From Powellomyces hirtus (lineage: Eukaryota > Chytridiomycota > Chytridiomycetes > Spizellomycetales > Powellomycetaceae): 64,000 nt of DNA. This document shows positions 1-64,000 of the stretch, one piece after another (position 1 is the first letter of the stretch; every line of letters begins with the position of its first letter). The stretch is from positions 1,116,001 to 1,180,000 of the forward strand of contig JAHLKG010000003.1 of NCBI GenBank assembly GCA_025526995.1. The letters run 5' to 3'. Position numbers and translations under genes: made by a program. The notes beneath the pieces are model-generated. The model saw nothing but the letters and a program-made list of their open reading frames with translations, did not search any database and was not told the origin of the DNA.

Positions 1-1
1 C

Positions 2-379
2 GGAGCTGCTATTTCATGGAAATCTCAACGTCAAAAATCAACGGCGCTATCCACAGCAGAAGCAGAATACATTGCACTCGCGGAATGTGCAAAGGAAGCA
101 CTCTGGATCCAGGGTCTCCTATCCGAACTGTCAGCAACGGAGCAGACAGCAGTTCTCATCTATGAGGACAATCAGGCCGCTATCAAGCTTGCCGCCAATC
201 CGACGCATCACCAACAAACCAAACACATCGATGTCCGTTATCACTTCCTGCGAGACCTCGTCGGTAACGAGCGCATTCACCTACAGTACATTGAGTCCAA
301 GCTCATGCTGGCTGACGCCCTGACGAAACCGCTACCTTGCCCATTACTTGATGATCTGCGACATCGAACTGGACTCTGA
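2..379 (+). CDS. pol: Copia-B RNase H, C-terminal end of pol (partial at window edge)
   Basis: Open frame from the window edge to TGA at 377-379. It encodes the typical Ty1/copia RNase H end: SWKSQRQKSTALSTAEAEYI, then the YEDNQAAIKLA block, KHIDVRYHFLRD, and the ending ADALTKPL. RNase H removes the RNA strand during reverse transcription. The rest of this element lies left of the window. It is followed by an antisense gene, a purine tract and an LTR (893-1159), so it is the 3' end of a Copia-B element. No stop or frameshift is visible in the part seen. Confidence 0.93.
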   Translation, partial: GAAISWKSQRQKSTALSTAEAEYIALAECAKEALWIQGLLSELSATEQTAVLIYEDNQAAIKLAANPTHHQQTKHIDVRYHFLRDLVGNERIHLQYIESKLMLADALTKPLPCPLLDDLRHRTGL

Positions 380-427
380 ACGAAATCAGATTACGCCAAA
401 TCTCACTGATATACACCCGTTATAAGT

Positions 428-868
428 CTAGTTGAAATACACCCGCCGCAACCACCATCTCAATCGACGGTCCGACTTGTTGCATTTCGGGCAACGTATT
501 TCTCCACTTCAATGCACCAGACCCCGTGAACAGCTCTCACACAGAAAACAGGGGTTTCTTTCTCCACAGGCGTGCGGCGTCCGACAGTCTTTTCTTTCGT
601 AACACCTGTCACACCGCCTTCTCGTTACTTCCCCTTCAAAGAAGTTAATTCACTCTTTTCTGTGCAATGCGAGATATCAGTACCCTGAAACCAGCACAAC
701 GGAGCTCCTTCCTCACCTGCAGATAACACATCTGCGTGCGGCGTCGTCAGGTGTCACCCAAATGTACTTCAAACACCGGAAGCACAGCAGGTGCCCGCAG
801 TCCCCACAGAATTCGGCATCTCGAAAAAGGCAAACAGGACACTTCGGAGCTCGACCGTCTTGGGGCAT
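428..868 (-). pseudogene. Antisense RING-finger gene of Copia-B (two exons, two in-frame TGA)
   Basis: Not visible as one ORF because it is spliced. Exon 1 is 868-717, starting at ATG 868-866, only 25 nt from the LTR. It encodes a canonical C3HC4 RING: Cys10, 13, 24, His26, Cys29, 32, 47 and 50 (C-x2-C-x10-C-x-H-x2-C-x2-C-x14-C-x2-C). The intron is 716-660 (57 nt; GTGAGG donor, CTGAT branch-like site, CACAG acceptor, phase 2). Exon 2 is 659-428 and encodes a second Cys-rich RING-like cluster (RCDRC ... CFLCESC ... CPKC), ending in TAG at 428-430. Two in-frame TGA codons (652-650 and 511-509) make this copy a probable pseudogene, unless splicing differs. RING proteins are usually E3 ubiquitin ligases; the role here is unknown. 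It occupies almost all the space between pol and the 3' LTR. Confidence 0.72.
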
Positions 869-880
869 GTTTGGTCCCCA

Positions 881-892
881 AAGTCGGGGGAG
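881..892 (+). other. Polypurine tract of Copia-B
   Basis: AAGTCGGGGGAG lies directly against the LTR start. This is where the plus-strand primer of a 3' LTR is expected, so the LTR at 893-1159 is the 3' LTR of the element whose RNase H lies at 2-379. Confidence 0.75.
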
Positions 893-1159
893 TGTTGAGA
901 GTGGACTTTTGAGATAAACCTGTCAAATCGACAGCGCTCCAAAACTCCACGTGACTTCCGCTGTGCACTGGTGCTTCATTTAACCGCGTATGCTTAGATA
1001 GCTTGCACAGCCACCTTTCTTCTTCTTAGCGTAGATCTCTTTCACCCATCGTTTACACAACAACAACACAATCATCCCATTGTCATTGAGAGTGTCGAGC
1101 TAGCTTTCCTCTGTTGCACTACCCCTTAACCGGACCTATGCACAACACAACGCACAACA
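893..1159 (+). repeat. Copia-B LTR (267 bp), shared by two elements
   Basis: Starts TGTTGAGAGT and ends GCACAACA, with perfect terminal inverted TGTTG/CAACA. A purine tract precedes it and a primer binding site follows it, so one LTR is the 3' LTR of the upstream element and the 5' LTR of the downstream one. A CACGTG box lies at 948-953. Confidence 0.85.
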
Positions 1160-1174
1160 GGTTATGAGCCCTGA
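1160..1174 (+). other. Primer binding site, initiator tRNA-Met anticodon arm
   Basis: GGTTATGAGCCCTGA directly follows the LTR end. It is the exact complement of TCAGGGCTCATAACC, the anticodon stem-loop of eukaryotic initiator tRNA-Met. Drosophila copia is known to prime from a half tRNA cleaved in this loop; the same use here is inferred. Confidence 0.85.
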
Positions 1175-1240
1175 TAGCCCTCTCAACGCTTAAAACGACG
1201 AGTTTCCTGTATCCTTCTTCTTGTTGTTCAATACTCAATC

Positions 1241-3531
1241 ATGCCATTGTCCCGTAGCCCCGTTCGGACCCGGTCCGGAACAAACACTGCGCCTGCGCCG
1301 ATGCAGGCTTCTGCAGATGGGGGTCCTCGCAGCGAGGACAACAGAGGTCGAGCCAGTCGACCTGACGATGCGGTCGTCACTAAGGAGTATTTAGAGAAGG
1401 CGCTGTTGGAATCCCAACGCATCACCGCCAAAATGCAGGAACGCATGCTGCTAGAATTGCAGCGACTCGCCGCCGAGTCACAACGAGAGATGATGGAGAA
1501 GATGATCTCCACTTTTGCACAGATGCAAATGCAGACGGCCGCCGCTGCAAACTCTCAGGTCTTCCCGGAAGACCGCCCAGACTCTCGTTCGTCGGAGAAC
1601 TCTTCTCCCACTTCGTCCTTGATGAATCCCGTCGCAAAGGAGCTTTTTAAGCAGGTTCCCAACTTCAACGGCGATGTGAGCAGTCCGCAACTGCTTCTCG
1701 AATTCATTGCAAAACTAGACGACTTCTTTGAGGTTGCATACCTTCCGCCGCTTCTCGAAACAAAGATGGCGGTGAGCAAACTCACATCCACCGCTCACAT
1801 TTGGTGGAGGACTCAGGAAAGCCAGGGGACCGCTCCCCAAACATGGAATCTTCTGCAAAACAGCGCTACGTCTGAGGTTCACACCACCAGCGTTCAGTTC
1901 AATGATCCGTGATAAGCTGAATGATCTCTTGCAAACCGCGTCGGTCATTGCATACAACAATGTGTTCAACAAGCTTGTCATGCAGATCCCCGACATGAAC
2001 AAAGAAGAGATCGAGCACCGCTATCTCAAGGGACTCAAACGTCCCATCTACCCGGCCATCATCTCGAAGGATCTCTTGGATCTAGACGTCATGCAGGAAG
2101 CTGCAACTCGTCAGGAACAGCTTACCTCGGCGCGGGGTGGCCGCCCGCTCAAAAACGAGTCTCGCATTGAGGCTCATGTGATGCACGGTGGCCCGGCCGC
2201 CAACGCCAACGTCAACACACACGCGCATCGAAAACTGTGGAAAACGTATCCACGGAAGGATCAACAACTACGTTGCCGCTTAGTCCCAGGGTCTCCTTGT
2301 CACCTCTGTAAACAAACTGGTCATTGGATGAAGGACTGCCCGCAAATGAGAAACGCGCGTGCGCTTCTCAAACAACATCAACAAGGACCCGCTGCCGAAG
2401 CAAATCTCATTTTGGCAATTAACCACAGATCCTTGCACTCAATTGCTCTCGACTCTTGCGCAACGCATCACGTCATCAAGGACACTATCCTTCTCACCGA
2501 CCTGCGACCCATCCCGGCAGTTCAAATCAGCGTTGCAAACGGCGAAAACCTCATCGCTCGTCAAGCAGGCACGCTCACCGTCAGCAACAACGACACGGAC
2601 GAAGGTATAGTCTGCGTCGACGTGCTCTACATACCCGACGCAAGCCGCAACTTGGTTTCCACATTGCCCTTGAACCAGGAAGGTTATGAGATTACGTTCT
2701 CAACTAAAGGTTCCTCTATTTCAAAGGACGGCCACGTCATCCTGCCGCTCCGCCACAACGGAAACCTGCCATTTATCGATGGCTACGTTGAGACCACCGC
2801 CGCTGCTTTTGCGACCGAAGCTGCAAAACAAAGGACCGCAATGTCTATAAACTATGGCACCAACGCTTTGGGCACATCGGACAACGAGCGCTTCAAGCTG
2901 CGAATCTGATCTATTCTCTCGATCTGCCAAACAACGTCGAACCGGAGCACGCGTTGTGCTCCGGCTGCTCTCTCGGTAAATCCACCCGGCTGCCCTTCAA
3001 TGGGCAAAACCCTCGACCTGCGACCAAACCTCTTGATCGCATACATTCGGACATCCTTGACATGGGCGCCAGTCTTCTCTCTCTCTCTGGCGCCCGCTAC
3101 ATCCTCACGTTCATCGACAAATACAAACGGTATTCCGTCATCTACCTCCTCAAGACCAAAGATCAAACCAACGATTATTGGCAAAACTATTGCACGTACG
3201 CTGAACGTCATCTTGACTCCAAGATCAAGGAGCTGCGCTGCGATAACGGCGGTGAATACTATCCCCTACAGGCTGAGCTGCTCGCCGATGGGATCACGTT
3301 AAACCCTACTCACCCGTACTCCTCTCAGCAAAATGGCATTGCTGAACGGTTCAACCGTACGCTCATGGACCAGGTCCGAGCGATTCTTCATGACAGCCGC
3401 GCTCCTTTCAAACTTTGGGGAGAACTCGCTATGGCCGTCAACTATCTGCGTCAACGGACGCCATCAACGTCTCTCAACGGAGAGACCCCATACCAACATT
3501 GGTTTGGGACCCCTGCCAATGTATCGAAACT
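1241..3531 (+). pseudogene. gag-pol: Copia-B gag-pol (gag, protease, integrase), frameshifted and truncated
   Basis: ATG at 1241. Gag covers 1241 to about 2400, with a frameshift near 1855-1870; homology continues in the +1 frame (ALRLRFTPPAFSSMIRDKL) and ends with the zinc knuckle CHLCKQTGHWMKDC. The protease has the DSCATHH site (DSG-type, with Cys for Gly). A second frameshift near 2850 precedes the integrase HHCC region (LWHQRFGH ... CSGC). The DDE core shows HSD, RCDNGGEY and NGIAERFNRTL. The frame is cut at about 3531 by a Copia-A LTR fragment, so no RT or RNase H remains. Confidence 0.9.
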
Positions 3532-3724
3532 CCTAACTTGGAATCTTCGCCTAGAACATGTGACCACCATACCGGTAACGCTAAGAGCTGAATTGGATCA
3601 CGTGGGAGCACGTGATTAAAGAAAAAGTAGACTAGAACGCTTGACAAGCAAAGCATTACTGATAAGACTTAAGACATAAAATACTTTCACATACATTACA
3701 TCTCCGTGCATCTGACAACGCTAC
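3532..3724 (+). repeat. Copia-A LTR fragment
   Basis: Matches the middle of the Copia-A LTR, from CCTAACTTGGAATC to GACAACGCTAC. It lacks the first ~50 and last ~125 nt. It abuts a complete LTR of the same family. Confidence 0.85.
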
Positions 3725-4091
3725 TATTGGAATGTTGAGCCTTGCGTACTCAACGTTAGTCCTTACATTAGATCCTAACTTGGAATCTCCGGCTAGAACT
3801 TGTGACCGTCATACCGGTAACGCTAAGAGCTGAATTGGATCACGTGTAGTCACGTGATTGGAGAAAAAGTCGATTAGAACACTTGACAAGCAAAACATTA
3901 CCAATAAGACTTAAGACACAAAATACACTCACATACATTACATTTCCGTGCATCTGACAACAATACACTGTCATCTGCATCACAGAAGAGCTCTGTAAAC
4001 CCCCCTCTACAAAGTTTACTGGAGGCTGCATCGAATTCGGCCAATCCTCTGCATTTCCGAAAAAGTACTGGAAACGCTGATATCTCCAATA
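3725..4091 (+). repeat. Copia-A LTR (element A1, 367 bp)
   Basis: Begins TATTGGAATG and ends TCTCCAATA (7-bp inverted ends TATTGGA/TCCAATA). It contains the CACGTG pair at about 3841-3857. A primer binding site with one mismatch (GGTTATGAGCTCTGA) follows at 4092-4106. Confidence 0.9.
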
Positions 4092-4205
4092 GGTTATGAG
4101 CTCTGAGACTGGTCGAATTCTAATCAGTCTCCCTTCGTAAAACCTGGAAACTACCAGTCTTCCGTCCAATGCAAGTGGCAAAAAAGTACCAAGCACACCT
4201 TCAAG

Positions 4206-4553
4206 ATGCCTACTGCTAGATCTCCCATTCAAGGAGTGCAGACCCGCCAACAAGCCCATCAAACCACACAAGAAGCTGAAAGGGGTTCTGACGCTGAAGG
4301 AGACGTTAATATCCATGCCTCAATCTACCATGATTCCCACGACACAGATGCCGAGGTGGATGAGATGAATCCTGGAGAAATTCATGCAGAACCGGCAACA
4401 GAACTGACCAAACCACAAACTGACATTGTCATGCATCTTCTGCAGAGGTTCAAGATGGAAATGGATGAAAACTTTGACCATCAGATGGAGAAGTTGGAGA
4501 AGACTCTTTTGACTAAGTCAAATCCTTTTGCTACATCACCTTCCCATCAATAG
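4206..4553 (+). pseudogene. gag: Copia-A gag, N-terminal fragment (A1)
   Basis: ATG at 4206 begins MPTARSPIQGVQTRQQ, the diagnostic Gag start of this family. The 115-aa frame ends at TAG 4551-4553, where the sequence switches to the opposite strand of another Copia-A gag. In intact copies Gag runs on for hundreds of residues, so this is a broken end. The 114 nt between LTR and ATG is leader. Confidence 0.88.
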
Positions 4554-5594
4554 AAAAGATTTGAAACTTTGGGTTCTGACAGGCTCCGCTTGATGTTTGT
4601 TCATTCCTTGAAGGTAGGACCATTTGTAGACCAGAAATGGAATGTCCGTGATGAGCTGGCTGGTAATCTTCATGAACGAGGCGATGTACTGTGCAATGGT
4701 ATGGCTTCCTTAACATAGTCTTTCAAGCTGAGTGAGTAGGATTTCCTTGTGATCAGTCGGTTGGTAACGCCAAAGGAATGGTTGCTTGAAAGTCTGCCAA
4801 TTTGTGATGGGATTATGTTTCCCTGCTTCAGCCTTCTTGCAGTGGTTTTGGTACCATTGCTTTGCCTTGCCAAAGAGCTTGCTGAAGATGAATGCGAGTT
4901 GTTCTTCTCCAAGTACAGATTTGAGGCGAAAGACCACATTGATTTGATCAACAAAGTCAATGAGTTTTGAGAGATTTCCCGCTCTGTCGAATGTGATGAC
5001 TGCATTGATCGCTGATTCAAAGAATTTGAATGATGTCCGCTGGGCTTCACTGTCTTTGCTTTTTCAACTGCTCGTAGTCGTAGTGCTCTCCGTTAGGGAA
5101 GAGGGACGAAAGTGAGGGGCAACTGGGGCTTCAACCCCTCTGTGAGTAATGTGTTGATGTAGGAAAGGGTACTCAAGGCCTGCTTTTGGGCTTCTCATCG
5201 GTGAAGTAAGTGGATTATGACCGCCGATGTGAGGATTTCCATTTTCGTATTGATGGGAAGGCGATGTAGCAAGAGGGTTTGAGCTAGTCAATAAAGTCCT
5301 CTCCAACTTGTGGATCTGATGGTCGAACTTTTCATCCATTTCCATCTTGAACCGCTGCAGAAGATGCATGACTTTGTCAGTCTGCGGTCCGGTCAGTTCT
5401 ATTGCCGGTTCTGCATGACTATCTCCATGATTCATCTCATCCACATCGGCATCTGCGTCGTGGGAATCATGGTAGATTGAGGCCTTGATATTAACATCTT
5501 CTTCAGCGTCAGGACCTTGTTCGGCTTCTTGTGTGGCTTGATGGGCTTGTTGGCGGGTCTGCACTCTGTGAATGGAAGATCTTGCAGTAAGCAT
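4554..5594 (-). pseudogene. gag: Copia-A gag fragment (A2), inverted
   Basis: Reading leftward from ATG 5594 (MLTARSSIHRVQ, equal to MPTARSPIQGVQ elsewhere), Gag runs to about 5064. It continues in shifted frames through LKSVLGEEQLAFIFSKLFG (near 4910) and ERLC, with several frameshifts, to the junction near 4554. It meets the plus-strand A1 gag tail to tail, forming a large imperfect palindrome. The PBS is on the minus strand at 5695-5709. Confidence 0.85.
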
Positions 5595-5709
5595 CTTGAC
5601 AATGTGCACGGTACTTTCTTGGCACTTGAATTTCGACGGAAGACTTGTAGTTTACAGGTTTTACGAAGGGAGAATGATTCGAATTCGACCGGTCTCAGGG
5701 CTCATAACC

Positions 5710-6075
5710 TATTGGAGATATCGGCACTTCCAGTACTTTATCGGAATTGCAGAGGATTGGCCGAATTCGATGTGGCCTTCAGTATACTTCGTAAAGGGGG
5801 TTTACAGAGCTCTTCTGTGATGCAGATGAAGATGTAGCGTTGTCAGATGCATGGAGATGTAATGTATGTGAATGTATTTTATGTCTTAAAGTCTTATCGG
5901 TAATGTCTCGCTTCGAGCGTTCTAATCTACTTTTTCTCCAATCACGTGATCACACGTGATCCAATTCAGCTCTTAGCGTTACCGGTATGACGGTCACACG
6001 TTCTAGTCGGAGAATCCAAGTAAGGATCTAATGTAAGGACCAAACGTTGAGTACGCAAGGCTCAACATTCCAATA
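5710..6075 (-). repeat. Copia-A LTR (A2, 366 bp), shared between a pol end and a gag start
   Basis: On the minus strand it runs TATTGGAATG (6075) to TCTCCAATA (5710). Upstream on that strand lie the RNase H end and a purine tract; downstream lie the PBS and gag. It is a single LTR serving two elements, as at 893-1159. Confidence 0.88.
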
Positions 6076-6114
6076 CACTGCCTGTCCGAGCAATCAATCC
6101 ACGATGAAGGGATT

Positions 6115-6942
6115 TTACTCATTCAGGAGCTCCGTCATGGACGCTTTCGTCATTGGCATGATGGTGTTATTGTAGTGCTGGATGCACATGCTTTCGTGAT
6201 GGTATTTAAATGCCGGGGCCGGTAAAGGCTTTGTAAGTGAGTCGGCAACCATTTCAGCGGTGGGTAAGTACTCCAGATGAATCTCCTTGTTGATGTGATC
6301 ACGGATCAAGTGATGTCAAATGTCAATGTGCCTGGTACGGACATGATGAACGGGGTTCATTGCCAATGAGATGCATGACTGGTTGTCTTCGTAGATCGTT
6401 GTGAGTCGAGCATTTTCATCGAGATATTCTGGGATTTGGAGTTTTTGCAGAAGTGAGCAAAGCCAGATTGTTTCTTGAGTGGCAAAGGAAAATGCCATAT
6501 ATTCAGCTTCGGTAGATGAGAGAGCAACGGTGGGTTGGCGCTTTGAAGCCCAAGTAACGTGGCCCGCATTTCCAATGTAGAAAAGGTAGCCAGTGATTGA
6601 CCGTCGATCAATGGTATTGTTTCCCCAATCGGCATCGCTGTAGCCGTGAAGGGTAACGTTGTTTCCGCCGATGCAGAGGCTGTAATCTGATGTTCCTCGT
6701 AGGTAGCGAAGAACGCGCTTTGCAGCTTGCAGATGTTGAGGCGAAGGGTTGCTTGCGAAGCGAGAAAGCATACTGACCGCGACAGCGATGTCAGGACGCG
6801 TGCATATCATCAGGTACATGATAGAACCAACGATTTCGCAATATTCTCCTTCTTGCGGATTAGGTGAAGTCTTTGTATTTTTGACTTCGTAGGGTTTGAG
6901 CTTGGTCTGGTCCATCGGAGTGTTGACGGGCTTGCAATCTTG
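6115..6942 (-). pseudogene. pol: Copia-A pol, RT end and RNase H (fragment)
   Basis: Encodes CKPVNTPMDQTKLKPYEVKN, LMICTRPDIAVAVSMLSRF, YLRGTSDYSL and the RNase H blocks HGYSDADWG, ALSSTEAEYM, IYEDNQSCISLA and ADSLTKPLPAP, ending at TAA 6115-6117. One in-frame TGA at 6316-6318 replaces the CGA (Arg) of other copies, a CpG transition. The fragment is cut at about 6942, where the G1-1 chromovirus begins. Confidence 0.9.
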
Positions 6943-7266
6943 GCGGCCCTGGCGCGGGTCGCGTCGCGGTAGTCTCCGACGGGTAGTCTCCGCCCTTCGT
7001 GGTGCGCGAAATCGTCGGAAAGTCTATTTCTCTCTTCGCAGGGGCCCTAGATGAATCTCGAGTAGCTTTCTCCACGCGGATTTTGATAAGTAACATCTGC
7101 TGCGCTCCGTAGGGGATGAAACACTAACACCTGAATTTCCGAGCGTTCCCAAGCAGGTCGAGCCTTTAAAAGGTACTGCCCGTTGAATCTCCCCCTCTCG
7201 CTCTTCTTTTCTTTGTAGCTCGACGAACTCACACCACACACACACACATACACACACACACACACC
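6943..7266 (+). promoter_or_regulatory. 5' region of the G1-1 antisense gene
   Basis: Matches the 5' region of the second copy (29661-30006). It holds a TATA-like TTTAAAAG (7165-7172), a CT-rich tract (about 7189-7216) and a CA/TG microsatellite (about 7229-7265) ending at the ATG. This is a plausible fungal core promoter for the antisense gene. Open frames on the other strand here look like chance. Confidence 0.5.
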
Positions 7267-8015
7267 ATGGCTGACACCCCCAACAACTCTACTCCCCCCC
7301 CCCGACACCACCACCACCACCCTGGGCAAACGCCGGCCCGCCCAGCAACTTGCGAAAGGTGCAACCAAGCGGGCCCAGCCCGCCCGGGTGAGTAGGGGTC
7401 GGTGCTCGTCCTCGGCTGTGGCAACTCGTCTCATGTTCCCCGTCTTCCCTTGTTGTCTACAGGACCCCTCGGTCCATGAAAAGTCCACCCCCGAGAGGTC
7501 GGCCGACTTGCCCTCTTGCTGGAAGTGCAACCAATTCCGCAAGAGCAAGATGTTCACATCGGAATGCCACCATTTGGTGTGCCGGCCCTGCATCGTGGCG
7601 GCGGCCGATGACACGGTATGTCCCCCCCCTTCGCTGAGAGGCGGCCTGATGTCTTCCTAACGGTGTGGTTCCTTCGTTCCTTTGCTTTCCAGAACGACGG
7701 CCCTCAGGGCCAGTTGACGTGCGGCGCCCCCCACTGCGGCCGGGTTCTCTTCTTTGCGGCCATCCCCGCCGGGTGCCAGTTCGCTGGCTGCAACCATGTC
7801 GGGGCGGACCTCCGCATGTTTCCATGCAACCATCTCCAGTGCATGGGCCACGTCCGCGTGTAAGTAGTACTCTTCGGCCTGCTGCTGTCGTACCTGACTA
7901 CCTCAGCTCTCTCCGCAGCGAGATGAAAGTGGCAAATTACACCCCCCTCCGGTGCGGGTTGGGCGACCGGTGCCACGGCAACCGGTGCCAATTCTCCTTC
8001 ACCAAGATTGGTTGA
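7267..8015 (+). pseudogene. G1-1 antisense tandem RING-like zinc-finger gene (4 exons, exon 1 frameshift)
   Basis: Antisense to the element, downstream of pol. Exons: 7267-7387, 7463-7615, 7693-7859 and 7919-8015 (TGA 8013-8015). Introns of 75, 77 and 59 nt are GT-AG. Exon 1 is 121 nt against 114 nt in the intact copy: a run of ten C (about 7294-7303) puts it one base out of frame, by mutation or homopolymer sequencing error. Exons 2-4 keep the full Cys/His pattern: SCWKC, ECHHLVCRPC, LTCGAPHC, GCQFAGC, PCNHLQCMGH and RCGLGDRCHGNRC. All splice sites are conserved with the second copy. Function unknown; two RING-like modules suggest ubiquitin-ligase or nucleic-acid binding activity. Confidence 0.75.
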
Positions 8016-8249
8016 TTAGTTCTCCCCCCCCTCCTTCTTGTACATACTTTCACTTGTTGTCTGTTGCTCCTTCGGGGCCTGGCCTTCGGCCCGTATAATC
8101 AAATTCAGTACCACAATCTCATCGCTGTACTTGCCTTCTCATCGCTGTGCTCCCTTGAGCCTTATAGCATTTCGTATGCGTCCGCTGTGTCCAATGTCAC
8201 TCGGCTTCCTCCCGGCTATGGTGCTCATGGTAGATGCCCTGCATCACAC

Positions 8250-9004
8250 TTCCCCGTTGGGAAGACCGCCCAGCGGTTCCCCGGCCATCGTCCAACAATG
8301 CCGGTATCTCACCTAGTGAGGTCTACTGCCTCGCAGTCTTCGGCTCATCGCCCAGCGATCCCGGCATCTCGCCCAGCGAGGTATGTCGCCCAGCGACCTT
8401 CGGCCCATCGTCAAACGATGCCGGCATCTCACCTCGTGAGGTCTACTGCCTCGCAGTCTTCGGCTCATCGCCCAGCGATCCCGGCATCTCGCCCAGCGAG
8501 GTATGTCGCCCAGCGACCTTCGGCCCATCGTCAAATGATGCCGGTATCTTGGCCGAAGCCCTTCTCTTCCCCTTCGCGTGGGTATGTACTACGGCCATGG
8601 TCCCCGCGGGTGTCGAGGTACGCTGCCATGCAAATCTGGTGCCGGTCACCTTGCATCGGCAGCCGGTCGATGCCCAGCATCACCCTTCTCACCCAGTGAG
8701 GTATGCCGCCCAGCGGCCTTCGGCCCATTGTCAAACGATGCCGGTATCTTGGCCGAAGCCCTTCTTTTCCCCTTCGCGTAGGTATGTACCACGGCCATGG
8801 TCCCCGCGGGTCTCGAGGTACGCCGCCATGCAAATCTGGTGCCGGTCACCTTGCATCGGCAAGCCGTCGGCTCATCGCCCAGCGATCCCGGCATCTCACC
8901 CAGTGAGGTATGCTGCCCAGCAGCCTTCGGCCATCGTCCAACGATGCCGGCATCTTGCCCAGCGAGGCATGCTGTCCAACAGCCTCCGGCCATCGTCCAA
9001 CGAT
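8250..9004. repeat. Array of ~20 compensatory 13-nt hairpins (60-bp units) in G1-1
   Basis: Thirteen-nt inverted repeats with 5-bp stems and 3-nt loops recur about every 20 nt. Examples: ACCGC-CCA-GCGGT (8265), CTCAC-CTA-GTGAG (8308), ACTGC-CTC-GCAGT (8325), ATCGC-CCA-GCGAT (8347), CTCGC-CCA-GCGAG (8368), GTCGC-CCA-GCGAC (8385), ATCGT-CAA-ACGAT (8407), GATGC-CCA-GCATC (8669), GCCGC-CCA-GCGGC (8705), GCTGC-CCA-GCAGC (8912), GCTGT-CCA-ACAGC (8971). Three hairpins with spacers of 8, 4 and 9 nt make a 60-bp unit (8341-8400 recurs at 8461-8520). Two ~120-bp spacer blocks (about 8540-8667 and 8740-8870) interrupt the array. It lies between the convergent ends of pol and the antisense gene. Confidence 0.9.
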
Positions 9005-9078
9005 GCCGGAATCTCGCACTTCAATGTCCTCTACCTCAAGTAGCATCTCTCTTGTTAATTTACGGTACAGCTCACTAT

Positions 9079-12000
9079 CTAGGTTCTCTTACGTCGCCTG
9101 GCCGCTAGCCTTTGGCCGCGGTCCTCTCCGGGGTGCTCCCGGAGCCATTCTTCCAGCGCGGTCGTCCCCTTCACGTGTGCATACGGCTCCCACGTGTTCT
9201 GGGTGCTGTCGTAACCTGTCCACTTGACTAAGAACTGCTCGGTGTTCCTGTGCCATCTGGCATTTAGGATCTTATCCACTTGGTAGGTCTCCTGACCGTC
9301 TTCGTCCTTCTCGGGCTCAGGCGGAGCGGTGACCTGTCTGTACGGGGTATCGCCCGGGTCATGGTAACGTCTCAGAATGCTGACGTGAAAGACTGGGTGC
9401 AATCCGGTGAACTCCTTGGGTAGTTCGAGCTCGTAGGTGTCAGGATGCGGCCCCTTGCCGCGTACTGTGAATGGCCCAATCCATTGCTCAGCCAGCTTTT
9501 TGTTCCTTGTGGTGACGCTGGTAATCGCGATACCCTCACGATGGAGTAAGACCTTGTCACCCTCTCGGTATGCTTCCGTGTGCTTCTTGCGGTTGTAGTA
9601 CTTTGCCTGCTGGTCCTGTGCATCTCGGAGCCGTTGCTGCACGATGCGACTCACGTCGGCGAATTCCTTAATCCGTCTCTCCACGGCGATTTGTGCCGAT
9701 TGCCTTATCATCTCTCCGGGGTTAGGTGCTACCCATTGGTTCGGTACCCGGGGAACGCGGCCTAGGTCAATCTCGAAAGGGGATAGCCCCGTCGACGTCT
9801 GCGGCGTTCGGTTGTAGTTGTACTCGAGTGTGGGGAGTAAACTCTTCCAGTTGGAGCCGGCATAGTCGAGAAAGGGGCCCATGATTCCCTTGATCGTCTT
9901 GATGGCGTTCTCCGCCTTGCCGTCGGTCTGTTGGTGTTGTGCCGACGAGAGTTCTTGCTTGACATCGAGTGCCCGCATGAGGTACCGCCAGAATTCTGAT
10001 AGCCACTTGGGGTCCCGATCGCTCACGATGGTGTGGGGTAACCCCGTGTGGCGAAATGCCTGTTCCAGAAAGAGTTGAGCCGTCTCCTGAGCTGTAGCGC
10101 GTGTGTTAGTAGGTAGGAGTATCACGCGGCATGAAAGGTAGTCGACGATGAGGAGTACGGCGTCTGCCGTCTTGGTCAGTCTCTCGCCGGTGTGGTGCGG
10201 AGGGTTCTTCGTCACGTCGGGCTCTACCCGAGGTTCCCCCCCCTTAGAGTCTGACGTGGGGAAGAATATATCCATGCCGATTTGTTGCCAACGGGCGTCG
10301 GGGATCGGTAAGCTGCGGAGGAAGCCGATCGGTGCGGCGCGCTTGTGGCGTTGGCATGTAGGGCAGGTGCGGACATATTGGTACACATCACGTTCCATGT
10401 GGGGCCAATAGTACGATTCCAGAAGTTTGGCGAGCGTTCGTTGGACACCGGAGTGACCACCGTTCGCGAGGGAGTCGTGATGAATCTGAAGGAGTGGCCC
10501 CCGCAAGCTGTCGGGGACGTACCAACGGTCATGGTACATCAAGAATTGGTGCGGGGGGGAGTCCATTGTCCGGAATCGGCGTGCATGGCCGGATAGGTTC
10601 TCCGGGGGACTGTTGATGGTTAGTAAGATGTTTTGGCCAAAATCATCCGATGCGAGTGCCTGGGTCCAGTCCGCATCGGTCGGCATGTGCGTCGGGACGG
10701 GCTTCTCCGTCTGCACAATGGCGGTGACCACGTCGATCTTGGCCTGGCAGGTTGCACACTTGGGGGCGTAAGTCGGGTCGCGACTGAGGAAGTCGGCGAT
10801 CGAATTCCATGTGCCGGGGAGGTATTCCACTGAGAAATCGAACTGTTGGAGGAACTCGACCCAGCCTGCTTGGCGACGTGACAGGTGGGGTTGTTCCTGG
10901 AGGTAGATCAGGGACTTGTGGTCAACAAACGCGCGGAATGGGCGGCCGATGAGGTAATGGCGGTTGGCGCGTATGGACTTGACTAATCCCAGTAGTTCTT
11001 GTTCATGCACAGGGTATCGAGTCTTGGCGGGTTGCATCTTGCGGGAGTAGTATGTCACCGGGTGAAGTTGCGGGAGGTTGGCTAAGCCCGATTTGGTGGT
11101 TGGTAGTGGGTGAGGGTAAGGGAAATTCCCTTTGGCCGGCTGCGCCAGCCATCCGCCGTAGGCGTAGCCCAATGCGTCCGTGAACAAGTAGGTGTCAAGC
11201 GCCGGGTCGAAGTACGCTAGGGTGGGTGCCGAGGAGCATAATTCCTTTAAGCGATTGAACGCTCGATCTTCCTCGTCACCCCACTGCCATGGGCGGTTGC
11301 CGGATTGCAGATTCGTTAGAGGTAGGGCAATCTGTGCATACTCGGGGATGTATTCCTTGACATAGTTGACGAGGCCCATGAAGCTAAGGAGCTCCAGGGA
11401 GTTGGTCGGGCAAGGTCGTTCCCGGACCGCGGTCACCTTGGAGGGGGCGATACTTAGGCCATCCTTGCCGACTCGGTGGCCGCAGAACTCGACTTCGTCA
11501 ACCGCCCATTGACATTTGCTGGGTTTGACGTGGAGGCGATGTTCCGTCAAGGTCTTGAGGACCTCGTCGACGTGCTGAATGTGCGAACTCATGTCGGTGC
11601 TGAATATGAGGATATTGTCAAGGTATGAGATCACGTAGGCGTCGTACTTGTCGCCCAAGAGCTTGTTGGTTAGTCGCTGGAATGTAGCAGGTGCATTAGT
11701 TAAGCCGAAAGGTAGAACATTGTATTCGAAATGTCCAAAACGTGTTTGGAACGCTGTTTTCTGCCTATCTTCCGGTCGGATCATGATGCAGTGGTACGCG
11801 TCGCGGATGTCGATCGCGGTGAATACCCGCATGTTGACAAGCCTGTCGCGCAGCTCCGAGAGGTTCGGAAGTGGCGTGGCATCCTTGTGAGTCATCTTGT
11901 TCAGTGCCCTGTAGTCGATGCAGCAGCGTAGGCCGCCGTCCTTCTTTAGGGCAAATAGGACGGGCGCGCCCCACGGACTGCGAGAGTGTGAGATCCAACC

Positions 12001-13008
12001 CTTGTCCATTAAACGCTGCATCTGCTGGCCGAGCTCGTCCAGTTTGTCAGGGCTCAAATGCCGGAGTGGCTGCATCACGGACTTCGAGCCGGGTTTGAGC
12101 CGAATGGTGAAATTGTCCTCGCCTTGGTCCGGAGGCATGCCTGACTGCTCGGTGAATAGCGTCGTGACGTATTTTTCTAGGGTCAGTCGGAGTGGATGGT
12201 CGGCTGCCAGCGTCTCTAGCGGGTCTTCTTGATCTGCCGCCTTGGCTTCAGTATTGGTGTGGCGTCGTTCCTCCAAGATTGCCCTTTTCTTGGCGTCGAC
12301 CGTCCGTACAAATTGAGCCTCTGCGACTGGAATCGCATCTACGATGTGTACCTCGAAGACTCCAGTGATCTCACCCTTCTTCATCAAACGTTTCCATTGC
12401 TTGGCCGTGTAGATTCCCTCTGCATTGAGTGCTGGCTTCGCCGGCTGGACTCTGTGGGGCGGTATCTCTCGTGGGGAGAGCAGGCGGGCGGTGCACGCGG
12501 ATGGTGCTTCCCAGTGGCGGTTGGTCGATTTGGCTCGAAGGCTGAGGGTCTGGCCGTCGTGGTAGAACGTCATCGTTGGAAAGCCCCCTTGGTCGAAAAG
12601 CCCTCGGACGTCCAGCCCCAATATGAATGGCAAGCCCAGTATGGCATCGACCCTGATCGGCGCGACCACAAACGGTACGGTATCCTCCCGGTAGGTGATC
12701 TTCTCCTCGGTGAACACCGAGAGGTCCCCACAGGTCATCTTTGTTGCCCCGTAGTTTCCCGCTCTGTCGCCCCACCGGACCTCCAGCGGAGTTGGGGAGG
12801 TGTAGGTCCGGAGGCCGTGTTTGGCGGCCCAAGTGTCGCTGATGATCAGGGTGTTACATCCGGTATTGGTTAGGATGCGGGCAAAGTGCCCTTGTACCTT
12901 CCCGTGGACCACAAATGTCTTCCTGTGAATGCGGGGTCCCGGTCTGTCCGTGGGGATCTTGTCTTGCATTCGGGTTTGGGGTACTGAGACGGTGCAAGCG
13001 TTCAGCAC
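9079..13008 (-). CDS. pol: G1-1 Pol: protease, RT, RNase H, integrase, chromodomain (open, catalytically damaged)
   Basis: An unbroken 1309-codon frame, stop at 9079-9081. It overlaps the gag end in the -1 frame, so a -1 frameshift is likely; the first codon at 13008 is GTG, not a proven start. Order: aspartic protease (about residue 45), RT (motif A FTAIDIRDAYHC near 395, YxDD near 463), RNase H (about 605-740), integrase zinc region HHDSLANGGHSG ... CPTCQRH (about 850) and DDE core (MDIFF, VSDRDPKW, GKAENAIKT). The chromodomain follows at about 9130-9290 (YQVDKILNAR ... VKWTGYDSTQNTWEP). The protease Asp-Thr-Gly is Asn-Thr-Gly, and the RT motif is YLDN instead of YLDD. The protein is therefore probably inactive despite the open frame. 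Confidence 0.95.
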   Translation of the reverse strand: MLNACTVSVPQTRMQDKIPTDRPGPRIHRKTFVVHGKVQGHFARILTNTGCNTLIISDTWAAKHGLRTYTSPTPLEVRWGDRAGNYGATKMTCGDLSVFTEEKITYREDTVPFVVAPIRVDAILGLPFILGLDVRGLFDQGGFPTMTFYHDGQTLSLRAKSTNRHWEAPSACTARLLSPREIPPHRVQPAKPALNAEGIYTAKQWKRLMKKGEITGVFEVHIVDAIPVAEAQFVRTVDAKKRAILEERRHTNTEAKAADQEDPLETLAADHPLRLTLEKYVTTLFTEQSGMPPDQGEDNFTIRLKPGSKSVMQPLRHLSPDKLDELGQQMQRLMDKGWISHSRSPWGAPVLFALKKDGGLRCCIDYRALNKMTHKDATPLPNLSELRDRLVNMRVFTAIDIRDAYHCIMIRPEDRQKTAFQTRFGHFEYNVLPFGLTNAPATFQRLTNKLLGDKYDAYVISYLDNILIFSTDMSSHIQHVDEVLKTLTEHRLHVKPSKCQWAVDEVEFCGHRVGKDGLSIAPSKVTAVRERPCPTNSLELLSFMGLVNYVKEYIPEYAQIALPLTNLQSGNRPWQWGDEEDRAFNRLKELCSSAPTLAYFDPALDTYLFTDALGYAYGGWLAQPAKGNFPYPHPLPTTKSGLANLPQLHPVTYYSRKMQPAKTRYPVHEQELLGLVKSIRANRHYLIGRPFRAFVDHKSLIYLQEQPHLSRRQAGWVEFLQQFDFSVEYLPGTWNSIADFLSRDPTYAPKCATCQAKIDVVTAIVQTEKPVPTHMPTDADWTQALASDDFGQNILLTINSPPENLSGHARRFRTMDSPPHQFLMYHDRWYVPDSLRGPLLQIHHDSLANGGHSGVQRTLAKLLESYYWPHMERDVYQYVRTCPTCQRHKRAAPIGFLRSLPIPDARWQQIGMDIFFPTSDSKGGEPRVEPDVTKNPPHHTGERLTKTADAVLLIVDYLSCRVILLPTNTRATAQETAQLFLEQAFRHTGLPHTIVSDRDPKWLSEFWRYLMRALDVKQELSSAQHQQTDGKAENAIKTIKGIMGPFLDYAGSNWKSLLPTLEYNYNRTPQTSTGLSPFEIDLGRVPRVPNQWVAPNPGEMIRQSAQIAVERRIKEFADVSRIVQQRLRDAQDQQAKYYNRKKHTEAYREGDKVLLHREGIAITSVTTRNKKLAEQWIGPFTVRGKGPHPDTYELELPKEFTGLHPVFHVSILRRYHDPGDTPYRQVTAPPEPEKDEDGQETYQVDKILNARWHRNTEQFLVKWTGYDSTQNTWEPYAHVKGTTALEEWLREHPGEDRGQRLAARRRKRT

Positions 13009-14213
13009 CCGGGGCGAAAATCCGAGCTGTTGACTGAGCCCCCGTCGCTGGCCGCCTCGTCTCCGGACCCTTCGGTGATCTCTACAGGGGCGGCGAACGT
13101 TCTATGCTCATCGGTTTTACCTTTACTTGCTGGGCACCCACGGGCGTAATGCCCCTTGCCCCCGCAGTTGAAACATTCGTTGCGCTCACGGCGTTCGTCG
13201 TAGATGGTGCGCTCACGGCGTGAAATCCCTTGGTAGTTGTCCATACCGCGTGTGGGACGACCTGAGCCATAGGGGGTGTGGCGTCCCCTTTCTCGTGCTT
13301 GATAGTTCCCTCAATGTACCTGAGCCGGCTGGACTGCAGCGTACTGACGTCTCCTCCCGTCGGGGGTTACCCGCGCAACATCGTCCGCATAGCCTCGAAT
13401 CCTGTAGCATAGTAGAGCTTCATTCTGTAGCTCGGTGATCGGGATCTCGGCGCCATTATTCCTCATGATTGCGGCATAGCAGTGGTCCCGAATGCGCTGG
13501 CCGACATGGTTTGTCGAGAATCCCGTCAAGAAATAGTCACGCTCTTGCCTTGGGGTAAGCCGCTCCTTGTTGTCGAGCGTCGCGATCTGGGCCCAAAGGG
13601 TATTGAACTTGGCGATATACTCCGATATGCTATTAGTGAAAACCAGCTGCTTCATCTTTGCTTCTGCGGTGTTTCGTAAGTTGGCGGGGTAGAAGCAGAC
13701 GTGGAGGATCCTCGTGAATTCTTCCAATGTTGTGGGCTGGTCGCCGGCATCACTGAGCATTTGCCACCACTCGTCGGCGGTTTCCTTGAGGTACCCCGAG
13801 ATGTGGTCGACGTCCCGGTGGTCCGTCCTGAAGTCGGTTGCCTCAAGGTAGCGCGTGTGGACCTTCAAGAAGTCATCGACCTTCGACACCATTTCTTCAC
13901 TGTTCCCTTTCCCGTCGAAGTGTGTCAGCTGCTTGCGAAGGTTCTCGCGGCGTTCCTTCTCGGCTTGCATTCGTGTGCGGTTTTCTTCCACCAGGATGAT
14001 GTCGACGTGCGGTGTTGCAACCGCTGGTTGGATTGGAGTCGGAATCCTTGAGAGAAGGGCTTCAAAGCGGGCCTCTCCCATTGCGATCTGTTCCTGCAGT
14101 AGGCGTTGGGTCTCCGCCAATTGTGCAGCCAACATTGCGACGGGGTTGTCGGTCGGTATGTCGACTTCGGGTTCTCCTACTGCCATTGGGCTGTTCCTGG
14201 TGCTACGTGCCAT
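13002..14213 (-). pseudogene. gag: G1-1 gag with one in-frame TGA
   Basis: ATG at 14213 (MARSTRNSPMAVGEPEVD). The capsid region includes EEFTRILHVCFYPANLR and YFLTGFSTNHVGQRIRDHC. TGA at 13311-13313 replaces the CGA of the copy at 62849. The frame then continues to the zinc knuckle CFNCGGKGHYARGC and ends at TGA 13002-13004. Without the stop it is 404 codons. The identical TGA occurs in G1-2, so it was inherited by both copies or gained by conversion. Confidence 0.92.
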
Positions 14214-14225
14214 TGTTGTCGTCTA

Positions 14226-14241
14226 CGGGGTGGTGCTACCA
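14226..14241 (-). other. G1 primer binding site
   Basis: On the minus strand TGGTAGCACCACCCCG directly follows the LTR end. It begins with TGG, the complement of a tRNA CCA end. The tRNA is not identified from sequence alone. The same first 15 bases occur in G2. Confidence 0.82.
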
Positions 14242-14515
14242 TGTAATAATACTACGTCTGTTGCCAGAGTCTAGTCTTCTATTTGGGGATTCCCTATCTC
14301 TAATTCTACTGTCAGATCTGTAAGTCTTGAATACCCCTCGTCAGAGTATTCCTACTTTTCTTCTGGACCGCAGGGCAGTCCCAGTCACGTGATGGCCATC
14401 CGTGGCCATCCCTGAGGTCTAGTACCCTTCGGGATGCTGACGCTAGCATCCATCTCGCGCGGGACCCTTCCCGACGCGTATCTAGGCTTAGGCTGGCGAG
14501 CCACGCCTCATTACA
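14242..14515 (-). repeat. G1-1 5' LTR (274 bp)
   Basis: On the minus strand it begins TGTAATGAGGCGTGG (14515) and ends ATTATTACA (14242), next to the PBS. It contains CATCACGTGACTGG. No target duplication can be shown because the other end is lost. Confidence 0.92.
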
Positions 14516-14790
14516 AGAACGAAGTTTTACTATGCTACAGGATTTGAGGCTATGCGGACGATGTCGCGCGGGTAACCCCCGACGGAAGGAGACGTCAGTA
14601 CGCTGCAATCCAGCCGGCTCAGGTACATCAAGGGAACTACCAAGCACGAGAAAGGGGACGCCACACCCCCTATGCCTCAGGTCGTCCCACGCGCGGCACG
14701 GACAACCACCAAGGGATCTCAGACCGTGAGCGTATCACCTATAATGAACGTCGTGAATGCAACGAATGTTTCAACTGCGGAGGCAAGGGG
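14516..14790 (+). pseudogene. gag: G1-type gag fragment up to the zinc knuckle (host of A3)
   Basis: Starts inside gag (ACTATGCTACAGGATTTGAG) and runs to ECFNCGGKG, where Copia-A A3 interrupts it at AGGGG (14786-14790). The continuation (GHYARGC...) resumes at 25882 after a second AGGGG. The left end abuts the G1-1 LTR with no intervening sequence. Confidence 0.88.
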
Positions 14791-15165
14791 TTTTGGAGAT
14801 ATCGGCGTTTCCAGTACTTTATCGGAATTGCAGAGGATTGGCCGAATTCGATGTGGCCTCCAGTATACTTCGTACAGGGGGATTACAGAGCTCTTCTGTG
14901 ATGCAGATGACGGTGTAGCGCTGTCAGATGCACGGAGATGTAATGTGAATGTATTTTTTTTTTTTTTTTTATGTCTTAAAGTCTTATCGGTAATGTCTCG
15001 CTTCGAGCGGTCTAATCTAGTTTTTCTCCAATCACGTGATCACACGTGATCCAATTCAGCTCTTAGCGTTACCGGTATGACGGTCACGCGTTCTAGTCGG
15101 AGAATCCAAGTAAGGATCTAATGTAAGGACCAAACGTTGAGTACGCAAGTCTCAACATTCCAATA
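14791..15165 (-). repeat. Copia-A A3 3' LTR (375 bp)
   Basis: On the plus strand it starts TTTTGGAGATATCGG (the usual TATT is TTTT) and ends CATTCCAATA. It contains a run of about 18 T (from about 14955). The minus-strand purine tract of A3 abuts it at 15166-15180. Confidence 0.9.
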
Positions 15166-15204
15166 CACCCCCTGTCCAAGCAATCGATCCGCGATGATGG
15201 GATT

Positions 15205-15470
15205 TTACTCATTCGAGAGCTCTGTCATGGACGCTTTCGTCATTGGCGTGATGGTGCTGTCGCAGTGCTTGATGCACATGCTTTCGCGATGGTATTTGAA
15301 TGCCGGGGCCGGTAAAGGCTTCGTAAGTGAGTCGGCTACCATTTCAGCGGTGGGTAAGTACTCCAGATGAATCTCCTTGTCGATGTGATCATGAATGAAG
15401 TGATGTCGAATGTCGATGTGCTTGGTACGGGCGTGATGCACGGGATTCATTGCCAACGAGATGCATGACT
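15205..15470 (-). pseudogene. pol: A3 RNase H tail
   Basis: Encodes SCISLAMNPVHHARTKHIDI, IHLEYLPTAEMVADSLTKPL and the end SMTELSNE, stop at 15205-15207. The fragment is cut by the C1 5' LTR at 15471. The next A3 sequence, at 21650, is about 270 codons upstream in pol, so a deletion accompanied or followed the insertion. Confidence 0.9.
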
Positions 15471-15709
15471 TGTTAGCACGTACAGACTCTGTCATCGAGC
15501 CATAACTGCGCCATCGCAGGGCGTATCACGCGATCACGTGAGCCCACGTGATCAATTCCGATATAAGTAGTTTTCCTTCCATACTTAATATATCGGTGGG
15601 ACTTTTCTCTTTTTCTCCAGTAGAGCGGGATTAAGTTACTTCGTTGTTCTGCTCAGTCAACTACCCTAAAGCTTCCTCAATCATCTACTCAGATACTCTC
15701 AGACCAACA
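15471..15709 (+). repeat. C1 5' LTR (239 bp)
   Basis: Starts TGTTAGCACG and ends AGACCAACA. It contains an inverted pair of E-boxes (GATCACGTG, 4 nt, CACGTGATC at 15532-15553), followed by GATATAAGTAG, a likely TATA box, and a CT-rich tract. Confidence 0.93.
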
Positions 15710-15724
15710 GGTTATGAGCCCTGA
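15710..15724 (+). other. C1 primer binding site containing the gag start codon
   Basis: GGTTATGAGCCCTGA follows the LTR directly. The ATG within it (15714-15716) is the first codon of the long gag-pol frame, so Gag would begin MSPE, encoded by the primer site. A second ATG lies at codon 5 (15726). Confidence 0.82.
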
Positions 15725-17159
15725 AATGGTAGGCAACGAAACGAGCCCCCAGTACACTCGTAGTATGTTAAGATGCCTAACGGGTCGGCAGACCCCAGGG
15801 TCCAATACGCTACAACGAGCCGTAGAACGTGCCGCTAAGAAGAGCGCACAAGTGCCTGGTGAATGGACATCACCAGACAATGGAGGGAAATCTGCCGGTG
15901 ACGATACACTGGCAGAGCCAACGCCTTTGAGCGTCAACGCCAACGAGGGCGATGACGCATTGGAAGGGCGTACCCGAAACATCGACCGACGCGATGGCAA
16001 GGTCGATACCCGTCCCCTATCAAGCAGTACAGATGATCACAGAACAATCAACTACAGTACTCCAGCGGCATTCCCAAGTGGGGAATCAGCAAACACCGTG
16101 CATGTCCGCCCGCGTGAGGCGGACGTGGATAGGATAGATAGGCTTGAGAATTCTCTAGCCCAACTAACGGAAATGCTCCAAATGAAATGGCGCATGGATC
16201 AGGATGTGAATGTCCCGATCAACCCTCAGGTACGTACGGCGCAACGGCGCGTACGCACACCATCACCCACTCGCAACGACGGGTTCGCTGCACCGTGGAC
16301 AGAGTACAATCAGGAGATTGGAGCTCAACAGGACTACCAACGTTCTCCATTCGAACGCCGCCCTACATCACCGACATCGAGCATACACAGCGTGACGATC
16401 AAAATCGTTGACAGTCGAGGTGCGAAGGCTTTCGTGGATGGAACGCTGACAGATATTGGATCTTACAACGGAGAAGCCAATATGGTCAAACTTCGAACGT
16501 TCATCGACAAGATCGAGACAGTTGTGAAGTACGAAATGGTTCCGCCCGAGTTTCTCGTAGATTTTGTGGCTACGAAACTCACAGGATGGGCATACACTTG
16601 GTGGCAGTCGCTCTCACCAAATAAAAGGAACGAAATTACAACGTGGCATGACTTTGAAGACGTTGATTCAGGACAAACCAACACCAGTCTTAGGTCCGCC
16701 CTTCTGGCGCGCTTCGCGCCACGAAACCACACTAGAGTTTCGCTGCAGAAATTACGGGAATTGCGTCCCAAAGGCCGCTTGGATGAGTACATCACTCAGT
16801 TTAACATGCTGGCATTTTCTCTGCCGAAGACACCGGATTACGTCCTTCAGGATTACTTCATCAACGCGCTAACACCAGACCTTGCGGCCTTGGTTCAGGC
16901 TAATGAGGAAAACATAACTTATTTGAGCAGTTTACAGGCCGCTACATCCAGGATCGCCGCCAACATGGCTAAGAAACGTAGCGGGACCTCAACGGATACG
17001 CGACCAGGTGCCGCACACACTGACGCCTCTAAGAAACAAAAGGGTGGCAAGACCCACGGGGAGAAGTCAACGAACGGCAAGAAGGACAAGGAATCCACTC
17101 CATCAAACAAAGGCCAACAATCACAAAAGTCGGGTTGTTGGGCCTGTGGAGACCCTTAA
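15714..17159 (+). CDS. gag: C1 Gag (481 codons)
   Basis: ATG inside the PBS. It has a low-complexity N-terminal half (SSTDDHRTINYSTPAAFPSG), then the capsid region (AYTWWQSLSPNKRNEITTW, RSALLARFAPRNHTR, LDEYITQFNMLAFSLPKTPD), and a Lys-rich basic stretch. It ends at TAA 17157-17159 inside the zinc knuckle: CWACGDP, stop, then HRTQEC in the same frame. C2 has a Lys codon there and an intact C-x2-C-x4-H-x4-C. The same stop is present in C3. Confidence 0.9.
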   Translation: MSPEMVGNETSPQYTRSMLRCLTGRQTPGSNTLQRAVERAAKKSAQVPGEWTSPDNGGKSAGDDTLAEPTPLSVNANEGDDALEGRTRNIDRRDGKVDTRPLSSSTDDHRTINYSTPAAFPSGESANTVHVRPREADVDRIDRLENSLAQLTEMLQMKWRMDQDVNVPINPQVRTAQRRVRTPSPTRNDGFAAPWTEYNQEIGAQQDYQRSPFERRPTSPTSSIHSVTIKIVDSRGAKAFVDGTLTDIGSYNGEANMVKLRTFIDKIETVVKYEMVPPEFLVDFVATKLTGWAYTWWQSLSPNKRNEITTWHDFEDVDSGQTNTSLRSALLARFAPRNHTRVSLQKLRELRPKGRLDEYITQFNMLAFSLPKTPDYVLQDYFINALTPDLAALVQANEENITYLSSLQAATSRIAANMAKKRSGTSTDTRPGAAHTDASKKQKGGKTHGEKSTNGKKDKESTPSNKGQQSQKSGCWACGDP

Positions 17160-20100
17160 CACCGGACACAGGAGTGCAAAGTGTTAAAGAAGTTCAAATC
17201 CGAGATGGAGAAGAACAAGACGAAGCAGTCATCTGATGGTGCTGTTAGCACAAATGCTGTGGAAGCATTACACGTCTGGGTCCGCCAAGAACAACCGTAT
17301 GAAGCCCTCATCGACTCTGGCGCTATGGACCACATGACACCTCACAAAGCGACCTTAGATCACTCAACCGTGTACAGTGATGTCAGAGCTGTTATGCTTG
17401 CTGACAAAACATCACTACCCTCTACAGTTCGAGGTACGGTACGAGTAGAAGTTAGCGACTATCCGAATCCGCTCGAGTTGGGCGGAGTCCTGCATGTGCC
17501 AGGATTACGACGAGATCTCATATCGGTAGCGAAATGCAACGATCAAGGCGTTGACGTGCTCTTCAAATCGAATGGAGACGTCATTTTCATGCGAAACGGC
17601 AAAGATATCGCCAAAGGCGTACGCCGCAACAACGCGTATTACCTGCAAGGTACGCTGCTGTCTGAAAGTCTGTGGACAGATTCAGAAGCATGCACTGTCG
17701 AAGTCTCTCCTACACTCGCACATGCTCGTCTTGGACACGTTGGCAAACACGTCCTGGAGAAGATGGCATCGGTTACGGACGGTTGGTCCGTAGTGGGGGA
17801 TCTATATGACTTCAAAGATTGTGAAGCCTGCGTGTTAGGAAAAGCCGCTCGTCTTCCATTCTCCCTTGGTAACGTTGAAACCAGGGAGATCTGTGAGCTG
17901 ATTCATTCAGACCTACAAGGACCATTTCGCATCCCTGGTTACAAAGGATCACGCTATTCGCTGGAGTTCATTGAACACGCATCCAGATACGTGACTGTTT
18001 TCCCTATTCCTTCAAAGGATTCGGCAGTCATACTCGACAAGTTTCTTATCTACAAGGCTTGGATTGAGAAACAGACTGACCGACAAATCAAGATTCTACG
18101 TACGGATCGAGGCACCGAATACTTTGGCGAGGTTCTAGAGTACCTATTGGAAAATGGTATCACTCATCAGAAGGCCACGGCCTATTCGAGTCAGCAAAAC
18201 GGGATTGCCAAACAATGGCATCGCACGGTGCTGGACAGGGTCCGCGCCACCTTCGCGGATACGAAACTACCTCAAAGATTCTGGCCTGCTTTACTGGTAG
18301 CAGCTGGATACATCTATTCCCTCACGTACAACCGCATCAACAAGAAGACGCCGCATGAAATACTGTTTGGCCGGCGTCCTGATGTCGCCCATCTCCGGCG
18401 TATCGGTTGCGTGGCGTATTCCGTCCTAACGAGCAAAGGACGTGATAAAATGGGGAATCGAGCAAAGAAGGCTTACTTGGTAGGCTATGCTCAACCCTCA
18501 GGTACCAAGGGGTATCTGGTTTGGGATCCTATCACTGACAAGGTCGAAGTGTCACAAGACGTGATCTTCAAAGAAGACTTGGGACTCGAACCCAAATATC
18601 AGCAGGATCCAGCACATCTTGATCTCCTAGATGAGGAGAGTCAGGAGGATGACGTCGAATACACCGTGGAGGAGATTATCGACGAGCGCCGCAGTAAGGC
18701 GCACACGAAAGAATACTTGGTTAAGTGGGAGGGATATCAAGAACCTACGTGGGAGTCCCGACTCTCATTACTCGATACTACCGCATTGGATGACTGGGAG
18801 AATCGCGTAGCCGCATACAATGTCGGCACACGACGAAATGACCCCATCGCTGCATACGCCGCTCGCGCGCGGACTCAAGCAACGATCAACGAAGACGCCA
18901 TGACATGGAAGCAAGCGATGAAAACCCCTCAGAAGGAGGAATTTCTTAAGGCTGCACGCATAGAGTACCAATCCCTGGTCGACAACGGTACATGGGAACT
19001 CACCAAGCGTCCACGTAACAAGCGCGTGATCGGCACAACATGGGTCTTTCGAACAAAGGTCAATCCCAATGGCACCTTTAACAAGTTTAAAGCCAGAGCA
19101 GTGGCTCAAGGCTTCTCTCAACAACCCGGTCGCGACTTTGGTGATACATACTCACCGACGCTACCATTCACAGCGCTACGCCTCTTCTTGGCGTATTGTG
19201 TCCAGCACGGGCTGGACATCCACAGTATGGACGCTGTCACCGCCTTCCTTAACAGTGATATTGATAAGGATATCTATATCGAGCAGTTTGAGGGATTCGA
19301 AGATCCGGATCACCCCAAAGGCAAATGGGTCCTGAAGCTACTGAAAGCTCTCTACGGCCTGAAGCAATCACCTCTTCTTTGGTATGAGACCTTGAAGACC
19401 GCACTGTCAAAGCTCGGCTACGAAGCGGTTTCTGTATGCCCGTGTATCTTTTTCAAGTACGCGACAGACGACCGTACACCTCCGTCGAACGACAATTTGG
19501 TCCTTATTCTTGTCTTCGTTGACGACCTGCTGATTGCAGCGAAGGATCCGGAGATTCTGGCGAACAGCAAGAAGGAGCTACATTCGAAGTTCAAGTTTAC
19601 GGAACAAGGTCGCGTAACCAGTCACCTTGGTCTTGTTTACAAATATGATTTCGACTCTGCTGTCCGTACCCTCGAAATCTCAAATGTCAAGTACATCGAC
19701 GACGCTCTTGCACAATTCGGCATGAGCGACTGCCATCCTGTCTCCACTCCGTACACCGTGTCAGCGCGTAACCAACAATCGGAGGATTCGACCCCATTCA
19801 CGAATCTGAAAATGTATCAGGAAGCAGTGGGGGTCCTCACTTGGGCCTCCATCACATGGCGATGGGATATCGCCACTGCAGTCGGTTATGTTGCGCGCCG
19901 CGTCGCCGCACCTACCAACTCCGACTGGAACAATGTTAAGCGCATTTTCCGCTATTTGAAGGGTACCCGCGATTATGCCCTCAAGTTTACATCCGAACGA
20001 AATGATCCGCGTGGACTACGCGTATTCACGGATGCGGATTATGCAGGAGAACTCACCGACCGGACGTCCACTACAGGTATTTTGGCCCTTTACAATGGGT

Positions 20101-20222
20101 TTCCTGTTCTGTGGAAAAGCAGCAAGCAGAAGTGCACCGCCCAAAGTACGACCGAAGCAGAGTATATAGCTGCCAGTACCGGCCACAACGAAGCCAAATG
20201 GCTACGCCAACTCTTGGCGTAA
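17160..20222 (+). pseudogene. pol: C1 Pol: protease, integrase, chromodomain, RT, RNase H
   Basis: Same frame as gag, after the TAA. Order: protease (ALIDSGAMDHMTPH), integrase zinc region (HARLGHVGKH ... CEACVLGK), DDE core (HSDLQGPF, RTDRGTEYF), chromodomain at about 18654-18810 (EYTVEEIIDERR ... YLVKWEGYQEPTWE), RT (KARAVAQGFSQQPGRDF, DAVTAFLNS, FVDDLLIAAK) and RNase H (FTDADYAGE, QSTTEAEYIAA). The integrase Glu is Lys (NGIAKQW; NGIAERW in C2), so strand transfer is probably lost. TAA at 20220-20222 interrupts RNase H, where C2 has Glu. Confidence 0.93.
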
Positions 20223-20255
20223 GTCTTGGGACCTCAACCGGATTACAAATCTTGA

Positions 20256-21248
20256 CCGGTCCCTCTCCATGTCAATAATCAGAGCGCTGGGGCCTTGATT
20301 CAGTCTAAGGCTATCAACCAAGGCACCAAACACATCGACGTTCGGTACCACGCTATACGCGATTCGTTCGCAAAGCAAATTATCGAAATCATCGACACCA
20401 ATACGGACGATCAACTGGCGGACATCTTTACGAAGCCGTTTCCCACTGTGAAACATAAGGACACTGTCCTGAGGATTACGAATGGGACTCATATATTTGA
20501 TGAAAGGATACGCAATGAGGGCGCGTCTACGGACGCACACCGAGCTCAAGTGTTACTCGCTGAATGTCAGGAGAATTACTCACAACACTGGCTTACCTTG
20601 GCATCTACACCGCAATTCCAGAACCCGAAGCAATGCCCCCCAAGGAGGATGGGCCTGCCCCTCCTCCACCACCCTCATCGCTTGAGGGTGAGCGTCGGCT
20701 TGAAGAAACCGATGGTCCCTCCAACTCCTCGGCTGCCCCCTCCTCCTCCTCCTCTTCCTCATCATTATATGGAGCTTCACGCTCCAGGATGTCCCACATC
20801 CTCTTCACCTCCGCTACAGACTTCTTGTCTGCCGCCCTCTTCTTTGCCTGGGCAGTATCCTTGCCCCTCCCAACCGCCAGCTTCCGGCTCCGCCGGTCCT
20901 CTAGTATGGACCTCAGTCCATCAAGCGTCCCGGTCGCCCGTGCGCGACCCAGAGGCGTACCAGACCTCGCCCGGTCTTTCACCCGGTCTTTCGCCTGCTC
21001 GATGTGACGTTCAAGGACCCCTTGACGGTCCTTGCGGTGGAACTGTCGGGCATGCGCCGCCGACATCGTTTCAATCTCCGCTCGAGACAACCCCGCAGCG
21101 GGTGCGCCTCCCTGTGGCGCAGAGGGCACCACTGACGACGGCACAGCAGGAGCTGTGGTCGTCGCAGGAGCGGTTACCGGCGGTCCCGTCTTTCTCGCCG
21201 TCTGCTTCGCTTTGCCCGAACCTGACAACTACACCGGCACATAGTTAG
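20256..21248 (+). pseudogene. pol: C1 RNase H tail and open 3' extension
   Basis: After a second stop (TGA 20253-20255) the pol frame continues: IQSKAINQGTKHIDVRYHAI, DDQLADIFTKPFP and FDERIRNEG. It stays open to 21248, through the antisense gene. Only the first ~120 codons resemble copia pol; the Pro-rich remainder is the reverse of the antisense gene. In C2 it stops at 42717, so the extension is probably not a real protein. Confidence 0.7.
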
Positions 21249-21294
21249 AGCTTACGCCTCATTTGCGCGGATCTCATAGACGTACCCTAGCCAT
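20605..21294 (-). CDS. Copia-C antisense gene, copy in C1 (2 exons)
   Basis: Exon 1 is nine bases (ATG 21294, encoding MAR). The intron is 21285-21229 (57 nt; AGG|GTACGT donor, CTAAC branch site, GTGTAG acceptor). Exon 2 runs 21228-20605, stop TAG 20605-20607. Total 210 aa. The protein has an Ala/Thr/Pro-rich N-terminus, a basic, probably helical middle (KDRQGVLERHIEQAKDRVKD, AQAKKRAADKKSVAEVKRMW), a DEEEEEEE acidic run and a Ser/Gly tail. It has no Cys and no signal or membrane segment. C2 differs at about six residues and has the same exon structure; C4 keeps the start and intron. I do not recognise the family. It may bind nucleic acid or chromatin. Confidence 0.75.
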
Positions 21295-21396
21295 TCCTCG
21301 TCTTCTTAAATTGTAATAAATGGGGGTATGTGGGGTGTGTGCGCGGGACTGTGTAGTAAAAGTAGATAGAGCAACTCTCTCACAGACAGACTGACA

Positions 21397-21410
21397 GGTC
21401 TGAGTGGGGG
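21397..21410 (+). other. C1 polypurine tract
   Basis: GGTCTGAGTGGGGG directly precedes the 3' LTR. The same position in C4 (62502-62515) has the same sequence. Confidence 0.75.
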
Positions 21411-21649
21411 TGTTAGCACGTACAGACTCTGTCATCGAGTCACAACTGCGCCATTGCAGGGCGTATTACGCGATCACGTGAGCCCACGTGATCAACTCCG
21501 ATATAAGTAGTTTTCCTTCCATACTTAATATATCGGTGGGACTTTTCTCTTTTTCTCCAGTAGAGCGGGATGAAGATACTTCGTTGTTCTGCTCAGTCAA
21601 CTACCCTAAAGCTTCCTCAACTATCTACTCAGATACTCTCAGACCAACA
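21411..21649 (+). repeat. C1 3' LTR (239 bp)
   Basis: TGTTAGCACG to AGACCAACA. It differs from the 5' LTR at about nine positions (about 96% identity by eye), so the insertion is not recent. It also carries the double CACGTG. Confidence 0.93.
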
Positions 21650-24600
21650 ATTTGCCAGGCGCTTGAATCCCATAGAAGTCAGTTCTTTGTGAAGTAGGGA
21701 GTACCATTCGCGCGGGGCTTGTTTCAGACCGTAAAGGGCCTTTCGGAGTCAAAGGATGGTCCCGGGCGGAAAGCCAGAGCCTTCAGGGGCATAGATCAGG
21801 ATGGTCTCGGTAACAATCCCATTCAGGAATGCGGTTACTACATCCATTTGATGGCATTTCAAGCCTAGACTGGCGGCGAGAGCGAGGAGAACGCGTTGGG
21901 TGGCTATCTTGGCAACCGGAGCGTAGGTTTCGTTATAGTCGATACCGTAGCGTTGTTCGAAGCCTTTCACTACAAGCCGGGCCTTGTATCGTTGGGGTTG
22001 ACCATTCAGGTCTCGCTTAATCTTGAATACCCATTTAGTGCGGATGGGCCGTTGATTGTGCGGTAAGGATTTGGGGTTAATGACTTCCCATGTTTCATTG
22101 GTATGAAGGGACTTCAATTCAGCATGTATGGCCTCGGTCCACTTCGGCGCGTTGTCTGATGAGAGCGCTTGTTTGTAGGTTTGGGGTTCTTTGGTACTTG
22201 CAGCCGAAAGAGCGATCGCCGTCTTCTCGTTGATGTAGTCAGCGAAGACTGTCAAATGATTGACATTTTTGAGCGGTTCCCATGTATTATCTTCGTCTTC
22301 GAATCCTAGCCATTTGCAGAGGAATTCGGGGCCTTCCGGGCCATCACGTGAGTCGAGAATCTCTTCAACTTCGTAGAGTTCTTTGGGCGGAATGTAGTCT
22401 TTCGCTAGTTCGAGTGCTGAGGTTTCGTCGAACGTTACATCGCAAGAAATGACCATTTCTTGACGGTTGTCATCCCAACAGCCGTAAGCGCCGTCAAATT
22501 CGTAACCGATGAGTTTGAGACGTGTGGCGCGCGGTGCCAACTTTGAGACTTGTTTTCTCTTGACGAGATGCCCGAAGGCATCGGCCCAAATCACATAAAG
22601 GTGAGAAAGTGAGGGCTCTTCGCCGTTGAGCCGTTTGTACGGCGAAATGTTGTTATTGGACTTGTGGGGTAGGCGATTCCGTAAGTAGACTGATGTGGCC
22701 GCTAACTCGGTCCAGAGTTGTTTCGGGATGCCGTATGAGTGTTCCAATGAACGAATGGTGTCGAACAGGGTGAGGTTGAACCTTTCAGCTACACTGTTAG
22801 ACTGTGGGGAATCTGCAGCGGTGAGTTCGTGCAGAATGCCCTTTTTCAAAATGAATTCTTTCAGGTCGTGATTGACAAACTCCCCCCCTCGATCGGAATG
22901 AAGTCGTCTGACCCTTTCGTTGGTCTGTTTTTCGATGAAATTGATGAATTCAATCAATCTTGCAGTAGATTCGCTCTTCGTCTTCAAGAAGAAGATCCAT
23001 GTGAAGCGTGAATAGTCATCGATCACAACAAGGGCATATTTCTCATCGCCAACCGCGGGTATGTGCGGGCCGTTTAGGTCGAAGTGTAGGCAATCGAGTG
23101 GCGTCTTGGACCGTGTCATCGTACCGTTAAATGGTGAGCGCTTGTGCTTACCAAACGCGCAACCTTTGCAGACTTCGTTGGTCATTGGGAGCTTGAGTTG
23201 CTTCATGATGTGAGTGCCAGGATGGCCCAATCGGTGATGCCAGAGGGTTCCTTCGTTGACAGGAGAAGGGGGACCAGAACCAGCCCCAGAAGAAGCCGCC
23301 GAAGCAGCGGTGGCGGCGGCGCCTTCGGCATCATCCGATGCTTTTGGGGCGGCCGGCCCCCCACCACAGCCAGCCCCCTTACTCTCCAGTGGGGGGCTGG
23401 CCAGCCCCAAATTGGGGCGGCCAGCCCCGTCACTCTCCAGTATGGGGCCGGCTGGCCCCCCATTTGGGGCGGCCGGCCCCTCCGACATGGCTTGGAGCGG
23501 GGTAGAACGCGTGACCGTGATGCCGGTAGCGTCTGTCGACAGGTTGAGCGCTTGAATCGATGTATCGGACGCGTGTGTTGGTACATTGGATGCGTTTGTC
23601 CATTTTGTCAATTCGGTAGATGTATTTTTCGATGCATGTGTCGGTACATTGGACGCATTTGTCCTTGAGCGAGTTTGAGTAGCGAAAGCCATCGGAGTTG
23701 GCGAGATGTGATACATTCCTCGAACAAGAGGTATGGTGATGTCATTCGTAGTGCCATTGCAGTCTTGAATGATAGCGCTCTCATCTTCAAAGGTGACTCT
23801 CTTTCCATCTTTGGTGAGTGCGGAGACCGAGATGAGAGTCTTGGCAAGTTTCGGAATGTAGAGAACATCAGTGAGGGGTACATCTCCATCTGGAAGCTTC
23901 AAGATAGCGTTCCCTTTCGCTTCGGCATCGAGAAAGGCGTTGTTTCCAAATCTGACGCGCGTTAAGTGCTCTTCGTAGGATTCAAGAATGGAAATGTCAT
24001 TTGTCATGTGCTGTGAGCAGCCCGAATCCAGGTAAGCCAATGTAGTGGCGTTATGTGCTTCTGCAATGTTGGCATTAGCAGCGGGTTTTAAGGCTTCGAC
24101 TGCCTTGGCTTTGAGGGGACAATTGAATGGGGTATGTTCATTCGAATTGCATAACCAACAGGGGAAGTTCTGTCTTTTCTTCGAGTCTGTGGTCTTCTTC
24201 GCATCGGTCTTCTTGTGACTTGAGCCGTCTTTCTTTGAAGGTTGGGCTTCGAGCGCAATGTTTTTGCTCTTCTTGGCAAAACGGTTGTTTTGGTTACTCT
24301 TGTTACTTCCGTTATCCAGACGCTTGGCAGCTGCCATGAGGCCATGGAGATCCTTGAAACTTTGAGTTCTGACGAGCTCTGCATGATGTTCATTCATTCC
24401 GCGAAGGTAAAACCACTTGTAGATTTCGAACGGCACCTTCAAGGGGATTTGACTTGTGATCTTTGTGAATGAGGTATTGTACTGCGAGATGGAATGACTT
24501 CCTTGTCGGAGTCTTTCAAGTTGAGTGAGCAAAGTTTCTTTGTGATCGGTTGGTTGGTAACGCGAGAGGAAGGGAGGCTTGAAGGATTCCCAATCTGTGA

Positions 24601-25393
24601 TGGACTCCACCATCCCTTGTTCTGCATCTTTCTGGTGATTACGATACCATTGTTTTGCTTCGCCAGAGAGCTTCGTGAAGATGAATGAGAGTTGTTCTTC
24701 TTGAGATACAGGTTTTAGGCGAAAGACTAGGGTAAGTTGATCGACGAAGTCGGCGAGTTTTGAGAGATTTCCCGTCCCGTCGAATGTAGATACTGCATCG
24801 ATCGCAGATTTGAAGTATGCAAATGATGTATGTTGTGCGTCGCGATCATCGCTCTTTCTGCTGCTCGTTGTTGTTGTGCTCTCCGTCGGGGAAGGCGGAC
24901 GAAAGTGAGGGGCAACTGGGGCTTCAACTTCGCCGTGAGTAATTTGTTGATGTAGAAAAGGGTACTCAAGGCCCGCTTTTGGGCTTCTCATCGGTGAAAC
25001 GGCTGTGGGATGACCACCGATATGAGGCTTTTCGTACTTCTCGGGTTGTTGATGGGAAATTGATGTAGCAAGAGGGTTTGAACTAGTCAATAAAGTCCTC
25101 TCCAACCTGTCCATCCGATGGTCGAGCTTTTCGTCGATTTCCATCTTGAACCTCTGCAGAATTTCCATGACAATGTCAGTTGGTACTTTGGTCGGTACTA
25201 TCGCCGAGTCTGCATGAATTTCTCCACGATTCATCTCATCCACATCGGCATCTGCGTCGTGGGAATCATGGTAGATTGAGGCATCGATATTAACGTCTTC
25301 TTCAGCGTCAGGACCCCGTTGGGCTTCTCGTGTGGCTTGACGGGCTTGTTGGCGGGTCTGCACTCCTTGAATGGGAGATCTTGCAGTAGGCAT
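21650..25393 (-). pseudogene. gag-pol: A3 Gag-Pol (gag, protease, integrase, chromodomain, start of RT)
   Basis: ATG 25393 (MPTARSPIQGVQTRQQ). The frame is open for 1214 codons to TGA 21749-21751, where A4 has CGA; it then continues as [20 protein letters not shown] and is cut at 21650 by C1. Order: gag with zinc knuckle CWLCNSNEHTPFNC, protease (YLDSGCSQHMTND), a Gly/Pro/Ala linker absent from A4, integrase (WHHRLGHPGTH ... CKGCAFGK; FDLNGP, HSDRGGEF, NSVAERF), chromodomain at about 22230-22385 (LYEVEEILDSR ... CKWLGFEDEDNTWEP), and RT through HQMDVVTAFLNG. Both Gag and Pol are in one frame, as in copia and many fungal relatives. Confidence 0.94.
23336..23487. repeat. GC-rich palindromic minisatellite in A3 pol
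   Basis: About three imperfect ~50-bp units built from GGGGC...GCCCC palindromes (for example GGGGCTGGCCAGCCCC at about 23395). It is in frame and encodes repeats such as LESDGAGRPNLGLASPP and LESKGAGCGGGPAAPKAS between protease and integrase. A4 lacks this block at about 41030. Confidence 0.75.
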
Positions 25394-25508
25394 CTTGACG
25401 GTGTGCTCGGTACTTTCTTGGCACTTGAATTTCGACGGAAGACTTGTAGTTTACAGGTTTTACGAAGGGAGAATGATTCGAATTTGACCGGTCTCAGGGC
25501 TCATAACC

Positions 25509-25881
25509 TTTTGGAGATATCGGTGTTTCCAGTACTTTATCAGAATTGCAGACGATTGCCCGAATTGGATGTGGCCTCCAGTATACTTTGTAAAGGGGGG
25601 GGGGGTGTTACAGAGCTCTTCTGTGATGCAGTTGACGATGTAGCATTGTCAGATGCACGGAGATGTAATGTATGTGAATGTATTTTATGTATTAAAGTCT
25701 TATCAGTAATGTCTCGCTTCGAGCGTTCTAATCTACCTTTTCTTCAATCACGTGATCCCACGTGATCCAATTCAGCTCTTAGCGTTACCGGTATGGCGGT
25801 CACGCGTTCTAGTCGGAGAATCCAAGTAAGGATCTAATGTAAGGACCAAACGTTGAGTACGCAAGTCTCAACATTCCAATA
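25509..25881 (-). repeat. A3 5' LTR (373 bp)
   Basis: Same TTTTGGAG variant end as its partner at 14791. A run of G (about 25596-25606) is longer than in other copies. PBS on the minus strand at 25494-25508. The AGGGG duplication follows at 25882. Confidence 0.9.
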
Positions 25882-26914
25882 AGGGGCACTATGCCCGTGG
25901 GTGCTCAGCAGGTAGAGGTAAGACCGGTGGGCATAGAACGTTCGCCGCCCCTGTAGAGATCACCAAAGAGCCCGGGGACAACGTGGTCAGCGACGGGGGC
26001 TCAGCCAACAGCTCGGGTTTTCACCCAGGGTGCTGAACGCTGCACCGTCTCAGTACCCCAACCCTGGATGCAAGACAAGATCCTCACGGACAGGCCAGGA
26101 CTCCGCAATCACGGGGGAACATTCATGGTCCACGGAAAGGTACAAGGCAACAAAGATCACCTACTAGGAGGGGACCGTACTGTTCGTGGTCGCACCGATC
26201 ATGGTCGATGTCATACAGGGCTTGCCATTCATATTGGGATTGGACATCCGAGGGCTCGTCAACCAAGAGGGCTTCTCAACGATGACGTCCTACCATGACG
26301 GCCAGACCCTCAGCCTTCAAGCCAAACCGACCATTCGCCATCAGGAAGCATTGCCCGCGTGCATCGCCCGCCTGCTCTCACCACGAGAGGTACGACCTCG
26401 CAGATTCCAGCCGGCAAGGCCAGCACTCAACGCGGAGGGAATCTACACGGCCAAGCAACGGAAACGCTTGATGAAGAAGGAGGGCAACCTTAGAGAAATA
26501 CGTCACAACTTATTCACCGAGCAGTCAGACATGCCTCCGGACCGAGGCGAGGACAACTTTACCATTCAGCTCCAACCCGGCTTGAAGTCCGTGATGCAGC
26601 CCCTATGACACTCGAGCCCGGACAAACTGGACGAGCTCGGTCAGCACTTGCAACGTTTAATGGACAAGGGGTGGATCTCACACTCTCGCAGTCTGTGGGG
26701 CGCACCCGTCCTATTTGCCCTGAAGATGGACAGCAGATTACGCTGCTGCATTGACGACTGGGCACTGAACAAGATGACCCACAAGGATGCCACGCCACTC
26801 CCGAACCTCTTGGAGTGGCGTGACAGGCTTGTCAACAGGCGGGTATCCACTGCAATCGACATCCGCGACGCGTTCCACTGCATCATGATCCGACCAGAAG
26901 ATAAGGAGAAAAAC
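25882..26914 (+). pseudogene. gag-pol: G1-type gag end, protease and RT start (host of A3)
   Basis: Continues the gag interrupted at 14790: GHYARGCSAGRGKTGG, gag stop, then a decayed protease region with internal deletion (GLPFILGLDIRGLVNQEGF kept; DTG part lost), VRPRRFQPARPALNAEGIYTA, and RT from PPDRGEDNFTIQL to DIRDAFHCIMIRPEDKEK. It is broken at AAAAC (26910-26914) by a Copia-A LTR. An almost identical inverted copy lies at 37599-38631. Confidence 0.88.
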
Positions 26915-27281
26915 TATTGGAATGTTGAGACTTGCGTACTCAACGTTTGGTCCTTACATTAGATCCTTACTTGGATTCTCCGACTAGAACGCGTGACCAC
27001 TATACCGGTAACGCTAAGAGCTGAATTGGATCACGTGTGATCACATGATTGGAGAAAAGGTAGATTAGAACGCTCGAAGCGAGACATTACCAATAAGACT
27101 TTAAGACATAAAAATACATTCACATACATTACATCTCCGTGCATCTGACAACGCTACATCGTCAACTGCATCACAGAAGAGCTCTGTAACCCCCTCTTAC
27201 AAAGTATACTGGAGGCCACATCGAATTCGGCTAATCCTCTGCATTTCCGATAAAGTACTGGAAACGCCGATATCTCCAATA
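26915..27281 (+). repeat. Copia-A LTR (367 bp)
   Basis: TATTGGAATG to TCTCCAATA. Left flank AAAAC matches the right flank of the A4 3' LTR (50380-50384), suggesting they were once the two sides of one insertion. The right flank is a truncated G1 LTR, so the locus has recombined. Confidence 0.9.
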
Positions 27282-27542
27282 GCTCGCCAGCCTAAACCTA
27301 GACACGCATCGGGAGGAGTCCTGCACGAGATGGATGCTAGCGTCAGCATTCCGAAGAGTACTAGACCTTAGGGACGGCCACGGATGGCCATCACGTGACT
27401 GGGACCGCCCCGCGGTCCAGAAGAAAAGTAGGAATACTCCGACGAGGGCGTATTCAAGACTTAGAGATCTTACAGTAGAATTAGAGATAGGGAATCCCCG
27501 AATAGAAGACTAGACTCTGGCAACAGACCTAGTATTATTACA
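27282..27542 (+). repeat. G1 LTR lacking its first ~14 bp
   Basis: Starts GCTCGCCAGCC and ends ATTATTACA. The PBS follows at 27543-27558. The same truncation occurs in the inverted copy at 36971-37231. Confidence 0.9.
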
Positions 27543-27561
27543 TGGTAGCACCACCCCGTAG

Positions 27562-28632
27562 ATGACAACAATGGCACGTAGCACCAGGAACAGCCCAATG
27601 GCAGTAGGAGAACCCGAAGTCGACACACCGACCGACAACCCCGTCGCAATGTTGGCTGCACAATTGGCGGAGACCCAACGCCTACTGCAGGAACAGATCG
27701 CAATGGGAGAAGCCCGCTTCGAAGCCCTTCTCTCAAGGATTCCGACTCCAATCCAACCAGCGGTTGCAACACCGCACGTCGACATCATCCTGGCGGAAGA
27801 AAACCGCGCACGAATGCAAGCCAAGAAGGAACGCCGCGAGAACCTTCGCAAGCAGCTGACACACTTCGACGGAAAAGGGAACAGTGAAGAAATGGTGTCG
27901 AAGGTCGATGAGTTCTTGAAGGTCCACACGCACTACCTTGAGGCAACCGACTTCAGGACGGACCACCGGGACGTCGACCACATCTCGGGGTACCTCAAGG
28001 AAACCGCCAACGAGTGGTGGCAAATGCTCAGAGATGCCGGCAACCAGCCCACAACATTGGAAGAATTCACGAGGATCCTCTGCGTCTGCTTCTACCCCGC
28101 CAACTTACGAAACACCGCAGAAGCAAAGATGAAGCGGCTGGTTTTCACTAAGAGCATATCGGAGTATATCGCCAAGTTCAATACCCTTCGGGCCCAGATC
28201 GTGACGCTCGACAACAAGGAGCGGCTTACCCCAAGGCAAGAGCGTGACTATTTCTTGACGGGATTCTCGACAAACCATGTCGGCCAGCGCATTCGGGACC
28301 ACTGCTATGCCGCAATCATGAGGAATAATGGCGCCGAGATCCCGATCACCGAGCTACAGAATGAAGCTCTACTATGCTACAGGATTCGAGGCTATGCGGA
28401 CGATGTCGCGCAGGTAACCCCCGACGGAAGAAGACGTCAGTACGCTGCAATCCAGCCGGCTCAGGTACATCGAGCGAACTAGCAAGCACGAGAAAGGGGA
28501 CGCCACACCCCCTATGCCTCAGGTCGTCCCACGCGCGGCACGGACAACCACCAAGGGATCTCAGACCGTGAGCGTATCACCTATAATGAACGTCGTGAAT
28601 GCAACGAATGTTTCAACTGCGGAGGCAAGGGG
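27562..28632 (+). pseudogene. gag: G1 gag with stop, cut at the zinc knuckle
   Basis: ATG 27562 (MTTMARSTRNSPMAVGE). Open to TAG 28480-28482, where the 62849 copy has TAT. It continues to ECFNCGGKG and is cut at AGGGG (28628-28632) by a Copia-A LTR. The first ~148 residues match G1-2 gag exactly and then diverge, marking the end of the inverted-repeat arm near 28005. Confidence 0.9.
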
Positions 28633-29007
28633 TTTTGGAGATATCGGCGTTTCCAGTACTTTATCGGAATTGCAGAGGATTGGCCGAATTCGATGTGGCC
28701 TCCAGTATACTTCATAAAGGGGGATTACAGAGCTCTTCTGTGATGCAGATGACGGTGTAGCGCTGTCAGATGCACGGAGATGTAATGTGAATGTATTTTT
28801 ATTTTTTTTTTTATGTCTTAAAGTCTTATCGGTAATGTCTCGCTTCAAGCGTTCTAATCTACTTTTTCTCCAATCACGTGATCACACGTGATCCAATTCA
28901 GCTCTTAGCGTTACCGGTATGACGGTCACGCGTTCTAGTCGGAGAATCCAAGTAAGGATCTAATGTAAGGACCAAACGTTGAGTATGCAAGTCTCAACAT
29001 TCCAATA
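28633..29007 (-). repeat. Copia-A LTR (duplicate of 14791-15165)
   Basis: Same junction (AGGGG then TTTTGGAG) as at 14790 and nearly the same sequence, including the T-rich run near 28795-28811. It is part of a direct duplication of 14516-15447. Confidence 0.88.
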
Positions 29008-29046
29008 CACCCCCTGTCCGAGCAATCGATCCGCGATGATGGGATT

Positions 29047-29273
29047 TTACTCATTCGAGAGCTCCGTCATGGACGCTTTCGTCATTGGCGTGATGGTGTT
29101 GTCGTAGTGCTTGATGCACATGCTTTCGCGATGGTATTTGAATGCCGGGGCCGGTAAAGGCTTTGTAAGTGAGTCGGCTACCAATGCAGCAGTGGGTAAG
29201 TACTCCAGATGAATCTCCTTGTCGATGTGATCACGAATGAAGTGATGTCGAATGTCGATGTGCTTGGTACGGG
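29047..29273 (-). pseudogene. pol: Copia-A RNase H tail (duplicate)
   Basis: Encodes the end of pol (HIDIRHHFI, EIHLEYLPT, ADSLTKPLPAP, stop 29047-29049). It is cut by the G1-2 3' LTR at 29274. Otherwise it matches 15205-15447. Confidence 0.85.
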
Positions 29274-29548
29274 TGTAATAATACTAGGTCCGTTGCCAGA
29301 GTCTAGTCTTCTATTCGGGAATTCCCTATGTCTAATTCTACTGTAAGATCTCTAAGTCTTGAATGCGCCTTCGTCGGAGCATTCCTACTTTTCTTCTAGG
29401 CCGCGGAGCGGCCCTGGTCACGTGATGGCCATCCGTGGCCATCCCTGAGGTCTAGTACCCTTTGGGATGCTGACGCTAGCATCCATCTCGCGCTGGACCC
29501 TTCCCGACGCGTGTCTAGGCTTAGGCTGGTGAGCCACGCCTCATTACA
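29274..29548 (-). repeat. G1-2 3' LTR (275 bp)
   Basis: On the minus strand TGTAATGAGGCGTGG to ATTATTACA, preceded by CTAAGGGGGG, a purine tract. Diagnostic bases (GAATGCTCCGACGAAGGCG, GACATAGGGAATTCCC) match the LTR at 62546. Confidence 0.93.
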
Positions 29549-30006
29549 CCCCCCTTAGATTTGCGACTATCTCTTAGGCTCAAATCTCTTCAGCGAGGCG
29601 AAGCTTGCCTAAGCCGGGCGGCGGCGGGTTAACGGATGCTGACGTGGTTGTGGGAAGATGAGGCTGGGGAGGCGGCCCTGGCGCGGGTCGCGTCGCGGTA
29701 GTCTCCGACGGGTAGTCTCCGCCCTTCGTGGTGCGCGAAATCGTCGGAAAGTCTATTTCTCTCTTCGCAGGGGCCCTAGATGAATCACGAGTAGCTTTCT
29801 CCATGCGGATTTTGATAAGTAACATCTGCTGCGCTCCGTAGGGGATGAAACACTAACACCTGAATTTCCGAGCGTTCCCAAGCAGGTCAAGCCTTTAAAA
29901 GGTACTGCCCGTTGAATCTCCCCCCTCTCGCTCTTCTTTCCTTTGTAGCTCGACACACACACACATCACACACACACACACATACATACATACATACACG
30001 AACAAC
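29549..30006 (+). promoter_or_regulatory. Candidate promoter of the G1-2 antisense gene
   Basis: 458 bp between the 3' LTR and the antisense ATG. It holds TTTAAAAG (29894-29901), a CT-rich tract (about 29917-29944), and CACACA/CATACA repeats (about 29953-29998) ending in the ATG leader. The arrangement is conserved with G1-1. No long ORF on either strand looks real. Confidence 0.5.
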
Positions 30007-30746
30007 ATGGCCGACATTGCCAACAACTCTCCTCTCCCCTCTGACACCACCACCGCGGGCAAGCGCCGTCCCGCCCAGCAACTCGCAAAAGGCACGACCA
30101 AGCGGGCCCAGCCCGCCCGGGTAAGTAGGGGTCGGTGCTCATCCTCGGCTGTGGCGATTTGTCTCATGTTCCCCGTCTTCCCTTGCTATCTACAGGACCC
30201 TTCGGTCCATGAAAAGTCCACCCCCGAGGGGTCGGCCGACTTGCCCCCCTGCTGGAAGTGCCGTCTTTTCCGTAAGGGCAAGATGTTTACGTCGGAATGC
30301 CACCATCTGGTGTGCCGGCCCTGCATTGTGGCGTTGGCCGACGACACGGTATGTTCCCCTTCGCTGAGATGCGGCCTGATGCCTTCCTGACGGTGTGGTT
30401 CCTTTGTTCCTTTTGCTTTCCAGAACGACGGCCCTCAGGGCCAGTTGACGTGCGGCGCCCCCCACTGCAGCCGGGTTCTCTTCTTTGCGGCCATCCCCGC
30501 CGGGTGCCAGTTCGCTGGCTGCAACCATGTCGGGGCGGACCTCCGCATGTTTCCATGCAACCATCTCCACTGCATGGGCCACGTCCGCGCGTAAGTAGTA
30601 CCCTTCGACCTGCTGCTGTCTTACCCGACTAACTCAGCTCTCCTCGCAGCAAGATGAACGTGGCAAATTACACCCCCCTCCGGTGCGGGTTGGGCGACCG
30701 GTGCCACGGCAACCGGTGCCAATTCTCCTTCACCAAGATTGGTTGA
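30007..30746 (+). CDS. Antisense tandem RING-like zinc-finger gene (G1-2, intact, 4 exons)
   Basis: Exons 30007-30120, 30196-30348, 30424-30590 and 30650-30746 join to 177 codons (176 aa). Introns are 75, 75 and 59 nt: GTAAGT/CTACAG, GTATGT/TTCCAG, GTAAGT/TCGCAG. Residues 1-38 are Ala/Arg/Thr-rich and basic. Module 1 is C-x2-C-x12-C-x-H-x2-C-x2-C-x17-C-x4-C (PCWKC, ECHHLVCRPC, TCGAPHC). Module 2 is C-x4-C-x11-C-x-H-x2-C-x2-H-x14-C-x5-C (GCQFAGC, PCNHLHCMGH, RCGLGDRC). Both follow the RING cross-brace spacing; the second has His at position six. The role may be E3 ligase or zinc-dependent binding. It is antisense to the element and ends facing pol, with the hairpin array between. Confidence 0.85.
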
Positions 30747-30982
30747 TTAGTTCTCCCCCCCCTCCTTCTTGTACATACTTTCACTTGTTGTCTGTTGCTC
30801 CTTCGGGGCCTGGCCTTCGGCCCGTATAATCAAATTCAGTACCACAATCTCATTGCTGTACTTGCCTTCTCATCGCTGTGCTCCCTTCAGCCTTGGAGCA
30901 TTTTGTATGCGTCCGCTGTGTCCAATGTCACTCGGCTTCCTCCCGGCTATGGTGCTCATGGTAGATGCCCTGCATCACACTT

Positions 30983-31743
30983 CTCTGTTGGGAAGACCGC
31001 CCAGCGGTTCCCCGGCCATCGTCCAACAATGCCGGTATCTCACCTAGTGAGGTCTACTGCCTTGCAGTCTTCGGCTCATTGCCCAGCGATCCCGGCATCT
31101 CGCCCAGCGAGATCTGCTGCCCAGCAGCCTTCGGCCATCGTCCAACAATGCCAGCATCTCACCTCGTGAGGTCTACTGCCTCGCAGTCTTCGGCTCATCG
31201 CCCAGCAATCCCGGCATCTCGCCCAGTGAGGTATGTCGCCCAGCGACCTTCGGCCCATCGTCAAACGATGCCGGTATCTTGGCCGAAGCCCTTCTCTTCC
31301 CCTTTGCGTGGGTATGTACTACGGCCATGGTCCCCGCGGGTCTCGAGGTACGCTGCCATGCAAATCTGGTGCCAGTCACCTTGCATCGGCAGCCGGTCGA
31401 TGCCCAGCATCACCCTTCTCACCCAGTGAGGTATGCCGCCCAGCGGCCTTTGGCCCATCGTCAAACGATGCCGGTATCTTGGCCGAAGCCCTTCTCTTCC
31501 CCTTCGCGTAGGTATGTACCACGGCCATGGTCCCCGCGGGTCTCGAGGTACGCTGCCATGCAAATCTGGTGCCGGTCACCTTGCATTGGCAAGCCGTCGG
31601 CTCATCGCCCAGCGATCCCGGCATCTCACCTAGTGGGGTATGCTGCCCAGCAGCCTTCGGCCATCGTCCAACGATGCCGGCATCTCGCCCAGCAAGGTAT
31701 GCTGCCCAGCAGCCTTCGGCCATCGTCCAACGATGCCGGAATC
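30983..31743. repeat. Hairpin array in G1-2
   Basis: Second copy of the array at 8250-9004, in the same place between the antisense gene and pol. It starts with ACCGC-CCA-GCGGT (30996-31008) and includes ATCGC, CTCGC, GTCGC, GCTGC, GCCGC, CTCAC and ACTGC stems with matching right arms. The number and order of units differ from G1-1. For example, GCTGC-CCA-GCAGC stands after a CTCGC unit where G1-1 has GTCGC-CCA-GCGAC, so units have been exchanged or converted while stems stayed paired. Confidence 0.9.
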
Positions 31744-31808
31744 TCGTACTATGATGTCCTCTACCTCAAGTAGCATCTCTCTTGTTAATTTACATTACAG
31801 CTCGCTAT

Positions 31809-34800
31809 CTAGGTTCTCTTACGTTGCCTGGCTGCTAGCCTTTGGCCGCGGTCCTCTCCGGGGTGCTCCCGGAGCCATTCTTCCAGTGCGGTCGTTCCCT
31901 TCACGTGTGCATACGGCTCCCACGTGTTCTGAGTGTTGTCGTAACCTGTCCACTTGACTAGGAACTGCTCGGTGTTCCTGTGCCATCTAGCATTTAGGAT
32001 CCTGTCCACTTGGTAGGTCTCCTGACCATCTTTGTCCTTCTCGGGCTTGGGCGGGGCGGTGACCTGTCTGTACGGGGTACCACCCGGGTCGTGGTAACGT
32101 CTCAGAATGCTGACATGAAAGACTGGGTGCAACCCGGTGAACTCCCTGGGTAGTTCGAGCTCGTAGGTGTCAGGATGCAGGCCCTTGCCGCGTACTGTGA
32201 ATGGTCCAATCCATTGCTCAGCCAGCTTTTTGTTCCTTGTTGTGACGCTGGTAATGGCGATACCCTCACGATGGAGTAAGACCTTGTCACCCTCTCGGTA
32301 TGCTTCCGTGTGCTTCTTGTGGTCGTAGTACTTTGCCTGCTGGTCCTGTGCGTCTCGGAGCCGTTGCTGCACGATGCGACTCACGTTGGCGAATTCCTTA
32401 ATCCGTCTCTCCACGGCGATTTGTGCCGATTGCCTTATCATCTCTCCGGGGTTAGGTGCCACCCATTGGTTCGGTACCCGGAGAACGCGGCCTAGATCAA
32501 TCTCGAAAGGGGATAGTCCCGTCGACGTCTGCGGCGTTCGGTTGTAGTTGTACTCGAGTGTGGGGAGTAAACTCTTCCAGTTGGAGCCGGCATAGTCAAG
32601 AAAGGGGCCCATGATCCCTTGACCGTCTTGATGGCGTTCTCCGCCTTGCCGTTGGTCTGTTGGTGTCGTGCCGACGAGAGTTCCTGCTTGACGTTGAGTG
32701 CCCGCATAAGGTACCACCAGAATTCTGATAGCCACTTGGGGTCCCGATCGCTCACGATGGTGTGGGGTAACCCCGTGTGGCGAAATGCCTGTTCCAGAAA
32801 GAGTTGAGCCGTCTCCTGAGCTGTAGCGCGTGTGTTAGTAGGTAGGAGTATCACGCGGCATGAAAGGTAGTCGACGATGAGGAGTACGGCGTCTGCCGTC
32901 TTGGTCAGTCTCTCGCCGGTGTGGTGCGGAGGGTTCTTCGTCACGTCGGGCTCTACCCGAGGTTCCCCCCCCTTAGAGTCTGACGTGGGGAAGAATATAT
33001 CCATGCCGATTTGTTGCCAACGGGCGTCGGGGATCGGTAAGCTGCAGAGGAAGCCGATCGGTGCGGCGCGCTTGTGGCGTTGGCATGTAGGGCAGGTGCG
33101 GACATATTGGTACACATCACGTTCCATGTGGGGCCAATAGTACGATTCCAGAAGTTTGGCGAGCGTTCGTTGGACACCGGAGTGACCACCGTTCGCGAGG
33201 GAGTCGTGATGAATCTGAAGGAGTGGCCCCCGCAAGCTGTCGGGGACGTACCAACGGTCATGGTACATCAAGAATCGGTGCGGGGGGGAGTCCATTGTCC
33301 GGAATCGACGTGCATGGCCGGATAGGTTCTCCGGGGGACTGTTGATGGTTAGTAAGATGTGTTGGCCGAAATCATCCGATGCGAGCGCTTGGGTCCAGTC
33401 CGCATCGGTCGGCATGTGCGTCGTGACAGGCTTCTCCGTCGACACAATGGCGGTGACCACGTCGATCTTGGCCTGGCAGGTTGCACACTTGGGAGCGTAA
33501 GTCGGGTCGCGACTGAGGAAGTCGGCGATTGAATTCCATGTGCCGGGGAGGTATTCCACTGAGAAATCGAACTGTTGGAGGAACTCGACCCAGCCCGCTT
33601 GGCGACGTGACAGGTGGGGTTGTTCCTGGAGGTAGATCAGGGATTTGTGGTCAACAAACGCGCGGAATGGGCGGCCGATGAGGTAATGGCGGTTGGCGCA
33701 TATGGATTTGACTAATCCCAGCAGTTCTTGTTCATGCACGGGGTATCGAGTCTCGGCGGGTTGCATCTTGCGGGAGTAGTATGTCACCGGGCGGAGTTGC
33801 GGAAGGTTGGCTAAGCCCGATTTGGTGGTTGGTAGTGGATGAGGGTAAGGGAAATCCCCTTTGGCCGGCTGTGCCAGCCATCCGCCGTAGGCGTAGCCCG
33901 ATGCGTCCGTGAACAAGTAGGTGTCGAGCGCTGGGTCGAAGTACGCTAGGGTGGGTGCCGAGGAGCATAATTCCTGTAAGCGTTTGAACGCTCGATCTTC
34001 CTCGTCGCCCCACTGCCATGGGCGGTTGCCAGATTGCAGATTCGTTAGTGGTAGGGCAATCTGTGCATACTCGGGGATGTATTCCTTGACATAGTTGACG
34101 AGGCCCATGAAGCTAAGGAGCTCCAGGGAGTTGGTCGGGAGAGGTCGTTCCCGGACCGTGGTCACCTTGGAGGGGGCGATACTCAGGCCATCCTTGCCGA
34201 CTCGGTGGCCGCAGAACTCGACTTCGTCAACCGCCCATTGACATTTGCTGGGTTTGACGTGAAGGCGATGTTCCGCCAGGGTCTTGAGAACCTCGTCGAC
34301 GTGCTGAATGTGCGAACTCATGTCGGTGCTGAATATGAGAATATTGTTGAGGTATGAGATCACGTAAGCGTCGTACTTGTCGCCCAAGAGTTTGTTGGTT
34401 AGTCGCTGGAATGTAGCAGGTGCATTAGTTAAGCCGAAAGGTAGAACAATGTATTCGAAATGCCCAAAACGTGTTCGGAACGCTGTTTTCTCCCTATCTT
34501 CCGGTCGAATCATGATGCAGTGATACGCGTCGCGGATGTCGATCGCGGTGAATACCCGCATGTTGACAAGCCTGTCGCGTAGTTCCGAGAGGTTCGGAAG
34601 CGGCGTGGCATCCTTGCGGGTCATCTTGTTCAGTGCCCGGTAGTCAATGCAGCAGCGTAAGCCGCCATCCTTCTTTGGGGCAAATAGGACGGGCGCGCCC
34701 CACGGGCTGCAAGAGTGTGAGATTCAACCCTTGTCCATTAAACGCTGCATCTGCTGGCCGAGCTTGTCCAGTTTGTCAGGGCTCAAATGCCGGAGTGGCT

Positions 34801-35737
34801 GCATCACGGACTTCGAGCCGGGTTTGAGCCGAATGGTGAAATTGTCCTCGCCTCGGTCCGGAGGCATGCCTGACTGCTCGGTGAATAGCGTCGTGACGTA
34901 TTTTTCTAGGGTCAGTCGGAGTGGATGGTCGGCTGCCAGCGTCTCTAGCGGGTCTTCTTGATCTGCCGCCTTGGCTTCAGTATTGGTGTGGCGTCGTTCC
35001 TCCAAGATTGCCCTTTTCTTGGCGTCGACCGTCCGTACAAATTGAGCCTCTGCGACTGGAATCGCATCTACGATGTGTACCTCGAAGACTCCAGTGATCT
35101 CGCCCTTCTTCATCAAGCGTTTCCATTGCTTGGCCGTGTAGATTCCTTCTGCATTGAGTGCTGGCTTTGCCGGCTGGAATCTGCGGGGCCGTACCTCTCG
35201 TGGGGAGAGTAGACGGGCGGCGCACGCGGATGGTGCTTCCCAGTGGCGGTTGGTCGATTTGGCTCGAAGGCTGAGGGTCTGGCCGTGGTGGTAGAACGTC
35301 ATCGTTGGAAAGCCCCCTTGGTCGAAAAGCCCTCGGACGTCCAGCCCCAATATGAATGGCAAGCCCAGTATGGCATCGACCCTGATCGGCGCGACCACGA
35401 ACGGTACGGTATCCTCCCGGTAGGTGATCTTCTCCTCGGCGAACACCGAGAGGTCCCCACAGGTCATCTTTGTTGCCCCGTAGTTTCCCGCTCTGTCGCC
35501 CCACCGGACCTCCAGCGGAGTTGGGGAGGTGTAGGTCCGGAGGCCGTGTTTGGCGGCCCAAGTGTCGCTGATGATCAGGGTGTTACATCCAGTATCAATT
35601 AGGATGCGGGCAAAGTGCCCTTGTACCTTCCCGTGGACCACAAATGTCTTCCTGTGAATGCGGAGTCCCGGTCTGTCCGTGGGGATCTTGTCTTGCATTC
35701 GGGGTTGGGGTACTGAGACGGTGCAAACGTTCAGCAC
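31809..35737 (-). pseudogene. pol: G1-2 Pol with stop and frameshift
   Basis: Same domains as G1-1 Pol. The protease keeps the normal DTG (ILIDTGCNTL). TGA at 34724-34726 replaces TGG (Trp) in RT. YLDD is YLNN near 34344-34355. A one-base deletion near 32615 (AAGGGATC for AAGGGAATC) shifts the frame inside the integrase core. The rest is open to the chromodomain (about 31858-32015; YQVDRILNAR ... VKWTGYDNTQNTWEP) and stop at 31809. Broken at several points, unlike the antisense gene beside it. Confidence 0.94.
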
Positions 35738-36942
35738 CCGGGGCGAAAATCCGAGCTGTTGACTGAGCCCCCGTCGCTGGCCGCCTTGTCTCCGGACCCT
35801 TCGGTGATCTCTACAGGGGCGGCGAACGTCCTATGCTCACCGGTTTTACCTTTACTTGCTGGGCACCCACAGGCATAATGCCCCTTCCCCCCGCAGTTGA
35901 AACATTCGCTGCGCTCACGGCGTTCGTTGTAGATGGTGCGCTCACGGCGTGAAATCCCTTGGTAGTTGTCCATACCGCGTGTGGGACGACCTGAGCCATA
36001 GGGGGTGTGGCGTCCCCTTTCTCGTGCTTGATAGTTCCCTCAATGTACCTGAGCCGGCTGGACTGCAGCGTACTGACGTCTCCTCCCGTCGGGGGTTACC
36101 CGCGCGACATCGTCCGCATAGCCTCGAATCCTGTAGCATAGTAGAGCTTCATTCTGTAGCTCGGTGATCGGGATCTCGGCGCCATTATTCCTCATGATTG
36201 CGGCATAGCAGTGGTCCCGAATGCGCTGGCCGACATGGTTTGTCGAGAATCCCGTCAAGAAATAGTCACGCTCTTGCCTTGGGGTAAGCCGCTCCTTGTT
36301 GTCGAGCGTCGCGATCTGGGCCCAAAGGGTATTGAACTTGGCGATATACTCCGATATGCTATTAGTGAAAACCAGCTGCTTCATCTTTGCTTCTGCGGTG
36401 TTTCGTAAGTTGGCGGGGTAGAAGCAGACGTGGAGGATCCTCGTGAATTCTTCCAATGTTGTGGGCTGGTTGCCGGCATCACTGAGCATTTGCCACCACT
36501 CGTCGGCGGTTTCCTTGAGGTACCCCGAGATGTGGTCGACGTCCCGGTGGTCCGTCCTGAAGTCGGTTGCCTCAAGGTAGTGCGTGTGGACCTTCAAGAA
36601 CTCATCGACCTTCGACACCATTTCTTCACTGTTCCCTTTTCCGTCGAAGTGTGTCAGCTGCTTGCGAAGGTTCTCGCGGCGTTCCTTCTTGGCTTGCATT
36701 CGTGCGCGGTTTTCTTCCGCCAGGATGATGTCGACGTGCGGTGTTGCAACTGCTGGTTGGATTGGAGTCGGAATCCTTGAGAGAAGGGCTTCGAAGCGGG
36801 CTTCTCCCATTGCGATCTGTTCCTGCAGTAGGCGTTGGGTCTCCGCCAATTGTGCAGCCAACATTGCGACGGGGTTGTCGGTCGGTGTGTCGACTTCGGG
36901 TTCTCCTACTGCCATTGGGCTGTTCCTGGTGCTACGTGCCAT
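35731..36942 (-). pseudogene. gag: G1-2 gag with in-frame TGA
   Basis: ATG 36942 (MARSTRNS); an upstream in-frame ATG at 36951 adds MTT. TGA at 36040-36042 is the same change as in G1-1. It continues to CFNCGGKGHYACGC and ends at 35731-35733. The N-terminal ~148 codons equal those at 27562, as part of an inverted repeat. Confidence 0.92.
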
Positions 36943-36970
36943 TGTTGTCATCTACGGGGTGGTGCTACCA

Positions 36971-37231
36971 TGTAATAATACTAGGTCTGTTGCCAGAGTC
37001 TAGTCTTCTATTCGGGGATTCCCTATCTCTAATTCTACTGTAAGATCTCTAAGTCTTGAATACGCCCTCGTCGGAGTATTCCTACTTTTCTTCTGGACCG
37101 CGGGGCGGTCCCAGTCACGTGATGGCCATCCGTGGCCGTCCCTAAGGTCTAGTACTCTTCGGAATGCTGACGCTAGCATCCATCTCGTGCAGGACTCCTC
37201 CCGACGCGTGTCTAGGTTCAGGCTGGCGAGC
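36971..37231 (-). repeat. G1-2 5' LTR, missing outer ~14 bp
   Basis: Runs from ATTATTACA beside the PBS (36955-36970) to GGCTGGCGAGC, then a Copia-A LTR at 37232. It mirrors 27282-27542. Confidence 0.9.
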
Positions 37232-37598
37232 TATTGGAGATATCGGCGTTTCCAGTACTTTATCGGAAATGCAGAGGATTAGCCGAATTCGATGTGGCCT
37301 CCAGTATACTTTGTAAGAGGGGGTTACAGAGCTCTTCTGTGATGCAGTTGACGATGTAGCGTTGTCAGATGCACGGAGATGTAATGTATGTGAATGTATT
37401 TTTATGTCTTAAAGTCTTATCGGTAATGTCTCGCTTCGAGCGTTCTAATCTACCTTTTCTCCAATCACGTGATCACACGTGATCCAATTCAGCTCTTAGC
37501 GTTACCGGTATAGTGGTCACGCGTTCTAGTCGGAGAATCCAAGTAAGGATCTAATGTAAGGACCAAACGTTGAGTACGCAAGTCTCAACATTCCAATA
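37232..37598 (-). repeat. Copia-A LTR (inverted copy of 26915-27281)
   Basis: Same length (367 bp) and flanks as the left-arm copy: truncated G1 LTR on one side and AAAAC of a G1 RT on the other. Few differences by eye. Confidence 0.9.
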
Positions 37599-38631
37599 GT
37601 TTTTCTCCTTATCTTCTGGTCGGATCATGATGCAGTGGAACGCGTCGCGGATGTCGATTGCAGTGGATACCCGCCTGTTGACAAGCCTGTCATGCCACTC
37701 CAAGAGGTTCGGGAGTGGCGTGGCATCCTTGTGGGTCATCTTGTTCAGTGCCCAGTCGTCAATGCAGCAGCGTAATCTGCTGTCCATCTTCAGGGCAAAT
37801 AGGACGGGTGCGCCCCACAGACTGCGAGAGTGTGAGATCCACCCCTTGTCCATTAAACGTTGCAAGTGCTGACCGAGCTCGTCCAGTTTGTCCGGGCTCG
37901 AGTGTCATAGGGGCTGCATCACGGACTTCAAGCCGGGTTGGAGCTGAATGGTAAAGTTGTCCTCGCCTCGGTCCGGAGGCATGTCTGACTGCTCGGTGAA
38001 TAAGTTGTGACGTATTTCTCTAAGGTTGCCCTCCTTCTTCATCAAGCGTTTCCGTTGCTTGGCCGTGTAGATTCCCTCCGCGTTGAGTGCTGGCCTTGCC
38101 GGCTGGAATCTGCGAGGTCGTACCTCTTGTGGTGAGAGCAGGCGGGCGATGCACGCGGGCAATGCTTCCTGATGGCGAATGGTCGGTTTGGCTTGAAGGC
38201 TGAGGGTCTGGCCGTCATGGTAGGACGTCATCGTTGAGAAGCCCTCTTGGTTGACGAGCCCTCGGATGTCCAATCCCAATATGAATGGCAAGCCCTGTAT
38301 GACATCGACCATGATCGGTGCGACCACGAACAGTACGGTCCCCTCCTAGTAGGTGATCTTTGTTGCCTTGTACCTTTCCGTGGACCATGAATGTTCCCCC
38401 GTGATTGCGGAGTCCTGGCCTGTCCGTGAGGATCTTGTCTTGCATCCAGGGTTGGGGTACTGAGACGGTGCAGCGTTCAGCACCCTGGGTGAAAACCCGA
38501 GCTGTTGGCTGAGCCCCCGTCGCTGACCACGTTGTCCCCGGGCTCTTTGGTGATCTCTACAGGGGCGGCGAACGTTCTATGCCCACCGGTCTTACCTCTA
38601 CCTGCTGAGCACCCACGGGCATAGTGCCCCT
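37599..38631 (-). pseudogene. gag-pol: G1-type gag/protease/RT fragment (inverted copy of 25882-26914)
   Basis: Exactly 1033 nt, as the left copy, with only a handful of substitutions seen (for example CpG to CpA in the TTGGAGTGGC region). It has the same internal deletion in the protease and ends at CCCCT (38627-38631) against the A4 LTR. It is not coding. Confidence 0.88.
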
Positions 38632-39001
38632 TATTGGAATGTTGAGACTTGCGTACTCAACGTTTGGTCCTTACATTAGATCCTTACTTGGATTCTCCGA
38701 CTAGAACGCGTGACCACTATACCGGTAACGCTAAGAGCTGAATTGGATCACGTGTGATCACGTGATTGGAGAAAAGGTAGATTAGAACGCTCGAAGCGAG
38801 ACATTGCCGATAAGACTTTAAGACAAAAAAAAAATACATTCACATACATTACATCTCCATGCATCTGACAACGCTACATCTTCATCTGCATCACAGAAGA
38901 GCTCTGTAAACCCCCTTTACGAAGTATACTGAAGGCCACATCGAATTCGGCCAATCCTCTGCAATTCCGATAAAGTACTGGAAGTGCCGATATCTCCAAT
39001 A
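38632..39001 (+). repeat. A4 5' LTR (370 bp)
   Basis: TATTGGAATG to TCTCCAATA, with a private run of ten A near 38826 and GAAGTGCCG near its end, both shared with 50010-50379. PBS GGTTATGAGCCCTGA follows at 39002-39016. Confidence 0.93.
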
Positions 39002-39116
39002 GGTTATGAGCCCTGAGACCGGTCGAATTCGAATCATTCTCCCTTCGTAAAACCTGTAAACTACAAGTCTTCCGTCGAAATTCAAGTGCCAAGAAAGTAC
39101 CGAGCACACCGTCAAG

Positions 39117-42068
39117 ATGCCTACTGCAAGATCTCCCATTCAAGGAGTGCAGACCCGCCAACAAGCCCGTCAAGCCACACGAGAAGCCCAACGGGGTCCT
39201 GACGCTGAAGAAGACGTTAATATAGATGCCTCGATCTACCATGATTCCCACGACGCAGATGCCAATGTGGATGAGATGAATCATTGAGAAATTCATGCAG
39301 ACTCGGCGATAGTACCGTCCGAAGTACCGACTGACATTGTCATGCAAATTCTGCAGAGGTTCAAGATGGAAATCGACGAAAAGCTCGACCATCGGATGGA
39401 CAGGTTGGAGAGGACTTTATTGACTAGTTCAAACCCTCTCGCTACATCAACTTCCCATCAACAACCCGAGAAGTACGAAAAGCCTCATATCGGTGGTCAT
39501 CCTATGGCCGTTTCACCGATGAGAAGCCCAAAAGCGGGCCTTGAGTACCCTTTTCTACATCAACACATTACTCACGGCGAAGTTGAAGCCCCAGTTGCCC
39601 CTCACTTTCGTCCGTCTTCCCCAACGGAGAGCACAACAACTACAAGCAGCAGAAAGAGCAATGATCGAGATGCACAACGTACATCATTCGCATACTTCAA
39701 ATCTGCAATCGATGCAGTATCTACATTCGACGGGACGGGAAATCTCTCAAAACTCGCCGACTTCGTCGATCAACGTACTCTAATCTTTCGCCTAAAACCT
39801 GTATCTGAAGACGAACAACTCTCATTCATCTTCACGAAGCTCTCTGGCGAAGCAAAACAATGGTATCGTAATCACCAGAAAGATGCCGAACAAGGGATGG
39901 TGGAGCCCATCACGGATTGGGAATCCTTCAAGCCTCCCTTCCTCTCGCGTTACCAACCAAGCGATCACGAAGAAACTTTGCTCACTCAACTTGAAAGACT
40001 CCGACAAGGAAGTCATTCCATCTTGCAGTACAATACCTCATTCACGAAGATCACAAGTCAAATCCCCTTGAAGGTGCCGTTCGAAATCTACAAGTGGTTT
40101 TACCTTCGCGGAATGAATGAACATCATGCAGAGCTCATCAGAACTCAAATTTTCAAGGATCTCCATGGCCTCATGGCAGCTGCCAAGCGTCTGGATAACG
40201 GAAGTAACAAGAGTAACCAAAACAACCGTTTTGCCAAGAAGAGCGAAAACATCGCGCTCAAAGCCCAACCTTCAAAGAAAGACGGCTCAAGTCACAAGAA
40301 GACTGACGCGAAGAAGACCACAGACTCGAAGAAGAGACAGAACTTCCCCTGTTGGTTATGCAATTCGAATGAACATACCCCATTCAATTGTCCCCTCAAA
40401 GCCAAGGTAGTCGAAGCCTTAAAACCCGCTGCTAATGCCAACATTGCAGAAGCACATAACGCCACTACATTGGCTTACCTGGATTCGGGCTGCTCACAGC
40501 ACATGACGAATGACATTTCCATTCTCGAATCCTACGAAGAGCACTCAACGCGCGTCAGATTTGGAAACAACGCCTTTCTCGATGCCGAAGCGAAAGGGAA
40601 CGCTATCTTGAAGCTTCCAGATGGAGATGTACCCCTCACTGATGTTCTCTACGTTCCGAAACTCGCCAAGACACTCATCTCGGTCTCCGCACTCACCAAA
40701 GATGGAAAGAGAGTCACCTTTGAAGATGAGAGCGCTATCATTCAAGACTGCAATGGCACTACGAATGACATCACCATACCTTTCGTTCGAGGAATGTATC
40801 ACATCTTGCCAACTCCGATGGCTTTCGCTACTCAAACTTGCTCAAGGACAAATGCGTCCAATTTACCGACACACGCGTCGAAAAATACATCTACCGAATT
40901 GACAAAATGGACAAACGCGTCCAATGTACCGACACACGCGTCCGATACATCGATTCAAGCGTTTAACCTGTTGACAGACGCTACCGGCATCACGGTCACG
41001 TGTTCTACCCCGCTCCAAGCCACGTCGGAGGGGCCGGCCGCCACCGCTGCTTCGGCGGCTTCTTCTGGGGCTGGTTCTGGTCCCTCTTCTCCTGTCAACG
41101 AAGGAACCCTCTGGCATCACCGATTGGGCCATCCTGGCACTCACATCATGAAGCAACTCAAGCTCCCAATGACCAACGAAGTCTGCAAAGGTTGCGAGTT
41201 TGGTAAGCACAAGCGCTCACCATTCAGCGGTACGATGACACGGTCCAAGACGCCACTCGATCGCCTACATTTCGACCTGAACGGTCCGCACATACCCGCG
41301 GTTGGCAATGACAAATATGCCCTCGTTGTGATCGATGACTATTCACGCTTCACATGGATCTTCTTCTTGAAGACGAAGAGCGAATCTACTGCAAAATTGA
41401 TTGAATTCATCAATTTCATCGAAAAACAGACCAACGAAAGGGTCAGACGACTTCATTCCGATCAAGGGGGGGAGTTTGTCAATCACGATCTGAAAGAATT
41501 CATTTCGAAAAAGGGCATTCTGCACGAACTCACCGCTGCAGATTCCCCACAGTCCAACAGTGTAGCTGAAAGGGTCAACCTCACCCTGTTCGACACCATT
41601 TGTTCATTGGAACACTCATACGGCATCCCAAAACAACTCTGGACCGAGTTAGCGGCCACATCAGTCTACTTACGGAATCGCCCACCCCACAAGTCCAATA
41701 ACAACATTTCGCCGTACAAACGGCTCAACGGCGAAGAGCCCTCACTTTCTCACCTTCGTGTGATTTGGGCCGATGCCATCGGGCATCTCGTCAAGAGAAA
41801 ACAAGTCTCAAAGTTGGCACCGCGCGCCACACGTCTCAAACTCATCGGTTACGAATTTGACGGCGCTTACCGCTGTTGGGATGACAACCGTCAAGAAATA
41901 GTCATTTCTCGCGATGTAACGTTCGACAAAAACTCAGCACTTGAACTCGCGAAAGACTACATTCCGCCCAAAGAACTCTACGAAGTCGAAGAGATTCTTG
42001 ACTCACGTGATGGCCCGGAAGGCCCCGAATTCCTCTGCAAATGGCTAGGATTTGAAGACGAAGATAAT
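39117..42068 (+). pseudogene. gag-pol: A4 Gag-Pol, part 1 (to the chromodomain)
   Basis: ATG 39117 (MPTARSPIQGVQ). TGA at 39285-39287 (codon 57) breaks gag; A3 has Gly at that codon. The frame then stays open for over 900 codons: zinc knuckle CWLCNSNEHTPFNC, protease DSGCSQHM, integrase (WHHRLGHPGTH, CKGCEFGK, FDLNGP, HSDQGGEF, NSVAERV) and chromodomain (YEVEEILDSR ... CKWLGFEDEDN). C2 interrupts it at ATAAT (42064-42068), between EDEDN and TWEP of the chromodomain. The GC-rich linker of A3 is absent. Confidence 0.94.
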
Positions 42069-42307
42069 TGTTGGTCTGAGAGTATCTGAGTAGATGATTG
42101 AGGAAGCTTTAGGGTAGTTGACTGAGCAGAACAACGAAGTAACTTAATCCCGCTCTATTGGAGAAAAAGAGAAAAGTCCCACCAATATATTAAGTATGGA
42201 AGGAAGACTACTTATATCGGAGTTGATCACGTGGGCTCACGTGATTGCGTGATACGCCCTGCGATGGCGCAGTTGTGACTCGATGACAGAGTCTGTACGT
42301 GCTAACA
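42069..42307 (-). repeat. C2 3' LTR (239 bp)
   Basis: On the plus strand TGTTGGTCTGAG to GTGCTAACA. It carries the inverted CACGTG pair. The purine tract on the minus strand abuts it (42308-42321). Confidence 0.94.
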
Positions 42308-42423
42308 CCCCCACTATGACCTGTCAGTCTGTCAGTAAGAGAGTGGCTCTATCTACTTTTACTACACAGCCCCGCGCACACCCCCAAACACCCCCATTTA
42401 TTTCATTTTTAAAGATACGAGGA

Positions 42424-43114
42424 ATGGCCAGGGTACGTCTATGAGATCCGCGCCAATGAGGCGTACGTTTCTAATTATGTGCCGGTGTAGTTGTCAGGTT
42501 CGGGCAAAGCGAAGCAGACGGCGAGAAAGACAGGACCGCCGGTAACCGCTCCTGCGACGACCACAGCTCCTGCTGTGCCGTCGTCAGTGGTGCCCTCTGC
42601 GCCACAGGGAGGCGCACCCGCTGCGGGGTTGTCCCGAGCGGAGATTCGAACGATGTTGGCAGCGCATGCCCGACAGTTCCACCGCAAGGACCGTCAAGGG
42701 GTCCTTGAACGTCACATCAAGCAGGCGAAAGACCGGGTGAAAGACCGGGCGAGGTCTGGTACGCCTCTGGGTCGTGCACGGGCGACCGGGACGCTTGATG
42801 GACTGAGGTCCATACTAGAGGACCGGCGGAGCCGGAAGCTGGCGGTTGGGAGGGGCAAGGATACTGCCCAGGCGAAGAAGAGGGCGGCAGACAAGAAGTC
42901 TGTAGCGGAGGTGAAGAGGATGTGGGACATCCTGGAGCGTGAAGCTCCATATAATGATGAGGAAGAGGAGGAGGAGGAGGGGGCAGCCGAGGAGTTGGAG
43001 GGACCATCGGGTTCTTCAAGCCAACGCTCACCCTCAAGCGATGAGGGTGGTGGAGGAGGGGCAGGCCCATCCTCCTTGGGGGGCATTGCTTTGGGTTCTG
43101 GAATTGCGGTGTAG
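42424..43114 (+). CDS. Copia-C antisense gene, copy in C2 (2 exons)
   Basis: Exon 1 is 42424-42432 (ATGGCCAGG, MAR). The intron is 42433-42490 (58 nt; GTACGT donor, CTAAT branch-like site, GTGTAG acceptor). Exon 2 is 42491-43114. 210 aa. It is open although its own element has a broken pol. About six residues differ from C1 across 207 (for example EIRTML for EIETMS), all in low-complexity or surface-like parts; the basic middle (SILEDRRSRKLAVGRGKD, KRMWDILEREAPYND) is identical. The reverse frame, open in C1, is closed here. Unknown function. Confidence 0.78.
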
Positions 43115-46100
43115 ATGCCAAGGTAAGCCAGTGTTGTGAGTAATTCTCCTGACATTCAGCGAGTAACACTTGAGCTCGGTGTGCATCTGTAGACGCGCCC
43201 TCATTGCGTATCCTTTCATCAAATATATGAGTCCCATTCGTAATCCTCAGGACAGTGTCCTTATGTTTCACAGTGGGAAACGGCTTCGTAAAGATGTCAG
43301 CCAGTTGATCGTCCGTATTGGTGTCGATGATTTCGATAATTTGCTTTGCAAACGAATCGCGTATAGCGTGGTACCGAACGTCGATGTGTTTGGTGCATTG
43401 GTTGATAGCCTTAGACTGAATCAAGGCCCCAGCGCTCTGATTATCGACATGGAGAGGGACCGGTCGAGATTTCTAATCCGGTTGAGGTCCCAAGACTTCC
43501 GCCAAGAGTTGGCGTAGCCATTTGGCTTCGTTGTGGCCGGTACTGGCAGCTATATACTCCGCTTCGGTCGTACTTTGGGCGGTGCACTTCTGCTTGCTGC
43601 TTTTCCACAGAACAGGAAACCCATTGTAAAGGGCCAAAATACCTGTAGTGGACGTCCGGTCGGTGAGTTCTCCGGCATAATCCGCATCCGTGAATACGCG
43701 TAGACCACGTGGATCATTTCGTTCGGATGTAAACTTGAGGGCATAATCGCGGGTACCCTTTAAATAGCGGAAAATGCGCTTAACATTGTTCCAGTCGGAG
43801 TTGGTAGGTGCGGCCACGCGGCGCGCAACGTAACCGACTGCAGTGGCAATATCCCATCGCCATGTGATGGAGGCCCAAGTGAGGACCCCCACTGCTTCCT
43901 GATACATCTTTAGATTCGTGAATGGTGTCGAATCCTCCGGTTGTTGGTTACGTGCTGACACAGCGTACGGAGTGAAGATAGGATGGCAGTCGCTCATGCC
44001 GAATTGTGCAAGAGCGTCGTCGATGTACTTGACATTTGAGATTTCGAGGGTACGAACAGGAGAGTCGAAGTCATATTTGTAGACGAGACCGAGGTGACTG
44101 GTTACGTGACCTTGTTCCGTAAACTTGAACTTCGAATGTAGCTCCTTCTTGCTGTTTGCCAGAATCTCCGGATCCTTCGCTGCAATCAGCAGGTCGTCGA
44201 CGAAGACAAGAATAAGGACCAAATTGTCGTTCGACGGAGGTGTACGGTTGTCTGTCGCGTACTTGAAAAAGATACACGGGCATACAGAAACCACTTCGTA
44301 GCCGAGCTTTAACAGTGCAGTCTTCAAGGTCTCATACCAAAGAAGAGGTGATTGCTTCAGGCCGTAGAGAGCTTTCAGTAGCTTCAGGACCCAATTGCCT
44401 TTGGGGTGATCCGGATCTTCGAATCCCTCAAACTGCTCGATATAGATATCCTTATCAATATCACTGTTAAGGAAGGCGGTGACAGCGTCCATACTATGGA
44501 TGTCCAGCCCGTGCTGAACACAATACGCCAAGAAGAGGCGTAGCGCTGTGAATGGTAGCGTAGGTGAGTATGTATCACCAAAGTCGCGACCGGGTTGTTG
44601 AGAGAAGCCTTGAGCCACTGCTCTGGCTTTAAACTTGTTAAAGGTGCCATTGGGATTGACCTTCGTTCGAAAGACCCATGTTGTGCCGATCACGCGCTTG
44701 TTACGTGGACGCTTGGTGAGTTCCCATGTACCGTTGTCGACCAGGGATTGGTACTCTATGCGTGCAGCCTTAAGAAATTCCTCCTTCTGAGGGGTTTTCA
44801 TCGCTTGCTTCCATGTCATGGCGTCTTCGTTGATCGTTGCTTGAGTCCGCGCGCGGGCGGCGTATGCACCTATGGGGTCATTTCGTCGTGTGCCGACATC
44901 GTACGCGGCGACTCGATTCTCCCAGTCATCCAGTGCAGTAGTATCGAGTAATGAAAGTCGGGACTCCCACGTAGGTTCTTGATATCCCTCCCACTTAACC
45001 AAGTACTCTTTCGTGTGCACCTTACTGCGGCGCTCGTCGATAATCGCCTCCACGGTGTATTCGACGTCATCCTCCTGACTCTCCTCATCTAGAAGGTCAA
45101 GATGTGCTGGATCCTGCTGATATTTGGGTTCAAGTCCCAAGTCTTCTTTGAAAATCACGTCTCGTGACACTTCGACCTTGTCAGTAACAGGATCCCATAC
45201 CAGATACCCCTTGGTACCTGTGGGTTGAGCATAGCCTACCAAGTAAGCCTTCTTTGCTCGATTCCCCATTTTATCTCGTCCTTTGCTCGTTAGAACGGAA
45301 TACGCCACGCAACCGATACGCCGGAGATGGGCAACATCAGGACGCCGGCCAAACAGTATTTCATGCGGCGTCTTCTTGTTGATGCGGTTGTATGTAAGGG
45401 AATAGATGTAACCAGCTGCTACCAGTAGAGCAGGCCAGAATCTTCGGGGTAGTTTCGTATCCACAAAGGTGGCGCGGACCCTGTCCAGCGCCGTGCGATG
45501 CCATCGTTCGGCAATCCCGTTTTGCTGACTCGAATAGGCCGCGGACTTTTGATGAGTGATACCATTTTCCAATAGGTACTCTAGAACCTCGCCAAAGTAT
45601 TCGGTGCCTCGATCCGTACGTAGAATCTTGATTTGTCGGTCAGTCTGTTTCTCAATCCAAGCCTTGTAGATAAGAAACTTGTCGAGTATGACTGCCAAAT
45701 CCTTTGAAGGAATAGGGAAAACAGTCACGTATCTCGATGTGTTCAATGAACTCCAGCGAATAGCGTGATCCTTCGTAACCAAGGATGCGAAATGGTCCTT
45801 GTAGGTCTGAATGAATCAGCTCACAGATCTCCCTGGCTTCAACGTTACCAGGGGAGAATGGAAGACTAGCGGGTTTTCCTAGCACGCAGGCTTCACAATC
45901 TTTGAAGTCGCTTAGATCCCCCACTACGGACCAACCGTCCGTAACCGATGCCATCTTCTCCAGGACGTGTTTGCCAACGTGTCCAAGACGAGCATGAGCG
46001 AGTGTAGGAGAGACTTTGACAGTGCATGCTTCTGAATCTGACCACAGACTTTCAGACAGCAGCGTACCTTGCAGGTAATACGCGTTGTTGCGGCGTATGC

Positions 46101-47994
46101 CTTTGGCGATATCTTTGCCGTTTCGCGTGAAAATGACATCTCCATTCGATTTGAAGAGCACGTCAACGCCTTGATTGTTGCATTTCGCTACCGATATGAG
46201 ATCTCGTCGTAATCCTGGCACATGCAGGACTCCGCCCAACTCGAGCGGATTCGGGTAGTCGTTAACTTCTACTCGTACCGTACCTCGAACTGTAGAGGGT
46301 AGTGATGTTTTGTCAGCAAGCATAACAGCTCTGACATCACTGTACACGGTTGAGTGATCCAAGGTCGCTTTGTGAGGTGTCATGTGGTCCGTAGCGCCAG
46401 AGTCGATGAGGGCTTCATACGGTTGTTCTTGGCGGACCCAGACGTGTAATGCTTCCACAGCATTTGTGCTAACAGCACCATCAGACGACTGCTTCGTCTT
46501 GTTCTTCTCCATCTCGGATTTAAACTTCTTTAACACTTCGCACTCCTGTGTTTGGTGTTTCGGGTCTCCACAGGCCCAACAACCCGACTTGTGTTGTTGG
46601 CCTTTGTTTGATGGAGTGGATTCCTTGTCCTTCTTGCCGGCTGACTTCTCCCCATGGGCCCTACCCTTTGGTTTCTTAGAGGCATCAGTGTGTGCAGCAC
46701 CTGGTCGCGTATCCGTTGTGGTCCCGCTAGGTTTCTTAGCCATGTTGGCGGCGATCCTGGATGCAGCGGCCTGTAAACTGCTCAAATCAGTTATGTTTTC
46801 CTCATTAGCCTGAACCAAGGCCGCAAGGTCTGGTGTTAGCGCGTTGATGAAGTAATCCTGAAGGACGTAATCCGGTGTCTTCGGCAGAGAAAATGCCAGC
46901 ATGTTAAACTGAGTGATGTACTCATCCATGCGGCCTTTGGGACGCAATTCCCGTAATTTCTGCAGCGAATCCCTAGTGTGGTTTTGTGGCGCGAACCGCG
47001 CCAGAAGGGCGGACCTAAGACCGGTGTTGGTTCTTCCTGAATCAACGTCTTCAAAGTCATGCCACGTCGTAATTGCGTTCCTTTTATTTGGTGAGAGCGA
47101 CTGCCACCAAGTGTATGCCCATCCTGTGAGTTTCGTAGCCACAAAATCCACAAGAAACTCGGGCGGAACCATTTCGTACTTCACAACCGTCTCAATCTTG
47201 TCGATGAACGTTCGAAGTTTGACCATATTGGCTTCCCCGTTGTAAGATCCAATATCTTTCAGCGTTCCATCCACGAAAGCCTTCGCACCTCGACTGTCGA
47301 TGATTTTGGTCGTCAAGCTGTGTATGCTCGATGTCGGTGATGTAGGGCGGCGTTCGAATGGAGAACGTTGGTAGTCCTGTTGAGCTCCAATCTCCTGATT
47401 GTACTCTGTCCACGGTGCAGCGAACCCATCGTTGCGAGTGGGTGATGGTGTGCGTACGCGCTGTTGCGCCGTACGTACCTGAGGGTTGACCGGGATGTTC
47501 ACATCCTGATCCATGCGCCATTTCATTTGGAGCATTTCCGTTAGTTGGGCTAGAGAGTTCTCAAGCCTATCTATCCTATCCACGTCCGCCTCACGCGGGC
47601 GGACATGCACGGTGTTCGCTGATTCCCCACTTGGGAATGCCGCTGGAGTACTGTAGTTGATCGTTCTGTGATCATCTGTACTGCTTGATAGGGGACGGGT
47701 ATCGACCTTGCCATCGTGTCGGTCGATGTTTCGGGTACGCCCTTCCAATGCGTTGTTGCCCTCGTTGGCATTGACGCTCAAAGGCGTTGGCTCTGCCAGT
47801 GTATCGTCACCGGCAGATTTCCCTCCATTGTCTGGTGATGTCCATTCACCAGGCACTCGTGCGCTCTTCTTAGCGGCACGTTCTACGGCTCGTTGTAGCG
47901 TATTGGACCATGGGTTCTGCCGACCCGTTAGGCGTCTTAACATACTACGAGTGTACCGGGGGCTCGTTTCGTTGCCTACCATTTCAGGGCTCAT
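42717..47994 (-). pseudogene. gag-pol: C2 Gag-Pol
   Basis: ATG 47994 inside the PBS (47998-47984). Gag and pol are in one frame with an intact zinc knuckle CWACGDPKHQTQEC. Order: protease (DSGATDHMTPH), integrase zinc region, and DDE core. A 2-nt deletion near 45738 (GATGTGTTC for GATGCGTGTTC) shifts the frame early in the integrase core. Downstream: Glu of DDE kept (NGIAERW), chromodomain (about 44930-45062; EYTVEAIIDERR ... YLVKWEGYQEPTWE), RT with FVDDLLIAAK, RNase H. A TAG at 43473-43475 stops RNase H; its tail runs from 43424 down to 42717, overlapping the antisense gene. Confidence 0.93.
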
Positions 47995-47998
47995 AACC

Positions 47999-48237
47999 TG
48001 TTGGTCTGAGAGTATCTGAGTAGATGATTGAGGAAGCTTTAGGGTAGTTGACTGAGCAGAACAACGAAGTAACTTAATCCCGCTCTATTGGAGAAAAAGA
48101 GAAAAGTCCCACCGATATATTAAGTATGGAAGGAAAACTACTTATATCGGAGTTGATCACGTGGGCTCACGTGATCGCGCGATACGCCCTGCGATGGCGC
48201 AGTTGTGACTTGATGACAGAGTCTGTACGTGCTAACA
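47999..48237 (-). repeat. C2 5' LTR (239 bp)
   Basis: On the plus strand TGTTGGTCTG to GTGCTAACA, with the PBS at 47984-47998 on its inner side and ATAAT on its outer side. Close to the 3' LTR. Confidence 0.94.
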
Positions 48238-49970
48238 ATAATACATGGGAACCGCTCGAAAATGTCAATCATTTGACAGTCTTCGCTGACTACATCAGCG
48301 AGAAGACGGCGATCGCTCTTTTGGCTGCAAGTACCAAAGAACCCCAAACCTACAAACAAGCGCTCTCATCAGACGACGCGCCGAAATGGACCGAGGCCAT
48401 AAATGCCGAATTGAAGTCCCTTCATACCAATGAGACATGGGAAGTCATTAACCCCAAATCTTCTCCGCACAATCAACGGTCCATCCGCACTAAATGGGTA
48501 TTCAAGATTAAGCGAGACCTGAATGGTCAACCCCAACGATACAAGGCCCGGCTTGTAGTGAAAGGCTTCGAACAACGCTACGGCATTGACTACAACGAAA
48601 CCTATGCTCCGGTTGCCAAAATTGCTACCCAACACGTCCTCCTCGCTCTCGCCGCCAGCCTAGGCTTGAAATGCCATCAAATGGTTGTAGTAACCGCATT
48701 CCTGAATGGGATTGTAACCGAGACCATCCTAATCTATGCCCCTGAAGGCTCTGGCTTCCTGTCCGGGACCATCCTTCGACTCCGAAAGGCCCTTTACGGT
48801 CTGAAACAAGCCCCGCGCGAATGGTACTCCCTGCTTCACAAAGAACCGACTTCTTTGGGATTCAAGCGCCTGGCAAATGACAATGCCGTCTACATCAGAA
48901 CTCTACCTGAAAGTGACTCATCGCAGTACATCTCCGTCTACGTCGACGATCTTCTCATTTTCGCAAAGACCGAATCGGAAATCTCGTCAATCAAGACATC
49001 CCTGCACAACGAGTTCAACATGACAGACCTAGGTGAAGTCAACCACTACCTAGGAATGAGAGTTCGACGCGACTTCTCGAGGCACGTCATCTATCTCGAT
49101 CAAGAGTCATATGTTAATGACATCCTCGAGCGCTTTGGTATGCAAGACTGCAAGCCCGTCAACACTCCGATGGACCAGACCAAGCTCGAACCCTACAAAG
49201 TCGAAAATACAAAGACTCCACCTAACCCGCAAGAAGGAGAATATCGCGAAATCGTTGGTTCTCTCATGTACCTGATGATATGCACGCGTCCTGACATTGC
49301 TGTCGCAGTCAGTATGCTTTCTTGCTTTGCAAGCAACCCTTCGCCTCAACATCTGCAAGCTGCAAAGCGCGTTCTGCGCTACCTACGGGGAACATCAGAT
49401 TACAGCCTCTGCATCGGCGGAAATAACGTCACCCTTCACGGCTACAGTGATGCCGATTGGGGAAATAACATCATTGACCGACGGTCAATCACTGGCTACC
49501 TTTTCTACATTGGAAATGCGGGCCCCGTTACTTGGGCTTCGAAGCGCCAACCCACCGTTGCTCTCTCATCTACCGAAGCTGAATACATGGTACTTTCCTT
49601 CGCCACTCAAGAGACAATTTGGCTTTGCTCACTTCTGCAAGAACTCCAAATCCCCAAATATCTTGATGAAAATGCTCGACCTACAACGATCTACGAAGAC
49701 AATCAGTCATGCATCTCATTGGCAATGAATCCCGTGCATCACACCCATACCAAGCACATCAACATTCGACATCACTTCATTCGTGATCACATCGACAAGG
49801 AGATTCACCTGGAGTACTTACCTACCGCTGAAATGGTAGCCGACTCACTTACAAAGCCTTTACCGGCCCAGGCATTCAAATACCATTGCGAAAGCATGTG
49901 CATCAAGCACTACAACAACACCATCACGCCAATGACGAAAGCGTCCATGATGGAGCTCCCGAATGAGTAA
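48238..49970 (+). pseudogene. pol: A4 Pol, part 2 (chromodomain end, RT, RNase H)
   Basis: Resumes with TWEPLENVNHLTVFADYI. RT: KWVFKIKRDLNGQPQRYKAR, VTAFLNG, YVDDLLIFAKT intact. RT motif A reads HQMVVVTAFLNG where A3 has HQMDVVTAFLNG, so a catalytic Asp is lost. RNase H: HGYSDADWGN, ALSSTEAEYM, YEDNQSCISLA, ADSLTKPLPAQ; stop TAA 49968-49970. The stop is only 39 bp from the LTR, so this family has no room for an antisense gene. Confidence 0.95.
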
Positions 49971-49997
49971 AATCCCATCATTGCGGATCGATTGCTC

Positions 49998-50009
49998 GGA
50001 CAGGGGGTG
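49998..50009 (+). other. A4 polypurine tract
   Basis: GGACAGGGGGTG directly before the 3' LTR start at 50010. Confidence 0.75.
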
Positions 50010-50379
50010 TATTGGAATGTTGAGACTTGCGTACTCAACGTTTGGTCCTTACATTAGATCCTTACTTGGATTCTCCGACTAGAACACGTGACCACTATAC
50101 CGGTAACACTAAGAGCTGAATTGGATCACGTGTGATCACGTGATTGGAGAAAAGGTAGATTAGAACGCTCGAAGCAAGACTTTGCCGATAAGACTTTAAG
50201 ACAAAAAAAAAATACATTCACATACATTACATCTCCGTGCATCTGACAACGCTACATCGTCATCTGCATCACAGAAGAGCTCTGTAAACCCCCTTTACGA
50301 AGTATACTGGAGGCCACATCAAATTTGGCCAATCCTCTGCAATTCCGATAAAGTACTGGAAGTGCCGATATCTCCAATA
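50010..50379 (+). repeat. A4 3' LTR (370 bp)
   Basis: TATTGGAATG to TCTCCAATA. About ten differences from the 5' LTR, several at CpG sites. The outer flank AAAAC continues into a G1 RT. Confidence 0.93.
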
Positions 50380-50610
50380 AAAACAGCCTTCCGAACACGT
50401 TTTCGGCCTTTCGACTACAATGTTCTACCTTTCGGCTTAACTAATGAACCTGCTACATTCCAGCGACTAACCAACAAACTCTTGGGCGACAAGTACGATG
50501 CCTACGTGATCTCATACCTCGACGCTATTCTCATATTCAGCACCGACATGAGTTCGCACACTCAGTACATCGACGAGGCCCTCAAGACCCCAGCGGAACA
50601 TCGCCTCCAC
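50380..50610 (+). pseudogene. pol: G1-type RT fragment, left of G2
   Basis: Encodes TAFRTRFRPFDYNVLPFGLT, LLGDKYDAYVISYLDAILIF and ALKTPAEHRLH. The catalytic motif is YLDA. It is interrupted by G2 at TCCAC (50606-50610) and resumes at 56649. Confidence 0.9.
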
Positions 50611-50888
50611 TGTAACATCAAAGGAAGCTTTGATAGTTGGTAGTAATAAATAGTGTGTATTATCGTGTGTTGTAAGGTAACGAGCGGAGTAGGGCGACCA
50701 GCGGCTGACAGCTTTATATAATGCGTGTCAGGGTGGCGCAAAGTAATTTATCCGCGAGGCGCTTTATTGCCTATAAGTCAGGAGTCATGTGTATCACCGA
50801 TGAACGGGTGGCCAGCCCGAACAAAGGATCGCGTATAACGTAATCAGAAAGTCACAAAAAAGTATAAGAATATGAGGTTTCCCCGACA
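50611..50888 (-). repeat. G2 3' LTR (278 bp)
   Basis: On the minus strand TGTCGGGGAAACC to TTACA. Nine differences from the other LTR, seven at CpG positions. The purine tract GGGTCTGAGGGAGG abuts it on the minus strand (50889-50902). No CACGTG box, unlike the other four families. Confidence 0.95.
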
Positions 50889-50980
50889 CCTCCCTCAGAC
50901 CCTGAGGAAGCATCGTAGATGAATGTGAAGGGGATGAATAGAAAGGGAGAGCTCATGTTCATTTTAGACTGTTGACGCAG

Positions 50981-51137
50981 TGCTCAGTTCTTGCGTTGGC
51001 GCGCAATGTTTGTAGGTGCAACAGAGGCGTCCCTCGTGTCGAAGTGTTTGTGTGTGTGCATATAGGCCAGTTTTTGCGTCGCTGCGCGTGTGATTGTATT
51101 TGTAGGTCGGTTCTTGCGTCGCCGCGCATGATGTAAG
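50981..51137. repeat. Three imperfect ~36-42 bp repeats in the G2 3' untranslated region
   Basis: TTCTTGCGTTGGCGCGCA, TTTTTGCGTCGCTGCGCG and TTCTTGCGTCGCCGCGCA recur at about 50981, 51061 and 51103. The remaining 50903-51186 shows no gene on either strand. Confidence 0.6.
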
Positions 51138-51186
51138 GAGAGACGAGGCAAAGCCGTTCCGTCATGGTTGAGTAGTGATAAGGGTT

Positions 51187-54100
51187 TTACCTTTTTCTAC
51201 TAGTTGGCTGTATTGCCAAAGAGTTTGAATGTGCTGTGCGCCATCGTTTGTAGGCAGATGTTTCTCGGAGTTCAGACTCAGGTTCCCATGTAGGGTCGGT
51301 CCATCCTGCCCATTTGACCAAAAGATTTTGCTTGTGGCGGCGCTCATCAAGAATGTCTTCGACAACCCATTCTTGTTCTCCACGAACTTCGACTGGTTCA
51401 GGTGGTTGTTGGACTTCGCGTTGTGGATATTGGTCTATTGCGTGAGGGCGTAGGATATCGACGTGGAAGACAGGCCAAATGCCACTAATCTTTGAAGGCG
51501 AGAGATCGAGTTCATAGGTATCAGGATGATCACCTTTGGCGATGACTTTGTAGGGTCCGATCCATATAGTAGAGAATCGAGGGCCTCTTCTTATGTCAAC
51601 CTCGAGGTCTATACCATTACGGTTGAGGTCGACGAGATCTCCAATATTGTAAGCGATAGGAGTGCGGCCTTTGTCATGTTGTCGGGCGTATTCATCTTGT
51701 GTTTGACTTTGATTTTCGTGTACGATTCGGGCTATTTCTTCTTGTCCCTTGTGGTATTTTTCGAGTTCAGCCTTATCGACTCCGCGTAAACGAAGTTCTT
51801 GTCCTTCTAGGAGTGGATTCCATCCAGGTAAGATAACTGTGCGGCCAAGATCTACTTCAAATGGTGTCAAGCCTTCATATTCGCTTCTAGGGGCAGTGTT
51901 GAAGGCGAACTCGACAAGCGGGAGTAGTTTCTTCCAGTTGCTTCTATCGTAGTTGAGATACTGTTTGAAAATTCTCTTTAGTGTTTGGATGGCTCGTTCG
52001 ACTTTTCCGTCGGTTTGTTGATGTCGAGCTGTGGCAAATTCGTGCTTAACGCCGAGTAAAATATCGAAAGCGAGAAAAAACCTGAAAGTGCTCGAGGTTC
52101 GCGGTCGGTAACAAAGACTTTTGGGGTCCCGACGTATTTCCATACTCAATCCAGAAAAAGGGCAGCAAGCTCTTTACCACCAATGTTTTTGTTGACAGCT
52201 GAAAGAATAGCACGTCCCGATAGATAATCGATGCAGGCAAGACATGCTTCATCTCCAATGTAGAAGATATCAAATCCAATAGTATGCCATCTTCCCAGTG
52301 GAACAGGAAGTGGTCGTAGAAATCCGTAACGGCGATGACCAGGCTTGAATTGTCGGCAGGATTTACATGTTCCGACATACTTCATGACGTCTTGTCTAAC
52401 GTTAGGCCAATAATAATCGACGAGAATTCGGGCAAGTGTTTTTTTAACGCCGAGATGACCTCCAGTGGCTAAATCATCGTGAAATTGTCGTAAGACTTTT
52501 GGGTGTAGGCTTTCAGGTACGTAAAGACGTCCTTCGTGGCGAGCGATTCCATCTTGGAAAGTATACCGTCGTTCTTTTGCGGTCTTTTCGTGATCAGGTT
52601 TCCGACAGATCTCCTCAAGGTATTCAGAATAGGGATCTGTAGCTAGAGCTTGTTTCCATTCTTCGGTAGAATATGTTGGCGTCGTGCGAAGATCAATTGT
52701 TGTTCCAACTATAGGAGGGATTCCATCCATCATGTTATTGACCTGAGTGTGCATATCGATGCGTCTTTGACATTCGACACAACGTGGAGCATAAATAGCA
52801 CTTCGAGAGAGAATATCCGCAATATGATTCCACCTCCCTGGAATGTACTGAATCGTAAAATCATATTCTTGTAGAATTTTGACCCATCAAGCTTGTCTTC
52901 GGCTAAGATGAGGTTGTGTTTGGATAAATTCTAAGCCTTTGTGATCACTGAAACACCGAAACGGTCGTCCAACCAGGTATGGTCTATTGGCTACAAGCAT
53001 CTTGACTAATGCGAGTAGTTCTTGTTCATGTGTCGGATACCGGGTCTCAGCGCCCTTCATCCTGCGAGAGTAGAAAACGACAGGTCGGAGGCGAGGTAAT
53101 TGTTTCCATTTGCCAACGAGACGAGGAAGATTGGTTGGTATGGTCTCGTCATCATATGGTTGTCCGATCCATCCAGCAATGGCGTAGCCAGACGAATCTG
53201 TGTAGAGATAGATAGGTTTACTTTCATCGATAGTTGCTAAAGCTGGCGCATTGATGAGCGCTTCCTTAAGTTTCTGGAACGCTTGTTCTTGATTGGCTTC
53301 CCATTTGAACTTGACTTTCGCCGATTGGATGTTGGACAATGGGAGAGCAATGTTCGAATAATCTTTGACAAAGTCGAGGAAATAGTTGGCGAGACCAAGG
53401 AATGATTGGACTCCTTTCGTAGATGTGGGTCTAGGCCAGTCCTTGATCACTTGAATTTTCGAAGGGGCAATGCAAATTCCATTTCGGCCCAAGACGTGTC
53501 CACACCATTCAACTTCGGGCACGGCCCAGACACATTTAGAAGGTTTAACGTAAAGTTGATGTTCTTCAAGCTTTTTGAGGACTAGGTCCACATGTTTCTG
53601 ATGTTCCACTAGTGTCTTTGAGAAGATGAGGATATCGTCGACGTATGAGTTAACAAAGTCGTCGTAGTCTTTGTGGAAAATTTTGTCCATTAATCATTGG
53701 AATGCGGCAGGAGCATTGGTTAAGCCGAAAGGCATGACAAGGTATTCGAAATGACCAAATCTTGTACGTATGGCGGTCTTTTCCCGATCTTGTTTTCGAG
53801 TGAGCAAACAATGATAGGCTTCCTTAATATCGATAAGACTGAAGTATTCGCATCCTTGAATTCGGTCACGCATTTCGCAAATATTCGGAAGAGGTGTTCG
53901 ATCTTTCTTTGTGACGGAGTTGAGACCTCGATAGTCCCAACAAATAGGTAGTCCTCCATCTTTCCTCTTGGCGAAAACGACACTAGCTCCCCATGGGCTT
54001 GAGGAGTGCTGTATCCATCCTTTCTCGAGCATCAGTTGAATTTGCTTTTTCAGTTCGGCTAATTCTTCCTTATTCATGTGGCGGAGAGGTTGCCAGACAG

Positions 54101-54886
54101 GTTCAGCGCCTTCGATGAGTTTGATTTGGAAATTATCTTCTCCCCGATCAGGTGGTAAGCCTTGCGGTTCCTTGAATAGAGTATCAACGTACTTTTCCAG
54201 AGAATCTTTCAAAAGTTCGGGGTTTCCCCTAAACCGTTCCGGATCCTCCGAAATTTCGTTGAGGGCCAATCGACACACGGTATTGTCTTCGAATTTATTT
54301 CGTTGCCAGGCTTTGTTGAATCGCTTAGATGTAACTTCGATCATTTGAATATTGCGATGAGCAGCGGCTTTGGTGAATGCAGATTGTTTCGTAGATGGAG
54401 TAGTGTCAAAGTAAAAGAGACAATTCCGAGGGAGAAAGTCTAATGGTTGCCATTTTCGTGATGTTCGTTCGCATTTGATGGTGACGGAGAGTGATGCGTT
54501 TGGTATCTGTGAGTGATTAGTAAAACGAAGAATAGGTTGTTTTTCGTGTAAGTATTGTTCAGCGTGAGTAAAGAGATTCCAGAAAGGTGTTCCGATGATC
54601 GCATCGTATATAAGATTGCTGACGAGCCATGGGATTTGTCCGACCTTAAAGGCAAATGAGATTCAATGTTCCAAAGTTCTAACGGTTCGGAGACAACGGT
54701 GTCTAGAAGAATTTGAGATTTTTTGTCGGCCAGAGTTATTTGTTGTGGTTCGGTAGGCCTAGTTTCGAATTTATGTTTTTTGGCGAAGGTCTTGTTGAGA
54801 AACATTCCCGTCGCTCCGCTATCGAATAATACTCGGGCAAATTTCTTTCCAATACGGCCATGTGCAATCCATAATCCAGTGGCCAA
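51187..54886 (-). pseudogene. pol: G2 Pol: protease, RT, RNase H, integrase, chromodomain
   Basis: The protease has FDSGATGMFLNKTF; its frame shifts near 54650 (start at 54886 is arbitrary, codon TTG). RT 54344-52887 has an intact SYVDDILIFSKT. In-frame TGA codons at 53694-53696 (CGA elsewhere in the family motif FQRLMD) and 52887-52889 break it. RNase H and integrase zinc region (HDDLATGGHLGVKK, CKSCRQFK) follow; a frameshift near 52149 precedes the core end (QQTDGKVERAIQTLK). It ends with a chromodomain (about 51240-51380; EWVVEDILDERR ... LLVKWAGWTDPTWEP) and stop 51187. The aromatic cage positions are all Trp. Confidence 0.93.
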
Positions 54887-54948
54887 AGGTTTCCATGCAT
54901 CTTGAACGGTAGGTAGATATGGAGGCCGAACAGAGCTACCGATGGGCT

Positions 54949-56319
54949 CTAACGACCGTTGAGAAAACCCACTTGTCGTTGCTGGGCGTTAGCGACATCG
55001 ACTGCACTTTGAATGGCCGCTTGCACATGCGGCGTGACAATTTGATTTAACTGATTCTGCGTCATATTGTTGTTCGCCATTCCTTGTGCCTGGTTTTGGT
55101 TTTGATTGGATTGGCCACGACCACCTCGGCCGCAACCATTTCCACGGCCTCGTTGTCCGGGGCCACTGCGTCGACTACCATGTTGTTGATTTCCGGTATT
55201 ATACCAGCAGTCAGCGGACCAATGTCCCATACAATTACAAATTGGGCAAGGAGTTGTTGGTGCTTGACGTCGTTGACCACGGCCTCTCGATTGGTAACCT
55301 TGTCTAGGATAATTGTACGGTGGTCTGTAGGTAATGAGGTTGCGGCTCACACCAGGTGGATATGGAATGAGGTTAAGATTGTTGAAGTCGTCCGTGAGGT
55401 TGTCAGTGTCGTCTATTCCAGTTAGTCGAGGATTGGAATAAGGACTATATTGTGATTGTCCGCCTCGACTGCCTCGGCCACAACCGCCTCCATGACCGCG
55501 ACCGGATCCGCCGCGCCCACAAGAGGATGTATTGAGAGGATTATTGTCAGAAAATCCATGGACGACAAAAGCTTGTCGAGCAGCTTCTATGGCTTGCTGA
55601 ATGGTAATGGGTGCAGCAGCTGCGGCGGCAAGGTTTTGATTGATTTCGAAAGTATTGATCGCATTGTATAGATAGTGACCGATGATAGGGTTCTTTAGGA
55701 GATCTGCTTTAAAAATACGAATGATATCAGCAGCAGGAATAGTAGCTTGTGTAGGATCAAGACGCAAAGCAGCATCAAGTTCATGGCATTCATCTTGGAA
55801 CTTCGTAACAAATTCTTCAAGTGAGTTCCCGAGGGCGAGATTGGTCAATCTAAGTTCGATCGCGTTGCGAAGATTGCGAGGGAAGAATTAGGTAATGAGG
55901 GCTGTTTGGAAAGCTGCCCAACTGGCAGGTGCTCCTGCGGCAGAAGTAGTGTTGTACCACTCAAGAGCAGTACCCTTGAGGTAGGATTGGAGAGTGCCAA
56001 CATAATTGGCCATGGGCAATGGTACGGCAGGAACTGCGGGAACAGGAGGAGGACCGACAACCGCAGGAATGGCAGGAGTAGCAAGAGCCCAATAAAAGTT
56101 ACTGTGGGAAGTCAAAAACTCCTCTATCTTCTTGGCGGACTTGGTGCCATCGTATTCAGAGAGCTTAGCCTTTTGTGCGTCGAGAAGGGTCTTAGCTCGA
56201 TTGGGGCGAGCGGGAGCTGCAGCAGCAACAACAGGAGCTGCGGCAATAACACCGGCAGTAACGGCGGTAACAATGGCAGCTTGTACAGCGGGAGTAAGTG
56301 CAGGGGGCATGTTGTTCAA
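54949..56319 (-). pseudogene. gag: G2 Gag with one nonsense codon
   Basis: ATG 56319 (MNNMPPALTPAVQ), a second ATG at 56310. Ala/Pro-rich start, capsid region (MANYVGTLQSYLKGTALEWY), TAA at 55888-55890, probably from CAA (Gln), then the same frame: FFPRNLRNAIELRLTNLALG. An RGG-like Gly/Arg region (GRGGSGRGHGGGCGRGSRGG) and zinc knuckle CPICNCMGHWSADC follow. Stop at 54949-54951. RGG and zinc knuckle suggest RNA packaging. About 457 codons in all. Confidence 0.9.
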
Positions 56320-56350
56320 TTGGAGTGATCGTGGTTGATGGTGCTAGTGT

Positions 56351-56365
56351 GGGGTGGTGCTACCA
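56351..56365 (-). other. G2 primer binding site
   Basis: TGGTAGCACCACCCC on the minus strand, directly after the LTR end. Identical to the first 15 bases of the G1 primer site. Confidence 0.82.
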
Positions 56366-56643
56366 TGTAACGTCAAAGGAAGCTTTGATAGTTGGTAGTA
56401 ATAAATAGTGTGTATTATCGTGTGTTGTAAGGTAACGAGTGGAGTAGGGCGACCAGCGGCTGACAGCTTTATATAATGCGTGTCAGGGTGGCGCAAAGTA
56501 ATTTATCCGCGAGGCGCTTTATTGCCTATGAGTCAGGAGTCATGTGTATCACCAATGAACGGGTGGCCAGCCCAAACAAAGGATCGCATATAATGTAATC
56601 AGAAAGTCACGAAAAAGTATTAGAATATGAGGTTTCCCCGACA
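56366..56643 (-). repeat. G2 5' LTR (278 bp)
   Basis: On the plus strand TGTAACGTCAAAGG to GGTTTCCCCGACA, followed by TCCAC. It contains TTTATATAATGCG (about 56469-56481), a possible TATA box on either strand. Confidence 0.95.
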
Positions 56644-58169
56644 TCCACATCAAAGCCAACAAATGTCAATGGGCAGTTGACTAAGTCAAGCTCTGCGGCC
56701 ACCGCATTGGCAAGGATGGCCTGAGTATCGCTCCCTCCAAGGTGACTGCAGTCCGGGAACAACCTCTCCCGACCAACTCCCTGGAGCTCCTTAGCTTCAT
56801 GGGCCTCGTCAACTATGTCAAGGAATACATCCCCGAGTATGCACAGATTGCCCTACCACTAACGAATCTGCAATCTGGCAACCGCCCATGGCAGTGGGGC
56901 GACGAGGAAGATCGAGCGTTCAATCGCTTAAAGGAATTATGCTCCTTGGCACCCACCCTAGCGTACTTTGACCCAGCGCTCGACACCTACTTGTTCACGG
57001 ATGCATTGGGCTACGCCTACGGCGGATGGCTGGCACAGCCGGCCAAAGGGGATTTCCCTTACCCTCATCCACTACCAACCACCAAATTGGGCTTAGCCAA
57101 CCTTCCGCAACTCCGCCCGGTGACATACTACTCCCGCAAGATGCAACCAGCCGAGACCTGATACCCCGTACACGAACAAGAACTGCTGGGGCTGGTCAGA
57201 TCCATACGCACCAACCGCCATTACCTCACTGGCTGCCCATTCCGCGCTGTTGTTGACCACAAAGCCTTGATCTACCTTCTGGAACAACCCCACCTGTCAC
57301 GTCGCCAAGCGGGCTGGGTCGAGTTCCTCCAACAGTTCGACTTCTCAGTGGAATACCTTCCCGGCACATGGAACTCGATCGCCGACTTCCCAAGTCGCGA
57401 CCTGACTTACGCCCCCAAGTGTGCGACCTGCCAGGCCAAGATCGACGTGGTCACCGCCATTGTGCAACTGGAGATAACCGCAATGACGCACATGCCGACC
57501 AATGCGGACTGGACCCGAGCGCTCGCATCCGACAATTTTGGCCAAAACATCTTACTCACCATTGACGGGCCACAAGAGAACCTGTCCGGCCAGGTGCGCC
57601 GATTCCAGACAGTGGACTCCCCTCCGCACCGATTCTCAATGTACCACGACCATCGGTACATCTCCGACAGCCCCCGGGGGCCACTTCTTCACATCCATCA
57701 TGACTCCCTCGCCAACGGCGGCCACTCTGACGTCCAACGGACGCTCGCCAAACTTCTGGAGTCATACTATTGGCCCCACATGGAGCGTGATGTGTACCAA
57801 ATGCCCGCACCTGCCCTACATGCCAACGCCACAAGCACGCTGCGCTGATTGGCTTCCTCCACAACTTACCGATCCCCGACGCTTGTTGGCACCAAATTGG
57901 CACGGATCTCTTCTTCCCCACGTCAGGCTCTAAGGGGGGGGGGGGGGGGAACCTCGGGTAGAGCCCGACGTGACAAAGAACCCTTTGCAAGACACCGGCG
58001 AAAGACTGACCAAGACGGCGGATGCCATACTCCTCATCGTTGACTACCTTTCATGCCGCGTAATACCCCTACCTACTAACACACGCACTACAGCTCAGGA
58101 GATGGCTCAACTCTTTCTGGAACAGGCATTTCGCCATACGGGGTTACCCCACACCATCGTGAGCAATCG
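56644..58169 (+). pseudogene. pol: G1-type RT end, RNase H and integrase fragment, right of G2
   Basis: Continues from 50610: KANKCQWAVD then TGA, CGHRIGKDGLSIAPSKVTAV, RNase H (YFDPALDTYLFTDALGYAYG), a TGA after QPAET near 57160, LSRRQAGWVEFLQQFDFSVE, integrase zinc region (HHDSLANGGHSDVQ), a frameshift near 57800, a run of about 14 G (57936-57949), and IVDYLSCRVIPLP to HTIVSNR. It is cut in the integrase core by a Copia-C LTR at 58170. Confidence 0.92.
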
Positions 58170-58431
58170 TGTTAGCGTGTACAGACTCTGTCATCGAGTC
58201 ACAACTGCGCCATCGCAGGGCGTATGCTACGCCACTACGATGAGTCACGCGATCATGTGCAAACCACGTGATTAACTCCGATATAAGTAGTTTTCCTTCC
58301 ATACTTAATATATCGGTGGGGGACTTTTCTCTTTTTCTCCAATAGAGCGGGATTAAGTTACTTCGTTGTTTTGCCTAGTCAACTACCCTGAAAGCTTCCT
58401 CAACTATCTACCCAGATACTCTCAGACCAAC
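58170..58431 (+). repeat. Copia-C LTR, 262-bp subtype
   Basis: TGTTAGCGTG to AGACCAAC. It carries a ~23-bp insert relative to the 239-bp type (around TGCTACGCCACTACGATGAG). It is opposite in orientation to C3 and lacks the expected PBS on its right. Confidence 0.88.
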
Positions 58432-58550
58432 GGACCCGCTAGTCGTCTTAACATACTATAGAGCGGGATTAAGTTACTTCGTTGTTTTGCCTAGTCAACT
58501 ACCCTGAAAGCTTCCTCAACTATCTACTATATCACGCAAGTCGCGCGCGG
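58432..58550. other. Scrambled Copia-C joint
   Basis: A ~28-nt piece of gag in reverse (CGGACCCGCTAGTCGTCTTAA region), then a partial LTR (about 58458-58530, a repeat of 58345-58411), then a short joint to the reversed RT at about 58551. This is a multi-step rearrangement with no coding content. Confidence 0.75.
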
Positions 58551-61500
58551 GTTGTTGAGAGAAGCCTTGAGCCACTGCTCTGGCTCTGAACTTGTTAAAG
58601 GTGCCATCGGCATTGACCTTTGTTCGAAAGACCCGTGTTTTTCCGATCACGCGCTTGTTACGTGGACGCTTGGTGAGCTCCCATGTACCATTGTCGACCA
58701 GGGATTGCTACTCAATGCATGCAGCCTTGAGAAATTCCTCCTTCTGAGGGGTTTTCATTGCTTCCTTCCATGTCATGGCGTCTTTGTTGATCGTTGCTTG
58801 AGTCCGCACGTGGGCGGCGTATGCAGCGATGGGGTCATTTCGTCGTGTGCCGACATTGTACGTGGCTACTCGATTCTCCCAGTCATCCAATGCTGTAGTA
58901 TCGAGTAGTGAAAGTCGGGACTCCCAAGTAGGTTCTTGATATCCCTCCCACTTAACCAAGTACTCTTTTGTGTGCACCTTACTGCGGCGCTTGTCGATAA
59001 TTGCCTCCACGGTGTATTCGACGTCATCCTCCTGACTCTCCTCATCTAGAAGGTCAAGATGTGCTGGATCCTGCTGATATTTGGGTTCAAGTCCCAAGTC
59101 TTCTTTGAAAATCACGTCTCGTGACACTTCGACCTTGTCAGTAACAGGATCCCATACCAGATACCCCTTGGTACCTGTGGGTTGAGCATAGCCTACCAAG
59201 TAAGCCTTCTTTGCTCGATTCCCCATTTTATCTCGTCCTTTGCTCGTTAGAACGGAATACGCCACGCAACCGATACGCCGGAGATGGGCGACATCAGGAC
59301 GCCGGCCAAACAGTATTTCATGCGGCGTCTTCTTGTTGATGCGGTTGTACGTGAGGGAATAGATGTAACCAGCCGCTACCAGTAGAGCAGGCCAGAATCT
59401 TCGGGGTAGTTTCGTATCCACAAAGGTGGCGCGGACCCTGTCCAGCGCCGTGCGATGCCATCGTTTGGCAATCCCGTTTTGCTGACTCGAATAGGCCGCG
59501 GCCTTCTGATGAGTGATACCATTTTCCAATAGGTACTCTAGAACCTCGCCAAAGTATTCGGTGCCTCGATCCGTACGTAGAATCTTGATTTGTCGGTCAG
59601 TCTGTTTCTCAATCCAAGCCTTGTAGATAAGAAACTTGTCGAGTATGACTGCCGAATCCTTTGAAGGAATAGGGAAAACAGTCACGTATCTGGATGCGTG
59701 TTCAATGAACTCCAGCAAATAGCGTGATCCTTTGTAACCAGGGATGCGAAATGGTCCTTGTAGGTCTGAATGAATCAGCTCACAGATCTCCCTGGTTTCA
59801 ACGTTACCAAGGGAGAATGGAAGACGAGCGGCTTTTCCTAGCACGCAGGCTTCACAATCTTTGAAGTCGCTTAGATCCCCCACTACGGACCAACCGTCCG
59901 TAACCGATGCCATCTTCTCCAGGACGTGTTTGCCAACGTGTCCAAGACGAGCATGAGCGAGTGTAGGAGAGACTTCAACAGTGCATGCTTCTGAATCTGA
60001 CCACAGACTTTCAGACAGCAGCCTACCTTGCAGGTAATACGCGTTGTTGCAGCGTACGCCTTTGGCGATATCTTTGCCATCTTGCGTGAAAATGACGTCT
60101 CCATTCGATTTGAAGAGCACGTCAACGCCTTGATCGTTGCATTTCGCTACCGATATGAGATCTCGTCGTAATCCTGGCACATGCAGGACTCCGCCCAACT
60201 CGAGCGGATTCGGATAGTCGCTAACTTCTACTCGTACCGTACCTCGAACTGTAGAGGGTAGTGATGTTTTGTCAGCAAGCATAACAGCTCTGACATCACT
60301 GTACACGGTTGAGTGATCTAAGGTCGCTTTGTGAGGTGTCATGTGGTCCGTAGCGCCAGAGTCGATGAGGGCTTCATACGGTTGTTCTTGGCGGACCCAG
60401 ACGTGTAATGCTTCCACAGCATTTGTGCTAACAGCACCATCAGATGACTGCTTCGTCTTGTTCTTCTCCATCTCGGATTTGAACTTCTTTAACACTTCGC
60501 ACTCCTGTGTCCGGTGTTAAGGGTCTCCACAGGCCCAACAACCCGACTTTTGTGATTGTTGGCCTTTGTTTGATGGAGTGGATTCCTTGTCCTTCTTGCC
60601 GTTCGTTGACTTCTCCCCGTGGGTCTTGCCACCCTTTTGTTTCTTAGAGGCGTCAGTGTGTGCGGCACCTGGTCGCGTATCCGTTGAGGTCCCGCTACGT
60701 TTCTTAGCCATGTTGGCGGCGATCCTGGATGTAGCGGCCTGTAAACTGCTCAAATCAGTTATGTTTTCTTCATTAGCCTGAACCAAGGCCGCAAGGTCTG
60801 GTGTTAGCACGTTAATGAAGTAATCCTGAAGGACGTAATCCGGTCTCTTCGGCAGAGAAAATGCCAGCATGTTAAACTGAGTGATGTACTCATCCATGCG
60901 GCCTTTGGGACGCAATTCCCGTAATTTCTGCAGCGAATCCCTAGTGTGGTTTCGTGGCGCGAACCGCGCCAGAAGGGCGGACCTAAGACCGGTGTTGGTT
61001 CTACCTGAATCAACGTCTTCGAAGTCATGCCACGTCGTAATTTCGTTCCTTTTACTTGGGGAGAGCGACTGCCACCAAGTGTATGCCCATCCTGTGAGTT
61101 TCGTAGCCACAAAATCTACGCGAAACTTGGGCGGAACCATTTTGTACTTCACAACTGTCTCAATCTTGTTGATGAACGTTCGAAGTTTGACCATATTGGC
61201 TTCCCCGTTGTAAGATCCAATATCTTTCAGCGTTCCATCCACGAAAGCCTTCGCACCTCAACTGTCGACGATTTTGGTCGTCACGCTGTGTATGCTCGAT
61301 GTCGGTGATGTAGGGCGGCGTTCGATTGGAGAACGTTGGTATTCCTGTTGAGCTCCAATCTCCTGATTGTACTCTGTCCACGGTGCAGCGAACCCGTCGT
61401 TGCGTGTGGGTGATGGTGTGCGTACGCGCCGTTGCGCCGTACGTACCTGAGGGTTGACCGGGATGTTCATAACCTGATCCATGCGCCATTTCATTTGGAG

Positions 61501-61962
61501 CATTTCCGTTAGTTGGGCTAGAGAATTCTCAAGCTGATCTATCCTATCCATGTCCGCCCCACGCGGGCGGACATGCACGGTGTTCGCTGATTCCCCACTT
61601 GGGAATGCCGCTGGAGTACTGTAGTTGATCGTTCTGTAATCATCCGTACTGCTTGATAGGGGTCGGGTTTCGACCTTGTCAGTTCGTCGGTCGATGTTTC
61701 GGGTACGCCCTTCCAATGCATCGTCGCCCTCGTTGGCGTCGACACTCAAAGGCGTTGGCTCTGCCAGTGTATCATTACCGGCAGATTTCCCTCCATTGCT
61801 TGGTGATGTCCATTCACCAGGCACTCGTGCGCTTTTCTTAGCGGCACGTTCTATGGCTCGTTGTAGCGTATGGGACCCTGGGGTCTGTCGACCCGTTAGG
61901 CGTCTTAACATACTACAAGTGTACCGGGGGCTCGTTTCGTTGCCTACCATTTCAGGGCTCAT
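58551..61962 (-). pseudogene. gag-pol: C3 Gag-Pol, truncated in RT
   Basis: ATG 61962 inside the PBS (61966-61952). Gag is broken by TGA near 61258 and by the TAA in the zinc knuckle (CWACGDP, stop, HRTQEC; about 60517-60519), the same stop as C1. Pol is open 60495-58708: protease DSGATDHMTPH, integrase (NGIAKRW, Glu to Lys as in C1), and chromodomain (EYTVEAIIDKRR ... YLVKWEGYQEPTWE, about 58895-59020). A stop at 58708 (TAG for TAC) comes early in RT, which then breaks off at 58551 (FSQQPARDL). No 3' end of its own. Confidence 0.92.
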
Positions 61963-61966
61963 AACC

Positions 61967-62228
61967 TGTTGGTCTGAGAGTATCTGGGTAGATAGTTGAG
62001 GAAGCTTTCAGGGTAGTTGACTGGGCAAAACAACGAAGTAACTTAATCCCACTCTGATAGAGAAAAAGAGAAAAGTCCCCACCGATATATTAAGTATAGA
62101 AGGAAAACTACTTATATCGGAGTTGATCACGTGGTTTGCACGTGATTGCGTGATTCATTGTAGTGGCATAGCATACGCCCTGCGATGGCGCAGTTGTGAC
62201 TCGATGACAGAGTCTGTACACGCTAACA
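61967..62228 (-). repeat. C3 5' LTR (262 bp)
   Basis: On the plus strand TGTTGGTCTG to ACACGCTAACA, same subtype as 58170-58431 but inverted. Most differences between the two are C/T or G/A at CpG sites. Confidence 0.92.
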
Positions 62229-62400
62229 GCACCACTGCCGATGGCACAGCCGGAGCCGTGGTCGCCGCAGGAGCAGCTGCCGGCGGTGCCGTTTTTCTTG
62301 CCGTCATCTTTGTCTTCTTGCCCGAACCTGACAACTTCACCGGCCCATAGTTAGAGCTTACGCCTTATTTGCGCGGATCTCATAGACGTACCTTGGCCAT
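62229..62400 (-). pseudogene. Copia-C antisense gene, 5' fragment (C4)
   Basis: Exon 1 is 62400-62392 (ATGGCCAAG, MAK), intron 62391-62335 (57 nt; GTACGT donor, CTAAC branch site, GTGAAG acceptor), exon 2 from 62334 (LSGSGKKTKMTARKTAPPAA) to 62229, where the C3 LTR cuts it. It is more diverged than C1 and C2 but keeps start, splice sites and frame. Confidence 0.75.
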
Positions 62401-62545
62401 TCCTTGTATTCTTAAAATGTAATAAATGGTGGTGTGTGGGGTGTGTGCGTGGGTGTGTGTAGTAAAAGTAGATAGAGCAACTCTCTCCCTGACAGACTGC
62501 CAGGTCTGAGTGGGGGTGTTAGCGTGTACAGACTCTGTCATCGAG
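62401..62545 (+). repeat. C4 3' end: leader region, purine tract and 30-bp LTR stub
   Basis: Matches 21295-21440 of C1. Purine tract ends at 62515, the LTR starts TGTTAGCGTG at 62516 and is cut after GTCATCGAG (62545) by a G1 LTR. Confidence 0.85.
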
Positions 62546-62820
62546 TGTAATGAGGCGTGGCTCACCAGCCTAAGCCTAGACACGCGTCGGAAAGGGTCCC
62601 GCGCGAGATGGATGCTAGCGTCAGCATCCCGAAGGGTACTAGACCTCAGGGATGGCCACGGATGGCCATCACGTGACCAGGGCCGCTCCGCAGCCTAGAA
62701 GAAAAGTAGGAATGCTCCGACGAAGGCGCATTCAAGACTTAGAGATCTTACAGTAGAATTAGACATAGGGAATTCCCGAATAGAAGACTAGACTCTGGCA
62801 ACGGACCTAGTATTATTACA
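62546..62820 (+). repeat. G1 5' LTR (element G1-4, 275 bp)
   Basis: TGTAATGAGGCGTGG to ATTATTACA, complete, with CATCACGTGACCAG. Only a few differences from the G1-2 3' LTR. Confidence 0.95.
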
Positions 62821-62836
62821 TGGTAGCACCACCCCG
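62821..62836 (+). other. G1-4 primer binding site
   Basis: TGGTAGCACCACCCCG directly after the LTR. Confidence 0.85.
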
Positions 62837-62848
62837 TAGACGACAACA

Positions 62849-64000
62849 ATGGCACGTAGCACCAGGAACAGCCCAATGGCAGTAGGAGAACCCGAAGCCG
62901 ACACACCGACCAACAACCCCGTCGCAATGTTAGCTGCACAATTGGCGGAGACCCAACGCCTACTGCAGGAACAGATCGCAATGGGAGAAGCCCGCTTCGA
63001 AGCCCTTCTCTCAAGGATTCCGACTCCAATCCAACCAGCGGTTGCAACACCGCACGTCGACATCATCCTGGCGGAAGAAAACCGCGCACGAATGCAAGCT
63101 GAGAAGGAACGCCGCAAGAACCTTCGCAAGCAGCTGACACACTTCGACGGAAAAGGGAACAGTGAAGAAATGGTGTCAAAGGTCGACGAGTTCCTGAAGG
63201 TCCACACGCGCTACCTTGAGGCAACCGACTTCAGGACGGACCACCGGGACGTCGACCACATCTCGGGGTACCTCAAGGAAACCGCCGACGAATGGTGGCA
63301 AATGCTCAGAGATGCCGGCGACCAGCCCACGACATTGGAAGAATTCACGAGGATCCTCCGCATCCGCTTCTACCCCGCCAACTTACGAAACACCGCAGAA
63401 GCAAAGATGAAGCAATTGGTTTTCACCAATAGCATATCGGAGTATATCGCCAAGTTCAATACCCTTTGGGCCCAGATCGCAACGCTTGACGACAAGGAGC
63501 GGCTTACCCCAAGGCAAGAACGTGACTATTTCTTGACGGGATTCTCGACCAACCATGTCGGCCAGCGCATTCGGGACCACTGCTATGCCGCAATCATGAG
63601 GAATAATGGCGCCGAGATCCCGATCACCGAGCTACAGAATGAAGCTCTACTATGCTACAGGATTCGAGGCTATGCGGACAATGTCGCGCGGGTAACCCCT
63701 GACGGGAGGAGATGTCAGTACGCTGCAGTCCAGCCGGCTCAGGTACATCGAGGGAACTATCAAGCACGAGAAAGGGGACGCCACACCCCCTATGGCTCAG
63801 GTTGTCCCACACGCGGTATGGACAACTACCAAGGGATTTCACGCCGTGAGCGCACCATCTACAACGAACGCCGTGAGCGCAGCGAATGTTTCAACTGCGG
63901 GGGGAAGGGGCATTATGCCTGTGGGTGCCCAGCAAGTAAAGGTAAAACCGGTGAGCATAGGACGTTCGCCGCCCCTGTAGAGATCACCGAAGGGTCCGGA
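62849..64000 (+). CDS. gag: G1-4 Gag, open to window edge
   Basis: ATG 62849 (MARSTRNSPMAVGEPEADT). 384 codons without a stop, running off the window. It is the only G1 gag here with no nonsense codon: CGA at 63749 where G1-1 and G1-2 have TGA. Capsid region (DEWWQMLRDAGDQPTTLEEF, RIRFYPANLRN, YFLTGFSTNHVGQRIRDHC) and zinc knuckle CFNCGGKGHYACGC are complete. About 20 codons should remain to the gag stop. This may be the youngest G1 copy; its pol lies beyond the window. Confidence 0.94.
   Translation, partial: MARSTRNSPMAVGEPEADTPTNNPVAMLAAQLAETQRLLQEQIAMGEARFEALLSRIPTPIQPAVATPHVDIILAEENRARMQAEKERRKNLRKQLTHFDGKGNSEEMVSKVDEFLKVHTRYLEATDFRTDHRDVDHISGYLKETADEWWQMLRDAGDQPTTLEEFTRILRIRFYPANLRNTAEAKMKQLVFTNSISEYIAKFNTLWAQIATLDDKERLTPRQERDYFLTGFSTNHVGQRIRDHCYAAIMRNNGAEIPITELQNEALLCYRIRGYADNVARVTPDGRRCQYAAVQPAQVHRGNYQARERGRHTPYGSGCPTRGMDNYQGISRRERTIYNERRERSECFNCGGKGHYACGCPASKGKTGEHRTFAAPVEITEGSG

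Follow-up and report, generated by a model that had tools for sequence, protein, structure and literature searches.

LTR retrotransposons of the chytrid fungus Powellomyces hirtus raise the question of whether they carry genes of their own on the strand opposite gag-pol and, if so, whether these are maintained. The window analysed here is the whole 64,000-nucleotide stretch introduced above. A sequence-only reading had described antisense intron-bearing genes in three of its five LTR families and taken them for a new accessory-gene strategy.

Antisense genes in three LTR families

Copia-B, Copia-C and the chromovirus G1 each carry one gene, antisense to gag-pol, in the interval between the pol end and the 3′ LTR and interrupted by GT-AG introns. 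The genes of all three families recur genome-wide, in copies outside the 64-kb window. Gene models and genome-wide copies thus bear out the earlier description of copia and gypsy families sharing the place, the orientation and the presence of introns; confinement to the window, or absence from other copies, was looked for across the genome and did not occur. All three have the antisense coding frame between pol and the 3′ LTR that characterizes the aORF-3R type, as well as protein conservation, for which the support is weaker in Copia-C.

Two further families in the window serve as controls.

38632..50379, plus strand: Copia-A, interrupted by Copia-B copy 2; control lacking an antisense gene
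50611..56643, minus strand: G2 chromovirus; control without antisense gene

Both lack the gene, as had been claimed: only 39 nt separate the pol stop (49970) from the LTR start (50010) in Copia-A, and antisense frames in G2 reach at most 64 aa between the pol stop at 51187 and the LTR edge at 50888. No antisense gene was seen in the young, compact Copia-D family, and G3, another chromovirus, has a sense-strand ORF with a PHD finger in a single open frame, the sole accessory gene encountered in sense orientation. A further gypsy element (L095, the best RNase H match), in which no clear accessory gene was seen and the 3′ LTR was not found, was left out of the family tally.

The Copia-B frame is under coding selection

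15471..21649, plus strand: Copia-B copy 1, LTRs at 15471-15709 and 21411-21649
21286..21294, minus strand: antisense exon 1, ATG plus two codons; LTR edge about 117 nt away
21229..21285, minus strand: antisense intron, 57 nt, GTACGT..CTAAC..TAG
20605..21228, minus strand: antisense exon 2
42069-48237, minus strand: Copia-B copy 2, whole element
42424..43114, plus strand: antisense gene of copy 2, two exons, 58-nt intron (row L003)

The 57-nt intron satisfies donor, branch point, acceptor and frame. Splice signals are preserved across the Copia-B copies, the sole length change lying inside the intron, and a deposited P. hirtus protein model (prediction- or RNA-based) departs from the frame exactly at the predicted acceptor. 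An alternative exon 1, with another ATG and a 34-nt intron, was dropped because donor and branch point would be separated by 6 nt.

Frames open for 200 aa or more occur at 91 of 114 scored places, all located via the gene, so that gene-less copies would be missed. Removing four near-identical sequences from the 30 best-scored places left 26 copies, 22 of which have the entire reading frame intact. Among variants present in at least three of the 26, 24 of 41 are synonymous against 14.2 expected, a value as high being reached in 0 of 2000 shuffles; singletons, which are changes after insertion, behave neutrally (30/91 against 29.9 expected). The sole other frame with a similar signal is the mirror frame, which has the wobble column in common and contains two to three stops in every copy.

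The pol frame has no stops across the antisense exon in 23 of the 26 copies, and pol and the antisense gene therefore overlap. The proposed location after pol thus holds as regards the 3′ LTR side and fails in that the Copia-B gene lies over the open pol tail. Such openness on both strands is what one would point to if the antisense frames were chance products, maintained by composition and the selection acting on pol. Yet the pol-side frame shows no selection over the tail (21 of 73 shared changes synonymous, 26.6 expected), and coding of the tail on the element strand was rejected for this reason; the pol RNase H, used as a positive control, gives 21 of 30 against 12.5. The introns, moreover, carry standard signals, and a chance origin is scarcely credible.

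A weaker signal in Copia-C

2..379, plus strand: Copia-C pol 3′ end (RNase H-like, labelled by eye), stop at 377-379
428..620, minus strand: antisense exon 2, second Cys cluster; premature stop in the window copy
717..868, minus strand: antisense exon 1, RING finger; from ATG to LTR edge about 25 nt
893..1150, plus strand: Copia-C LTR (3′ LTR of the left copy; the 5′ part of another element follows directly), right edge approximate

The Copia-C set comprises the window copy and 20 of 42 other places (n = 21). The acceptor AG is present in all 21. The full frame is intact in 13, this count being the 15 flagged intact minus L034 and L046, which end early, and the premature stop of the window copy is absent at that place from 18 of the 21. 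Over seven hand-picked, non-independent pairs, two of them involving L034, a copy with a stop, dN/dS ranges from 0.13 to 0.76, with the bootstrap range below 1 in four and compatible with 1 in three. Shared variants show an excess of synonymous changes that is not significant (32/97 against 25.8 expected; 117 of 2000 shuffles as high), and none of 65 shared nonsynonymous changes falls at a Cys codon (1.9 expected, p 0.04). Purifying selection is clear in Copia-B and, as described below, between the two gene types of G1; it is weaker in Copia-C.

Two types of the G1 gene in one LTR family

29274..37231, minus strand: G1 chromovirus copy 2, LTRs at about 29274-29549 and 36971-37231
30007..30120, plus strand: antisense exon 1 of copy 2; from ATG to LTR edge about 458 nt
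30196..30348, plus strand: antisense exon 2, RING-like CWKC..CHHLVCRPC
30424..30590, plus strand: antisense exon 3, Cys/His-rich
30650..30746, plus strand: antisense exon 4, with the third Cys cluster and the stop codon
7267..8015, plus strand: antisense gene of copy 1, same four exons, exon 1 frame shifted
30998..31779 and 8267-9049, no strand assigned: arrays of roughly 60-nt tandem units, separating the antisense gene from the pol stop (families D2, D4, D10)

The G1 pol has a Ty3-type RT, an integrase and a chromodomain, as expected of a chromovirus. A TTTAAAA box lies about 110 nt upstream of exon 1 in copy 2. Twenty places and the two window copies, after removal of one (L071), gave a set of 21; the full frame is intact in 15, and 11 of these retain all splice dinucleotides.

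The copies fall into two gene types with a protein identity of 55% and the same four-exon layout and splice sites. Between types dN/dS is 0.33 (bootstrap pN/pS 0.39-0.65). In the first type taken alone, synonymous changes make up 29 of the 62 variants found in at least two copies (21.9 expected; 43 of 2000 shuffles reach this value), while for variants in at least three copies the excess is not significant (19/41 against 15.2; 210 of 2000 shuffles). Synonymous changes are rarer than expected among singletons (9/54 against 17.5), for which we offer no explanation, and Cys codons enjoy no special protection (1 change observed, 1.1 expected). The conservation of exon layout and the low dN/dS across so wide a divergence argue further against chance frames, a reading already refuted for Copia-B and G1 and facing weaker evidence in Copia-C. 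By these evolutionary tests at least two of the three genes, those of Copia-B and G1, are maintained.

LTR identity is 90-93%, within as well as between gene types, so that the types diverge far more than the flanking LTRs. Since two such types occur in one LTR family, the gene must have been exchanged like a cassette on at least one occasion; at least one replacement is proven. A divergence of this kind could also be expected if the genes were nested insertions of another mobile element hitch-hiking in LTR elements; in the aligned copies, however, the gene is always present, one type replacing the other with no presence/absence pattern, and we regard such an origin as very improbable. The LTR tree needs three type changes (2-3 over the bootstrap trees, 0% of which manage with one), its well-supported branches force only one, and in a tree built from the segment following the gene the types separate (87/92). 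With a single forced change and separate types after the gene, repeated exchange is not proven. The two-type cassette of G1 is a new finding here. A similar divergent cassette is not supported in Copia-C: relative to L033, three copies of the other Copia-C subtype have a gene more divergent than their pol (Fisher 3e-6 to 5e-6) but no more divergent than their LTR (p 0.18-0.57). Copia-B has no island of raised gene divergence.

RING-type zinc proteins and a viral record

Alignments of Copia-C exon 1 reveal the C3HC4 ligand spacing of a RING finger, like that of RNF4 and TRAF6, both recovered in a PDB profile search (E 1.3e-5 and 0.008, respectively). One subtype matches Pfam zf-RING_2 (E 9.7e-5) at 23.0 bits, under the curated gathering cut-off of 27.3. 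The second type of G1 matches zf-RING_5 (E 0.0025; 18.2 bits, under the cut-off of 27.9), and the PDB search returned PCGF5 for G1 (E 0.014). The Copia-C protein thus looks like a RING finger and that of G1 like a RING-like multi-zinc protein, whereas the Copia-B protein is basic/acidic with no known domain. The families had been said to share no sequence: no homology between the Copia-C and G1 proteins was shown (hhalign probability 2.0), although both encode RING-type zinc proteins. A Pfam scan of the three antisense proteins found neither a TRP28 nor a bZIP domain.

The Copia-C protein had no match in a database search. A homologue of its gene on C1 is likewise laid out in two exons, and no copia pol was found in the 3.5 kb flanking it on one side. 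A relative of the G1 protein is deposited as a TPA protein, the ‘oncoid’ of Powellomyces chytrid fungus MELD virus 1 (P0003), with 69% identity across 82% of the query in its spliced form. These two cases are compatible with genes captured from, or common to, host genes or DNA viruses and carried as passengers rather than working parts. The viral protein, however, matches G1 copies at 95-96% and reads through two G1 introns, and the shared variants are under selection in Copia-B and G1, which makes passengers quite unlikely. Capture origin and present function are not mutually exclusive. Judged by this alignment, the ‘oncoid’, deposited as an intron-less viral gene, is the intron-containing G1 gene of an LTR element, read through two of its introns. 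The polymerase part of P0002 has no match in this genome, and IMG/VR yielded no relative of the G1-type protein, though records near this genome may be missing there.

Comparison with known antisense genes

That this strategy is new was too strong a claim. Published examples of antisense genes located between pol and the 3′ LTR exist for plants and for the fungal Boty (PMC7264820), as do spliced antisense transcripts with antisense proteins for deltaretroviruses (PMC8622228). The plant Tat/Retand gypsy elements carry antisense additional ORFs (aORF-3R), among them Grande gene23, RIRE2 and Retand TRP28 (PMC7264820, PMC11963269). Their proteins have other domains (TRP28, SMC) than the RING-type ones seen here, the main texts of both papers do not contain the word ‘intron’, and to these gypsy elements the fungal case adds two copia families, introns and RING-type domains. 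Boty, with its antisense gene brtn in Botrytis cinerea and Sclerotinia (Zhao 2011 via PMC7264820, PMC8365987, PMC4227169), is likewise a fungal chromodomain gypsy element with the gene between pol and the 3′ LTR (PMC7264820); compared by its description, it is one ascomycete family, as against three families in one genome here. HBZ of HTLV-1 is, like the present genes, antisense, spliced (here predicted), at the 3′ end and protein-coding; unlike the fungal proteins, it is a bZIP protein, and of an animal retrovirus (PMC8622228).

Proposed mechanism

Based on these observations, we propose that the three are real antisense accessory genes with an LTR-driven spliced mRNA and small proteins acting in trans, a proposal to which we assign a probability of roughly 0.7. 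Each gene starts close to the inner edge of the 3′ LTR, and we infer that a promoter in or beside this LTR would yield a separate antisense mRNA, which would then be spliced in the cell. Translation would produce a small RING-finger (Copia-C), RING-like multi-zinc (G1) or basic/acidic (Copia-B) protein. The sense genomic RNA would hold the introns reversed and, by established splicing logic, unspliceable, so that the gene would be copied intact at each transposition. By analogy with HBZ, the genes most likely act as proteins in trans, which may tune the element's own expression or blunt host restraint, and the RING domains hint at a function as ubiquitin ligase or scaffold.

Position and orientation would also suit a role of the antisense RNA itself, for which the sequence-only reading had raised copy-number control or a dsRNA source as possibilities. 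By pairing with the genomic RNA at its 3′ end, this RNA could feed small-RNA silencing or block reverse transcription as copy-number control; such transcripts have been proposed for plant elements and HIV-1 (PMC7264820, PMC8622228). Such RNA has no need of an open frame, yet frames and introns are kept and selection acts on codons, which argues for a protein product rather than RNA alone and makes the purely RNA-based role unlikely. The RNA and protein roles can coexist.

A bolder form of the protein proposal is tentative, and we consider it more doubtful than probable. Several unrelated LTR retrotransposons of this lineage would independently have acquired zinc-finger genes, antisense and with introns (RING in Copia-C, RING-like in G1), whose trans-acting proteins serve in counter-defence or self-regulation. 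The G1 gene would be a swappable specificity cassette, its two long-separated types persisting side by side in one family, each distinct, in the manner of an arms race or of an immunity group, and introns would be possible only because the gene is antisense, in keeping with the single open frame of the sense-strand PHD gene of G3.

If the proposal is true, antisense accessory genes would be a solution to which both copia and gypsy elements of a single early-diverging fungus have come repeatedly. Such genes are known from human deltaretroviruses and plant Retand elements, and the introns and RING-type domains found here make their function testable. We suggest correction of the public record that lists a G1-like gene as a DNA-virus ‘oncoid’. 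With its two-type cassette, G1 provides a natural experiment for probing the purpose of the gene.

Antisense intron genes and their distribution

The window is a nest of LTR elements, and copies of its families were sought throughout the 29.26 Mb genome (60 contigs). Three of the seven LTR families compared carry a gene on the strand opposite gag-pol. The gene models bear out the sequence-only reading, which had placed an antisense intron gene between pol and the 3' LTR in Copia-B, Copia-C and the chromovirus G1 (here two, two and four exons) and none in Copia-A or G2, where our search for one also found nothing.

Elements with antisense genes (window coordinates)
1-1150, 3' end of Copia-C
15471-21649, Copia-B element, LTR of 239 bp
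29274-37231, G1 element

The Copia-B gene (two exons, 210 aa) starts with an ATG about 117 nt inward from the edge of the 3' LTR. That of Copia-C (114 aa in intact copies, two exons with a 96-nt intron) starts about 25 nt from the LTR and that of G1 (four exons, 176 aa) about 458 nt from it; of 21 G1 copies, 16 have a TTTAAAA box upstream of this start. The Copia-C and G1 genes end before the pol stop, whereas the pol frame is open across the Copia-B antisense exon. Tandem repeats of about 60 nt (window 8267-9049 and 30998-31779) separate the G1 gene from the pol stop; an excerpt of PMC11963269 describes tandem repeats as frequent in the corresponding region of plant Retand elements. A single Copia-C LTR (window 893-1150) ends the left copy and directly abuts the 5' portion of a second copy. 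Even spacings on contigs C34, C1 and C7 likewise suggest such a tandem layout.

The survey covered the best 150 of 630 RVT_2 candidates and the best 150 of 184 RNase H candidates, with a few loci each; being limited to the best-scored places, it will have missed rarer families. The gypsy element L095 was kept outside the seven-family tally.

Loci of two other families
C7:382000-387000, L089, compact copia family (Copia-D)
C1:1828400-1833161, L096, copy of chromovirus G3 with a 563-codon sense third ORF
C11:404300-409129, L097, G3 copy with a shorter related frame

After the Copia-D pol stop we found no antisense frame of at least 90 aa, a threshold that short exons would escape. This family has many long open pol frames, often of 1361-1368 aa, and on many contigs occupies one tight region per contig (e.g. 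C28:3-59 kb, C8:380-442 kb, C12:337-398 kb, C25:144-225 kb); such regions may mark centromeres. The third ORF of L096 lies 3' of pol and matches a PHD finger (PF00628, 25.4 bits, cut-off 24).

Evidence for coding

Copies were collected genome-wide and each variant was scored as private to one copy or shared. A private variant would have arisen after insertion and hence be unselected, while a shared one would have passed through active elements. In the Copia-B antisense frame, 24 of 41 variants common to at least three copies are synonymous (14.2 expected), as against 30 of 91 private variants (29.9 expected); pol RNase H, taken for comparison, behaves like the shared set (21 of 30; 12.5 expected). 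The mirror frame, which has the same wobble column, contains 2-3 stops in 26/26 copies, and no selection was seen in the open pol-side frame.

For G1, synonymous changes make up 29 of 62 variants common to at least two copies (21.9 expected), a count reached in 43 of 2000 shuffles. Against the gene reading, variants common to at least three copies show no significant excess (19 of 41; 15.2 expected), and private variants fall below expectation (9 of 54; 17.5 expected). For G1, the strong evidence of coding comes from comparing the two gene types. The excess among shared Copia-C variants is not significant either (32 of 97; 25.8 expected); none of 65 shared nonsynonymous changes falls in a cysteine codon, where 1.9 would be expected (p 0.04). 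Seven selected pairs, not independent of one another, give dN/dS values of 0.13-0.76, four of them clearly below 1.

Two gene types in G1

A protein search against the genome returned relatives far below the remaining matches, and a second gene type was found at 10 loci. The one modelled in full, L073, has the four-exon layout of type 1 with standard splice sites. The two proteins are 55% identical, with a dN/dS of 0.33.

Identity (%) within type 1, within type 2 and between types (8 type-1 and 10 type-2 copies)
LTR: 92.6, 91.5, 90.4
Gene: 93.0, 90.1, 59.3
Introns: 92.9, 86.8, 50.3
Stretch after the gene: 94.7, 84.4, 85.6

The gene tree separates the types with full support and a tree built from the stretch that follows the gene sets them apart with support of 87/92, but the LTR tree does not separate them. 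On sequence grounds, the contrast between gene and LTR identity and the discordance of the gene and LTR trees indicate one or more replacements of the G1 antisense gene as a cassette. A divergent gene island of this sort was sought in Copia-C and Copia-B, and none was seen. Three loci with a G1-type gene align poorly with G1 on the LTR side (L079 and L080 at 35-48% in their first bins, L084 at 69-81%), and are possibly further families carrying it.

Predicted proteins

Exon 1 of the Copia-C gene has RING ligand spacing. A profile built from four exact sequences matched the RNF4 RING (E 1.3e-5) and also that of TRAF6 among solved structures; in Pfam, RING scores lay below cut-off. Homologues occur at four loci at which copia pol was not found: L086 (two exons, 67-nt intron), L087 (with a stop), L088 (exon 2 only) and L101. 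On C1 and C34 a frame adjoining the homologue resembles, by eye, dynein light chain LC8; a C1 frame is likewise taken by eye to resemble Fanzor/TnpB. Neither was matched by Pfam in the pieces scanned. Exons 2-4 of G1 encode three Cys/His clusters, the first RING-like. The Copia-B protein, basic in the middle with an acidic tail, gave no Pfam domain above threshold and two database matches of 88-89% identity, one from Powellomyces hirtus. P0002 is a public P. hirtus protein in which part of a DNA polymerase (PF03175) runs into Copia-B antisense exon 2; the junction falls on the acceptor of our gene model.

The G1 protein also matches P0003, a public 'oncoid' protein of Powellomyces chytrid fungus MELD virus 1. 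Together with the Copia-B protein matches, this points to a host close to P. hirtus, a chytrid. Translations of G1 introns 1 and 2 lie in frame within P0003, and its three best matches in the genome reach 95-96%, two of them in places already identified as G1 copies. We therefore take P0003 to be an unspliced reading of a G1-type antisense gene. The Oncoid class rests solely on short linear motifs, according to an excerpt of its defining paper (PMC11071296), and the label is probably wrong for P0003.

Proposed mechanism

The sequence-only reading had envisaged a new accessory-gene strategy, but antisense genes of this kind are already known from plants, Boty of Botrytis and deltaretroviruses. 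In the open-access literature, with most subscription journals outside it, we found no description of antisense genes with introns in the copia and gypsy elements of fungi, nor of such genes encoding RING-type proteins.

An intron on the sense strand of a retrotransposon would not outlast a single round of retrotransposition; the G3 ORF, the only sense accessory gene we found, is one uninterrupted frame. In the genomic RNA of the element the antisense introns run backwards, so that they stay unspliced and are copied along. We propose that a promoter, likely in or beside the 3' LTR, would yield an antisense mRNA that is spliced and then translated. By analogy with HBZ, the antisense gene of HTLV-1 (PMC8622228), and Grande gene23, an antisense ORF of plant Tat/Retand elements (PMC7264820), as excerpts of these papers present them, the proteins would probably influence how the element is expressed or how the host restrains it.
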